From a virus, in the IMG/VR virus record IMGVR_UViG_3300046513_000257, positions 1 to 39,973 of that record: a stretch of DNA of 39,973 bases; one strand, 5' to 3'. The notes beneath the pieces were generated by a model. That model was not told where the DNA came from. It did no database searches and saw only the letters and a list, made by a program, of their open reading frames with translations. Below are positions 1 to 39,973 of this stretch, one piece after another. Made by a program: the position numbers and the translations under genes. How positions within the stretch are numbered: the first letter of the stretch is position 1; each line of letters opens with the position of its first letter.

Positions 1-2
1 TC

Positions 3-218
3 GATCCCCAACATTGCTGGTACGTCGGCGACGACCTGCGCGACGTCGAAGCGGGCCAGGCCGCCGGCATGGTGACCGTGGCTTGCGGCTGGGGCTATTG
101 CGGCGCCATCGATCCGGCTACCTGGGGGGCTGATCTGCTGCTCGATACGCCGCACCACCTGCTCGAGACGCTGCGCGGCGTTGTGTCGGGTGCGCGCGCT
201 GCAGCTACCGCCGTCTGA
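3..218 (+). CDS. gph: Phosphoglycolate phosphatase (HAD family), C-terminal fragment
   Basis: The gene enters from the left edge, so only about 71 C-terminal residues are present. The reading frame begins DPQHCWYVGDDLRDVEAG and continues through QAAGMVTVACGWGY. The VGDDLRDVEAG stretch is HAD motif IV, where acidic residues hold Mg2+, and the following segment is typical of Gph/PGP phosphatases, which hydrolyse 2-phosphoglycolate in the cytosol. The stop codon is TGA at 216-218. A close relative acting on another sugar phosphate cannot be excluded because the cap domain and nucleophile are outside the window. This is host chromosome, not prophage. Confidence 0.8.
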   Translation, partial: DPQHCWYVGDDLRDVEAGQAAGMVTVACGWGYCGAIDPATWGADLLLDTPHHLLETLRGVVSGARAAATAV

Positions 219-230
219 TTGTTTGCAGTA

Positions 231-260
231 TTTGGCCGTGTTTGGCCGTGTTTGGCCGTT
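231..260. repeat. Three tandem 10-bp repeats (TTTGGCCGTG)
   Basis: Three consecutive copies, TTTGGCCGTG, TTTGGCCGTG and TTTGGCCGTT (the first begins at 231 after a GTTTGCAGTA variant), lie just after the phosphatase stop codon. They have no dyad symmetry and no T-run, so they are not an obvious terminator. Probably slippage-generated; no function assigned. Confidence 0.6.
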
Positions 261-460
261 GCGCCTGGCGTGACGGCTGGCGGCGCTTTGCTTGTTGCGT
301 GGCCGCGCGTCGGTTAGTTGCAAAAAATCTTCCTATCGTGCGAGGGGGAAGGTTCCGCTTACACATCTTTACGATTGATACAGGGTCCGGCCTATCTATT
401 CACATTGGCCACCGGTAATCTACTCCCATACGACAACGCAACACCTCAGGAGCAGACAAC

Positions 461-1057
461 ATGGAAGCGATCAAGAGCATCTCCCGTATCCACCCGCTGA
501 TGGCAGCAGCGGCCGTATCGGTCATCGTCGTCAGCCTGGCGGGCACGGCCGCGATCACCGGCCTCCTGCCGAGCTCGCACGGCGCCCCTGAGGCAGCAGC
601 GATGCCGACCGCCCAGCTCGGCGCCAACCCGGCGTATCTGGCCGCGATGGCCCCGGTCGCCGCCCCGGTCCTGCAGCAAGGTGCTCAGCCGGTCGCCTAC
701 GCCCAGCCGATTCCGGCCGCCTATGCCCAGCCGACACAATTCGCCGCCCAAGCGGCCCCTGCCCCGGCCCCGGTCATCATCAAGGAGACCGTGATCAAGG
801 AAGTGCCGGTCAAGCAGGCGGCGCCGAAACCGCGCGCGGTCCAGCACCACACCACCTACGCCCGCAACGACGCCAACTATGCCCCCGCACCGCGTCCGGC
901 ACCGCAGCCGAACTACATCGCCATCGGCACCGGCGCTGTGGTGGGTGGCCTGCTCGGCAACCAGGTCGGCGGCGGCAACGGCCGCAAGCTGGCCACCATC
1001 GCCGGCGTCATCGGCGGCGGCATGCTGGGCAACCAGATCGCCAACCAGAACCGCTGA
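461..1057 (+). CDS. Glycine-zipper 2TM domain membrane protein
   Basis: This 198-residue protein has an N-terminal hydrophobic segment (about residues 13-36), an Ala/Pro-rich periplasmic-type linker with repeated AQP-like units (about 45-145), and a C-terminal glycine zipper (about 150-195: GTGAVVGGLLGNQVGGGNG, then GVIGGGMLGNQIANQNR). That C-terminus matches the glycine-zipper 2TM family related to SlyB and the Rickettsia 17-kDa antigen, envelope proteins of unclear role. No lipobox cysteine is present, so it is probably anchored by its N-terminal helix. AGGAG at 448-452 supports the ATG at 461. It is a host gene upstream of ssrA. Confidence 0.85.
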   Translation: MEAIKSISRIHPLMAAAAVSVIVVSLAGTAAITGLLPSSHGAPEAAAMPTAQLGANPAYLAAMAPVAAPVLQQGAQPVAYAQPIPAAYAQPTQFAAQAAPAPAPVIIKETVIKEVPVKQAAPKPRAVQHHTTYARNDANYAPAPRPAPQPNYIAIGTGAVVGGLLGNQVGGGNGRKLATIAGVIGGGMLGNQIANQNR

Positions 1058-1118
1058 GCTACAGTTCGCCCGGAACGCAGTATTTACACTTAGTGACACT
1101 TCCGCTCAGTAAGTTCAC

Positions 1119-1146
1119 TGCATTCCGGTGCGGGTTGGAGTACAAT
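1119..1146 (+). promoter_or_regulatory. Putative ssrA promoter
   Basis: TACAAT at 1141-1146 is a good sigma-70 -10 hexamer, placed so that transcription would start about 10 nt ahead of the mature tmRNA 5' end at 1163. A weak -35 candidate is TGCATT at 1119-1124 with a 16-bp spacer. The leader would be trimmed by RNase P. Confidence 0.45.
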
Positions 1147-1162
1147 GACTGTTCTTTCGTTG

Positions 1163-1521
1163 GGGGGCGACCTGGTTTCGACGTGGGTTGCAAAGCAGCG
1201 CAGGGCATACCGAGGACTGGTTACCTCGTAAATACATCCAGAAATCAATAACTGCAAACGATAACTCGTACGCACTCGCAGCTTAATTGCTGCTAGCTCT
1301 ACACTACCTCGCCTCTGGGGTGGGCCGCAAGGCAAGTAGAGTCATTTACAGAGGCTAGGACTCAACCGGGTTACTTGGTTGCTTCCGAAATTTAAGGTAA
1401 CTCGCTGGTACACAGGGTGCACATCCCCGTTGTGCCGGTTAAATTAAATGATAGTGCTAAGTATGTAGAACTGTCTGTAGAGTGCTTGCGGACGAGGGTT
1501 CGATTCCCTCCGCCTCCACCA
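1163..1521 (+). ncRNA. ssrA: tmRNA (10Sa RNA)
   Basis: tmRNA rescues stalled ribosomes and tags the nascent chain for proteolysis together with SmpB. The 5' end GGGGGCG (1163-1169) pairs with CGCCTCC just before the terminal ACCA (1518-1521), forming the alanyl acceptor stem with one G-U pair. The conserved GGTTTCGACGTGGG-type block follows near 1174, and the tRNA-like TTCGATTCCCTCC T arm lies at 1499-1511. The tag frame runs from GCA at 1254 to TAA at 1284-1286 and encodes ANDNSYALAA, ending in the ClpXP-type signal. The length of 359 nt is normal. The last 25 nt are shared with the phage attachment core, so the 3' end seen here is supplied by the prophage and leaves the gene intact. Confidence 0.97.
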
Positions 1522-1524
1522 GTA
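1497..1524 (+). other. attL core, prophage left attachment site
   Basis: This 28-bp segment, spanning the ssrA T arm, acceptor strand and CCA plus GTA, is identical to 39624-39651. The bases flanking the repeat differ on both sides. The tyrosine integrase gene ends about 100 bp away. Targeting the 3' end of ssrA is a well-known habit of tyrosine-recombinase elements. Confidence 0.95.
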
Positions 1525-1624
1525 CACTGTTAAGAATCAAGTACTTAGCTACTTGAGGACGTCATAAGTTGGGGTCGTTTAGGGCTGAATTAGCTCGGCA
1601 ATGCCAACATAATGACAGCATGAA

Positions 1625-2809
1625 TTAGGACGCCCCGGATACCTTCGCGGCGTCCTTTTTCTTTCCGTAGACTGCCTCCGCTCTGCTGCCGGCCTGGTCG
1701 TCGGCGTCCGGCATCCAGCGCCCGTAGCGACGGATGATCATTGACCAGTCGGCGTGGCCCATCTGCTGCGCGACCCACATCGGGTGCTCGCCCGAAGACA
1801 GCATCATGCTGGCGTACGTGTGGCGGGTCTGGTAGGGGTAGCGGTAGCGCACGCCCGCGCGCTTGAGTGCCCAGGTCCAGAGCGTCTTCCTGATCGGCTG
1901 GTCTCCGGTCCACCGCTCCAGCGTCTGCGGATTCTGGAACACCTCATTCCCGGCCAGGTAGGTGTGAGCCTTCTGGGCTGTCAGCGCCTCCAGGGCCATG
2001 TCCAGCAGCTTGACCTCGCGCCGGCCTGATGCCGTCTTCGGCGCCTCCGGAGCGTCTGCGTGCTGGGTTTGCGCTTTCGATACCCGCACCACGCCGCGCA
2101 AGAAATCGACGTCGCCCCAATCCAGTGCCACCAGCTCCGAAGTGCGCAAGCCGGTCCAGAATGCGAACTGCACCAGGTTCCGGCCCTGCCCTTCCAGCGC
2201 CGCCAGGATCGCCGACTGCTCCACCCGGTCGAACGGGTCGATCTCATCCTCGTTCGGCTCTTCCTTTTTCCGATATGTGTAGCCTGCCAGCGGGTTCACC
2301 TCGATCAACTCGTCCTCGACGGCTGCCTCGAGCGCGGCGCGCAGCACGCTCTGGATGTTCCCGAGGGTCTTGTTTCCTGCAGGGTAATCCTTCAGCTTGT
2401 CGCGCACGTGCTTGCGTTTCAGCTCCGCCAGCTTCAGTTTCCCGAACCACGGATCGAGCTTGCCGATCACGATCTTGCGGTAGGTGTCGTAGGTGCTAGC
2501 TTTGCGCTCCACCTTCTGCTCGTCCAGCCACGCGTCGAGGAAGTCGCCGACCGTCTTCAGCTCGCCCGGCGTCGCCGTTGCGGCTTCGAACCGGGCCGCG
2601 ATCTTCGAGTCCGGGAACGAAGCCCGGTAATCGAAGTTGCCGGCGGCGATCGCGTGCAGGATCGCCGCGCGGTGCTGCTCCGCCCGCTTCAGATTAGCGG
2701 CGGTGGGCTTGAGGGGAACCCTTTCCCGGCAGCGGACGCCACGGTACATGAAACTGATTTCGATGCTGCTTTCCGACGCAGCTTTAATACCCCGCCCGTC
2801 TCTACCCAT
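1625..2809 (-). CDS. int: Tyrosine-family site-specific integrase
   Basis: This 394-residue recombinase catalyses integration and excision at ssrA. The N-terminus (about residues 7-60: GIKAASESSIEISFMYRG) matches the DUF3596-type arm-binding domain. A SAM-like core-binding domain lies at about 85-175, and the catalytic domain at about 195-375. Visible catalytic residues are R222 in TGLRTSEL, a candidate K258, H330 in YQTRHTYAS, H352 in GHADWS and nucleophile Y362 in RRYGRW. Gln occupies the usual first His of the HxxR box, as in some family members. Its start overlaps the excisionase gene by about 120 bp in another frame, as in lambda xis-int. It is the last gene of the leftward operon and lies next to attL. 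Confidence 0.95.
   Translation of the reverse strand: MGRDGRGIKAASESSIEISFMYRGVRCRERVPLKPTAANLKRAEQHRAAILHAIAAGNFDYRASFPDSKIAARFEAATATPGELKTVGDFLDAWLDEQKVERKASTYDTYRKIVIGKLDPWFGKLKLAELKRKHVRDKLKDYPAGNKTLGNIQSVLRAALEAAVEDELIEVNPLAGYTYRKKEEPNEDEIDPFDRVEQSAILAALEGQGRNLVQFAFWTGLRTSELVALDWGDVDFLRGVVRVSKAQTQHADAPEAPKTASGRREVKLLDMALEALTAQKAHTYLAGNEVFQNPQTLERWTGDQPIRKTLWTWALKRAGVRYRYPYQTRHTYASMMLSSGEHPMWVAQQMGHADWSMIIRRYGRWMPDADDQAGSRAEAVYGKKKDAAKVSGAS
1628..1660 (+). terminator. Intrinsic terminator downstream of ssrA, inside the int 3' end
   Basis: GGACGCC (1628-1634) and GGCGTCC (1649-1655) form a 7-bp stem with a 14-nt loop, followed by TTTTT (1656-1660). It points in the ssrA direction and overlaps the last codons of the oppositely oriented integrase gene. 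It may replace the native ssrA terminator displaced to beyond attR. Confidence 0.55.
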
Positions 2810-2964
2810 TCGTCATACCCTTCCTTATTGATCAGGATCCGGCCATCCGGAGCCTTTTTCCATTCGCGATCCTCCCGCCAGATGCCGTCTCGGATCTTCG
2901 TGCGGATGGCGTCTTCCGTGTAGCCGGACTCTTCGGCAAATTTCGAAATTGTCACATAGCGCAT
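2689..2964 (-). CDS. xis: Excisionase, small winged-helix DNA-binding protein
   Basis: The 91-residue product begins MRYVTISKFAEESGYTEDAI, a MerR/excisionase-type helix-turn-helix, and continues with WREDREWKKAPDGRILINKEGYDEWV, the usual wing of phage excisionases that bias the integrase toward excision. The C-terminal 35 residues are basic, of low complexity, and overlap the integrase start in another frame. GGAGGG immediately precedes two ATG codons; the second (2964) has the better spacing, while 2967 is the alternative. The position directly upstream of int supports the assignment. Confidence 0.8.
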   Translation of the reverse strand: MRYVTISKFAEESGYTEDAIRTKIRDGIWREDREWKKAPDGRILINKEGYDEWVETGGVLKLRRKAASKSVSCTVASAAGKGFPSSPPPLI

Positions 2965-2973
2965 CATCCCTCC

Positions 2974-3174
2974 CTATTCCATCCCCGATTCCGGATACCG
3001 ACGGCGCTCCTCGCGCGGCGGCACATCGTCGGCGCCCGGGCGAATCGTTCCGCGCACGCGCAGCAGCGGCGCAGCGCGCCCGCGCCGGTCGTAGCATGGC
3101 CGGCGTCGATCGCTGATCGCGTCGTAGAACTGCTTCTGGCCTTGGCGGCGGTCTTGGCCACGTTCGATCAGCAT
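2974..3174 (-). CDS. Small basic protein, unknown function
   Basis: This 66-residue protein (starting MLIERGQDRRQGQKQFYDAI) is very rich in Arg and Asp and has no recognisable domain. It starts inside the upstream gene (stop at 3168-3170) and ends just before the excisionase, so it fits the tightly packed leftward operon. An overlapping frame of similar length (2964-3161) looks less natural because of its Ser/Thr/Ala-rich, Cys-clustered composition. Membership in the operon is fairly safe; function is unknown. Confidence 0.55.
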   Translation of the reverse strand: MLIERGQDRRQGQKQFYDAISDRRRPCYDRRGRAAPLLRVRGTIRPGADDVPPREERRRYPESGME

Positions 3175-3503
3175 GCTGCACCTCGCGCGATGTCGCGGAG
3201 ATCGCCGGCCGTGTTCTCGCAGTCCACGCCTTCGAGGATGTCGGCCGCGAACAGCAGCTTGTTGATCTGCTGGGGCGTGAGCGCTGCCGGCGCCGGCAGC
3301 TCTCCGGAATTTCCGGATACCTCAAGCGGCGCGATCTCCAGCAGCCTTGCCACCTCGGCCGCCGTCCCGATCGCGATAAAGCGCTCGGTGCCCGGGATGG
3401 GGATCACGTTCGCGGCCGTCTTCGTGCACTGCTGGTGGCCGATCGCCGCTGCGATCAGGCGGATTTTCGTGTGCTCGCATAGGGTGTCGTTAGTTTTTTC
3501 CAT
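3168..3503 (-). CDS. Conserved-looking phage protein, unknown function
   Basis: The 111-residue product begins MEKTNDTLCEHTKIRLIAAA. It is mostly helical in composition, with a hydrophobic middle (about residues 25-60) and a C-terminal segment, LTPQQINKLLFAADILEGVD, that looks like a folded helical pair. An in-frame upstream start at 3566 would add an Arg/Ser-rich tail lying in the neighbouring gene, so the ATG at 3503 is preferred. It overlaps the start of the next gene, consistent with coupled translation. No family recognised. Confidence 0.65.
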   Translation of the reverse strand: MEKTNDTLCEHTKIRLIAAAIGHQQCTKTAANVIPIPGTERFIAIGTAAEVARLLEIAPLEVSGNSGELPAPAALTPQQINKLLFAADILEGVDCENTAGDLRDIARGAAC

Positions 3504-3885
3504 ATCGTGCTTTCGGTAGAGGTTCCGGCGCTGGGCCGTGCTCGATCGTGCTGTAGACGCTTTCAAATCCGAGGTATGGCTGCAGCTCGCCGGGCCGCTC
3601 GGCGCCGAAGTAGATGTTCTTCACCAGCGCGCGGCCGTTGTGCGCCAGGTTGAAAAGCACATGCCCCATGCAGCAGCCAATCTTATGGCGCTCTCGGATG
3701 TCGGCGAAGTCACTCCAGCCCAGCCACTGGCCCACGCGCTCGTTCAACCTGGCCACCAGCTCGTCCATCACCGGCGCAGAGAATCCGCGCTCCCATGCGT
3801 CTTGGACGTCCGGCGGACCGTATTTCAGTGGCCGGTTTGGGTTTCGCGTCGGCTTCGGCTCGTCGAACAGTCCGAGCTGGTTCAC
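3490..3885 (-). CDS. Phage protein of unknown function (GTG start)
   Basis: A 131-residue protein reading VNQLGLFDEPKPTRNPNRPL at the N-terminus, followed by a helical region (ERGFSAPVMDELVARLNERV and onward) and a block with clustered His/Cys (ERHKIGCCMGHVLFNLAHN, about residues 67-85). The start is GTG at 3885, which shares bases with the TGA of the upstream HTH gene (GTGA). A longer in-frame reading to 4365 is rejected because it runs through that HTH gene. The LGLFDEP opening resembles short clamp-binding-like peptides seen in phage DNA-metabolism proteins, but no function can be assigned. Confidence 0.65.
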   Translation of the reverse strand: MNQLGLFDEPKPTRNPNRPLKYGPPDVQDAWERGFSAPVMDELVARLNERVGQWLGWSDFADIRERHKIGCCMGHVLFNLAHNGRALVKNIYFGAERPGELQPYLGFESVYSTIEHGPAPEPLPKARYGKN

Positions 3886-4295
3886 GATGCAGCTCCCCGC
3901 GCCGGCCCGAACAGCGCCGCGACCAGCGGATCCCGCTGCATGCCGATCTGGCGCGCCGGCACGATCCACGCGCGCGACGGCTCGACCTCCTCCAGCTCTT
4001 CGGCTGTCGCTTCCTGCAGCGGCGCGCGGCCGGCTGCCCACATCTCGGGCTGGCGGCCACCCTGCATGACAGTCCGGTGCGCCTCGCCCATCTCGTCCAA
4101 GTAGCACATGTACCGATATACCGTGGGGCGCTTCAGGCCCAGCTGCCCTGCGATGTCCGCCACGGCCATCTGGCGCTCGGCCAGCAGTGCGCGGATCCGC
4201 TCGAGCACCTGCTCGCGGAGGGCGATCATTTCGGCGGCGGAAGGGCGCGATTCGCTGGCCGCCGGTCGTGCGCGTTTCTTCGTAGAGGTATTCAT
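3882..4295 (-). CDS. Winged helix-turn-helix DNA-binding protein
   Basis: This 137-residue protein has a basic N-terminus (KKRARPAASESRPS), a long helix (about 22-45), and a clear winged HTH at about 45-75: MAVADIAGQLGLKRPTVYRY followed by MCYLDEMGEAHRT, resembling IclR/ArsR-type domains. The C-terminal half lacks a known effector domain. It is coupled on both sides: its ATG overlaps the upstream stop (ATGA) and its own TGA overlaps the downstream GTG. A role as an early transcription regulator is inferred; its targets are unknown. Confidence 0.75.
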   Translation of the reverse strand: MNTSTKKRARPAASESRPSAAEMIALREQVLERIRALLAERQMAVADIAGQLGLKRPTVYRYMCYLDEMGEAHRTVMQGGRQPEMWAAGRAPLQEATAEELEEVEPSRAWIVPARQIGMQRDPLVAALFGPARGAAS

Positions 4296-4495
4296 TTCGA
4301 TTCCTCAGTGTGGTCATTGCCTGCGCCGTGCTGGTACTGCGGGCACGCGCGCGCCACCTCACCACGCCGGTTCGCCAGCGGCAGGCATGGCAAGCGGTAC
4401 ACCATGCGGAAGGCGCCGCCGCCGGCCAAGCTCAGGTAGTTGATGCCCTGGGCGCAGCGGTCCTCGCCAACGTGGGTGAAGTGGGCGCAGGTCAT
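4292..4495 (-). CDS. Small cysteine-containing protein, unknown function
   Basis: The 67-residue product starts MTCAHFTHVGEDRCAQGINY and carries four Cys (C3, C14, C37 and C51) with several His, which could bind a metal ion. The start lies one base after the TGA of the upstream gene, and its stop overlaps the next ATG (ATGA). Similar Cys-rich small proteins are common in early phage operons. No function is assigned. Confidence 0.6.
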   Translation of the reverse strand: MTCAHFTHVGEDRCAQGINYLSLAGGGAFRMVYRLPCLPLANRRGEVARACPQYQHGAGNDHTEESK

Positions 4496-4496
4496 G

Positions 4497-5024
4497 TCAG
4501 GCAGCCTTGCGCATGTTGTCCGGGAACAGGTCGTCGGCGGTCTTCGCCTCCGGCGGCGTCAGCGTCAGCTCGATGTCGCGCTGGATGAACTCGCACAGCT
4601 TGCCGACGTCATCGGCGTCCGCGTGCACGGTCATGCGGAAGGTGATCGCGACCGACCCACCGTTCTGGGGCTCGAAACAGAAGTGGTCGATCTTCACCTC
4701 CTCGAGCACGATGTTGCTGTCGCCGCCCAGGCCGTAGTCCACCTCGGCGGTGTAGCCCGCCGCTTCCCAATCCCACTTGATGGTGCCCATCTTCGGGTAG
4801 CGCAGCTGAGTGAGGCTTTCGCCTTCCGTCACTTGGTCGACCAGGTCGGGATTCTCGTCCTTCTTGAAGAGGTGCTGGCGCAGCTCATGGTGAAAGTGGA
4901 TCAGCGCCGTGCTCGGGCACATGGCTTCGATCTTCAGGTCGAGCGCGGGCTTCGTGTCTTCGCCGTGCTTCTCCGCGCGCGGGTTGACGTTGGCGAGTTT
5001 TACGGTCTGGTTGAGGTCGAACAT
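4497..5024 (-). CDS. Early phage protein next to recT, unknown function
   Basis: A 175-residue protein beginning MFDLNQTVKLANVNPRAEKH. The body is rich in beta-forming segments (ALDLKIEAMCPSTALIHFHH; SVAITFRMTVHADADD) and it ends with an acidic/basic tail (DDLFPDNMRKAA). AGGAGATG precedes the ATG at 5024 with good spacing. Its closeness to RecT and the exonuclease suggests a DNA-metabolism accessory role. The compact beta-rich body followed by a short tail recalls ssDNA-binding proteins, but no OB-fold signature could be confirmed by eye, so it is left unnamed. Confidence 0.7.
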   Translation of the reverse strand: MFDLNQTVKLANVNPRAEKHGEDTKPALDLKIEAMCPSTALIHFHHELRQHLFKKDENPDLVDQVTEGESLTQLRYPKMGTIKWDWEAAGYTAEVDYGLGGDSNIVLEEVKIDHFCFEPQNGGSVAITFRMTVHADADDVGKLCEFIQRDIELTLTPPEAKTADDLFPDNMRKAA

Positions 5025-5027
5025 TGG

Positions 5028-5276
5028 TTACATCTCCTGGTCCTGGTTGGAGTGGTTGGTGGGGTGCTGCTGGTATTTCAGATAGGCTTTCCGGATCCGC
5101 TCGTTCCAGCGCTGCTCGGCGGCCGGGTCACGGTCCAGCTCGGCGCGGGAGCCGACTTCGCACAGCTCCTTCACCCGGCGCGCGGCGGCCTGTTCGCCGT
5201 CGACGCCGAGGAAGCCCTGGAAATCGCGCTCCTTGCAACGCAGGACGGTCCAACGGCAGGCGGTCTGGCCGGCCAT
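5028..5276 (-). CDS. Small phage protein, unknown function
   Basis: The 82-residue product (MAGQTACRWTVLRCKERDFQ...) is charged, with an amphipathic helix around residues 25-45 (GEQAAARRVKELCEVGSRAE) and a polar, Gln/Asn-rich C-terminus. GGAGAT lies ahead of the ATG, just after the recT stop, placing it in the recombination cluster. No domain recognised. Confidence 0.6.
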   Translation of the reverse strand: MAGQTACRWTVLRCKERDFQGFLGVDGEQAAARRVKELCEVGSRAELDRDPAAEQRWNERIRKAYLKYQQHPTNHSNQDQEM

Positions 5277-5280
5277 CGGA

Positions 5281-6342
5281 TCAATCTCCGACCAGCTCGA
5301 CGCGGCGCTGCTTGTACAGCTCGGTCAGCTTGGCCTGGTCCGTTGCGTCCGGCACGTCGCGGATCTCGTCCGCCATGACGTCCAGCGCCTCGACGTCGTT
5401 GCATGCGGTAATGCGCTTGAACATCCCGTCGTAGATGCCATTGCCGCTCGATTGTTGGCCGGCCTGCTGCTGCGCTCCCTGCTGCACATGGCCGGCCGCC
5501 AGCGGCGTTGAATCGCCGTCCAGTTCAAGCGGCGGCTCGACCTCGGTGAAGTTGCCGTCGATGATTGCGCTGTTCTGCTGGCTGACGCCTGCTTCGGCCT
5601 GCTCATCCAGGCTCACCGCCTGCTGGATCTCGATCGACACCGGCAGGAACTTGAACAGGCGGCGGACGACCGTCTTGAGGGCCATGGCGGCGTAATCGGT
5701 CACCCAGGGGCCGTTGTCGGCCGACTTGCTCCGCGCGCGGATGCCGTCCACCTCGGCGCGGGACATCACATCGAACTGGATGCCACCGTCCTTCAGCTTC
5801 GCCACGGCGTACACGAAGCGCAGCTTGTCCGGCATGGAGCGGTTTGGGTTTTGCCAGTCCGGCGTATGGGTCAGCTTCGATTCCAGGCCCAGCGAGCAGT
5901 CGAATTCGTCGCCCTCGTACACGGCGCGCGCCTCGATGCTCACGATCTGGCCGCTGCGGCGCGCCAGGTCGATCATGCCGCGATAGCCGATGATGACCTG
6001 GGCTTCGGTGCTGACGGTCTGCCAGTGGCCGTTCACCTTCTGGCGTTTGTCGAACGGCAGGATGTAAGCGTGACCCAGGGCGTTGCCCGGTTCCAGGCCC
6101 AGCTGCGCGCACTGGATCACGGCGCCTAGGAACGACATCGGGTCGCACTGGGCCAGCTTCGGCACCTTGCGCATTTCGGTGGTGGCGATGCGTGCCATGC
6201 GCTCAGCGGTCATGTGGCGCGGCAGCGCGACCTTGAGCTGGGACTGAACAGCCGGGCTGGCCATCAGCTGCGCCAGGTCTTTCGGCTTCTCGGTCTTGGT
6301 CTGCTGGCCGGTGGCGATGGCCTTCAGTTGCGAGGTGGTCAT
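5281..6342 (-). CDS. recT: RecT-family single-strand annealing protein
   Basis: RecT binds ssDNA and promotes annealing and strand exchange during phage recombination, working with a 5'-3' exonuclease. The 353-residue protein shows the family core from about residue 30 to 260: MTAERMARIATTEMRKVPKL, DPMSFLGAVIQCAQLGLEPG, QVIIGYRGMIDLARRSGQIV and VYAVAKLKDGGIQFDVMSRA. The tail (about 270-350) is acidic and Gln-rich, with a helical end. Its start overlaps the stop of the exonuclease gene (TAAATG context) and has AAGGAG as ribosome-binding site. The exonuclease-RecT pair forms a lambda Red-like module. Confidence 0.95.
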   Translation of the reverse strand: MTTSQLKAIATGQQTKTEKPKDLAQLMASPAVQSQLKVALPRHMTAERMARIATTEMRKVPKLAQCDPMSFLGAVIQCAQLGLEPGNALGHAYILPFDKRQKVNGHWQTVSTEAQVIIGYRGMIDLARRSGQIVSIEARAVYEGDEFDCSLGLESKLTHTPDWQNPNRSMPDKLRFVYAVAKLKDGGIQFDVMSRAEVDGIRARSKSADNGPWVTDYAAMALKTVVRRLFKFLPVSIEIQQAVSLDEQAEAGVSQQNSAIIDGNFTEVEPPLELDGDSTPLAAGHVQQGAQQQAGQQSSGNGIYDGMFKRITACNDVEALDVMADEIRDVPDATDQAKLTELYKQRRVELVGD

Positions 6343-7251
6343 TTATGCGTTCTCCTTCAGTTTGGCCAGTCGGAAGTCGACATAGCGGGTAGCGTCGTAG
6401 TGGACGGTGTAGGCCTTCTTGCTGACGACCTTGCGGGTGAATGCCATGCCGTCGTTGAACTTGATCGCGCTGGCGTTGCCCATCTCGGCCAGCAGGTGGG
6501 CCTTGGCGCCGGCCAGGATCCCCTCGTAGTGGTCGCGCATCTCGGAGGCCGTACTCATCACCGCGCGCCAGTGCTCATGCATCGGGGTGGCGTCGATCAC
6601 CGTGCCGTCGGTGCCCGGGTACAGGCGCTTCAGCGTCTCGATGATGTCCCTGTGCTCGTAGTCGAGCGGCGGCTGCACCTGGGGAAGCACGTACCGGGTC
6701 CAGAATTCGGCGGCACGGGTACGCATTGCCTCGATCAACTCGTTGTCGCGCTCGACCACGTAGGGCTTGAGGTCGTCGCCAATCAGGGCAAATGCACGGC
6801 AACGGCGCGCCGACCTGATGCCCATGCCGTGCTGGATCTGCGCCAGGTAGTGCAGCGGCAGTTGGTCGGTTCCGTTGACGCCCCACTCCTTCGCCTTGAA
6901 TGGGTGGACGGTCTTGATCTCGCCGTTCTCGATCAAGCCAGTTTCGGGATCGCGGTATTCGAAGTCGATTTCGGCGGCCAGGTAGGGCAGCTCAGGGTCG
7001 ATGTAACGCTGGTTCGCCGCAACGATCTCCAGGCCGTGCTCCTCGCGGATCATGTCGAGGATGTACGGTTCCATGCGGGAGCCGCGGCGCTTGGCGCCGG
7101 CATTCTGGCCGTTCTCGACGCGCGGCTTGATCTTGTCCAGCCACAAGTCGACCACGTTGCGCCAAGGGCTCACGCCCAGGATGGCGGCGATGTCGCTGCC
7201 GCCGATGTACTTGGTGCGGTCGTGGGTGCTGGGGTCGACGATTGCGTTCAT
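6343..7251 (-). CDS. YqaJ/lambda-type viral exonuclease
   Basis: This 302-residue nuclease belongs to the YqaJ viral recombinase group (PD-(D/E)XK fold, lambda exonuclease-like), which resects dsDNA ends to provide ssDNA for RecT. Family marks are YIGGSDIAAILGVSPW at about 15-30, E61 in RMEPYIL, D96 in AAEIDFEY and E111/K113 in GEIKT, together forming the metal-binding D...ExK site. Later sequence (HYLAQIQHGMGI) matches the family helix that completes the fold. The ATG at 7251 has AAGGGA upstream; a longer in-frame reading is a low-complexity shadow of the next gene. Confidence 0.93.
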   Translation of the reverse strand: MNAIVDPSTHDRTKYIGGSDIAAILGVSPWRNVVDLWLDKIKPRVENGQNAGAKRRGSRMEPYILDMIREEHGLEIVAANQRYIDPELPYLAAEIDFEYRDPETGLIENGEIKTVHPFKAKEWGVNGTDQLPLHYLAQIQHGMGIRSARRCRAFALIGDDLKPYVVERDNELIEAMRTRAAEFWTRYVLPQVQPPLDYEHRDIIETLKRLYPGTDGTVIDATPMHEHWRAVMSTASEMRDHYEGILAGAKAHLLAEMGNASAIKFNDGMAFTRKVVSKKAYTVHYDATRYVDFRLAKLKENA

Positions 7252-7253
7252 GG

Positions 7254-7358
7254 TCAGAATCCCTTCAGATAGGTGCGCAGAGCGCGCTCGATCGCCTTGC
7301 GCGGGCCGAAGCCCACGCGCAAAGCCAGGCGGTACTGCTGGCGGATGTGGCGAATCAC
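7254..7358 (-). CDS. Possible 34-residue basic peptide
   Basis: A short frame starting GTG at 7358 reads VIRHIRQQYRLALRVGFGPR and then KAIERALRTYLKGF before a TGA at 7254-7256. Its GTG overlaps the TGA of the upstream gene (GTGA), the coupling pattern used throughout this operon, and it exactly fills the gap to the exonuclease gene. The peptide is strongly basic and amphipathic. It could be a real micro-protein or only a translational bridge. Confidence 0.5.
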   Translation of the reverse strand: MIRHIRQQYRLALRVGFGPRKAIERALRTYLKGF

Positions 7359-7732
7359 AGCTCGAACTCCGCGTCGACAACGTCATCGTCCGCCGGTGCG
7401 GCCGCCGGCGCCGGGAGCGCGGCCGGAGCCTCGCGCATCTGCTGTTCCATGTCCTCGCGATCCGCTTTCTCGCGTTTGATCCGGTCCCGCACCTCGGCAA
7501 CGGTCTCGTGCGGGTTGAACTTGTGAGTCGGGACGAACTTCAGTTCAGGCATCGCGGGGTCGCCCGCCAGGAAGTGCGTGCACGGCGTGTCGTCACGCAG
7601 GCTCCAGTTTTCCTCTTCGACCTGGACGGCGCCAGACATCAGGGCCATCATCTGCAGCGCGGTTTGTGCGTCTTCGAAAGCGAAGCTGTTGTAGCCGATC
7701 TTGATCACGGCGATGTTCGGGTTACGGGTCAT
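7355..7732 (-). CDS. Early phage protein, unknown function
   Basis: The 125-residue product starts MTRNPNIAVIKIGYNSFAFE and has a compact N-terminal alpha/beta-looking region (about 1-75), a charged helix (about 78-100: VAEVRDRIKREKADREDMEQ), an Ala/Pro linker and an acidic end (DDDVVDAEFEL). The acidic tail resembles C-termini that mediate protein-protein contacts in ssDNA-handling systems, though that is only suggestive. AAGGAG precedes the ATG. No family recognised. Confidence 0.7.
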   Translation of the reverse strand: MTRNPNIAVIKIGYNSFAFEDAQTALQMMALMSGAVQVEEENWSLRDDTPCTHFLAGDPAMPELKFVPTHKFNPHETVAEVRDRIKREKADREDMEQQMREAPAALPAPAAAPADDDVVDAEFEL

Positions 7733-7756
7733 GGTCTTCTCCTTGTCGATGTTGGG

Positions 7757-7963
7757 TTACCAGGTGCTGATCTGGTTGTGCTGCGCCTTGAGCTCCACCG
7801 TCCGGCGGCGCTCGCGCAGCTCGAACGGCACGACCTGGGCGCGCAGGTTCATAAAGTGGTTGGCGCGGTCCTCGGCGCGGCGCAGTTGGCGGCCGGTCCA
7901 CCACAGGGCGGCCGGCTTGGCGAGCTTGCGCACCAGGCGGCGGGCGATGCGGGCGGCGATCAT
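7757..7963 (-). CDS. Small basic phage protein, unknown function
   Basis: A 68-residue, Arg/Lys/Ala-rich protein (MIAARIARRLVRKLAKPAAL...) with a possible amphipathic helix at the N-terminus. Its ATG overlaps the upstream TGA (ATGA). An alternative frame over the same bases gives a Pro/Arg-rich sequence that looks non-coding. Function unknown. Confidence 0.55.
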   Translation of the reverse strand: MIAARIARRLVRKLAKPAALWWTGRQLRRAEDRANHFMNLRAQVVPFELRERRRTVELKAQHNQISTW

Positions 7964-8310
7964 GCGGCACCTCGGGCGGCGATCATGGCGTCGGCATGGA
8001 TGTAGCGCAGGCGCGCGCCGACTTCTGCCCAGAACTGTATCGACGCGACCGGGTCGACGGCGTAATCCGGCATCTTGCGACCAAGGAGCGTCTCAGCGGC
8101 TTTGACGCTCAGCTCGGGATCGATCACGGTGTGCGTGGCGAAGTAGTCGCGCAGCGTCATGCCCTGCTGGGCCTGGGCGCGCACCTCGGTGTAGACGCGG
8201 TCACGCTCGGCCGAATCCTCGATGCCGCTGATGGCTGCGGCCGCGATGGCGTGCGCCGTTTGTACGTCGCTGCTCGGGAAGGCCTGGCCGCCCGTCTTCT
8301 TCAGTTCCAT
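7960..8310 (-). CDS. Phage protein with an MTLRDYFA segment, unknown function
   Basis: The 116-residue product includes GMTLRDYFATHTVIDPEL at about residues 50-67, a segment found in many small hypothetical proteins of temperate phages, followed by a helical region ending AEVGARLRYIHADAMIAARG. GAGGAG sits upstream of the ATG at 8310. The stop overlaps the next start. The family is familiar but its function is not known. Confidence 0.7.
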   Translation of the reverse strand: MELKKTGGQAFPSSDVQTAHAIAAAAISGIEDSAERDRVYTEVRAQAQQGMTLRDYFATHTVIDPELSVKAAETLLGRKMPDYAVDPVASIQFWAEVGARLRYIHADAMIAARGAA

Positions 8311-8326
8311 CCTGCTGCTCCTCGTT

Positions 8327-8533
8327 CTAGTTGGTATTGGTGGCGCCGGCCGCGGTGGCCTTGCCGTGCTGGTAGATCAGCCACATCGCCGCCAGGCCGC
8401 TGTGCTGGGTCAGCTCGCGGCCGGCCCACTGCTCCAGGCCTGCGCGCTCGATCGCCGCGTCGCAGTGCGGGCAGTCGAGGAAGCCGTCGATGTCTTTGCT
8501 CAGGCTGCCGGTGTCGTTGCAGTGTTCGCACAT
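8327..8533 (-). CDS. Small zinc-ribbon-like protein
   Basis: This 68-residue protein opens MCEHCNDTGSLSKDIDGFLD and continues CPHCDAAIERAGLEQWAG. Two CxxC pairs (C2/C5 and C21/C24) separated by about 15 residues would form a zinc ribbon resembling half of a DnaJ-type Cys-rich repeat. The rest is a single helix and a short Thr/Asn-rich tail. GGGGAGGGG precedes the ATG at 8533. A nucleic-acid or protein-binding role is likely but unproven. Confidence 0.7.
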   Translation of the reverse strand: MCEHCNDTGSLSKDIDGFLDCPHCDAAIERAGLEQWAGRELTQHSGLAAMWLIYQHGKATAAGATNTN

Positions 8534-8535
8534 GG

Positions 8536-8820
8536 TCAGAACCCCTCCCCCGGATCTTGGCCGTGACAGCTGGTCGATTCGTACAGTGCCTGCTGGTGAT
8601 CGCGTTCGCGCTGCTCGTCTTTCGACAGGTGCTCGCCGTTCTGGTAGGCGCGGTGCTGGCCGGTGCGTTTCTCCTGCTCGCTGGCCTTGCACGACTTGGA
8701 GCAGAACTTGGCCCAGCCGCGGTTCACGTCAGCGGCACGCGCCTGGAAGGGCTTCTTGCACCACTTGCAGCTGCGGTCGACCATGCGCGGCATTGGTACT
8801 CGCTTCTTTTCTTGGCTCAT
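8536..8820 (-). CDS. Putative zinc-finger protein
   Basis: A 94-residue basic protein with CKWCKKPFQARAADVNRGWA followed by KFCSKSCKASEQEKR: C18/C21 and C40/C44 form a CxxC...CxxxC finger, as in small FCS/MYM-like fingers that contact nucleic acid. The rest is a charged, hydrophilic tail rich in Glu, Lys and Arg. It lies between another Cys-rich gene and the first gene of the leftward operon. The finger is clear; the target is unknown. Confidence 0.7.
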   Translation of the reverse strand: MSQEKKRVPMPRMVDRSCKWCKKPFQARAADVNRGWAKFCSKSCKASEQEKRTGQHRAYQNGEHLSKDEQRERDHQQALYESTSCHGQDPGEGF

Positions 8821-8834
8821 CGCGTGGTTTCCGA

Positions 8835-9188
8835 TCAGTGCAGCGCCCGGGCCAGCTCGGCCTGCGCGATGCGGTTGTCGTTGCGGGATTCGGCGCGCGC
8901 TTTCTCCATGAACTCCACCGAGCGGATTGCATCGGCCTCGGCGGCGTCGCGCATCGCCTTCGCGGCCAGCACGCTGAAGCGGACCTCGGCACCGGCCGGA
9001 TCCGTCACGGCCTGGATGAAGATCGCCGCGGCGTCGCTCTCGCTCAGCCGATCCAGCACGACGTTGTGCAGGTCGCTGATGGCGCGCTGCTCCTTGGCCA
9101 GCAGACGGCGGGACCAGTCGCGCACCAGGCGCTCGGTCAGGTCCGCGATCAGGGCGTCGCGGTCTTCTTCGGTGGGGTGGCGGTCCAT
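8835..9188 (-). CDS. First gene of the leftward early operon, unknown function
   Basis: The 117-residue, mainly helical, charged protein begins MDRHPTEEDRDALIADLTER. The second of two in-frame ATGs (9188) is chosen because GGAGAG lies at proper spacing before it; the first (9200) adds four residues and lacks a ribosome-binding site. It is the first gene after the predicted pL start near 9236, so it would be made immediately on induction. No domain is recognised, and a kil- or antitermination-like role cannot be judged. Confidence 0.65.
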   Translation of the reverse strand: MDRHPTEEDRDALIADLTERLVRDWSRRLLAKEQRAISDLHNVVLDRLSESDAAAIFIQAVTDPAGAEVRFSVLAAKAMRDAAEADAIRSVEFMEKARAESRNDNRIAQAELARALH

Positions 9189-9242
9189 CGTGCTCTCCAT
9201 TCGTCGGCTCGGCGGGTGCTGAGCTCGGTTGCGATGGAGAGA

Positions 9243-9271
9243 ACTATACGATTACGTATTGCTAAAGTCAA
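9243..9271 (-). promoter_or_regulatory. Leftward early promoter pL
   Basis: On the minus strand the sequence reads TTGACT (9271-9266), a 17-bp spacer, then TATAGT (9248-9243), a strong sigma-70 promoter. An A-tract on that strand at 9287-9293 sits where an UP element would be. Two operators overlap the -35 and the spacer/-10, so bound repressor should occlude RNA polymerase. Confidence 0.85.
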
Positions 9272-9317
9272 TGCGAAAACGCATAGTTTTTTTCGCGTGG
9301 CTAATACGTATGGGTAT
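9246..9317. promoter_or_regulatory. oL: three repressor operators at pL
   Basis: Three 14-bp sites match ATRCG-N4-CGYAT: ATACG-ATTA-CGTAT (9246-9259), ATGCG-AAAA-CGCAT (9271-9284) and ATACG-TATG-GGTAT (9304-9317, one mismatch). Start-to-start distances are 25 and 33 bp, closely mirroring the right operator. The same sequence class occurs at pR/pRM, so CI and Cro are the expected ligands. Confidence 0.85.
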
Positions 9318-9348
9318 CAAGCGGGGGGGGTGTAGGGGGATGGGACGC

Positions 9349-9372
9349 AAAAAAACCCGCTCAGGGCGGGTT
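9349..9372 (-). terminator. Terminator of the repressor operon
   Basis: On the minus strand AACCCGC, a 5-nt loop and GCGGGTT form a 7-bp stem followed by a T-run. It lies just past the stop of the 9394-9843 gene and before oL, separating lysogenic transcription from the early leftward operon. Confidence 0.85.
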
Positions 9373-9393
9373 AGCTTTACTGCAAGTGCCGCT

Positions 9394-9843
9394 CTAGAAT
9401 TTTTTCTTGTGGAACACGCATTCACCCCTGATGATCGATACCACTTCCAGCATACTTTTCCCAGCATGGGGATGTGCGGAGAATACCAGGACGCCCTGGC
9501 CTGAAAATTTATTCACATCTAATGCAACTTCTGGCCATCTTTCGCGCGGCTCGGCGTTGGGCCGCCAAGTTAACCGCAATTCCTTTGTTGAGTCTTTTAA
9601 TTTCGCTTCTCTGAAGTCCCGATCTGTACTTGGCGGATCGATTACGGTAGCTGGGTCGCCGTCGATGACAAAATCAACACCACGAAAGGTGACGCTATCA
9701 ATAAGCGCATCCATCTGCGGATCCCTGCCACCTCTCTTTGTTCTATCAAATTTGCACGACACCATCACGGGAGCCGCTACAGCAACCGGTACAACTGTGG
9801 CGAACATTAATGTCGCAAACCAATTTTTCATGTGTTTTGCCAT
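9394..9843 (-). CDS. Secreted protein of the lysogeny operon, unknown function
   Basis: The 149-residue product carries a Sec signal peptide (NWFATLMFATVVPVAVA, cleavage likely near residue 24 before APVMVSC). The mature part is mostly polar with beta-type segments and has two cysteines (one near residue 30, one close to the C-terminus in RGECVFHKKKF), which could pair in the periplasm. Base composition is visibly more AT-rich than in neighbouring genes. It is the last gene of a co-directional cluster headed by the CI repressor and ends at a terminator, so it should be expressed in the lysogen. A role in superinfection exclusion or host-envelope modification is plausible, but no family was recognised. 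Confidence 0.7.
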   Translation of the reverse strand: MAKHMKNWFATLMFATVVPVAVAAPVMVSCKFDRTKRGGRDPQMDALIDSVTFRGVDFVIDGDPATVIDPPSTDRDFREAKLKDSTKELRLTWRPNAEPRERWPEVALDVNKFSGQGVLVFSAHPHAGKSMLEVVSIIRGECVFHKKKF

Positions 9844-9855
9844 GTTATATCGCTC

Positions 9856-10113
9856 TCAAAATGGTATTTCTGGTTCGCCCGGCAATTCAAACTCGCGCCA
9901 GACTAAATCTTCGTCCGTCACCAGATCCTCTGCTATTTGCGACCCGTAACTGTTGAAAGTGCCTGCGGCGTTCCAGCTGACCAACACAACTGCCAGCATG
10001 AAATGTCGCTCGAGCTTGCTCAGCAGTTCCGCCGACTCTGCATCCGATAGATCTGGCGAGTCTGGCTGGACAGCGAACATTGACGGGGTCGTAGGCACGA
10101 TCGTGTAGAACAT
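9856..10113 (-). CDS. Lysogeny-operon protein, unknown function
   Basis: An 85-residue acidic protein: MFYTIVPTTPSMFAVQPDSP, then a helical stretch (ESAELLSKLERHFMLAVVLV) and an acidic end (EDLVTDEDLVWREFELPG). The ATG overlaps the stop of the upstream gene (TGATG), so the two are probably translated together. A competing longer frame (9887-10132) is Arg-rich and less protein-like. The hydrophobic segment at about 38-50 is short for a membrane helix. Confidence 0.6.
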   Translation of the reverse strand: MFYTIVPTTPSMFAVQPDSPDLSDAESAELLSKLERHFMLAVVLVSWNAAGTFNSYGSQIAEDLVTDEDLVWREFELPGEPEIPF

Positions 10114-10391
10114 CAGGCGGCTTCCCCATCAAGCGCCAAACTCAGCTCGGCCCACTCAAGGTCTCGGGCTTCGAGCAGTGCATACAGATATGGCTCTGCT
10201 TCGAAATCGGCATGTGCGCGTGCGCCGGCCCATAGCGCATCATCTGGCACCACAAGCATTACAGGAAGCGACAATTCGTCTGCAACACGGCGGATCAGTT
10301 GGTCCCTTCTGGGCGCAATTAGGTCTCGCCGCTCAACCAAGACTGCAACAACCCGATTCTCTCCACTCCGTACAACTGAATACCGAATCAC
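10113..10391 (-). CDS. Lysogeny-operon protein translated with the repressor
   Basis: The 92-residue product starts at GTG (10391), which overlaps the TGA of the CI gene (GTGA), so translation is likely coupled to the repressor. It has an alpha/beta-looking core (YSVVRSGENRVVAVLVERRD, then LSLPVMLVVPDDALWAGARA) and an acidic C-terminus. No membrane segment or known motif is seen. Its fixed linkage to CI suggests a role in immunity or lysogen fitness. This is inference. Confidence 0.65.
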   Translation of the reverse strand: MIRYSVVRSGENRVVAVLVERRDLIAPRRDQLIRRVADELSLPVMLVVPDDALWAGARAHADFEAEPYLYALLEARDLEWAELSLALDGEAA

Positions 10392-11101
10392 AACGCCTCA
10401 CTGTGTTTCAAAACCGCTTGCCCGACAATAATGCACTCCCCATCCTTGCATTGGCGCCTGTAGAACTGCGGATCCGGATTATCCGAACTCAGCCACCATT
10501 GCCCAGCATCTCTGGTCAGGCGCTTAATTACCGGTTCCCCGTCAAAATTAATCGCGAAAATCTTTTCGTCCCGCGGTTCCGTTTGCCCTGTGTATATCAG
10601 CACCCAGTCACCATCAAAAAGCGTTTTCTCCATACTGCGACCACCGACGCGTACCCATAAAAGCAGCTTCGGGTCATACCCGTGGCGCTCCGCCCATTCG
10701 CGAGAAACGGTCATGGTTGACCCATCGAACCGCTCAGGCTCGATTTCGAAACCCGATATCCCAGCTGCCAGGCGCAGTCGCACTTTGGGTACACGGACCA
10801 CGCGCGGGTCATCGGCCCCAACAACCTCGGCCGACCTGAAGGTGGCATTAGAGTCGACCGGAGATTTGCCCGGACTTTGAGTTGTTAAGTCACGATCGCG
10901 CAAGTCGGACACAGACACGCCAAAGAAGATGGCCAACGGCTCCAGCGTCTTCGTGCGCGGATCGTTGCTCTCGCCGGTAAGAATGCGATGAATGGTCGGC
11001 TGCGGCACGCCAGTAGCGCGCTGTAGCTCGTAGGGGTTGGTCTTCCTCTGGGCCATCAGCCATTCGAGGTTCTTTTTGACAAGGGATTCAGTGTTGCTCA
11101 T
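10388..11101 (-). CDS. cI: CI-type phage repressor with S24 autocleavage domain
   Basis: This 237-residue repressor keeps the prophage silent. Residues about 8-65 form an HTH of the Cro/CI class (AQRKTNPYELQRATGVPQPT, then IHRILTGES). The C-terminal S24/LexA domain has the self-cleavage pair A113-G114 (RLAAGISG), catalytic S156 (GGRSMEKT) and K193 (PVIKRL), so RecA-stimulated cleavage on DNA damage is expected. The ATG at 11101 is preferred over an in-frame one at 11128 because the latter would translate through the operator. It heads a four-gene operon and lies divergent from the Cro-like gene. Confidence 0.93.
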   Translation of the reverse strand: MSNTESLVKKNLEWLMAQRKTNPYELQRATGVPQPTIHRILTGESNDPRTKTLEPLAIFFGVSVSDLRDRDLTTQSPGKSPVDSNATFRSAEVVGADDPRVVRVPKVRLRLAAGISGFEIEPERFDGSTMTVSREWAERHGYDPKLLLWVRVGGRSMEKTLFDGDWVLIYTGQTEPRDEKIFAINFDGEPVIKRLTRDAGQWWLSSDNPDPQFYRRQCKDGECIIVGQAVLKHSEAL

Positions 11102-11107
11102 CCCACA

Positions 11108-11136
11108 AATATGCGTTAACGCATACATTCACGCAA
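11108..11136 (-). promoter_or_regulatory. Putative repressor-maintenance promoter pRM
   Basis: On the minus strand TTGCGT (11136-11131), a 17-bp spacer and CATATT (11113-11108) precede the repressor ATG at 11101 by only a few bases. The operator at 11111-11124 overlaps the -10 and spacer, which would give negative autoregulation. The leader would be very short or absent. Confidence 0.5.
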
Positions 11137-11178
11137 TCCTTTATGCGATTCCGCATTGACAGTGATACGCTTTCGTAT
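11111..11178. promoter_or_regulatory. oR: three repressor operators between cI and cro
   Basis: Perfect sites are ATGCG-TTAA-CGCAT (11111-11124), ATGCG-ATTC-CGCAT (11143-11156) and ATACG-CTTT-CGTAT (11165-11178). Start-to-start spacings are 32 and 22 bp. The latter two overlap the pR promoter; the first overlaps the putative pRM. Confidence 0.88.
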
Positions 11179-11183
11179 AGAAT
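11156..11183 (+). promoter_or_regulatory. Rightward early promoter pR
   Basis: TTGACA (11156-11161), a 16-bp spacer and TAGAAT (11178-11183) form a near-consensus promoter, with a start expected near 11190 and the Cro-like ATG at 11212. One operator abuts the -35 and another fills the spacer. Confidence 0.88.
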
Positions 11184-11211
11184 GACCGGAAACAACTAAC
11201 CCTTCCCGACC

Positions 11212-11454
11212 ATGACCCTTCGTACAGCACAAGAGGCCTGCCAGTTTCTGGTGACGCACAAACGATCCCAGGCGGCTATCGCCGTCCGGGCCGGCGTCAC
11301 GCAACCCACCATCAGCCGCATCCTTGCGGGCGAACACGACCCGAAGGGCACGACCCTTATCAAGCTGAACAAATTTGCCGACGAGGTCGAAGCTGAGGTT
11401 GCCACTCAGGCCCAGGTCGAGACGGAATCGAAGTCCGAATCCCAGCCGCAGTAA
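11212..11454 (+). CDS. cro: Cro-like HTH repressor
   Basis: The 80-residue protein contains an HTH at about residues 18-56 (RSQAAIAVRAGVTQPTISRI, then LAGEHDPKGTTLIKLNKFAD) of the Cro/CI class, followed by a polar Glu/Ser/Gln tail. It is the first gene from pR, divergent from CI, the usual Cro position, and should bind the same operators to favour lytic growth. No clear ribosome-binding site precedes the ATG at 11212. The sequence is not close to lambda Cro, so the name rests on position and fold. Confidence 0.8.
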   Translation: MTLRTAQEACQFLVTHKRSQAAIAVRAGVTQPTISRILAGEHDPKGTTLIKLNKFADEVEAEVATQAQVETESKSESQPQ

Positions 11455-11579
11455 CCCCTGCGGTTTTTTCGCGCCCAAAAAGTTGCGCACAGGCAGTTGC
11501 CCTTAGCACCTTGCACCAGCACCACCCGTCGGCCCACCAGGCCGCCCATCCTGAACCACCGCCGCATAGGAGAAGCCCC

Positions 11580-11828
11580 ATGAAAGACCCCCGCACCATC
11601 GTAGTGAAAACGCTGTTCAACGCCGACGAGTTTGTTGCATTCAGCGCGCAGTGCCAGGCCGACGACGTCCCGCAGAGCAAGAAGCTCCGCGACCTCGCCC
11701 GGGGCTGGCTTGCTGAGCGCAATGGTAAGGCTCAGCAGCAGCGCCAGAAACGGCCAGGACGTGGCCAGGTGATGGCCATGGTGCTGCCGAGCCGCGCTGT
11801 TCGTCCGGCCGCCTACATGCGCAACTGA
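11580..11828 (+). CDS. Small basic early protein, unknown function
   Basis: The 82-residue product reads MKDPRTIVVKTLFNADEFVA, with a predicted strand followed by two helices (about 12-45) and a basic tail (KAQQQRQKRPGRGQ). The strand-helix-helix start is reminiscent of ribbon-helix-helix or MobC-like DNA-binding proteins, but this is not certain. AGGAG precedes the ATG; an upstream in-frame ATG at 11511 lacks one. The 125 bp between cro and this gene contain no other recognisable feature. Confidence 0.65.
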   Translation: MKDPRTIVVKTLFNADEFVAFSAQCQADDVPQSKKLRDLARGWLAERNGKAQQQRQKRPGRGQVMAMVLPSRAVRPAAYMRN

Positions 11829-11851
11829 GGCGCCACATAAGGAACGTACCC

Positions 11852-12028
11852 ATGAAGGACCAAGAGACCAACAAGGCGACGCCGGACGCCAAGATCGCCA
11901 GCCAGGCACGAACCTGGCGCCGTGCCGAGAAGCGTGCAATCGGCGAGAAGACCGACCAGGCCAAGCGCGCGCACCATCACGAGCTGCAGAAGCTGCGCGA
12001 GGCCGTCGACACGCTCGGAGGCCGCTGA
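11852..12028 (+). CDS. Small charged helical protein, unknown function
   Basis: A 58-residue frame, MKDQETNKATPDAKIASQAR followed by TWRRAEKRAIGEKTDQAKRA and HHHELQKLREAVDTLGGR, with AAGGA ahead of the ATG. It would form one or two long, charged, possibly coiled-coil helices. Its TGA overlaps the next ATG (TGATG), and the spacing from the previous gene is short, which supports it as a real member of the early right operon. Confidence 0.65.
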   Translation: MKDQETNKATPDAKIASQARTWRRAEKRAIGEKTDQAKRAHHHELQKLREAVDTLGGR

Positions 12029-12243
12029 TGGATAACATCGTCTCCCGCGACACAATGCGCGCATGCGGCGCTGAGGCTTTCTACGACGGCCGCGGCGTTG
12101 ACGACCACCACATGAACTGGATGTCGCCGGCCGTCGCTGATTGGAAGGCTGGCTGGTATGAGGCGCAGGCAGAGCAGCAGCAGGATCGGCAGTGGGCCAC
12201 CGAGCGGCTCGCCCAGGCGCTGGCAGGAGCGAACCCGCCATGA
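12028..12243 (+). CDS. Small early protein, unknown function
   Basis: The 71-residue product (MDNIVSRDTMRACGAEAFYD...) has a mixed N-terminal half and a Gln/Glu/Ala-rich helical C-terminal half (EAQAEQQQDRQWATERLAQA). It is coupled on both sides by overlapping stop and start codons, so it belongs to the early right operon. No known domain. Confidence 0.65.
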   Translation: MDNIVSRDTMRACGAEAFYDGRGVDDHHMNWMSPAVADWKAGWYEAQAEQQQDRQWATERLAQALAGANPP

Positions 12244-13118
12244 CGACCACCACCGACATGCTCGAAGCGCCGGCCCGCCCGGTGCTGCGCTACCACGGCG
12301 GCAAGTTCCGCCTGGCGCCGTGGGTCATCAAACATTTCCCCCCTCACCGCTGCTACGTCGAGCCCTTCGGCGGAGCGGCCGGTGTCCTGGTGCAGAAGGA
12401 TCGCGCCTACGCCGAGGTCTACAACGACTTGGACGGCGACATCGTCAACGTGTTCCGTGTGCTGCGCGATCGCGAGCAGTGCGAACACCTGATCGCCCAG
12501 CTGCTGCTCACGCCCTATGCCCGCGACGAATTCGACGCCGCGTACCAACCGACCGACGACCCGATCGAGCGCGCGCGCCGCACGTTGGTCCGTGCTGAGA
12601 TGGGCTTCGGCTCGGCCGGCGCCACGAAGGGCACCACCGGCTTCCGCGTTGACACCAGGCGCAAGCACGGAACCGCGCAGCAGTTGTGGGCGCGCTTCCC
12701 AGAATCTCTCGCTCGAGTATGTGCGCGCCTGTCCGGCGTCATGATCGAGAACCGCCCGGCCCTGAACATCATCGACCAGCACGACGCCGAGGACACGCTG
12801 TTCTACGTCGACCCGCCCTATGTGATGGGCACCCGCAACGTCGGCGCGCGCCACGGCCGCTACTACGACTGCGAGCTGACCGATGACGACCACGCCCAGC
12901 TGCTCGACAAGCTGCTCGCGGTGAAAGGCATGGTCGTGTTGAGCGGCTACGCCAGCGCCCTGTACCTGGGCGCGCTGCAGGGCTGGGCCATGGCCAGCAC
13001 CGAGGCCAGGATCTCGGCCGCGCGCGGCACCGCCATGCGCACCGAGTGTCTCTGGATGAACCCGGCCGCCTCGCACGCGCTCAATCGCACAGGCCTGTTT
13101 GCGCAGGTGATGCCATGA
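12240..13118 (+). CDS. dam: DNA adenine methyltransferase (Dam/D12 class)
   Basis: The 292-residue enzyme would transfer methyl groups from S-adenosylmethionine to adenine N6. Motif X (RYHGGKFRLAPW, about 17-28), the SAM-binding motif I variant VEPFGGAAGVL (about 40-50) and the catalytic motif IV DPPY (191-194, in FYVDPPYV) are all present in D12 order. The NDLDGDIVNVFRVLR segment (about 62-76) is also typical of the class. The ATG at 12240 overlaps the preceding TGA. Recognition sequence cannot be read from the protein; protection of phage DNA from host restriction is the usual explanation. Confidence 0.92.
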   Translation: MTTTTDMLEAPARPVLRYHGGKFRLAPWVIKHFPPHRCYVEPFGGAAGVLVQKDRAYAEVYNDLDGDIVNVFRVLRDREQCEHLIAQLLLTPYARDEFDAAYQPTDDPIERARRTLVRAEMGFGSAGATKGTTGFRVDTRRKHGTAQQLWARFPESLARVCARLSGVMIENRPALNIIDQHDAEDTLFYVDPPYVMGTRNVGARHGRYYDCELTDDDHAQLLDKLLAVKGMVVLSGYASALYLGALQGWAMASTEARISAARGTAMRTECLWMNPAASHALNRTGLFAQVMP

Positions 13119-14023
13119 ACTTCTACAAACGCCACATCGGCGACTACATCAAGAAGGCCGGCCACCTGTCGCTGCTCGAGCACGGCATCTACGCCCGCCT
13201 GATGGACGTCTACTACACCCGCGAGGCCGGCATCCCCGAGGACAAGGCCGCGCGTCTCATTGGGGCCAGGTCGAAGGACGAGTTGCAGGCCCTGGCCAAC
13301 GTGCTGGACGAGTTCTTCACGCTGGCCGACGGCCTGTGGACGCAAGGCCGGTGCGAGGAGGAAATCGGCAACGCCAGCGCGAAAGCGGACAAGAACCGAG
13401 AGAACGGCGCGAAGGGTGGAAGGCCGAGGAAATCGTTAACCGACCAACAACCCGGGAAAAACCCAGATGGTTCTGATCTTGGAAACCATGTGGGTTTTGA
13501 AAATAACCTTAGCCAGACTCCAGACTCCAGACTCCAGACTAAAAACCTTGGCAGCGGCGGCTCTACTCAACCGGAGTTGGGCGAGGACGATGACCGCTTG
13601 CCGCCTCGTCCGCAGCACAACGCCCCGAACCCCGGCATGCGTGCTGTCGCCATCGCTACCTTGCTGACCGGCGCTGGCGTGAAGAAGGTCACCGCCTTCC
13701 ATCCCGACGTCGCTGTGACCTGGGCCCAGGACGAACGCGTGACCGACGAGCTGCTGCTGGCCGCTGTCGCACGAGCCAAGGAATCGTTGGGCGACGAACC
13801 GTTCCACGTGCCCTACCTCCGCCCGATCGTGGTCGAGCTGCTGAACCCGCCGGCACCGAAGCAGCCGAAAGAGCGCGACAGCTGGGAGTGGAAGCGCACG
13901 CCCCAGGGTGTCGAGGCCAAAGGCCGTGAGATCGGCCTGTTCGCCCGCGGTACCGAGACCCATGCCGACTTTGCCAAACGCATCGAGGCCGAGATCGAAA
14001 AACGGAAAGGACGTGCAGCGTGA
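13115..14023 (+). CDS. DUF1376-type phage replication protein
   Basis: The 302-residue protein begins MNFYKRHIGDYIKKAGHLSL and continues LEHGIYARLMDVYYTREAGI, the DUF1376 winged-helix-like domain (about 1-95) found in phage replication-initiation or primosomal proteins. A basic Gly-rich linker (ENGAKGGRPRK) and a variable low-complexity section (about 120-170) lead to a helical C-terminal domain (about 195-255). The ATG overlaps the dam stop (ATGA). No helicase partner is encoded next to it, so host DnaB is probably recruited. Four 7-bp tandem repeats lie inside the linker. Confidence 0.82.
   Translation: MNFYKRHIGDYIKKAGHLSLLEHGIYARLMDVYYTREAGIPEDKAARLIGARSKDELQALANVLDEFFTLADGLWTQGRCEEEIGNASAKADKNRENGAKGGRPRKSLTDQQPGKNPDGSDLGNHVGFENNLSQTPDSRLQTKNLGSGGSTQPELGEDDDRLPPRPQHNAPNPGMRAVAIATLLTGAGVKKVTAFHPDVAVTWAQDERVTDELLLAAVARAKESLGDEPFHVPYLRPIVVELLNPPAPKQPKERDSWEWKRTPQGVEAKGREIGLFARGTETHADFAKRIEAEIEKRKGRAA
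13513..13540 (+). repeat. Four tandem 7-bp repeats (CCAGACT) within the DUF1376 gene
   Basis: CCAGACT occurs four times without interruption. The unit is not a multiple of three, so gain or loss of one copy shifts the frame of the replication gene. All three frames of the repeat are open (QTPDSRL periodicity). Confidence 0.9.
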
Positions 14024-14481
14024 CCCACACCCACGAAGACCGCATCGCCGAGCGCGATCCCTGCCTGTGCGTCGCCTACGGCTGCCCGCTTCTGGGCGTC
14101 ATGACCGGCTCGACCAGCGGCGCGAACGACTGGGCCTGCACGTTCCACGCGAACAAGCCGGCCACCCAGCTGCAGGACATCACCAGGATCATCAACCGCC
14201 ACCGCTGGCTGGCCGAGGCGATCACCAGCGTGCGCAGCATGGTGCCCGGCAATCCCAACCGCGCCAAGCTGCTCGAGCGGATCTGGAACGACTGCAACGT
14301 GAACGACCGACCCGAGCTGTACTGGAACCGGATCGAGACCGTGCGCCAGTGGACGAACCGGCTGGACAAGGCCCTGGACGACCTGGTCGCGCCCGAGCTG
14401 CAACCGGTGGCGATACCGCAGCAGGGCCTGCCGACGGACACCTGGCAGAACGCCGGGGCGTCGATACCGCTCTGGGCCTGA
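14020..14481 (+). CDS. Cys-containing early phage protein, unknown function
   Basis: The 153-residue product starts at GTG (14020), overlapping the previous TGA (GTGA). The N-terminal section DPCLCVAYGCPLLG...WACTFH (about residues 13-45) holds four Cys and one or two His arranged as a plausible zinc site. The rest is helical (TRIINRHRWLAEAITSVRSM; LYWNRIETVRQWTNRLDKAL). It lies between replication and Gp49/66-family genes. A DNA-binding accessory role is possible, not shown. Confidence 0.7.
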   Translation: MTHTHEDRIAERDPCLCVAYGCPLLGVMTGSTSGANDWACTFHANKPATQLQDITRIINRHRWLAEAITSVRSMVPGNPNRAKLLERIWNDCNVNDRPELYWNRIETVRQWTNRLDKALDDLVAPELQPVAIPQQGLPTDTWQNAGASIPLWA

Positions 14482-14539
14482 CGAGACCATTTCGCGCGCG
14501 AGCGCATCAACCGCAACACCAACCTGAAAGCGAGACCAC

Positions 14540-14902
14540 ATGAACCAGAACGACCAAGCCATCGAGCAGGAAATCCAAGCCAAGGGCAAGACCGCGCCGC
14601 GCGTTACGCCGACCGACATCGAGGCGAACATCGCCAGTGAACACTACTTCACGGCAGCCGATGGCGCGCGTGGTGTATCCGGCAACTACGACCCGCAGAA
14701 CGCCCTGCCTACCTTGGGCCTGCTCACCTTCTGCGTGCTGGTTCTGCGCAACGGCTTCACCGTCAGCGGTGAGAGCGCGTGCGCCAGCCCGGAGAACTTC
14801 GACGCCGAGATCGGCCGCAAGGTCGCGCGCCAGAACGCCGTGCAGAAGATCTGGCCGCTGATGGGGTACGCCCTCAAGCAGCAGCTGCACGACGCCACCT
14901 GA
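14540..14902 (+). CDS. N4 Gp49/Sf6 gene 66 family protein
   Basis: This 120-residue protein matches the family of N4 Gp49 and Sf6 gene 66 by its typical tail: TFCVLVLRNGFTVSGESACA, then SPENFDAEIGRKVARQNAVQ, then KIWPLMGYALKQQL (about 68-115). The N-terminal 60 residues carry TPTDIEANIASEHYFTAADG, also usual. The biological role of this widespread phage family is not established. It stands in the early right operon 58 bp after the previous gene. Confidence 0.85.
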   Translation: MNQNDQAIEQEIQAKGKTAPRVTPTDIEANIASEHYFTAADGARGVSGNYDPQNALPTLGLLTFCVLVLRNGFTVSGESACASPENFDAEIGRKVARQNAVQKIWPLMGYALKQQLHDAT

Positions 14903-14961
14903 CCAGCACCACCCCGCCCGGCCAGCCCGGGCGGCACAACAACGACAAGGAGAAACACCCC

Positions 14962-15438
14962 ATGAACATCCTCGCCATCGACATCGGCACCCAAACCGGC
15001 TGGGCCCGCAGCTCGCGCGCCGGCACGGTCACCAGCGGCAGCGAGTCGTTCGCCCCGCGCCGCATGGAACAGGCCGGCCAGCGCTGGCTGAAGTTCCGCG
15101 CCTTCCTGGCCGAGCAGCGCCTGCAGGCTGGCGAGATCCACGCGGTCTACTACGAGGATGTGAAGCAGCATGCCGGCACGCTGGCGGCGCACGTGTACGG
15201 CGGCTTCCTGGCCATGCTGGAGATGTGGTGCGCGGCGAACAACGTGCCCCTGCGCCCGGTCGGCGTAGGCGTCGTGAAGAAGCACTGGACCGGCAAGGGC
15301 AATGCCGACAAGGCCGCCATGTGCGAGACCGCGCGCGCCAAGGGCTTCCGGCCGAAGGACAACAACGAGGCCGATGCGCTGGCGATCCTGTCGCTGGCGC
15401 GGCACCTGGAAGGCGTGATGGAGCGGGAGGCAGCTTGA
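14962..15438 (+). CDS. RuvC-like Holliday junction resolvase
   Basis: The 158-residue protein has an RNase H-like fold signature: D7 in LAIDIGTQTGWA, E65 in VYYEDV, and E136/D138 in DNNEADALAIL, matching the acidic metal site of RuvC-type phage crossover junction endonucleases that cut four-way junctions during replication or before packaging. AAGGAG at proper distance supports the ATG at 14962; an upstream in-frame reading overlaps the Gp49/66 gene in another frame and is rejected. Its stop overlaps the TTG of the next gene. Confidence 0.87.
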   Translation: MNILAIDIGTQTGWARSSRAGTVTSGSESFAPRRMEQAGQRWLKFRAFLAEQRLQAGEIHAVYYEDVKQHAGTLAAHVYGGFLAMLEMWCAANNVPLRPVGVGVVKKHWTGKGNADKAAMCETARAKGFRPKDNNEADALAILSLARHLEGVMEREAA

Positions 15439-15734
15439 GCGAAAGGCGCAGTCCTCCATCCAGGGGCCTCGCGCGCGCACGCGCGTTTGGGCAGCGGGAC
15501 AGCGACATCCGTGTCGACTGGTTCCGCCTGCTCAACCAGCTGAAGGACGAGGGGTACAGCCTGTACGCGGTGTCGCATTTCACCGCGATCCCGAAGAGCA
15601 CCCTGATCGGCTACAAGAACGGCTCGCAGCCGTCGTATCACCAAGGCGTCTGCCTGCTGCAGTTCTGGTCCCAGGCCACCGGCAAGCTCCTTGCTGATGT
15701 GCCAACGATCAGCCAGTTTTCCTTCATGGCCTGA
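15435..15734 (+). CDS. HTH protein at the end of the early operon, candidate late regulator
   Basis: The 99-residue product starts at TTG (15435) inside the resolvase stop (TTGA), with GGGAGG upstream. After a basic N-terminus (SERRSPPSRGLARARAFGQR), residues about 34-80 form an HTH: DWFRLLNQLKDEGYSLYAVS, then HFTAIPKSTLIGYKNGSQPS. It is the last early gene, directly before the first copy of an 18-bp repeated element and the late virion genes, the position held by late activators such as lambda Q. That role is inference; the HTH is seen. Confidence 0.75.
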   Translation: MSERRSPPSRGLARARAFGQRDSDIRVDWFRLLNQLKDEGYSLYAVSHFTAIPKSTLIGYKNGSQPSYHQGVCLLQFWSQATGKLLADVPTISQFSFMA

Positions 15735-15741
15735 CGCGATT

Positions 15742-15774
15742 TAGTCGGGATTCCGACCGGCCGCCGCGCCGATA
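15742..15774 (+). promoter_or_regulatory. Repeated 18-bp element, copy A (candidate late promoter)
   Basis: TAGTCGGGATTCCGACCG (15742-15759) contains the dyad GTCGG-GATT-CCGAC. Six bases later GCGCCGATACT follows, similar to the sequence after the other copies. It sits 8 bp after the HTH gene stop and 76 bp before the first late gene. Confidence 0.55.
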
Positions 15775-15817
15775 CTCCGTGACGTTACCTTTGATCAACG
15801 TCATTCCGGAGTGAACC

Positions 15818-16261
15818 ATGACCAGAACCTCCCGCGTTACTGCCGTCCAGGTGCCAGGCGCCCAGCCGGCCGCCGAGCAGGCCACCACCAGCACCGCCGC
15901 CGCAGACCAGCAGCCGGACAACGGCGCAGCCGATGACCAGGGCGCCTCATCCGCGAGCGGAAAACCGGAAACGACCGAGCAGGCCACCACCAGCACCGAG
16001 TTCGACATCGAAGCCCTGCGCGCCCAGATTCGTGCCGAAGAGCAGGCCCGGGCCCGCGAGGAGCTGGCCAGCCAGATCGATGCGGCCGCCAGCCGGATCC
16101 AGGCCGCCAGCACCGTGACCGGCACGCCGGCCGCTGCCGCACCGCGCACCAGGGGCGACTACAAGGCCATGGGCGCCCACGAGGTCGACCCGACGACCCT
16201 GACCGCCCCGGTCATGACCCGCGATGGCTGGGTGTGCCCGGTCCCGCCGGAAAAGAAGTAA
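15818..16261 (+). CDS. First late gene product, low-complexity, unknown function
   Basis: The 147-residue protein is rich in Ala, Thr, Gln and Glu (residues 1-60 include two EQATTSTxF/A-type repeats), with a charged helix (about 65-100: EALRAQIRAEEQARAREELA) and a conserved-looking end, DYKAMGAHEVDPTTLTAPVM then TRDGWVCPVPPEKK. It precedes the portal gene cluster. Its disorder and helix recall scaffold-like or packaging accessory proteins, but a separate scaffold candidate exists downstream. Confidence 0.65.
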   Translation: MTRTSRVTAVQVPGAQPAAEQATTSTAAADQQPDNGAADDQGASSASGKPETTEQATTSTEFDIEALRAQIRAEEQARAREELASQIDAAASRIQAASTVTGTPAAAAPRTRGDYKAMGAHEVDPTTLTAPVMTRDGWVCPVPPEKK

Positions 16262-16299
16262 TCCCCATCACCACGATCAAGCACCGGAAGGAGGCTCCC

Positions 16300-16518
16300 A
16301 TGTGCGGAGGCAGCCCAGATTTACCAGCCGCGACAGACCCGACCGCCGAGCGCGAGCAAGCCGAGGCTGACGCCCAGGCCGCGGCCAACGCCAAATCGGC
16401 AGCGAACCGCCGCGCGAAGCGCAGCCAATCGCTGCTGGCGGCCGGCGCCCAGGGCTCGACCGGTGCCGTCGCGACCAGCAGCGTGCTGGCCACGGGCAAA
16501 GACAAGCTCGGAGGCTGA
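16300..16518 (+). CDS. Small virion-module protein upstream of the portal
   Basis: A 72-residue protein beginning MCGGSPDLPAATDPTAEREQ. Short MCGG-starting proteins, Ala/Glu-rich and helical, commonly occur just before portal genes in podovirus-type phages. GGAAGGAGG gives a strong ribosome-binding site for the ATG at 16300. Its N-terminal Cys is not in a lipobox. Exact role unknown; a minor head-tail component is possible. Confidence 0.7.
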   Translation: MCGGSPDLPAATDPTAEREQAEADAQAAANAKSAANRRAKRSQSLLAAGAQGSTGAVATSSVLATGKDKLGG

Positions 16519-16520
16519 CC

Positions 16521-18131
16521 ATGTCGCAAGAACTCGCAGCGCAGATCATGCGCAGGAAGGCGTCGCTCGAGCAGCTGCGCACGCCCCACGAACAGCTGTG
16601 GCGCGACTGCTTCGACTACTCGTTCCCCGAACGCGGCGACGGCTTCTATGGCGAGAAGAGCGATGCCGTCTCCCTGCAGGCCAAGCGCGCGCGGCTGATG
16701 GATTCGACCTCGACCGACTCGGGCCAGATCCTGGCGGCGGCCATCATGTCCGGCGGCACCCCCAGCAACTCCCGCTGGTTCGGCCTGTCCACCGGCCAGG
16801 ACACCGACGAGGAAAAGCGCTGGTTCGACGTGTGCGCCGAGACCATCTTCGAGAACATCCACGGCTCGAACTTCGACGCGGTCGGCTTCGAGGCCTGCAC
16901 CGACCTGGTCCCGGCCGGCTGGTTCGTGCTGTTCATCGACGTCGACCGCGAACAGGGCGGCTATCACTTCGACCTGTGGCCGCTGGCGTCGTGCTACATC
17001 GCCGCATCGAAGCCGGGCGGCCTGCCCGACACCCTGATCCGGTCGTACGAGCTGAGCGTCGAGCAGGCGGTCAAGGACTTCGGCGAGGCCAACCTCAGCG
17101 AGAAGGTACGCAAGCTGTTCAGCGAGGGCAAGGTGGACGAGAAGATCCGGTTCTGCCAGTCGATCTACCCGCGCAGCAGCCAGGCCAGCGGCGTGCGCGC
17201 CAAGAACCTGGCCTTCGCCTCGTGCCACGTCGAGGTCGACAGCAAGCAGATGGTGCGCGAATCCGGCTTCCACGAGTGCCCGTTCGTCGCGCCGCGCTGG
17301 TCCAAGCTACCCAACAGCGACTATGCGATCGGGCCGATGTTCCGCGCCCTGCCCGACGTCAAGCAGCTCAACCGCCTGGTCTACCTCGAGGACACCAACC
17401 TGGACATGGCCGTGTCGGGCATGTGGATTGCCGAGGACGACGGCGTGCTGAACCCGCGCACCGTCAAGGTCGGCCCGCGCAAGATCATCGTGGCCAACAG
17501 CGTCGACAGCATGAAGTCGCTGCAGAGCGGGGCCAAGTTCGACCTGTCGTTCACGAAGAAGGAGCAGCTGCAGGCCGCGATCCGCAAGACCCTGATGGCC
17601 GACCAGCTGGCTCCCCAGGACGGCCCGGTGCGCACGGCGACCGAGATCCACGTTCGCACGCAGATGATCCGCCAGCTGCTGGGCCCGATCTACGGCCGCA
17701 TGCAAGCCGAGTGGTACGCGCCGATGATCAACCGCTGCTTCGGCCTGGCGCTGCGCGCACCTGGTGTGCTGCCGCCGCCGCCGCAGTCGCTGGCCGGCCG
17801 CCAGTACAACGTGAAATTCGAATCGCCGAACGCCAAGGCCCAGAAGCTGGAAGAGGTCAACGCGGTCGAAACCTCGCTGGCGGCCGTCGGCCAGATCGCC
17901 GCAGCGACGCAGGACCCGAGCGTCTGGGACACGATCGATATCGAGGAGAGCGTCTCCGTCATCCTCGAGGGCCGCGGCGCGCCGGCGCGCGTCGGTCGGT
18001 CGAAGGAGGACATCCAGGCGATCCGCGAGAGCCGGGCCAAAGCCCAGCAGCAGGCGCAGCAGCAACAGCAGCAGGCTGACATGGCCCAGAAGATGGCGCC
18101 GCAGATGGCCAAGAACATGGCGCCAGCATGA
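16521..18131 (+). CDS. Portal protein, T7-type head-tail connector
   Basis: This 536-residue protein belongs to the head-to-tail connecting protein family of T7-like phages, forming the dodecameric ring through which DNA enters and leaves. Typical sections are the N-terminal helix SLEQLRTPHEQLWRDCFDYS (about 15-34), SGGTPSNSRWFGLS, the stem-core region with MFRALPDVKQLNRLVYLEDT, and RTATEIHVRTQMIRQLLGPI with YGRMQAEWYAPMINRCFGLA (about 373-418). A Gln-rich C-terminal tail (about 515-530) is seen. It follows its small leader gene by 2 bp and overlaps the next gene (ATGA). Confidence 0.93.
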   Translation: MSQELAAQIMRRKASLEQLRTPHEQLWRDCFDYSFPERGDGFYGEKSDAVSLQAKRARLMDSTSTDSGQILAAAIMSGGTPSNSRWFGLSTGQDTDEEKRWFDVCAETIFENIHGSNFDAVGFEACTDLVPAGWFVLFIDVDREQGGYHFDLWPLASCYIAASKPGGLPDTLIRSYELSVEQAVKDFGEANLSEKVRKLFSEGKVDEKIRFCQSIYPRSSQASGVRAKNLAFASCHVEVDSKQMVRESGFHECPFVAPRWSKLPNSDYAIGPMFRALPDVKQLNRLVYLEDTNLDMAVSGMWIAEDDGVLNPRTVKVGPRKIIVANSVDSMKSLQSGAKFDLSFTKKEQLQAAIRKTLMADQLAPQDGPVRTATEIHVRTQMIRQLLGPIYGRMQAEWYAPMINRCFGLALRAPGVLPPPPQSLAGRQYNVKFESPNAKAQKLEEVNAVETSLAAVGQIAAATQDPSVWDTIDIEESVSVILEGRGAPARVGRSKEDIQAIRESRAKAQQQAQQQQQQADMAQKMAPQMAKNMAPA

Positions 18132-18373
18132 GCCGAAACCAGTCCCACACCCCAGGCCCGCTGGAATACAAGGCCCTTTTCGAGGATGACGCGCGGGGCG
18201 TCGCCATTCTTGAGCACCTGACCCAGGCCTTTGCGCGCCCCGCCGTCGTCAAGGGCGGCATCGATGCGGTGCTCGAAACCTACCAGCGTGACGGCCAGCG
18301 CCGCGTGCTGGAATTCATCGTCAACCAGATCAACCGCGCCCACGGCGTGGACGTCAACAACCAGGAGGAATAG
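18128..18373 (+). CDS. Bbp19-like small phage protein
   Basis: The 81-residue product (containing YKALFEDDARGVAILEHLTQ, then FARPAVVKGGIDAVLETYQR and DGQRRVLEFIVNQINRA) resembles the small protein next to the portal gene in BPP-1-like phages (Bbp19 type): a short helical protein with an F..D..G..IL..L signature. The role is not established; placement between portal and scaffold suggests head assembly. Its ATG overlaps the portal stop. Confidence 0.65.
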   Translation: MSRNQSHTPGPLEYKALFEDDARGVAILEHLTQAFARPAVVKGGIDAVLETYQRDGQRRVLEFIVNQINRAHGVDVNNQEE

Positions 18374-18376
18374 AGC

Positions 18377-19255
18377 ATGTTCATCAAGCGGTTCATTCAA
18401 CGTTTCCGTTACATGGAGCAGGCCGGAGGGGATCCGGCCCCGGGCGGCGCACCAGCAACCCCGCCTGCGGAGCCAGCACCAGGCGCACCAGCTACGCCTG
18501 CCGCCCCGGCCACTCCGCCGGCGTCGGTGCTCGCCGGCGGCGGCGCGCCGGACGGGGCGCCCTCCACCGACTTCATCCCCGAGAAGCTGCGCGTCATGAA
18601 GGACGACGGCACCCTGGACATGGATGCCTCCTCGCGCAAGCTGGCCGAAGCCTACGGCAGCCTGGAAAAGCGCTTCGGCGCCGGCGATGTGCCGCCCAAG
18701 GAGGCGAGCGAGTACAAGATCACCGTGCCCGACGCATTCAAGGAAGCGTTCGACCCTGCCACCGACAAGGGCATGCAGGGCTTCCTGTCCGCCGCCCTGG
18801 CCGAAGGCATGACCCAGAAGCAGGTCGACCTCGTCATGGCCAAGTATTTCGAGATGGCCCCGCAGCTCGTCGCCGGCGCCGCCCAATATGACGCCAACAC
18901 CGCCACCGCTGAACTGAAAAAAACATGGGCCACCGACGCAGATTTCAACCGCAATGTCCGAAACGCCTACGTCGGTACCAACGCCGCCGCGCAAAAAGCC
19001 GGCCTGGACGTCGCCGAAATTATGAACGGGTCACTCGGTAACAACCCGCAGTTCCTGCGCCTGATGGCCGCTCTGGGACCGGAGTTCCAGGAAGACCCGG
19101 GCGCCGGCGGCGCGAGCATGGTCACTCAGGACGACGTCAATACGCTGATGGCATCCGAGGCTTACACGAACCCGCGCCACCCTGAACACGCGAAGGTGAG
19201 CGCGAAGATCCAGCAGTACTTCAACCGCAAGTACGGCACCGAGGCCGCGGCCTGA
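18377..19255 (+). CDS. Capsid scaffolding protein
   Basis: The 292-residue protein lies between portal and capsid genes as T7 gene 9 does. It has a Pro/Ala-rich linker (about 17-60), then FIPEKLRVMKDDGTLDMDAS (a motif of T7-type capsid assembly proteins), a helical body (SRKLAEAYGSLEKRFGAGDV; GFLSAALAEGMTQKQVDLVM) and a C-terminal region, MVTQDDVNTLMASEAYTNPR, with KVSAKIQQYFNRKYG, the usual capsid-contacting end. GAGGAA precedes the ATG. An intrinsic terminator follows 21 bp after the stop. Confidence 0.82.
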   Translation: MFIKRFIQRFRYMEQAGGDPAPGGAPATPPAEPAPGAPATPAAPATPPASVLAGGGAPDGAPSTDFIPEKLRVMKDDGTLDMDASSRKLAEAYGSLEKRFGAGDVPPKEASEYKITVPDAFKEAFDPATDKGMQGFLSAALAEGMTQKQVDLVMAKYFEMAPQLVAGAAQYDANTATAELKKTWATDADFNRNVRNAYVGTNAAAQKAGLDVAEIMNGSLGNNPQFLRLMAALGPEFQEDPGAGGASMVTQDDVNTLMASEAYTNPRHPEHAKVSAKIQQYFNRKYGTEAAA

Positions 19256-19276
19256 CCGTTCCCATCACCCCTACCA

Positions 19277-19301
19277 GGCCCGCCAGCACGCGGGCCTTTT
19301 T
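19277..19301 (+). terminator. Intrinsic terminator after the scaffold gene
   Basis: GGCCCGC (19277-19283), a 6-nt loop and GCGGGCC (19290-19296) give a perfect 7-bp GC stem followed by TTTTT. Transcription stopping here implies that the capsid gene needs a further promoter, consistent with the repeated element 16 bp downstream. Confidence 0.9.
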
Positions 19302-19316
19302 CATTCCCCGCGCAAA

Positions 19317-19351
19317 TAGTCGGGATTCCGACCGCCCATCAGCGCAATCAT
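19317..19351 (+). promoter_or_regulatory. Repeated 18-bp element, copy B (candidate late promoter)
   Basis: TAGTCGGGATTCCGACCG at 19317-19334, identical to copies A and C. Seven bases later GCGCAATCATT follows, nearly the same as at copy C. It lies between the terminator and the major capsid gene, 175 bp before that ATG. The rest of this 236-bp gap shows no gene. Confidence 0.6.
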
Positions 19352-19491
19352 TGCCAGCAATCAAGGCCTGCGGTGGCGCGCAGACAACCTTCAAGCCCGC
19401 AGCCTTCGCATAACAGCCGATGCGATGGTCGTAACACAGGCCCGGTGACGGACAACCTGAAGGCGACTTCCTCACCTTTTGGAGATACAAC

Positions 19492-20358
19492 ATGCCCGCT
19501 TCAATCACCCAAGCTTTCGTCCAGCAGTTCGACACCACGATCCGGCTGCAAGCACAGCAAAAGACCTCGCGCTTCGAGTCGCGCGTCACCGACCGTGGCA
19601 CGATCACCGGCGAATCGTTCACCGCCAATAAGCTCGGCACGATCGAGGACACCCCGGAAAACACCGTGCGCCACGGCGACACCGTGTGGGGCGACATGAC
19701 CCACTCGACCCGCGTGGCCCTCATGCGCGACTTCTACCAGGCCCTGCCGGTCGACCGCGCTGATGAGCCGAAGGTGCTGGCCAACCCGAACGGCGACTAC
19801 ATGAGCTCGCTGCTCGCCGCCTGGAACCGTCGCAAGGACGGCATCATCTACGCCGCCGGCCTGGGCAACTCGCAGACGAAGGACGGCTCGCTGATCGCGC
19901 TGCCGGCCGGCCAGAAGATCGTGGCCGGCGGCACCGGATTCACCAAGGCCAAGCTGATCACGTCCAAGAAGATCTTCCGTGCCAACGAGTGCGACGACCA
20001 AGCCGACGATCCGCAGGAGCTGTACATCACCTACACCTCGGAAATGCTCGAGGACATCCTGGCCGACACCACACTGACCAGCGCCGACTTCCTGGCCGTG
20101 CGCATGCTTCAGGACGGCAACGTCGCCGGCAAGTGGATGGGCTACAACTGGGTGCCGTACGAGAAAGTCAACAACGTCGCCGGCACCTACAGCGCGATGG
20201 CCTGGGCGAAGAAGGCAATCCACTTCGGCACCGGCTTCTTCGAAGGCAAGAGCCAACGCCGCGGCGACAAGAAGGACACGATGCAGGTGTCGGCGGCCGG
20301 TTCGGTCGGCGCCGTGCGTGTCTGGGAAGACGCTGTGGTCCAGATCGACTTCGTCTAA
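19492..20358 (+). CDS. Major capsid protein
   Basis: The 288-residue product begins MPASITQAFVQQFDTTIRLQ and is followed by a small decoration candidate, like the MCP/cement pair of BPP-1. It lacks a protease or delta domain at the N-terminus, consistent with a separate scaffold protein. Segments ANPNGDYMSSLLAAWNRRKD and NVAGKWMGYNWVPYEKVNNV fit the phage capsid family of BPP-1-like podoviruses (HK97 fold). TTGGAG lies ahead of the ATG. It may be transcribed independently of the portal-scaffold block because a terminator and the 18-bp element lie between them. Confidence 0.87.
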   Translation: MPASITQAFVQQFDTTIRLQAQQKTSRFESRVTDRGTITGESFTANKLGTIEDTPENTVRHGDTVWGDMTHSTRVALMRDFYQALPVDRADEPKVLANPNGDYMSSLLAAWNRRKDGIIYAAGLGNSQTKDGSLIALPAGQKIVAGGTGFTKAKLITSKKIFRANECDDQADDPQELYITYTSEMLEDILADTTLTSADFLAVRMLQDGNVAGKWMGYNWVPYEKVNNVAGTYSAMAWAKKAIHFGTGFFEGKSQRRGDKKDTMQVSAAGSVGAVRVWEDAVVQIDFV

Positions 20359-20393
20359 TCAACGCATCCACCTCAATCTCATAGGAGCCAATC

Positions 20394-20849
20394 ATGGCTG
20401 AAACCAACACCACCCAAGCGGCCAAGCTGGTCGCGAGGACCAAGCTGCTGCCGCACGAGTCCCATGGCCGCGTGCGCGGCTTGAACGCGAAGATGCCGGC
20501 CGCCTTCGCGCAGATGGCGATCAACGACACCATCTTCATCGGCCGCATCCCGGCCGGCGCGCGCATCCTGGGCGACGGTATCGTCAGCTGCGGCGCCGGT
20601 ACCGCGACCTGCACCCTCGACATCGGCCTGCGCGAGACCGCGACCGGCACCGTCCTGAACGCCACCGGCCTGGCCACCGGCGTCGACGTGGCGGCCGCCG
20701 GCATCAAGCCGATCGCCAACGGCGCCTATATCACCGCCGGCGCCGAGTACGTCACCCTGGTCGAGTGCGATGTCTACGCCACCGTCAAGACCGCCGTGCT
20801 CGCGGCGAACCAGGCGCTCAAGTTCGAGATTCCCTACCAGGCCGACTGA
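20394..20849 (+). CDS. Probable capsid cement/decoration protein
   Basis: The 151-residue product has a helical start (TQAAKLVARTKLLPHESHGR) and a beta-rich body with alternating Gly, Thr and Ala (IPAGARILGDGIVSCGAGTA; TLDIGLRETATGTVLNATGL), typical of jelly-roll decoration or minor capsid proteins. In BPP-1 the equivalent position next to the capsid gene is held by the cementing protein Bbp16. The assignment rests on position and composition. A strong terminator follows 37 bp after its stop. Confidence 0.7.
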   Translation: MAETNTTQAAKLVARTKLLPHESHGRVRGLNAKMPAAFAQMAINDTIFIGRIPAGARILGDGIVSCGAGTATCTLDIGLRETATGTVLNATGLATGVDVAAAGIKPIANGAYITAGAEYVTLVECDVYATVKTAVLAANQALKFEIPYQAD

Positions 20850-20886
20850 CCTGCAACCGTTGTCTCCTACCCCTCGGGGTATTTCG

Positions 20887-20911
20887 CCGGGGCCTTGTGC
20901 CCCGGTTTTTT
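20887..20911 (+). terminator. Intrinsic terminator after the capsid/cement genes
   Basis: CCGGGGC (20887-20893), CTTGT loop and GCCCCGG (20899-20905) form a perfect stem followed by TTTTTT. The next gene starts at 20926, so either read-through or an unseen promoter supplies the tail genes. Partial termination after the capsid gene, giving excess capsid transcript, is known in T7. Confidence 0.9.
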
Positions 20912-20925
20912 CTTGAAGGGCCGAT

Positions 20926-21492
20926 ATGTCCAGCTCCGTTTCAATCTGCTCCAACGCGCTTGTGATGCTCGGCGGCGCGCCGTTCAGTTCCTTCGATGAG
21001 GCGAAGCCGCACGTGCGCATCGCCGCCAACCTCTACCCGAGCGTGCGTGACGACGTGCTGCGGCTGCACAGCTGGAACTGCGCGACCGACCGCGTGATGC
21101 TCGCGCCGATGGCGAACCCGCCAGCCTTCGATTTCGCGTACCAGTTCCAGCTGCCTGGCGACTGGCTGCGCACGCTGCAAGTGGGGAGCAAGGGCGATCC
21201 GCTCGAGTACCGCATGGAACGCCAGCGGATCCTGGCCAACGTGACCGTCCTGCCGCTGGTCTACTGCTTCCGCAACACGGTGGAGGACACCTGGACGACC
21301 AACCTGATCCATGTGATGGAGCTGGCCATGGCCGCCAAGATGGCGTATGCCGTGACCTCCTCGACCTCGGTTCGCGACAGCTATCGCGACGAATTCGCGC
21401 GCGAGTTCAAGGTGGCCAAGGCCATCGACGGCCAGGACGATCCGCCGGAAGAGTTCGAAGTCGGCACGTTCGTTGAATCCCGTTTCGCGTAG
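20926..21492 (+). CDS. Tail tubular protein A-like (gp11 type)
   Basis: The 188-residue protein matches the T7 gp11 family, the ring attached below the portal. Visible family features: SICSNALVMLGGAPFSSFDE at the start (ALxxLGxxPI-type), a YPSVRDDVLRLHSWNCATDR segment (about 38-57; the R...L..H.WNFA pattern), FAYQFQLPGDWLRTLQV, and the VHVMELAMAAKMAY-like helix near 127-140. It directly precedes the nozzle gene, as in T7. Confidence 0.88.
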   Translation: MSSSVSICSNALVMLGGAPFSSFDEAKPHVRIAANLYPSVRDDVLRLHSWNCATDRVMLAPMANPPAFDFAYQFQLPGDWLRTLQVGSKGDPLEYRMERQRILANVTVLPLVYCFRNTVEDTWTTNLIHVMELAMAAKMAYAVTSSTSVRDSYRDEFAREFKVAKAIDGQDDPPEEFEVGTFVESRFA

Positions 21493-21500
21493 GAGCCAGC

Positions 21501-23726
21501 ATGCCGCGCGTCACCATCAACCAAACCAACTTTACGGCCGGTGAGATATCGCCGAAGTGCTACGGCCGTGTCGACGTCACGCGCTACCAGAACGGCGCGG
21601 CCGCGATGCCAAATTGCGTGATCGACATCCACGGCGGTGCCGGCCGCCGGCCAGGGAAAGCTTTCGTGGCCGAGACAAAGGATTCCTCGAAGCGCTCGCG
21701 CCTGGTGCCCTACATCTTCAGCACCACCCAGGCTTACATACTGGAATTCGGCCACCTCTACATGTGGGTGTACGTGCAGAGCGGCGGCCAGGTCGTCAGC
21801 GGCGGCGTGCCTTACGAGATCGTCACGCCCTACACCGAGGACATGCTGGCCGAGATGGACTTCACCCAGGGCGCCGACACCATGTTCATTTTTCACCGCA
21901 GCTTGCCGATCCATATCCTGCAGCGTGTCGCTTCCGACTACTGGGCGCTCAGGCAGGCGCCGATCACGGTGGCGCCGTTCGATGAGATCGGCCATATGTT
22001 CGCGGCGACGTTGACGCTCTCGAATGCGGCAGTCGGCACTGGCCGCACCGCCACCGCCTCGACTGCCATCTTTCTCGCTGCCGACGTCGGGCGCCGCATC
22101 ACATACCTGTCGGGCACGGCCCTGATCACCGGCTTCACCAGCGGCACCGGCGTCACGGTCGACATCGAGAGCGCCTTCCCCGTGGCAGCGCTGCCCGCCA
22201 GCGCCTGGGAACTGCTGGACTCCCCCCAGGTCGGAATTACGCCATCGGCAAAAAGCCCAGTGGGCGCGGCGTGCACGCTGTCCGCCGGAACGCAAGTTCC
22301 TATCGATCCGGAGAATCCTGACGCCGGCACCACCGGTGGAACGGACGCCTGGCGCGCCGGCGATGTCGGGAAGTTCGTTCGCCTCAACGGCGGAATGGTG
22401 CAGATCACCAGCTTTACCGACGCCCAGCATGTGCAGGCCGTCATCAAGGAAGAATTGGCCGCGGTTGTCGAAGCGCCGGCTAGCGCCTGGACGCTGGAAG
22501 CCCCGGTCTGGAACAGCACCTATGGCTACCCCTGCACCGGCGCGCTGTACGAGCAGCGGCTTGCGGTGGCCGGCTCGCCCCGCTACCCGCAAACGGTCTG
22601 GGGCAGCCGGTCGGGCCTGTTCTACGACTTCACGATCGGCACCAATGACGACGACGCGTTCAGTTTCGCGCTTCCCTCCACCGGCCAGATCAACCCGATC
22701 CAGCGCATGGCGACCGCCAAGGCGCTGATGCCACTGACCTACGGTGGCGAATACACAATGGAAGGCGGCAGTGACGAAGCGCTGACCCCCACCAGCGTCA
22801 AGGCGCGCAGCCCATCGGTCTACGGCTGCAACCAGGTCAAGCCGCTCCGGATTGGCAACGAGGTGCTGTTCGTGCAGCGTGCCGGCCGCAAGGTCCGCTC
22901 ACTGGCCTACAGCATCTCGACGGACACCTACAACGCGCCTGACCTGACCGTGCTGGCCGAGCACATCACCACCTCCGGCATTGTCGACATGGCCTACCAG
23001 CAGGAGCCCGGCTCGCGGCTCTGGTGCGTGCGCGCGGACGGCAAGCTGGCCACGCTGACCCTCGATCGCGACGAAGGCGTCATCGCCTGGACGCCCCAGA
23101 ACACGGACGGCCTGTACGAATCCTGCGCCACGATCCCGAATGCCGAGGGCGACGAGGTGTGGTGCATCGTCCAGCGGACCATCGACGGCCAGGTCAAACG
23201 CTACGTCGAACGCTTCGACCAGACCTTTTACACCGACTGCGCCATCACCGGCACCGACGAAACGGGCAAGGCCACCTGGACCGGGATCGATCACCTGGAA
23301 GGCAAGGACGTGGCGGTGCGGGCCGACGGCGTGTACATGGGCATGTTCACCGTTGCCGACGGCGCAATCCAGCTGCCGCGCGATGCCCTGGCCGTCGAGA
23401 TCGGCCTGCCGTTCACCAACAGCGTCACGCTGCTCAGGCCAGAAGTCCAGGCTGGCGACGGCACCAGCCAGGGCAACGCGCAGCGCGTGCACGAAGTCTC
23501 GCTGTTGCTGGCCGACACCATCGGGGCCAAGATCAACGGCGAGGAGATCGCTTTCCGCGAGTTCGGCGGCAACCTGCTCGACAGCGCACCCGAGGCGTAC
23601 TCGGGATTCAAGCGCGCCGGCCTGACCGAGTGGTCGCGGGGCGACGAGACGATCACGATCAGCCAGGACGAGCCCTACCCCTTCCACCTTCTTGCGGTCG
23701 TGCGCAAGATCACCATCAACAGCTGA
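21501..23726 (+). CDS. Tail tubular protein B-like nozzle protein (gp12 type)
   Basis: This 741-residue protein begins MPRVTINQTNFTAGEISPKC and continues YGRVDVTRYQNGAAAMPNCV, then HGGAGRRPGKAFV, the standard opening of T7 gp12-like and BPP-1-like nozzle proteins (FxxGElSP..yGR.D...Y..a...n.....G...RRpGt.fv). A central region of about residues 165-330 is Thr/Gly/Ala-rich and beta-forming, and a later section includes YNAPDLTVLAEHITTSGIVD and MAYQQEPGSRLWCVRADGKL, typical of the propeller-like part. It would form the tail tip channel that opens on adsorption. Confidence 0.88.
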   Translation: MPRVTINQTNFTAGEISPKCYGRVDVTRYQNGAAAMPNCVIDIHGGAGRRPGKAFVAETKDSSKRSRLVPYIFSTTQAYILEFGHLYMWVYVQSGGQVVSGGVPYEIVTPYTEDMLAEMDFTQGADTMFIFHRSLPIHILQRVASDYWALRQAPITVAPFDEIGHMFAATLTLSNAAVGTGRTATASTAIFLAADVGRRITYLSGTALITGFTSGTGVTVDIESAFPVAALPASAWELLDSPQVGITPSAKSPVGAACTLSAGTQVPIDPENPDAGTTGGTDAWRAGDVGKFVRLNGGMVQITSFTDAQHVQAVIKEELAAVVEAPASAWTLEAPVWNSTYGYPCTGALYEQRLAVAGSPRYPQTVWGSRSGLFYDFTIGTNDDDAFSFALPSTGQINPIQRMATAKALMPLTYGGEYTMEGGSDEALTPTSVKARSPSVYGCNQVKPLRIGNEVLFVQRAGRKVRSLAYSISTDTYNAPDLTVLAEHITTSGIVDMAYQQEPGSRLWCVRADGKLATLTLDRDEGVIAWTPQNTDGLYESCATIPNAEGDEVWCIVQRTIDGQVKRYVERFDQTFYTDCAITGTDETGKATWTGIDHLEGKDVAVRADGVYMGMFTVADGAIQLPRDALAVEIGLPFTNSVTLLRPEVQAGDGTSQGNAQRVHEVSLLLADTIGAKINGEEIAFREFGGNLLDSAPEAYSGFKRAGLTEWSRGDETITISQDEPYPFHLLAVVRKITINS

Positions 23727-23733
23727 GGAAACC

Positions 23734-24192
23734 ATGGGAATTCGAGTAGCAACACTGGACGATCTGCCGCGCATCCTCGAGCTGGGCGAGCAGCTGCACC
23801 GCGAGAGCCCGCGCTGGTCGCGGCTGTCCTTCAGCCGCGCGAAGGCCGAGCAATTCCTCACCCACCTTATCCAGGAGCCCAACGGCGTGGTGTTCGTCGC
23901 CGACCAGCAGGGCGTGGTCGTCGGCGGCATCGCCGGCATGGCGGCGCCTCACTGGTCCAGTGACGACATCGTGGCCCAGGAGGTGAGCTTCTTCATGGCG
24001 CCGGAAGCGCGCGGCAACATCGTGGCGGTACGGCTGATCTGTGCGCTGCGGGCCTGGGCAGAGCTGCGCGGCGCGAAATGGCTGCATGCCGGTACGTCGA
24101 CCGGGATCGACCCGGAACGCACGGCACGGCTTTATGAAGCACTGGGGTTCGCCCGGTGCGCAATTGGGCTGGAGGTGACCTATGGCGCATGA
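23734..24192 (+). CDS. GNAT-family N-acetyltransferase (first of two)
   Basis: The 152-residue product starts MGIRVATLDDLPRILELGEQ, the usual GNAT N-terminal strand-helix. The acetyl-CoA-binding turn is in FFMAPEARGNIVAVRLICAL (about 90-109; the RGxG/A-type loop is RGNIVA, slightly degenerate), and the family end is seen in ERTARLYEALGFARC. It lies between the nozzle and internal virion genes. The target may be a virion or host protein. Start 23734 is preferred over one at 23692 that overlaps the nozzle gene. It overlaps the second GNAT by 11 bp. Confidence 0.85.
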   Translation: MGIRVATLDDLPRILELGEQLHRESPRWSRLSFSRAKAEQFLTHLIQEPNGVVFVADQQGVVVGGIAGMAAPHWSSDDIVAQEVSFFMAPEARGNIVAVRLICALRAWAELRGAKWLHAGTSTGIDPERTARLYEALGFARCAIGLEVTYGA

Positions 24193-24649
24193 CCTGCTCA
24201 CGGTGGCGCGCACCACGATCGATGAAATGGAAGTCGATCCCGATCTCGGCGCCTTGCTGGCGGAATACGCTGCCGAATCTGCAAATCATGAAATCGGCCC
24301 GGCTTCGCCGCAGATTCATACCTATCGAACGATGGAGGCTGCGGGCCTGTTTCATGCGCTCGCTGCTCGTTGCGGCGGTCGGTTGGTGGGATTCCTGTTC
24401 TTGCTGGTGCCGAACCTGCCGCACTTTGGGCGGGTCGTCGGCGTCACCGAGTCGTATTTCGTTGCGGCGGACCATCGCAAGTCCGGCGCCGGCACCATGC
24501 TGCGCCAAGAAGCCGAGCGCCTGGCCGCCTCGCTGGGAGCTGTTGGCCTCATGATCAGCGCGCCGACGGACGGCAAGCTGGCCGACGTGCTCGATGCGCA
24601 CAAGGCATACCGGGAAACCAGCCGCGTGTTCTTCCGGAGGCTGGCATGA
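24182..24649 (+). CDS. GNAT-family N-acetyltransferase (second of two)
   Basis: The 155-residue product has an N-terminal helical extension (LLTVARTTIDEMEVDPDLGA), then the acetyltransferase core: RLVGFLFLLVPNLPHFGRVV, ESYFVAADHRKSGAGTMLRQ (about 90-109, with a good RKSGAG acetyl-CoA loop), and a C-terminal end, HKAYRETSRVFFRRLA. It differs clearly in sequence from the first GNAT, so it is not a recent duplicate. Both overlap neighbours and share the late operon. Confidence 0.83.
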   Translation: MAHDLLTVARTTIDEMEVDPDLGALLAEYAAESANHEIGPASPQIHTYRTMEAAGLFHALAARCGGRLVGFLFLLVPNLPHFGRVVGVTESYFVAADHRKSGAGTMLRQEAERLAASLGAVGLMISAPTDGKLADVLDAHKAYRETSRVFFRRLA

Positions 24650-25110
24650 ACCTTCTCGCACCGACCCAGTTCGGCATCCAGCCGATGACGCCCGACGCGA
24701 TCGCCTGCGTCTCGGAACTGGAGCAAAGAATCCTCGCCCTCCCACAGGTCCGGATCCACACACAGCACGTCCTGCATGCGGGCATGTACGTCCGGACCAT
24801 CGTCATTCCAGGCGGGGTGGTGCTGACCGGGGCCCTCATCAAGCGCGCCACCGTGGTGGTGGTCAGCGGCGACGCGCTCGTTTCGCGCGGCGACGAGGAG
24901 GGTTTTCGCATTACCGGAACTGTGGCCCTTCCCGCCAGCGCAGGCCGCAAGCAGGCGTTCGTGGCCTACGCCGACACCGCCGTGACCATGGCATTTCCGA
25001 CGAGCGCAAAAACGGTGGAAGAGGCAGAGGCTGAATTTACCGACGATACCGAAATGCTCATGTCGCGCCGCGATCCAGAGCTCAATACCATCATCATTAC
25101 AGGAGAGTGA
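24646..25110 (+). CDS. Cupin-like virion-module protein, unknown function
   Basis: The 154-residue product has a beta-barrel-like central region: HTQHVLHAGMYVRTIVIPGG, then VVLTGALIKRATVVVVSGDA (about 40-80), reading like a small cupin fold, but the usual metal-binding His triad is incomplete. A helical acidic end (AEAEFTDDTEMLMSRR) follows. Its ATG overlaps the GNAT stop (ATGA). Similar proteins accompany the GNAT genes in related phages; the function is not known. Confidence 0.7.
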   Translation: MNLLAPTQFGIQPMTPDAIACVSELEQRILALPQVRIHTQHVLHAGMYVRTIVIPGGVVLTGALIKRATVVVVSGDALVSRGDEEGFRITGTVALPASAGRKQAFVAYADTAVTMAFPTSAKTVEEAEAEFTDDTEMLMSRRDPELNTIIITGE

Positions 25111-25113
25111 CCT

Positions 25114-25599
25114 ATGTCCGGGGGAATTTCAGCAACGACGATTGCAATGATGGCCGCTACAGCGGTCAGTGCTACCGCTGCACTCTATAACGCCGACACC
25201 CAGAAGAACACGGCGGAGGCAAACGCGGAGCTCGCGCGGCGCCAGGGTGAGCAGGAAAAGGACGCCGCCGTCGCGCAGGCCGAGAAGATCCGCAAGGCGG
25301 CCCAGGCGACCGCCGGCCAGGCCAACGCGGCGATGGCGGCGTCCGGGGTGTCCATCGGGGAAGGCACGCCGCTGCGCATCAACGAGAAGATCTACCAGGA
25401 TTCGGAATCCGACGCCTACAGCACGCTGCTGACCGGCACGCGCGCCCAGGCAAGTGCCAGCGCCCAGTCCAGCCTACTGGAATCGCAGGGCCAGAGCGCT
25501 ATGACGGCAGGCTACCTGAACGCCGGCGCAACCGTGCTCAGCTCAGCCGCCAGCTACGGCAAATGGAAGACCTCCCAGACGAAAGCGGGGACCCCATGA
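25114..25599 (+). CDS. Internal virion protein, gp14-like
   Basis: The 161-residue product has a hydrophobic N-terminal helix (about 6-26: ISATTIAMMAATAVSATAAL), a long Ala/Gln/Lys-rich helix (about 27-80) with NAELARRQGEQEKDAAVAQA, then AAMAASGVSIGEGTPLRINE, a hallmark of the T7 gp14-like ejection proteins, and a Ser/Ala-rich C-terminus. These small proteins insert in the outer membrane during DNA ejection. Order (gp14-, gp15-, gp16-like) supports the assignment. Confidence 0.8.
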   Translation: MSGGISATTIAMMAATAVSATAALYNADTQKNTAEANAELARRQGEQEKDAAVAQAEKIRKAAQATAGQANAAMAASGVSIGEGTPLRINEKIYQDSESDAYSTLLTGTRAQASASAQSSLLESQGQSAMTAGYLNAGATVLSSAASYGKWKTSQTKAGTP

Positions 25600-27581
25600 G
25601 AATCCCAACAGGCAACTTCGGCAACGTGGTCGCGCAACCGCAGCGGCAAGTCCAGGTGCAGAACGACGGCGCCATCGGCGATGCGCTCGGCAACGTCGGG
25701 CGCGCGCTCGGCGGGATCGCTCAGGACATGCAGCAGGCCGTGGTGCAGAAGCAGCGTGCTGAGGCCGCGTCAACCTTGGCCACCGCCACAAACGAGGCGC
25801 ACGACGACTACGACGACATCAGCCGCGGGGTGGACGAGGGTCGCATCAAGCCCGAGGAGGCAGTCCCCGAGCTCAAGAAGCGGCTTGGTGAGCGGCAGGG
25901 GGCGCGTAACAAGGAGCTGACCGAAGAGCAGCGGCTGCTGATCGATGACAACATCATCCGGGTCAGCGGCACGCTCGAGCGCAACCTCAACGGCGTGGTG
26001 ATGAAGCGAATGCAGGCAGACACAGACGCGGCCATTCTGACCACCGGTGAGCAGCTGCAGCGGCGGGCTATGCGCGATCTGCCCGGCGCCATCAAGTCAT
26101 GGGAGGCGGTAGTCGACGCGGTGCCGCACTGGGACCCCGTAAAGAAGGCGCAGGTCAAGCAGCAGTTTCGCGAGGGTGCAGCATACAACTTTGCCGACGC
26201 CACGCTGGAAGGGGCTGCGGCGAAGGAAGACGCCGACCTGGTGCGCGCCGCGCGCGAGAAGATCCAGGGCGAGGATGGCGAGGTGATCGATCCGGCCAAG
26301 CGCATCGCACTGATCACGAAGGCCTACGGATACGAACACAACATCAAGGCGGCTGCTGTGCGAGCCGCCGAGAAGGCTGCGCGTGAACAGCAGGCACGCG
26401 AGAACACAGCGGTCGACATCTACAACAAAGCATTTGACCTCGCTGGACAGGGCCAATATTTCTCCTCCGAATTCATCAATGAACTGGCCACCACCACGGC
26501 AGGAACAACGATGGCTGGCCCGGCTCAGAAATTAGTCAAATCGCAAGCGCAGAGCGCCGGGTTTGCCTCGATGCCGCTCGTAAGGATGGATGCGGAACTG
26601 GAGCGCATGCGCGCCGCAGGGGCTGACCCGAAAGTCGGGGTCAGCCCGATCGAGCAAAAGGTCCTCGAGCAGTACGAGAAAATCCGGAGCGCGAAAGCAA
26701 CCGCATATGACGAAAATCCGTGGCAGGCAGCTCAACGGTATGGTGCTATTAAGGACGCCGCGGTCGTCAGCCTTACCAGCGTTCAGGAGGCGCAGAAAAC
26801 CATTGCTGAGCGCATGAAGAACATCGGACAGGTCGAGGCCGACATTGGGCGCAAGATTTCGCCGCTGCAGCCGCAAGAAGCCGAGACGATCGGCCGCCTG
26901 GTGCAGTCCCTGCCGCCCGACCAGCAGTCGTCGGCGCTGGCGACCTTCGCCAAGCTGATCGGTAACGCTGACCGCCTGGCAGCCCTGGCGCGCCAGATCG
27001 ACGCCAAGGACAAGGTGCTCGGTACCGCGATGATGATCGGCGACCTGCAGACCACCCAGGGGCGCTACGTCAGCGAGCTCGTACTCAAGGGTGCGCGCGC
27101 GATCAAGGACAAGGCCATTATGATGGACGAGCACAAGGAGACTGGCTGGCGCGGCGCCATCGCGCGCGAGATCGGTGATGCCTTCCCCAACCAGGAAGTG
27201 CGGGACAGGATGGTCGACGCGGCCTACTACGTGCAAGCCGGGTTCGCAGCTGAGGGCGGCGGCGCCGACACCAGCCGCGCGATTCGCCTGGTGGTCGGTC
27301 GTATCGTCGAGCGCAATGGCAGCAAGATTCCACTGCCGCGCGGGATGGAGGAAGGCGACTTCGAGAAGCGGATTTCGTCAATTAAACCAGCCGACCTGGC
27401 CGCGCAGGCGCCCGGCGGGAGCGTCTTCATTGGCAAAACGGCTGTCCCGATCGACCAATTCGTCAATTCCCTTCCCGATGCCGCCCTGGTGCACGCTGGC
27501 AGCGGCCGTTACAACATCCGCGCGGGCATGGGGCTGGTGACCAACAGCCAGGGTAAGCGCATCACGATCGAGGTTCGCTGA
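25596..27581 (+). CDS. Internal virion protein, gp15-like
   Basis: The 661-residue protein is almost entirely helical and coiled-coil-like, with charged segments (AIGDALGNVGRALGGIAQDM; VVQKQRAEAASTLATATNEA at the start). It lies between the gp14-like and transglycosylase genes, the place of T7 gp15, which forms part of the trans-periplasmic ejection tube. No enzymatic motif is visible. The ATG at 25596 overlaps the upstream TGA; a start at 25563 would only add overlap. The assignment depends mostly on order and size. Confidence 0.75.
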   Translation: MRIPTGNFGNVVAQPQRQVQVQNDGAIGDALGNVGRALGGIAQDMQQAVVQKQRAEAASTLATATNEAHDDYDDISRGVDEGRIKPEEAVPELKKRLGERQGARNKELTEEQRLLIDDNIIRVSGTLERNLNGVVMKRMQADTDAAILTTGEQLQRRAMRDLPGAIKSWEAVVDAVPHWDPVKKAQVKQQFREGAAYNFADATLEGAAAKEDADLVRAAREKIQGEDGEVIDPAKRIALITKAYGYEHNIKAAAVRAAEKAAREQQARENTAVDIYNKAFDLAGQGQYFSSEFINELATTTAGTTMAGPAQKLVKSQAQSAGFASMPLVRMDAELERMRAAGADPKVGVSPIEQKVLEQYEKIRSAKATAYDENPWQAAQRYGAIKDAAVVSLTSVQEAQKTIAERMKNIGQVEADIGRKISPLQPQEAETIGRLVQSLPPDQQSSALATFAKLIGNADRLAALARQIDAKDKVLGTAMMIGDLQTTQGRYVSELVLKGARAIKDKAIMMDEHKETGWRGAIAREIGDAFPNQEVRDRMVDAAYYVQAGFAAEGGGADTSRAIRLVVGRIVERNGSKIPLPRGMEEGDFEKRISSIKPADLAAQAPGGSVFIGKTAVPIDQFVNSLPDAALVHAGSGRYNIRAGMGLVTNSQGKRITIEVR

Positions 27582-29854
27582 TGGCAATCGATGACCTGTT
27601 CCAGAACGGCACCGACAAGGTACTGGACGACCGCGTGGCCCGTCCACTTCCCTCCCCGATCCCGCAGCGCTCCTTCGGTGCCAACCTGTGGGGCTTGACC
27701 TCCGCTGCGCCGAAGGGTGGCGCTGCCGGCGTGGCCGAATCGGGCGGCTTCTTCGCGGATATCCTCGGGGCCTATGGCGAGGTGCAGGCTGGCTACGGCG
27801 CCCAGCTTGACCCGTCCCTTGCGCTCAGCACCAAGACGGCGGAAGCGACCCGTGCTGCTGGTGCGGGCGCCAGGGCGCGCCTCGACAGCGGCGAAGCTTT
27901 CAGCACCGAGATCGGTAACAGCCTGCGCGCCACCGCGCGCAGCATGGCCCCGGATCCACAAGCCGCCGGCACTGCGGAGCAGTTGTTGTTCGGGCTGGGC
28001 CGCTTCGCCACCAAAGCCGTTGGTTATACCCTGGCCGGCGGTCCGATACCGGGCGCGGTCATGCTGGGCGCCGACGAAGGCATGACCGAAGCAGACCGCC
28101 TCAAGGCCCAGGGCGTCGACTTCGAGACCCGCACCAAGGTGGGCGCCGTCGCTGGCGCGGTGGCCGGGGTGTCGGTGGCCCTGCCGGTGGCCGGCAAGAC
28201 CCTGGCGCAGACCGCCGGACTGGTTGCCGTCGGCGGCCCGGGCGGATTCATCGCGCAGCAAGCGGCCACCAAGGCAATCTTGGAGAACGCCAAGTACGAC
28301 AAGCTGGCGGACCAGTACGACCCGTTCGACCCGGTCGGCCTGGCCGTCTCCACCCTGGTGCCTGCCGGCTTCGGTGCCTTCGCCCTGCGCGGTTCGAAAG
28401 CCCGGGCACCTGCGCTCGTGGATCCGGCCGCAGCGCGCGAGCTGGGTATCATGGGCGCGAACGAGCGCCTGGCCCTGCGCTACGACGACCCGCGCCTGGA
28501 TGCCTACGCGGTGACCGCAGCGCAGCGTGAGGGAATCCCGCCCGAGGCGCTGCTGGCCATCAAGAACGCCGGTGAGCGATCCGGCCCGCGCGCTGTGTCA
28601 CCGAAGGGCGCCAAGGGCGTCATGCAGTTCATGGACGACATCTGGACCGCGTACGGCAAGGGTGACGCGCGCGACCCGGTCGCATCGATCGACGCGGGCG
28701 CGCGCTTCATGAAGGACCTGATCAAGCAGTACGACGGCGACGTGCGCGCCGCGCTCGCGCACTACAACGGCGGCGGGAAAGCCGGCCAGGCCGTGCGCGA
28801 AGGCAGGATGCCGGCGGCGAAGGAAACGCGGGACTACCTGGCGCGCACGGAACAGTTCATGGCCGAGCGCAGCGGCACCGAGGCCGGACGGGCGGCGGCG
28901 AGCGATCCGGACATGGTTGCAGCAGCCCGGGTCCAACAGGTGCGCGACACCGTCGAATCGTGGAACCTGCGCGACCCGGCCGACGCTGCCGCCGCCGAGC
29001 AGCACCTGAATGCCGTCCTGCGCGCCGCCGACCAGCTCGGGGCCGGCGAGCGGGTCGACATCGGCAGCACCGTCCCTCTCGACACGCTCGGCCAGGCCCG
29101 TCTGCTCGACAACCTGGTCGGACGCCTCGAGCAGTCCCGCGCCGAGCTGCTGCCGGAAGCCGGCAACCTGGTCGACCCCGGCGTGGTCGCGCCGCTGCGG
29201 GCGGAGATCAGCCGGCTCGAGCAATCGCGCCCGGCGGCCACCGACGAAGCACTGCGCACGCTGGCCAAGGAAATCCAGGCTGCCCAGAGCGTCAGCTACA
29301 AGGCCGCGCTCTCGGCGGCAAAAAAGGACATCGGTACCCGGCTGGACGGCATCGATGCGCAGATCGGGCGCCTGCGTCAGCAGCTGGACGCCCACCGCGC
29401 CGCGGCCGAGACCCAGAAGCAGATCGCCCACCTGGATAGTCAGATCGCCCGAATTAAGTCGGAGCGCGCCGAGATCGCCAGCCCGACGCCGCGCCCGGCA
29501 GCGCTGGCGGTCAAGCAGGCGATGGCCGACATGGGCGGTTCGAAACCGGGGAAACCCGCAACGATCCGCGAGGCCACCGCAACAAAAGCCCCAGAAAGCG
29601 CAACGGAACCGGCGGCCGCTGCACCTGCAGCACCTGCCGGGAAGCAGAGCGCGAACCCGATTGCCGCGTCGCTGGAAGCCCAGAGTGCAGAAATCGCGAA
29701 GCTGTCGCCTGACATGATGGTCCAGCTGGAAGGGATGGATGCCCCGATGCGCCTGGCAGATGCGCTGGAGGCAGTGAAGGCGGAAGCGGCGCGCGACGTG
29801 CAGGATGCGCCGCTGCTGCAGGTGGCCGCCGAGTGTTTCCTACGAAGCGCCTAA
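27581..29854 (+). CDS. Ejection protein with lytic transglycosylase (SLT) domain
   Basis: The 757-residue protein carries an SLT-type transglycosylase domain at about residues 300-400: GIPPEALLAIKNAGERSGPR (catalytic Glu about 332), AVSPKGAKGVMQFMDDIW, then YNGGGKAG. This is the enzyme that locally opens peptidoglycan during DNA entry, as T7 gp16 does, though in T7 the domain is at the very N-terminus. Regions with hydrophobic Gly/Ala segments (about 145-240) could insert into membranes. The C-terminal 350 residues are coiled-coil-like. The end, LLQVAAECFLRSA, is directly followed by the only notable gap in the virion operon. Confidence 0.87.
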   Translation: MAIDDLFQNGTDKVLDDRVARPLPSPIPQRSFGANLWGLTSAAPKGGAAGVAESGGFFADILGAYGEVQAGYGAQLDPSLALSTKTAEATRAAGAGARARLDSGEAFSTEIGNSLRATARSMAPDPQAAGTAEQLLFGLGRFATKAVGYTLAGGPIPGAVMLGADEGMTEADRLKAQGVDFETRTKVGAVAGAVAGVSVALPVAGKTLAQTAGLVAVGGPGGFIAQQAATKAILENAKYDKLADQYDPFDPVGLAVSTLVPAGFGAFALRGSKARAPALVDPAAARELGIMGANERLALRYDDPRLDAYAVTAAQREGIPPEALLAIKNAGERSGPRAVSPKGAKGVMQFMDDIWTAYGKGDARDPVASIDAGARFMKDLIKQYDGDVRAALAHYNGGGKAGQAVREGRMPAAKETRDYLARTEQFMAERSGTEAGRAAASDPDMVAAARVQQVRDTVESWNLRDPADAAAAEQHLNAVLRAADQLGAGERVDIGSTVPLDTLGQARLLDNLVGRLEQSRAELLPEAGNLVDPGVVAPLRAEISRLEQSRPAATDEALRTLAKEIQAAQSVSYKAALSAAKKDIGTRLDGIDAQIGRLRQQLDAHRAAAETQKQIAHLDSQIARIKSERAEIASPTPRPAALAVKQAMADMGGSKPGKPATIREATATKAPESATEPAAAAPAAPAGKQSANPIAASLEAQSAEIAKLSPDMMVQLEGMDAPMRLADALEAVKAEAARDVQDAPLLQVAAECFLRSA

Positions 29855-30037
29855 GGAGGATATCCAGTAGATGCCGGCGAAGACCAGACCAGCGCCGGTG
29901 AGGCAACCCATGATCTTCAGGTAGGCCACGAACGCCTGCAGACCATCGCGCCAGCTGCCGGAGCCGGCCCAGACCGACAGCGGAATGATCAGGGTCATCC
30001 CGAAGATAACACCAACAGTTATGAGGAAAGTGAGCAT
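29840..30037 (-). CDS. Antisense small two-helix membrane protein
   Basis: A 65-residue frame on the minus strand, MLTFLITVGVIFGMTLIIPL then SVWAGSGSWRDGLQAFVAYL and KIMGCLTGAGLVFAGIYWIS, has two clear hydrophobic helices (about 2-24 and 34-60) joined by a short polar loop. It fills the 189-bp gap between two late genes, overlapping only the last 15 bp of the upstream one. No strong ribosome-binding site or promoter is seen. Composition strongly favours real coding over chance, but expression is unproven. It could be a lysogen-expressed membrane protein or an exclusion factor. Confidence 0.55.
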   Translation of the reverse strand: MLTFLITVGVIFGMTLIIPLSVWAGSGSWRDGLQAFVAYLKIMGCLTGAGLVFAGIYWISSLGAS

Positions 30038-30043
30038 TTCTAC

Positions 30044-32536
30044 ATGAAACCACAGTGCAGACAAGCTGTCCAGCAGGCCGCCGGCCGGGCTTTGACCGAT
30101 GCTGAAGTCAAGAAGATCGACGACCGGATCAGCGCCACGATGCGCAACATGGCCCGGGCGGATCCCGCCGGCTGGCGCGCCAAGTCCGCCGACCAGCGCG
30201 TGATGGACGCCACCCAGCAGGCGATGGCCGATATCCAGGCCGAGGCGGCGCTCAAGGTGCAGCGCGCCCAGGTGCAGATCGTCAAGACTGCGGCGATGGA
30301 GACCCGGGTCGGGGACCTGATGGCGTCCTACGCGATCGGCCGCAGCAAGGCCCTGGTCAAGGAAATGGAGCTGACCCACAACTATGCCGAGGGGATCAAG
30401 CGCGAGACCATGGGCCACCTGATGGACCTGCTCGACGCCGTCGAGAGCACCCAGGGCACCACCACCGGCCGCAAGGCGCTGATGTTCCTGTTCGACGCGC
30501 AGAACCCGGGCATGACCCGTGACCTGGCGATCGAGATCTACGCCAACGGCGCCGGCGGCACCGGCAACGCCCTGGCCCAGAAGGCGGCGACGGCATGGCT
30601 GGAATCGATCGAGCAGCTGCGCCAGCGCTTCAACGGCGCCGGCGGCGACGTCGGCCGGCTGGATTACGGCTACCTGCCGCAGCCGCACGACCAGGCGCGG
30701 GTGCGCGGCAGCGGCGAGCCCGGCCCGCGCGACAAGTGGGTGCAGGAGACGCTGCCGCTGCTCGACCGCAACCGCTACTTCCAGGAAGACGGCACCCGCC
30801 TGACCGACCAGCAGCTGGCCGGCGTGCTGGAATCGGCATGGGAAACCATCGCCACCGGCGGCTTGAGCAAGATGACGCCCGGGCAAGGTGGCGGCAGCGG
30901 CGCGCGTGCGAACGCCGGCAGCGAGTCGCGCCAGATCCACTTCAAGGACGCCGAATCCTACCTCGTCTACATGCGCAAGTACGGCGGCGGCAGCATGTAC
31001 GACGCGATGCTGGGCCACATCGGCGGCATGGCGCGCGATATCGCCCTGGTCGAGCGCTACGGCCCGAACCCTGCGCAGCAGATGAAGCTGCAGTTCGACC
31101 TGGCCAAGCAGGCCGATGTCGGCCTCAAGCGCTCGTTCGGCATGACGCCACAGAGCTACTGGGACCTGATCAGCGGGAAGACCGGCATGGCCGAGAACGG
31201 CAACATCGCCCAGATCTCGCAGGACCTGCGCAACATCCAGGTGTTCGGCAAGCTGGCCGGCGCGGTGCTGTCGAGCGTGACCGACATGGGCACCTACTTC
31301 GTGACGACCGGCTTCAACAAGCTGTCGTACTGGGAGGCGATCAAGAACATCGGCAAGCAGTTCGACGGTGACACCCGCGACTTCCTGACCATGCACGGGG
31401 TCATTGCCGAATCGATGGTATCGAACCTGAACCGCTGGAGCGGCGACAACATCAAGAACACCTGGAGCGGGCGCCTGGCCAATTCGACCATGAAGCTGTC
31501 CCTGATGAACGCCTGGACCGACACGCTGCGCCGCGCCTTCTCCATGACGATGATGAACGGGCTGGCGCGGATGTCGAAGTCGGAGTGGTCGGCGCTGTCG
31601 GAGTGGGACCGCACGCATCTGGTCCGCAAGGGCATCACCGAGGCCGACTGGGACGTCATCCGCGCCGGCCAGCTCACCCAGTACTCGGGCGCCGACTTCC
31701 TCACCCCGGAGGCGATCCACGCCAGCGGCCACGCGCGCGCCAACGAGGTGGTTGCCAAGGTGCTCGGCCTGATCACCGACGAATCGGAATATGCGGTGCT
31801 CAATCCGGATCTCGCCACCAAGGCGACCGCCAGCGCCGGCGGCATCTCGCGCGGCACCGTGCGCGGCGAGCTGGCCCGCTCCGTCATGCAGTTCAAGAGC
31901 TTCCCGATTGCCATGATCTCTCGCCACTGGCGCCGCATGCTGGACGCCCCGTCCGTTGACGGCGCGCCGATGCTGGCCAACCGGCTGATGTACGGCGCGG
32001 CCATGATGACCTCCCTCACCGCGCTGGGGGCGGTCGCCTTCCAGACCAAGCAGCTCGTGCAGGGCAAGGACCCGATCGACATGACAACGCCGAAGTTCTG
32101 GACCAGGGCCATGGCACAGGGTGGCGGCATGGGCATCGTCGGCGACTTCCTGTTGACCGACCCGACCGAGAACCCGGGCGACGCCACCGCCAACGCGATC
32201 AAGAACGTGGCCGGTCCGACCGTCGGCAGTGCGTTCGACATCGGCTACAAGCTGGGCGTGGAGAACATCTACGAGGCCGCCAACGACAAGGACACGCACT
32301 TCGCCGCCGAAAGCATCCGCACCGCGCGCAGCCACCTGCCCTACGTGAATCTCTGGTACGCCAAGGCGGCACTTGACCACGCCGGCCTCCATGCTTTGCA
32401 AGAGAGTGTCAGTCCGGGGTATCTTTCGAGAATGCAACAACGCGCGCGCCGCGACTGGAACCAGGATTACTGGTGGAACCCGGGCACGGGGGCGCCGGAC
32501 CGTGCGCCGGACATGACAGCGATTGGAGGGAACTGA
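30044..32536 (+). CDS. Large internal virion/ejection protein
   Basis: The 830-residue protein starts MKPQCRQAVQQAAGRALTDA and contains long helical regions with a hydrophobic, possibly membrane-active section near residues 635-720 (FPIAMISRHWRRMLDAPSVD; MYGAAMMTSLTALGAVAFQT; GGGMGIVGDFLLTDP). This C-terminal part resembles the corresponding region of large DNA-ejection proteins in BPP-1-like and T7-like phages. With the transglycosylase gene it may correspond to a T7 gp16-type function split in two, which is an inference. No catalytic motif recognised. Confidence 0.75.
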   Translation: MKPQCRQAVQQAAGRALTDAEVKKIDDRISATMRNMARADPAGWRAKSADQRVMDATQQAMADIQAEAALKVQRAQVQIVKTAAMETRVGDLMASYAIGRSKALVKEMELTHNYAEGIKRETMGHLMDLLDAVESTQGTTTGRKALMFLFDAQNPGMTRDLAIEIYANGAGGTGNALAQKAATAWLESIEQLRQRFNGAGGDVGRLDYGYLPQPHDQARVRGSGEPGPRDKWVQETLPLLDRNRYFQEDGTRLTDQQLAGVLESAWETIATGGLSKMTPGQGGGSGARANAGSESRQIHFKDAESYLVYMRKYGGGSMYDAMLGHIGGMARDIALVERYGPNPAQQMKLQFDLAKQADVGLKRSFGMTPQSYWDLISGKTGMAENGNIAQISQDLRNIQVFGKLAGAVLSSVTDMGTYFVTTGFNKLSYWEAIKNIGKQFDGDTRDFLTMHGVIAESMVSNLNRWSGDNIKNTWSGRLANSTMKLSLMNAWTDTLRRAFSMTMMNGLARMSKSEWSALSEWDRTHLVRKGITEADWDVIRAGQLTQYSGADFLTPEAIHASGHARANEVVAKVLGLITDESEYAVLNPDLATKATASAGGISRGTVRGELARSVMQFKSFPIAMISRHWRRMLDAPSVDGAPMLANRLMYGAAMMTSLTALGAVAFQTKQLVQGKDPIDMTTPKFWTRAMAQGGGMGIVGDFLLTDPTENPGDATANAIKNVAGPTVGSAFDIGYKLGVENIYEAANDKDTHFAAESIRTARSHLPYVNLWYAKAALDHAGLHALQESVSPGYLSRMQQRARRDWNQDYWWNPGTGAPDRAPDMTAIGGN

Positions 32537-32907
32537 TGCGGCAAGACCAATACGAGAAATTGCAGGAGCTGACCGAGAAGCTGACGGACGCCTTCATCGG
32601 TGAGGCGGATCCGGCCGTGTGGCCCGGTCACGGCGTGGCGATCGCCGCGATGGACCAGCAAACCCGGGGCGACCGCTACTGGTGCAAGAAAAACGCCGCA
32701 GCGACCCTGTCCGTGATCGTTCGGACCACAAACCTGATCGGCATCATCCAGATGCGCGGCGCTGGCGGCGGTGCCGGCGGCGTGCCGCCCGCTGAACAGG
32801 CCCAGGAGGACAACAGCCTTGACGCCGAAATGAAGGCAGCGGAGAAGGAAGCCACCAGGTTGCTCGACCAGCTGCAAAAAGGCACGACGAAAGCCCATGG
32901 AAAATAA
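32536..32907 (+). CDS. Candidate terminase small subunit
   Basis: The 123-residue product, MRQDQYEKLQELTEKLTDAF, continues with DRYWCKKNAAATLSVIVRTT, a Gly-rich linker and a charged helix at the end (SLDAEMKAAEKEATRLLDQL). It immediately precedes and overlaps (11 bp) the large terminase gene, as T7 gene 18 does with gene 19. The small size, helices and C-terminal coiled-coil fit a DNA-recognition subunit, but no HTH is evident, so the assignment is positional. The ATG at 32536 overlaps the preceding TGA. Confidence 0.62.
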   Translation: MRQDQYEKLQELTEKLTDAFIGEADPAVWPGHGVAIAAMDQQTRGDRYWCKKNAAATLSVIVRTTNLIGIIQMRGAGGGAGGVPPAEQAQEDNSLDAEMKAAEKEATRLLDQLQKGTTKAHGK

Positions 32908-34537
32908 GGTCAGCTTCCTGGCGTTCTTCGTGATGTGGGCGAAGGTGCAGGGGTGGACTGTTCCCCTGCTCCACGTCCGGATTTGCCAGTGGCTGGAGAA
33001 CTGCTCTGATCCGGTGCGGGTGCTGATGGTGTTCCGCGGCGCGGCGAAGTCGACTATCTATGCGGTGTACAAGGCCTGGCAGCTGTACCGCGATCCGACT
33101 TGGGTATCGCTGATCTGGGCGGCCGACGGCCCGCTGGCTACGAAGCTGACGCGCGACACCATCAACGTGCTGCGGCGCCACCCGCTGTGTGCCGGCATGC
33201 TGCCGACGAAGCCCGGTGCGCAGATGTTCTGGGTGGCCGGCGCCACCGATGCCCGTAACGCCAGCATGACCGCAACCGGCGTGAACCAGAACGTGACCAG
33301 CGCGCGCGCCCGGGACATCGATTACGACGACGTCGAGGTGCCGAAGAACATCAAGACCGCCGACGCGCGCGAGAACCTGCGCAACAAGATTCAGGAATCG
33401 ACCTTTATTCTGGTGCCGGGTGGGCGCGAGACGTACATCGGGACCCCGCACACCCACAACTCGATCTATCCAGAGCAGGTGGCCGCCGGCGCCGCCCTGC
33501 TGAAAATCCCGCTGTTCGAATCGAGCGTGCGCTACGAGGAGACCGACAAGCGCACGCGCTACAGCTTCGACTTCACGCCCGGCGCCGACGGCCTGTACGT
33601 CATGCTGGGCATCCACCGGTTTTCCCGACTGCTGGTCGAGGGTACCGATTACCGGGTGGAAGGCAACGAGGTGGTATTCACCAGCCCGCCGGGCGTGGTG
33701 GTCGACATCTATGCGCACTGCGCCTGGCCCGAGCGCTTCACCCGCGAGGACATCGCCAAGCGGCGCAAGAAGACCCGCACCCTCAACTACTGGGACAGTC
33801 AATACATGCTGGAAGCGAAGCCTATCAACGAGTGCCGCCTCGACCCCGCCAAGATCAAGGCCTACGACGTGCAGCCGGCGATCGAGAACGCCAACCGCCA
33901 GGTGCGCATGATGCTGGGGAACGTCCAGATCGTAAGCGGCCGCGGCTACTGGGACCCGTCCCTGGGCAAGGCCGGCGGCGACGCTTCCGCCTTCTCCGTC
34001 ATCTACGACGACAGCCTGGGCAACCACTACTGGCATGTGTGCGAGGGCCTGACCGGGGAATTCGCCGAGTTCAGCGACGCCAGGAACACCGAAATCATCA
34101 GCGGCCAGGTGCTGCAGGCCTGCGACCTGATCGAGAAAGCCAACATCCTGCACGTGTATGTCGAGACCAACAGCGTCGGCTCGTTCGTCGGCAAGCTGCT
34201 GATGCGCGCGATCAAGCAGCGCCGCCTGCAGTGCGGCGTGACGGAGATCGTCACGAACGCCAACAAGAACGAGCGCATCCTCGGCGCGCTGGAGGCGCCC
34301 ATGAAGTCGGGCGTGCTGTGGGCGCACGTCGACGTCCTGGACGGCCCGCTGTGGGACCAGATGAAGGACTGGAACCCGGCCGTGAAGAGCCAGCCCGACG
34401 ACTACCTGGACAGCGGCGCCGGGGCAATCGAGCAGGCGCCAGTCCGCATCAACCATTTAGTCGGGATTCCGACCGGCAACGTGCGCAAAGATTGGCGCCA
34501 TTCAACGGGCGTCTTCGAGGTGACGCTCGAAACCTGA
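32897..34537 (+). CDS. terL: Terminase large subunit (ATPase/nuclease)
   Basis: The 546-residue packaging motor protein has a Walker A-like loop, MVFRGAAKST (about 44-53; divergent, as in T7-type terminases), Walker B DYDDVE (about 142-147), and a C-terminal RNase H-like nuclease: YWDPSLGKAGGDASAFSVIY (D353), YVETNSVGS (E423) and DDYLDS (about 501-506). A region at about 228-275 (GADGLYVMLGIHRFSRLLVE; GTDYRVEGNEVVFTSPPGVV) is an unusual beta-rich insertion between the two domains. The last residues include the third copy of the 18-bp element within the coding sequence. Confidence 0.93.
   Translation: MENKVSFLAFFVMWAKVQGWTVPLLHVRICQWLENCSDPVRVLMVFRGAAKSTIYAVYKAWQLYRDPTWVSLIWAADGPLATKLTRDTINVLRRHPLCAGMLPTKPGAQMFWVAGATDARNASMTATGVNQNVTSARARDIDYDDVEVPKNIKTADARENLRNKIQESTFILVPGGRETYIGTPHTHNSIYPEQVAAGAALLKIPLFESSVRYEETDKRTRYSFDFTPGADGLYVMLGIHRFSRLLVEGTDYRVEGNEVVFTSPPGVVVDIYAHCAWPERFTREDIAKRRKKTRTLNYWDSQYMLEAKPINECRLDPAKIKAYDVQPAIENANRQVRMMLGNVQIVSGRGYWDPSLGKAGGDASAFSVIYDDSLGNHYWHVCEGLTGEFAEFSDARNTEIISGQVLQACDLIEKANILHVYVETNSVGSFVGKLLMRAIKQRRLQCGVTEIVTNANKNERILGALEAPMKSGVLWAHVDVLDGPLWDQMKDWNPAVKSQPDDYLDSGAGAIEQAPVRINHLVGIPTGNVRKDWRHSTGVFEVTLET
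34458..34492 (+). promoter_or_regulatory. Repeated 18-bp element, copy C (inside the terL 3' end)
   Basis: TAGTCGGGATTCCGACCG at 34458-34475, followed after seven bases by GCGCAAAGATT. It codes for part of LVGIPTG using the TTA leucine codon, rare in such GC-rich DNA, suggesting constraint on the nucleotides. It lies 119 bp before the tail-fibre start. Confidence 0.55.
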
Positions 34538-34576
34538 GCGTCGAGTAGCCGGCGGCGCTCCCTCAGGAGCCCTGCC

Positions 34577-36475
34577 GTGCCCGTATCCGCCCAAGAAACC
34601 ATATTTCACCATGTAGGCAACGGCCTCACTGTCACTTTTGCCTACGGCTGCCAGGTCCTGCAGGCCGCTGATCTCAAGGTCTATCTCAACGACGTATTGG
34701 TCACCTCCGGTTATGCAGTCAGCGGAATCGGTGTGCTGACTGGCGGCGTGGTCACGTTCGACGCTGCGCCGGCGAATCTGGCCAAAGTGCGCCTCGAGCG
34801 CGACATCGCCTTGGAGCGAACTACCGATTATCAGCAGAATGGCGACTTCCTTGCCAGGGTCGTAAATCCCGATTTCAACAGGATTTGGATGGCCCTGCAG
34901 CAGCATCTGACGGTGCTGAATCGCGCGCTGCTGGTTCCCAAATCGGACGCCGCCAGCCCTTCGCCGTTGCCGACCATTGCAAATCGTGCCGACAAGCTGC
35001 TGGGCTTCGATACCAACGGCAATCCGGTCGCAGTTACACCGGCGCCTCAAAGCGCGACCGCTCTGTCAATTCTGCTCGCAACACCCAACGGCGTTAGCTA
35101 TGTCGGCAATGCCACCGATCAGCGTGAGCTGGCATCGGCCACGGGCGCCGCCCTCATCGGCTTCATCCAGAATGCGGTCGGCGCAGTCGTGCGATCGCTG
35201 CAGGACAAGAACAGCGACATCGTCAGCGCGTTCGACTTCATGACGGAGGCCCAAAAAGCCGATGTCCGCGCGCGAACGTTTGCCGTTGATGTAACGGCGC
35301 CGCTCCAGGCCTGTCTGGACCACTGCCACACAAAGGGGCGCACCATGTTTGCGCCGGGCGGCGGGTATCGCATCACGGCGCAGCTCAATAAGCCCTCCTC
35401 GTTCAAGTTCCCGAACATCGTCGGCGAAGGTTTCGGAGCAACCGAATTTCGCTCCTACGGGCTCGCGGCGGATACCTCGATCCTTTTCGGTGTCGGCGGG
35501 AGTGGCGGGTTGGCAGGAGCGATCATTTCCGGAATCACGTTTTCCAGCGACGACGGCCTGGCCAACGCCATCGAATTCGACGGCCAGTGTGGCGTGACGA
35601 TCCGTGACTGCAAGTTCGGCAAGCTCGCCATCGGCGTCCTGCCTCATAACAAATCGGCGGGCAGCTTTACCGAGGTCGTCGTCGTGGAGAATTGCGACTT
35701 CAGCCCGGATTGCAGGGAGAACTTGGTCTATCGCCGTACGGGCGGTAACGACTCGTTCCACGGCACGGGCGTGCGCGACATCACCAGCACCGAAGCCCCT
35801 GGCGCAACGTTACCGAAGATCCGAATTGGCGGCACGGGCTCAACCAGCAACGACATCATCGTGTACAACGCGCCGCTGTCCGGGCAGTTCTGGAAAAACG
35901 CCGCCATTCCCGTGATCCAAAACAACTCGACCCGGTTTGCCACCAACTTCCACGGCAATATCACGCTTGAACTGTTCGCTGGCGCGCAAGGTTCGACCTG
36001 GGACGTTTGCTCAGGCGCCAACCGAACCTACCTGCTTGGCACGATCAGTTCCCTGCAGCCGTACACCCGCCGCGGCCAGCTCGTCCTGTGCGACACGTTC
36101 GAGACGCGCACCGATGGTTCAGTAAGCGCCCTGAGAAAGCCATATCAGCTCGCGCCGCTGGCGATGGTCTCGGGCGCCAACAATATCGCCACCCTCAGTG
36201 TGGTCACGAACGAGACCTACCTGGTCCGCGTGGAGTTTGCGGACAGCGCATCCGCAGCAAAAAAGACGTATCTGCTGTGCGTGAACTTTGCGCAAAACGC
36301 CCCAGCATCGGTGGCCACGCTTGCAACGCTGCTCGACTATTTCGGCGGCAGCATGCCTTATCCCGCGTTCTCGATCACCGACACGACGTTGGTGGCTACG
36401 GCCGCCTTTGCCGCGACAGTAAGTTGCAGCGTAACGGTAACGAAGATCGGCATCAGCAGTGCGTTCGGCCTGTAA
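34577..36475 (+). CDS. Tail fibre/tailspike with beta-helix-like body
   Basis: The 632-residue receptor-binding candidate begins at GTG (34577, CAGGAG upstream) with a T7-fibre-like virion-attachment domain (about 1-130): TVTFAYGCQVLQAADLKVYL, NDVLVTSGYAVSGIGVLTGG, then RTTDYQQNGDFLARVVNPDF. A linker leads to a pectate-lyase-like beta-helix (about 225-420), seen in CLDHCHTKGRTMFAPGGGYR, SSDDGLANAIEFDGQCGVTI and repeats like VENCDFSP. Residues past 460 may form a host-specific tip. Composition is more AT-rich than the neighbouring virion genes, as expected for an exchangeable module. Enzymatic residues for depolymerase activity cannot be confirmed. Confidence 0.83.
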   Translation: MPVSAQETIFHHVGNGLTVTFAYGCQVLQAADLKVYLNDVLVTSGYAVSGIGVLTGGVVTFDAAPANLAKVRLERDIALERTTDYQQNGDFLARVVNPDFNRIWMALQQHLTVLNRALLVPKSDAASPSPLPTIANRADKLLGFDTNGNPVAVTPAPQSATALSILLATPNGVSYVGNATDQRELASATGAALIGFIQNAVGAVVRSLQDKNSDIVSAFDFMTEAQKADVRARTFAVDVTAPLQACLDHCHTKGRTMFAPGGGYRITAQLNKPSSFKFPNIVGEGFGATEFRSYGLAADTSILFGVGGSGGLAGAIISGITFSSDDGLANAIEFDGQCGVTIRDCKFGKLAIGVLPHNKSAGSFTEVVVVENCDFSPDCRENLVYRRTGGNDSFHGTGVRDITSTEAPGATLPKIRIGGTGSTSNDIIVYNAPLSGQFWKNAAIPVIQNNSTRFATNFHGNITLELFAGAQGSTWDVCSGANRTYLLGTISSLQPYTRRGQLVLCDTFETRTDGSVSALRKPYQLAPLAMVSGANNIATLSVVTNETYLVRVEFADSASAAKKTYLLCVNFAQNAPASVATLATLLDYFGGSMPYPAFSITDTTLVATAAFAATVSCSVTVTKIGISSAFGL

Positions 36476-36570
36476 GCGCGAAGACTTCTTCAACAAATGC
36501 ACCCACCTATGAAAGTTCAAAACATGAGCGAACCAATTTCCGGCACAGCCGCCAGCCAGAAAGGCCGGCC

Positions 36571-36744
36571 ATGCATGACCTGAAACACTGTATCGACGCC
36601 GCATCGATCGGTACCGCACTGGCCACCCTCGTCGGGTGGTTTCCCCACATGGCCGCCGCCGCATCGCTCGTCTGGTCCCTGATTCGGATCTACGAAACGA
36701 AGACTGTGCAGAGCCTTATCCACAGAAAGGAACAGCCGGAATGA
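36571..36744 (+). CDS. Holin, small class II-like
   Basis: This 57-residue membrane protein, MHDLKHCIDAASIGTALATL then VGWFPHMAAAASLVWSLIRI, has two hydrophobic helices (about 10-25 and 27-44) and a charged tail, YETKTVQSLIHRKEQPE. The shape and the WSLIRIYETKT-type end match short class II holins upstream of endolysins. AAAGG precedes the ATG. Its stop overlaps the endolysin ATG (ATGA). The 95 bp between fibre and holin contain only a 19-codon frame (36524) that is not convincing. Confidence 0.75.
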   Translation: MHDLKHCIDAASIGTALATLVGWFPHMAAAASLVWSLIRIYETKTVQSLIHRKEQPE

Positions 36745-37286
36745 CCATCCAGAAAATCATTGAGGGCGTGCTCGATCGCGAGAAGGGTTACGCCAACAAT
36801 CCGAACGACGCCGGCGGCGAAACCATGTGGGGTATCACGATCGCGACGGCGCGCCGCAACGGGTACACCGGCCCCATGCGTGAGCTCACGCGGGATCAGG
36901 CGGCGACCATCTACCTGCACGAGTACGTGACCGCGCCGGGCTTCATGCGTATCGCCGCGATCAACCTGCCCATTGCCGAGGAACTGGTCGATTCGGGCGT
37001 CAACTGTGGAACCTCCCGGCCTGGCCCCTGGCTGCAGCGCACGCTGAATTTGCTCAACCGCGAGGCCCAGCTGTTCCCCGACCTGGTTGTCGACGGTGTG
37101 CTGGGCCCGGCAACGCAAGCTGCGCTGCTGCACGTGCTCAGGCAGCGCGGCACTGAGGGCGAGCGGGTAATCCTGCGCATGCTCAACTGCCTGCAGGGTG
37201 CCTACTACATGGAGATCACCGAGCACCGCGCCGCGAACGAAGAGTTCTTCTTCGGCTGGATGCTCAACCGCGTGGAGGTCGCATAG
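36741..37286 (+). CDS. Endolysin, GH108 lysozyme with peptidoglycan-binding domain
   Basis: The 181-residue enzyme belongs to the GH108 (formerly DUF847) lysozyme family: LDREKGYANNPNDAGGETMW then GITIATARRNGY (about 11-42) holds the catalytic Glu (E14). The rest (about 60-180), including FPDLVVDGVLGPATQAALLH, resembles the C-terminal GH108 peptidoglycan-binding domain. Where most relatives have EGG, this one has EKG, a small change. No signal peptide is present, so release would need the holin. The start at 36741 overlaps the holin stop. Confidence 0.92.
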   Translation: MTIQKIIEGVLDREKGYANNPNDAGGETMWGITIATARRNGYTGPMRELTRDQAATIYLHEYVTAPGFMRIAAINLPIAEELVDSGVNCGTSRPGPWLQRTLNLLNREAQLFPDLVVDGVLGPATQAALLHVLRQRGTEGERVILRMLNCLQGAYYMEITEHRAANEEFFFGWMLNRVEVA

Positions 37287-37807
37287 TGGAACCCGTAACC
37301 CTGGCCCTGGCGCTGGCCCAGTTCGCACCATCCCTCATCAAGTTCTTCACTGGCAGCGACAAAGCGGCCGACGTCGCCGGCAAGGTGATCGATATCGCCA
37401 AGACCGTCACCGGCGCGCCCGACGGCGCCGCCGCGCTGAAGGTGCTGGAGGCCGACCCGGCGAAGGTCCTGGAGTTCCAGCAGGCCGCCATGCTGAACGA
37501 TGCAGACCTGACGAAGGCGTTTCTGGCTGATGTGCAGAGCGCCCGTGCGCGTGACGTCGATCTGGCGAAGGCAGGCATGCACAACTACCGAGCTAACGTG
37601 CTGGCCGCCGCCGCGCTGCTGCTGGTGGTCCTGTGCCTGGCCATCGTCATCTGGATGTCGAACGCGGACGACTTTGCCAAGGCGACCATCAGCCTGATCC
37701 TGGGCCGGGCGCTCGGCTGGGTTGAGCAGCTGTTCAGCTTCGAGTTCGGCACCACGCGCGCAAACAAGACGAAGGACGACACCATCAACAAGCTGTCGGG
37801 GGCCTGA
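37286..37807 (+). CDS. Holin-like 3TM-family (GTA-type) membrane protein
   Basis: A 173-residue protein with an amphipathic N-terminus, a helical linker (about 60-98), one strong transmembrane helix (about 104-124: NVLAAAALLLVVLCLAIVIW), and another hydrophobic stretch (about 132-150), resembling the 3TM holin family of gene-transfer-agent release. GTG start (37286) with GGAGG upstream overlaps the endolysin stop (TAGTG). As a second membrane protein downstream of the endolysin it may act as holin or, less likely, a spanin substitute. No Rz/Rz1 pair was found. Confidence 0.78.
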   Translation: MEPVTLALALAQFAPSLIKFFTGSDKAADVAGKVIDIAKTVTGAPDGAAALKVLEADPAKVLEFQQAAMLNDADLTKAFLADVQSARARDVDLAKAGMHNYRANVLAAAALLLVVLCLAIVIWMSNADDFAKATISLILGRALGWVEQLFSFEFGTTRANKTKDDTINKLSGA

Positions 37808-37941
37808 TGGACTTCCACGCCCTCACCCCAGCCGGCGCCGTGCACATCCTCAGCCTAGTCGACGGCAAGGTGATCATTCCACCGGCACCACCAGTACCTG
37901 AGCCTGTCGCCAGCGGCAGCCCGGAAAGCCCCCACGCGTAA
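37807..37941 (+). CDS. Small proline-rich protein, unknown function
   Basis: A 44-residue frame (MDFHALTPAGAVHILSLVDG, then KVIIPPAPPVPEPVASGSPE) whose ATG overlaps the upstream TGA (TGATG). The N-terminal half is moderately hydrophobic and the C-terminal half is Pro-rich. Similar short genes often close phage lysis cassettes. It has no lipobox, so it is not an Rz1. Function unknown. Confidence 0.6.
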   Translation: MDFHALTPAGAVHILSLVDGKVIIPPAPPVPEPVASGSPESPHA

Positions 37942-37975
37942 ATCAGACGATTCGGAGCGCAACTGTTCAAAATAG

Positions 37976-38004
37976 TTGCGACCCGGCAGCGATTCCGTTA
38001 CTGT
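37976..38004 (+). promoter_or_regulatory. Putative promoter of the acyltransferase gene
   Basis: TTGCGA (37976-37981), a 17-bp spacer and TACTGT (37999-38004) give a reasonable sigma-70 promoter about 35 bp upstream of the ATG at 38039, which would let the gene be expressed in the lysogen separately from late transcription. Confidence 0.5.
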
Positions 38005-38038
38005 CGGCATCTTGTCAATATTCAAATTCCTGGCTGAC

Positions 38039-39100
38039 ATGGAAAACCTCAAGGCCGCGAGAATGCGAGGGATCGATGCGCTGCGGGGTATTTCCGCGCT
38101 GCTGGTTCTTGCGCAGCATATCGTCCCACTCAGCTGGATCGGTGAGGGCAACTTCCTCGTGATCGATAGCCTCTACCTCATTCCAGGCCGCGTCGGCGTC
38201 GCCGCCTTCTTTCTCATCAGTGGTTACATCATCCCGTCCAGCATGGGCCCGCGCTCGACGCTGTCGACCTTCTGGATCTCCCGCTTCTTCCGCCTGTGGC
38301 CGCTGTACATCGTCGTCATCCTGCTGGCCGTGGTCATGGGCGCCGAGAAAACCGAGGAACTCAATGCGGCCGAGGTGCTGCTCAACTTCACGATGCTGCA
38401 GCAGTTCATCGGCGTGCCCAATGCCCTCGGCGTGTTCTGGACGCTGCAGATCGAACTGGTTTTCTATTTCCTTGTGTCGGGAATGCTGCTGCTGGGCGTG
38501 GTGCACGATCGGAACGCGGTGCGCACGGCGCTTGCCCTGAGTACTGTGCTTGCACTGCTGATGGCTGCGGCCCGATTTGCTACCGGGATAAAACTCCCTG
38601 TTGCCCTGCCCATCGGGCTGATGCTGATGTTCTTCGGCGCCGAGCTGCGGCTGGCCAGGTTGAGCAACGAATCCCTCCCGCTGCGTCGCATCGCCGTGCT
38701 GCTGGTGAGCCTGGTCGGCGTCTGCCTGCTCGGCTATAGCTACGGCGCTGGCGACAACCCCTACCGGTGGGCTACGGCGTACACTCTGGCGGTCGTACTG
38801 TTCCTGTTCTTCGAGCGCGCCAAGACGGCGCCGGCGGCCCTGGTATTCCTGGGCACGATCAGCTATTCGGTCTACCTGCTACACCCGCTCGTGATCTCGT
38901 TCTTCGGTAACGAGGAGGCGATCAGCGCGGTCTGGATCGTGAGCTGCACGCTGGCGGCGGCGACCGCCTCCTACTACTTCATCGAGAAGCCGTTCCAGAA
39001 GCTTGGCAAGCGGCTCAGCTCCAATGCAGCGGCAGCGCAGGCCGGCGCCGGTCCGGCTCAGCCAGCACCCGAGCTGCTACCTCTGCCGGCACGCCGCTGA
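38039..39100 (+). CDS. Acyltransferase-3 family O-acetyltransferase, likely lysogenic conversion
   Basis: This 353-residue integral membrane enzyme is of the OafA/acyltransferase-3 type, transferring acetyl groups to surface polysaccharide. R10, within MRGIDALRGISALLVLAQHI, and H19 form the family's catalytic start; FFLISGYIIP and SRFFRLWPLYIVVILLAVVM are also diagnostic (about 60-105). About ten hydrophobic helices follow, ending with IEKPFQKLGKRL. The C-terminus is Ala/Pro-rich. It lies outside the virion operon, next to attR, behind its own promoter. Such genes convert O-antigen and block superinfecting phages. The ATG at 38039 is chosen, though an ATG at 38063 is possible. Confidence 0.9.
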   Translation: MENLKAARMRGIDALRGISALLVLAQHIVPLSWIGEGNFLVIDSLYLIPGRVGVAAFFLISGYIIPSSMGPRSTLSTFWISRFFRLWPLYIVVILLAVVMGAEKTEELNAAEVLLNFTMLQQFIGVPNALGVFWTLQIELVFYFLVSGMLLLGVVHDRNAVRTALALSTVLALLMAAARFATGIKLPVALPIGLMLMFFGAELRLARLSNESLPLRRIAVLLVSLVGVCLLGYSYGAGDNPYRWATAYTLAVVLFLFFERAKTAPAALVFLGTISYSVYLLHPLVISFFGNEEAISAVWIVSCTLAAATASYYFIEKPFQKLGKRLSSNAAAAQAGAGPAQPAPELLPLPARR

Positions 39101-39200
39101 CCGCGAGCATGCAGGACGCTTCCAGCCAGGTGACGATCGGCAGCAGGATCAGGGCCAGGTCGACCCGGCTGGCGGTGAGGTTGTCGGTGCGCGGTGTCAT
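39015..39200 (-). CDS. Possible small membrane protein antisense to the acyltransferase end
   Basis: A 61-residue minus-strand frame, MTPRTDNLTASRVDLALILL then PIVTWLEASCMLAVSGVPAE, with one plausible hydrophobic helix (about 13-36). It overlaps the last 86 bp of the acyltransferase gene and lacks a clear ribosome-binding site. The N-terminal 36 residues look protein-like, while the end is Arg/Pro-rich shadow sequence. Could be chance. Confidence 0.3.
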   Translation of the reverse strand: MTPRTDNLTASRVDLALILLPIVTWLEASCMLAVSGVPAEVAARVLAEPDRRRPALPLHWS

Positions 39201-39265
39201 GCCGCCACGGTAGCGGAGCCCAGCGGCCGGCCGGTGAGCCTGCTCAACAGTGCTACACTCGGCCC

Positions 39266-39562
39266 ATGTACGGAAAAGTCAAACGGCTGCGCGACCGCGG
39301 CGTGCGCCTCTCGGATCGAGATATCGCCCAATCCCCATTCGTTCAAGGCGAGCTCACCCTGGCCGGCCTCGGCGCCACCCTGGTGCTCGAGGTGAAGGAC
39401 CCGAATTCCCAGGTGGGCGACAGCCTGTTCCCGCGGCTGCAAGATGCCCGGCTTATCACCATGCACGGCGGCAAGATGCTGTTCAAAGGTGAGGAGCGGC
39501 CGCAGGGCGATGCCGGGCCGGCGTACGTGCAGGAGTGGTCGGTGGTGGTGGAGCCGAGGTAG
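39266..39562 (+). CDS. Small phage-end protein, unknown function
   Basis: The 98-residue product starts MYGKVKRLRDRGVRLSDRDI, then an apparent beta-rich part (LTLAGLGATLVLEVKDPNSQ; DARLITMHGGKMLFKGEERP) ending VQEWSVVVEPR. TACACT (39253-39258) upstream resembles a -10 element very near the ATG, suggesting its own promoter and a short leader. It lies between the acyltransferase and attR, a usual place for lysogenic-conversion or moron genes. No family recognised. Confidence 0.65.
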   Translation: MYGKVKRLRDRGVRLSDRDIAQSPFVQGELTLAGLGATLVLEVKDPNSQVGDSLFPRLQDARLITMHGGKMLFKGEERPQGDAGPAYVQEWSVVVEPR

Positions 39563-39623
39563 GGAAATGGCAGGTTTTTGCCAACATGCCCTATGAAACC
39601 CGCATGGTTGCTCAAATTCCGCA

Positions 39624-39651
39624 GGTTCGATTCCCTCCGCCTCCACCAGTA
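39624..39651 (+). other. attR core, prophage right attachment site
   Basis: Identical over 28 bp to 1497-1524, with a different flank on both sides. It is a copy of the last 25 nt of ssrA plus GTA, left at the right border by integration. Beyond it lies the original host sequence. Confidence 0.95.
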
Positions 39652-39743
39652 TTCAAAAACAAGGCCCCGCTGGCGCAAGCCAGTGGGGCCTTGTTTTTGA
39701 ATACTGCATGCGGACAGAAGAAATTGAATCCTCGTCCGGCACG
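39638..39743. repeat. Repeat copy 1: ssrA end, hairpin and flank
   Basis: This 106-bp stretch recurs at 39868-39973 with a single mismatch (A versus G near 39719). It begins with the last bases of the ssrA acceptor stem (CGCCTCCACCAG), contains the long hairpin and ends in CCTCGTCCGGCACG, where the second copy meets the window edge. The repeat period is 230 bp. Confidence 0.9.
39649..39704 (+). terminator. Displaced native ssrA terminator
   Basis: GTATTCAAAAACAAGGCCCC plus GCTGGC (39649-39674) pairs with GCCAGT plus GGGGCCTTGTTTTTGAATAC (39679-39704) around a GCAA loop: 26 pairs with one G-T pair, and a T-run within the 3' arm. Just after the att core, it would have followed ssrA directly before phage integration. 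Confidence 0.8.
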
Positions 39744-39867
39744 GACGAGGGGCGAGCGGGGGTTTCGAGCCGCGTGCGGCGAGCCCGCGAGCGGCCTTGC
39801 GCTTGCAAGCGCAAGGCCTCTCCGATTCGTCTGACTAAAGGAAATCGCACAGCGATTTCTTGCCTTT
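39705..39867. other. Hairpin-rich non-coding host region between the repeats
   Basis: No gene is seen. Three further perfect inverted repeats are present: CCTCGTCCG-GCA-CGGACGAGG (near 39730-39750), GGCCTTGCGCTT-GC-AAGCGCAAGGCC (near 39792-39817) and GAAATCGC-ACA-GCGATTTC (near 39841-39859). The density of palindromes suggests processed RNA, a repeated extragenic element, or remnants of integrations. Confidence 0.7.
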
Positions 39868-39973
39868 CGCCTCCACCAGTATTCAAAAACAAGGCCCCGC
39901 TGGCGCAAGCCAGTGGGGCCTTGTTTTTGAATACTGCATGCGGACAGAGGAAATTGAATCCTCGTCCGGCACG
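39868..39973. repeat. Repeat copy 2: ssrA end, hairpin and flank (reaches window edge)
   Basis: Second copy of 39638-39743, including a further perfect copy of the CCACCAG-hairpin unit, cut by the window end, so the total number of copies is unknown. Its left boundary retains only CGCCTCCACCAGTA of the att core, not the T arm. Confidence 0.9.

Follow-up and report, generated by a model that had tools for sequence, protein, structure and literature searches.

A small protein family with an SSB-like C-terminal end is linked to S24-type repressors in a phage immunity block and in bacterial chromosomes

Small proteins can reportedly tune S24-type repressors, and DdrR of Acinetobacter, a small partner of LexA/UmuDAb, is said to be one of them. 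For phage GIL01 such tuning of an S24-type repressor by the small protein gp7 is described in PMC9700832. The phages lambda and BTP1 have their abortive-infection genes, rexAB and bstA, respectively, in the interval from cI to the left operator (PMC8585504). A further point of reference is SSB, which does not function without its IPF end, to which ExoI and RecO bind (PMC10143822, PMC7913777). The locus described here has features in common with each of these systems. Its three genes, designated ORF1 to ORF3, occupy the slot of rexAB and bstA, co-directional with cI and before the left operator; unlike those genes they have no PADLOC match, and the family formed by ORF1 and ORF2 also accompanies chromosomal repressors. 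Like gp7 and DdrR, the members of this family are small and go with an S24-type repressor, a likeness in description, but the family gene overlaps the repressor gene and carries an SSB-like tail. With the acidic tip of SSB (DDDIPF) the family shares the terminal Pro-Phe, an aliphatic residue or Pro at position -3, acids at -4 to -8 and the location at the tip of a flexible tail. Unlike SSB, it has no SSB domain match, its tail is shorter and often proline-rich, and it is encoded together with a repressor.

The window, i.e., the whole stretch of DNA analyzed, is an IMG/VR virus record of 39,973 bases; the features of its immunity block are compiled in Table 1.

Table 1. Features of the immunity block in the window
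Feature	Position	Strand	Remarks
S24 CI/LexA-type repressor (cI)	10388..11128	-	Peptidase_S24, HTH and phrog_4 matches
ORF1, 92 aa, family member without -PF tail	10113..10391	-	overlap with cI stop; paralogue of ORF2
ORF2, 85 aa, family member, C-terminal GEPEIPF (SSB-like)	9856..10113	-	held-out tail test
ORF3, 149 aa, putatively exported, exchangeable cargo	9394..9843	-	N-terminal signal sequence; relatives have another gene or none here
Terminator-like hairpin with T run	9354..9372	-	
Two left operator-like palindromes over minus-strand promoter-like site (9271-9243)	9245..9285	.	
Three right operator-like palindromes and plus-strand promoter-like site (11156-11183)	11110..11179	.	
Divergent Cro-like HTH gene	11212..11454	+	HTH_3, E 1.2e-8

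The original prediction of three co-directional genes behind cI and before a terminator is confirmed by the coordinates and the hairpin, and the overlaps it had described are seen in the sequence: the GTG start of ORF1 and the cI stop share bases as GTGA, and the ORF2 start overlaps the ORF1 stop by one base. The gap between ORF2 and ORF3 amounts to 12 nt. ORF3 had also been called AT-richer, and it is indeed the AT-richest gene of the block (G+C content 0.487; ORF2 0.535, ORF1 0.566, cI 0.555), but the entire block from cI to ORF3 is AT-rich compared with the window (0.643). Across the whole window, five operator-like sites match a palindromic 16-base consensus with at most one mismatch (positions 9245, 9270, 11110, 11142, and 11164), and each of them falls at one or the other end of the block, while 20 order-1 Markov simulations of the window gave a chance expectation of 0.15 sites on average and one at most. 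The promoter-like sites at both block ends point outwards. With up to two mismatches, operator-like sites flank the same block in the contigs L002 (six), L003 (five) and L009 (five), and six were found in L013, one of which is poor and away from the block ends. The cassette lies past cI and ahead of the left operator, and cI, ORF1, ORF2, and ORF3 are presumably expressed in lysogens.

The repressor matches Peptidase_S24 (E 5.5e-19), an HTH and the repressor family phrog_4 (E 1.8e-38). Residues A122-G123, which we take to be the cleavage site, and S165 and K202, presumably the Ser-Lys dyad, are invariant in four relatives. Among 46 repressors linked to the family, loose patterns detected the catalytic Ser in 34, the Lys in every one and the Ala-Gly site in 43; autocleavage is thus not assured for every linked repressor. 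The repressor linked to the family is probably damage-cleavable. The initial codons of the repressor ORF (MYALTHI; 11098-11128) are kept in relatives and overlap the operator palindrome 11110-11125, so that ATG 11101 rather than ATG 11128 may be the true start.

As predicted proteins, ORF1 and ORF2 are tandem paralogues within one small family of about 90 aa; their profile-profile comparison with hhalign gave a probability of 71% over 77 columns with an E of 3.7e-5, which refers to a single comparison. Relatives of both were found in the IMG/VR contigs L002 and L003, and a third contig, L009, was reached through its repressor; the gene order cI-ORF1-ORF2 is present in all three. Protein-level conservation of ORF1 (78, 69, and 46% identity) and ORF2 (53, 66, and 53%) in the three phages marks both as real genes. 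Among 343 Oxalobacteraceae genomes, the ORF1 profile and the ORF2 profile matched two each, the joint profile 14 and a larger, tail-less family profile 44, and in a Burkholderiales sample the family profile matched 4 of 399 genomes. The match in G446 (E 7.7e-4, 31 residues) was left out of the final set of 57 distinct family proteins, which is composed of the window, the phages, the genome hits and G400; the other Burkholderiales matches were retained. Massilia agilis (Oxalobacteraceae, L013), whose repressor is 58% identical to that of the window, carries in the slot a membrane-anchored protein (phrog_2320, E 1.3e-15) and a truncated copy of the family protein (70 aa; E 9e-4, or 1.1e-6 with the larger profile). 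In L122 (G310) a single open frame matches the family profile twice and is perhaps a fused tandem pair.

That the three genes match no known family holds, since searches of ORF1-3 in Pfam, PHROGs, PADLOC, and NCBIfam gave no meaningful match. None of 22 family members matched Pfam or PHROGs at E 0.01, an SSB domain was not matched either, and the family profile had nothing below E 0.7 among PDB sequences. Tblastn against 50,697 phage records found nothing for ORF1, ORF2, ORF3, or two relatives, blastn of the cassette and megablast of window positions 16000-39900 gave no match, and nothing was confirmed in a scan of genome contigs with the ORF1 profile. Among the papers listed on phage and prophage proteins with an SSB-like tail and on Massilia/Oxalobacteraceae prophages, no description of the family was found. 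The AF2 model of ORF1 (pLDDT 89.3, pTM 0.81, 22 sequences) is a small alpha/beta domain with a C-terminal end of low confidence. Compared with PDB and viral folds it had no match with an E below 0.09 (best Foldseek E 0.095); the top rows after re-alignment were of the DapF/PhzF-type isomerase fold (Z 7.8, rmsd 2.6, 78 residues), Z values below 8 being the stated noise range, and ORF1 is far smaller than these isomerases. An SSB-type fold was not seen among the structural matches listed. Profile and structure searches, which the original prediction had put forward as a check, thus yielded relatives of the ORF1/ORF2 family, but neither an ORF3 homolog nor a convincing fold relative of ORF1.

The linkage to the repressor extends over the whole family. 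Of the 57 proteins, 50 have an S24 repressor gene no more than 6 kb upstream on their strand, and for 28 it lies within 60 nt; for the remaining seven, it was not found in the sequence examined. Together with the start/stop overlaps these counts bear out the proposed coupling of the genes to the repressor. Distances within the family and within the repressors are correlated over 46 loci (r 0.72 for the S24 part, 0.60 for the N-terminal part; 0 of 999 permutations as high). The partial r of the S24 domain was 0.54 vs. 0.23 in the 46 loci, but 0.41 vs. 0.43 in the 31 closest ones; as the S24 domain is not singled out in the latter and the preference is gone, a specific contact of the family with this domain was dropped and is not claimed. 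At many chromosomal loci the family gene is not followed within 130 nt by a co-directional ORF of 60 aa. Several pairs lie in ordinary host-chromosome surroundings, four of them near tRNA-Gly(CCC), as read from ORF lists and not from a gene caller. The constant unit is the repressor with the family protein, and exported or defence-like genes vary. In L077 and L078 an ORF which we assume to be RecQ-like is encoded a few kb from the pair.

In a first large alignment 18 of 22 sequences ended in -PF. Circularity was avoided by cutting the last eight codons from 23 members, searching the 343 genomes and reading the ends afterwards. An exact -PF end was present in 47 of the 57 family proteins, in 28 of the 34 held-out proteins outside the tail-less profile, and in 11 of 14 clusters formed at 50% body identity. 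An acid at -4 to -8 was found in 45 of the 47 proteins with -PF, and at least two acids in 26. The host SSB ends in FSDMDDDIPF in three of four genomes read, the ORF call of the fourth stopping before the SSB end. A Gln-based clamp motif was not seen in the family tails. The ten proteins without -PF comprise the ORF1 copies of the window, L002, L003, and L009, whose ORF2 copies keep it, the truncated M. agilis copy, the proteins of L137 (DLQF) and L141, one part of an L138 gene that is split over two frames, and the weak family matches L142 and L069. As the ORF1 copies are tail-less in all four tandem pairs, not every copy needs the tail. At the sequence level the ORF2 tail resembles the acidic tip of SSB, and ORF1 has lost the tail. 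Similar ends, either further SSB-like tails or chance, were noticed in a 340-aa ORF near ssb (DFDLDIPF; L074:2294-3316, +) and in the primase of Variovorax phage VarioGold (DADDAPF; L011:902-3565, -).

The SSB-like end and the tie to a probably damage-cleavable repressor suggest that the family protein docks on SSB-binding proteins and tunes the switch driven by RecA. We tentatively prefer the reading, possible if somewhat short of probable, that ORF1 and ORF2 form a repressor-linked accessory which attaches to the host's SSB-binding proteins and modulates RecA-dependent derepression, and that ORF3 is separate cargo; from the established family membership, repressor linkage with overlap and tail likeness, we infer binding and function. 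ORF1 and ORF2 would be produced together with the repressor in lysogens and would pair with each other, and the ORF2 tail would dock on host proteins that bind the SSB tail (e.g., RecO, ExoI, PriA, RecQ). Docking would take the pair to single-stranded DNA, perhaps together with the repressor; RecA loading or self-cleavage of the repressor would so be tuned and the prophage's readiness to respond to damage thereby set. If true, this would connect the SSB interaction hub with a prophage repressor, and a dormant phage, or a chromosomal operon containing the same pair, would have a testable direct way of sensing or dampening replication stress. A bolder and improbable extension is that an undescribed family of SSB-tail mimics constitutes the sensor half of S24-repressor switches, riding SSB-binding proteins at stalled or foreign forks and reporting to or shielding the repressor; prophages and chromosomal defence-like operons with BstA, HipA-like, AlbA, and PIN cargo would then share one damage-sensing control module.

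Such cargo was found where repressor and family gene are separated. In L129-L136 and L138 the distance between them is 1.8-4.2 kb with other genes in between, among them a BstA-family gene in an Oxalobacteraceae genome (L131:6928-7881, +; PADLOC E 2.4e-116), a HipA-like kinase in L129 and an AlbA_2/HATPase protein in L133; L061 contains a PIN protein. In a scan of ten of the cargo proteins, Pfam had no match for six and PADLOC none for seven. The family flags a repressor-bounded slot with BstA and toxin-like genes in Oxalobacteraceae and may help in finding further defence genes. Gene pairs of about 260-300 aa recur as cargo in L129, L130, L132, and L135 (one member in L129 is HipA-like); several of these genes match no Pfam or PADLOC model, and the pairs are possibly toxin or defence pairs.

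The slot and the BstA neighbor make an antiviral role a serious, albeit rather unlikely, rival. ORF1 and ORF2 would then be effectors, or part of them, of superinfection immunity or abortive infection and would reach foreign replicating DNA via SSB-binding proteins, and ORF3 may add exclusion at the envelope. The slot had been named beforehand as one of anti-phage genes, which agrees with the rexAB and bstA position (PMC8585504) and with the BstA gene of the chromosomal relative; the BstA, HipA-like, AlbA, and PIN genes that separate the repressor from the family gene and the exported third genes of phage-type loci also suit such a role. The BstA gene of L131 is a separate neighboring gene, however, and the PADLOC BstA model did not match ORF1-3, which are without any PADLOC match. 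Moreover, the family pair stands alone with the repressor at many chromosomal loci, and a constant family amid variable defence-like genes suits a control part better than an effector. With its SSB-like tail and S24 partner the constant part looks regulatory or linked to DNA repair more than like an effector.

It is unlikely that the -PF end is no SSB mimic but a degradation or PDZ-type tag or a contact of the protein's own fold or dimer, which would make the proteins plain co-repressors. Among 5762 distinct background ORF tails (all loci, family removed) -PF occurs in 15, two of which are SSB, and an acid combined with -[LIVMP]PF in five, again including two SSB; this ending is rare and is also that of SSB in the same hosts. 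The structure model, which covers ORF1, has low confidence at its C-terminus, in keeping with a flexible tail. Co-repressors would fit the repressor linkage, which is as strong as the tail, and some tails in which strong acidity is missing; many tails are proline-rich with few acids (PPF, PPPPPELPF), unlike DDDIPF.

The third genes are not constant. ORF3 is best read as separate, swappable, exported envelope cargo on the same transcript, and the proposed set of two cytosolic proteins and an exported one is supported by signal calls made with simple patterns, without a trained predictor. C30 fits a loose lipobox pattern, and ORF3 is possibly a lipoprotein, but AVAA-P can equally be read as a site of Sec cleavage; C30 and C143 could form a disulphide. 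The ORF3 structure model, built without an alignment, is poor (pLDDT 45). No relatives of ORF3 were found in viral contigs, and its matches in 7 of 205 genomes (E up to 0.1, best 0.0039) were all short pieces and were taken as chance. In the corresponding position L002 encodes a lipoprotein resembling DUF4156 (E 6e-5, a match that misses Pfam's cut-off) and L003 a different lipoprotein-like protein, and in L009 there is no gene between ORF2 and the terminator. A single exclusion system of all three genes, as the original prediction had it, is consistent with one transcript by anatomy, the short gaps and the shared slot, but is very improbable as ORF1 and ORF2 stay with the repressor in phages and chromosomes and ORF3 is swapped (L002, L003) or absent (L009). 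Third genes were read as exported or membrane-anchored in the window, L002, L003, L046, L048, L049, and L058, and also in L047 and L121, where they encode a zinc ribbon with a hydrophobic segment; that of L126 is a 131-aa ORF without signal. The M. agilis prophage carries a DUF4214/RTX-repeat protein (L013:9524-10570, +) between cI and the left operator.

Toward the left end of the window a tmRNA gene (1163-1521, +; Rfam, 211 bits) is located beside a 394-aa ORF (1625-2809, -), which may encode an integrase, and the prophage may be inserted in the tmRNA gene of its host.

Follow-up and report, generated by a model that had tools for sequence, protein, structure and literature searches.

The binding sites of the phage late activators P2 Ogr and Mu C lie clearly upstream of the -35 position, and the site of lambda CII, a TTGC-N6-TTGC direct repeat, spans the -35 region. 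At the MotA/AsiA middle promoters of T4, the activator box, located near -30, stands in for the -35 element and is combined with an ordinary -10 (PMC6755090). In the leaders of the T4 genes e, soc, 49 and I-TevI, a stem masks the ribosome-binding site (RBS); its 5′ strand is located in the late-promoter region and is missing from the late RNAs (PMC3014915). Temperate podoviruses with T7-like virions and no detectable RNA polymerase need a means of timing their late genes, and the switch described here is a concrete candidate, with a named regulator, an operator, predicted starts and a second, translational lock. On comparative evidence, three identical 18-mers in one such prophage are control sites of late promoters, very probably bound by the helix-turn-helix (HTH) protein encoded next to the first of them. 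No description of the 18-mer, TAGTCGGGATTCCGACCG, or of a late activator of these phages was found in the literature searched, and the Yersinia phage papers that were searched make no mention of promoters.

The window, i.e., the whole stretch of 39,973 nucleotides that was analyzed, is an IMG/VR virus record and holds a prophage sitting in the 3′ end of a tmRNA gene. A 28-bp direct repeat, GGTTCGATTCCCTCCGCCTCCACCAGTA, is found at 1497-1524 and 39624-39651. The two copies are the probable attL and attR at this insertion site, which gives a prophage of approximately 38 kb. It carries a T7-like virion module, including a head-tail connector (PF12236), a capsid protein (PF19821) and a relative of the T7-like terminase, and it codes for a CI-like repressor with an S24 domain at 10388-11128. 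Two acetyltransferase-like open reading frames (ORFs) are located at 23692-24649, inside the tail/internal virion block, and a relative of the first is present in all compared phages. An OafA-like membrane acyltransferase gene (37976-39100), identified from its sequence only, adjoins the putative attR and is found in a minority of relatives; it might possibly be O-antigen-modifying cargo. The features of the putative switch are as follows.

15435 to 15734, plus strand: gene for a 99-residue HTH protein of predicted Cro/C1 type, the proposed late activator (PHROGs phrog_17493, phrog_16553)
15742 to 15759, plus strand: operator copy A, an imperfect palindrome of 18 bp, with the first late gene 58 bp further on
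15818 to 37807, plus strand: late block proposed to be served by the promoters, with portal, scaffold, capsid, tail, internal virion, terS, terL, fibre and lysis genes (PHROGs/Pfam)
19276 to 19297, plus strand: terminator-like hairpin with a T tail (8-pair stem, 7 G-C), which would insulate promoter B
19317 to 19334, plus strand: operator copy B, exact 18-mer, upstream of the capsid gene (19492-20358)
34458 to 34475, plus strand: operator copy C, exact 18-mer, within the 3′ end of terL and upstream of the tail-fibre gene (34577-36475)

Searching both strands of the whole window yielded three exact plus-strand copies of TAGTCGGGATTCCGACCG, at 15742, 19317 and 34458. No further match with up to three mismatches was detected on either strand (shuffle mean, 0.04), in agreement with the original prediction that the three copies are identical, confined to the late strand and without any other. 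TAGTCGGGATTCCGACCG is the sole 18-mer with three occurrences in the window, for a composition model expectation of 7e-7 copies. The rarity of the TTA codon in copy C, also claimed from the sequence, was borne out by codon counts: of the 470 Leu codons in late genes, 4 are TTA, and terL has a single TTA codon, which overlaps copy C. The terminator proposed to precede the capsid-gene copy corresponds to the hairpin at 19276-19297, which heads the list of terminator candidates in the window and is followed by copy B 19 bp downstream. The total number of candidates in that scan was no higher than in shuffled sequences.

We then looked at relatives. IMG/VR contigs contained at least 50 stretches with exact TAGTCGGGATTCCGACCG, versus none with the reversed 18-mer, and the GC content of the contigs with matches ranged from 43 to 67%. 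With a relaxed pattern, copies were found in all 41 records searched, with three to six in most of the near-complete ones. In related prophages they precede the first late gene, the capsid gene, terS, the tail fibre (at the end of terL) and the holin gene. Allowing up to two mismatches, we found 95 sites in 23 records (fetched loci together with YeP4 and the window), and every one was on the late strand; that set includes two probable chance matches inside genes. The Yersinia phage YeP4, an annotated relative, is an induced temperate podovirus (PMC6548840). It has five variant copies, of which four precede the first late gene, the capsid gene, terS and the gene in the holin position and one is at the end of terL, and its capsid-gene copy directly follows a terminator-like T-run. 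De novo repeat finding with 16-mers over whole genomes was swamped by codon repeats, yet it recovered the YeP4 sites.

To define the anatomy of the promoters, 41 nonredundant sites were aligned, of which 39 remained after the two chance matches were dropped. Downstream of the dyad, the only strongly conserved columns are an A at +13 and a T at +17. A preference for A/T is also seen upstream; it is weaker and reaches its maximum 3 bases before the dyad. A hexamer nAnnnT is found at a spacing of 11 nt after the dyad in 37 of the 39 sites (p of approximately 4e-46), the next best offset being shared by six sites only, and the remaining two sites have the same hexamer at a spacing of 10. These p-values are optimistic, as sites from related phages are not independent. 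Positions 2 (A) and 6 (T) are the most critical ones of a sigma-70 -10 element. If the hexamer is taken as -12 to -7, the center of the dyad falls at about -32.5, where a -35 element would be located. The corresponding hexamers in the window are the following; their spacing is read from the sequence, and the starts are inferred.

15771 to 15776, plus strand: -10 hexamer GATACT of promoter A (nAnnnT, 11-nt spacing), predicted start at about 15783
19346 to 19351, plus strand: -10 hexamer AATCAT of promoter B (nAnnnT, 11-nt spacing), predicted start at about 19358
34487 to 34492, plus strand: -10 hexamer AAAGAT of promoter C (nAnnnT, 11-nt spacing), predicted start at about 34499

A scan with the sigma-70 consensus detected no promoter at the window sites. 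No -35 hexamer is recognizable at the sites, and the -10s are poor, with a T at the first position in about one quarter of them, so that the promoters look activator dependent. Each late unit has the shared operator at a fixed distance from a -10, as one of the criteria for a late activator requires. A further downstream element had been predicted, GCGC at 6 to 7 bases after the dyad. Copies A, B and C indeed all have it, but relatives do not conserve it; the downstream element that they do conserve is the nAnnnT hexamer, and GCGC was rejected as a general feature.

The 35-base pattern combining the operator and the -10 was used to scan 84,980 bacterial and archaeal genomes and matched 12 stretches in eight genomes. 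Ten of them, in six genomes, belong to such prophages or have the same site context. Many host copies unrelated to phage genes would have refuted the original prediction, and this did not occur, since nearly all of the stretches are in such prophages. A Roseateles match (L113, 7110-7127) has the operator and a GACAGT -10 after a terminator-like hairpin, and the N terminus encoded by the gene that follows resembles that of the first late gene product; no member of the HTH family was found in this 8-kb locus. The match in a Desulfobulbaceae genome may be due to chance.

The HTH ORF (15435-15734) ends 7 bp before copy A, and its gene is the only nonvirion gene of the window common to all 18 complete motif genomes. 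An HTH homologue is found just upstream of the first site, or overlapping it, in 22 of the 23 motif records; the sole record without one starts 76 bp before its first site. To avoid circularity, we also gathered loci by the HTH protein alone, without using the motif. As the 12-HTH profile was too diverse for a scan of the collection, three narrower HTH alignments were used. Among the recruited loci with enough sequence, 97 of 103 have a site (up to two mismatches) with its -10 within 800 nt downstream. The other six have no recognizable consensus site: four have altered palindromes, L212 ends early, and none was found in L137. In G001, G014, G021 and G036 (L068-L087), the first operator lies within the HTH gene itself, at the 3′ end of its reading frame. 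The association of gene and site is seen with either starting point. All the comparative tests that were made agree with the original proposal of a phage-specific late promoter or activator site read by the neighboring HTH protein, which is supported. Binding remains an inference in the absence of RNA, binding or mutant data.

The 99-residue protein has no Pfam HTH match above the cutoff, and a PDB sequence search returned weak HTH matches only. Its AlphaFold model is helical, with a core pLDDT of about 90, and the best Foldseek matches are the XRE proteins CapH, SinR, DdrO and C.AhdI, with probabilities of about 1 and weak E values (0.045 or worse). No MotA/AsiA-type match was obtained in the libraries used, a direct homologue search not being part of the analysis. 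Relatives of the protein are labelled "transcriptional repressor" in PHROGs and for gp01 of BcepC6B, and we saw no basis for this label. An HMM match (E value, 1.8e-13) places BcepC6B gp01 (L294, 176-478) in the same HTH family, and it may have a role in late regulation. Neither in BcepC6B (gp01) nor in L137 was a palindrome with a -10 detected near the HTH gene.

Some divergent HTH proteins are paired with altered palindromes, the spacing of nAnnnT being unchanged. Such palindromes were identified in L138 and L136 and also in L142/L143 and L131, where a further copy is located close to the capsid position in each case. The altered palindrome CGGGCGGGATTCCGCCCA has its second copy 3.9 kb on and TAGTCGAGATTTCGACCG 4.6 kb on; TAGCCAAGATTTCGGCTA and TAGCCCAAATCTGGTCTA are single, and their HTH proteins share the recognition-helix sequence PRS[ST]LQ[SN]Y. 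L136 and L138 have one recognized operator per locus, just after the divergent HTH gene, and the next gene after it in L138 resembles that of a terminase small subunit. In Acinetobacter and Alcaligenes sister phages, terL is about 40% identical, the HTH protein has diverged, and the 18-mer is absent. By reading their gene-start regions by eye, we found another operator, CACMCAACAAACC, at the corresponding gene heads (L055, L057, L059, L225-L292). The hexamer nAnnnT lies 18 nt after CAACAAA in 26 of 32 nonredundant sites (p = 3e-23). A hairpin over the RBS is often present at these promoters.

Between the -10 and the start, the sequence can often base pair with the RBS of the next gene. At copy A, ACTCCG...GACGTT (15774-15786) can pair with AACGTC...CGGAGT (15797-15812).

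15774 to 15812, plus strand: masking stem of copy A, with its 5′ arm (15774-15786) over the -10/start and its 3′ arm (15797-15812) covering the Shine-Dalgarno (SD) sequence GGAG, upstream of the ATG at 15818

The arms of this stem are conserved in relatives. In RNA folding, the SD of copy A was unpaired with a value of 0.00 in the read-through RNA, versus 0.53 in the late-promoter RNA. Over 39 nonredundant sites, pairing exceeded that of shuffled sequences (combined p = 4e-17), and 20 sites had p values below 0.05. For the holin, enteric capsid, terS, fibre and beta-type first-gene classes, a promoter paired significantly better with the start of its own gene than with starts taken from other classes, and no such preference was detected for the beta-type capsid class, to which copy B belongs, or for most enteric first-gene sites. 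The stem is absent or weak at copies B and C of the window and at most enteric first-gene sites. In one enteric capsid leader, arms more than 100 nt apart match perfectly over 12 bases (AACAATCACTCC/GGAGTGATTGTT), and in L201 the arms AATTGCGTCTC/GAGACGCAATT pair with different letters. Wherever the 5′ arm of such a stem is formed by the -10/start region, good translation would be expected only of RNAs whose synthesis begins at the late promoter. This second lock is less certain than the promoter, because the starts are assumed from the distance to the -10 and because sites in relatives are not independent of one another; the pairing potential is read from the sequences, and its effect on translation is inferred.

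Other explanations of the dyads need to be considered. The HTH protein might be a repressor, with the dyads covering the -35 region to keep the late promoters shut. Its family is annotated as such, the best fold matches, with weak E values, are XRE proteins, and a site over -35 can serve repression. However, promoters with no recognizable -35 and poor -10s look activator dependent, the HTH gene comes last in the early operon, the place expected for a late activator, and a CI-like S24 repressor (10388-11128) is present. Activation rather than repression is an inference; a repressor role is possible but seems improbable to us. The 18-mer might instead act as RNA, in the form of a GUCGG-GAUU-CCGAC hairpin that functions in processing or in antitermination of the nut/put type. 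Five base pairs closing a 4-nt loop can form and the sites are early in the transcription units, but frequent variants break the stem without compensation: A6 faces C13 in about 10 of 41 sites, and A16 faces G3 in 4. In addition, the -10 is downstream of the dyad, which would be missing from transcripts of these promoters, and at copy B the 19 bp between the terminator stem and copy B are too few for another promoter. We regard this RNA-based explanation as very improbable.

Repeated promoters of 18 to 23 bp are typical of T7-like phages, and the T7-like virion genes of the prophage raise the possibility of a T7-type promoter for a single-subunit phage RNA polymerase. None of the window's large late ORFs matched an RNA polymerase and no such gene is annotated in YeP4, while a sigma-type -10 at a fixed spacing is not part of T7 promoters, which leaves this possibility barely tenable. 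The same can be said of a recombination, packaging or replication signal, the first two of which were entertained as an alternative in the original prediction. The repeat is palindromic and one copy is within terL, but three to six copies at gene heads, in a fixed orientation, with a -10 downstream and in co-divergence with an HTH regulator, give that alternative no support, and att is elsewhere, at the 28-bp repeat (1497 and 39624).

We therefore consider it highly likely that the dyad is an HTH dimer-bound operator of activator-dependent sigma-70 late promoters, and we propose, with less certainty, that a second lock is added to it. According to this model, the 18-bp dyad would take the place of the -35 element in promoters of the host sigma-70 RNA polymerase, with a weak nAnnnT -10 placed 11 nt after it. 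A dimer of the 99-residue HTH protein would bind the dyad and recruit RNA polymerase, the phage encoding no recognizable polymerase of its own. Three late units would be served, namely, the head-assembly operon, the block from the capsid gene onward and the fibre/lysis block. At many of these promoters, including that of copy A, the -10/start region would be the 5′ arm that masks the RBS, and read-through RNA from upstream would be poorly translated, whereas RNA from the late promoter would lack the masking arm.

The same layout recurs in related phages of many bacteria. We are inclined, with some reserve, to see in them a family of two-lock late switches, in which one HTH protein controls several late promoters, codes have co-diversified (GTCGG, GGCGG, GTCGA, TAGCC and CACMCAACAAACC), and the -10/start serves as an anti-RBS arm. 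If so, late genes would not be well translated from RNAs entering from early promoters. The natural HTH/operator pairs could be used to learn a recognition code and might provide compact orthogonal promoter-activator pairs, and the late promoters of many unannotated prophages could be called from sequence.

The proposed switch would work like those of phage late activators, but its protein family, its operator and their combination are different. As for P2 Ogr and Mu C, a small phage DNA-binding protein is proposed to activate several late promoters via a repeated dyad that precedes the -10; the protein belongs to another family, and the dyad is near -32.5 rather than clearly upstream of -35. 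In that placement, deduced from the -10 spacing, it resembles the T4 MotA box in replacing the -35 element, although the MotA box is single, the window dyad is a palindrome, the HTH protein is unrelated, and no counterpart of AsiA was identified. Like the lambda CII site it lies over -35, but it is an inverted repeat and is linked to late rather than lysogeny genes. BcepC6B gp01 and PHROGs 16553 and 17493 represent the same protein family by profile match, under a repressor label. Lastly, copy A and several late-gene classes in relatives match the leaders of the T4 gene e type in the position of the 5′ arm, whereas copies B and C do not. The arrangement differs from that of T4 in being predicted for several late-gene classes, in temperate podoviruses, and at HTH-linked promoters, with a translational effect that is inferred.
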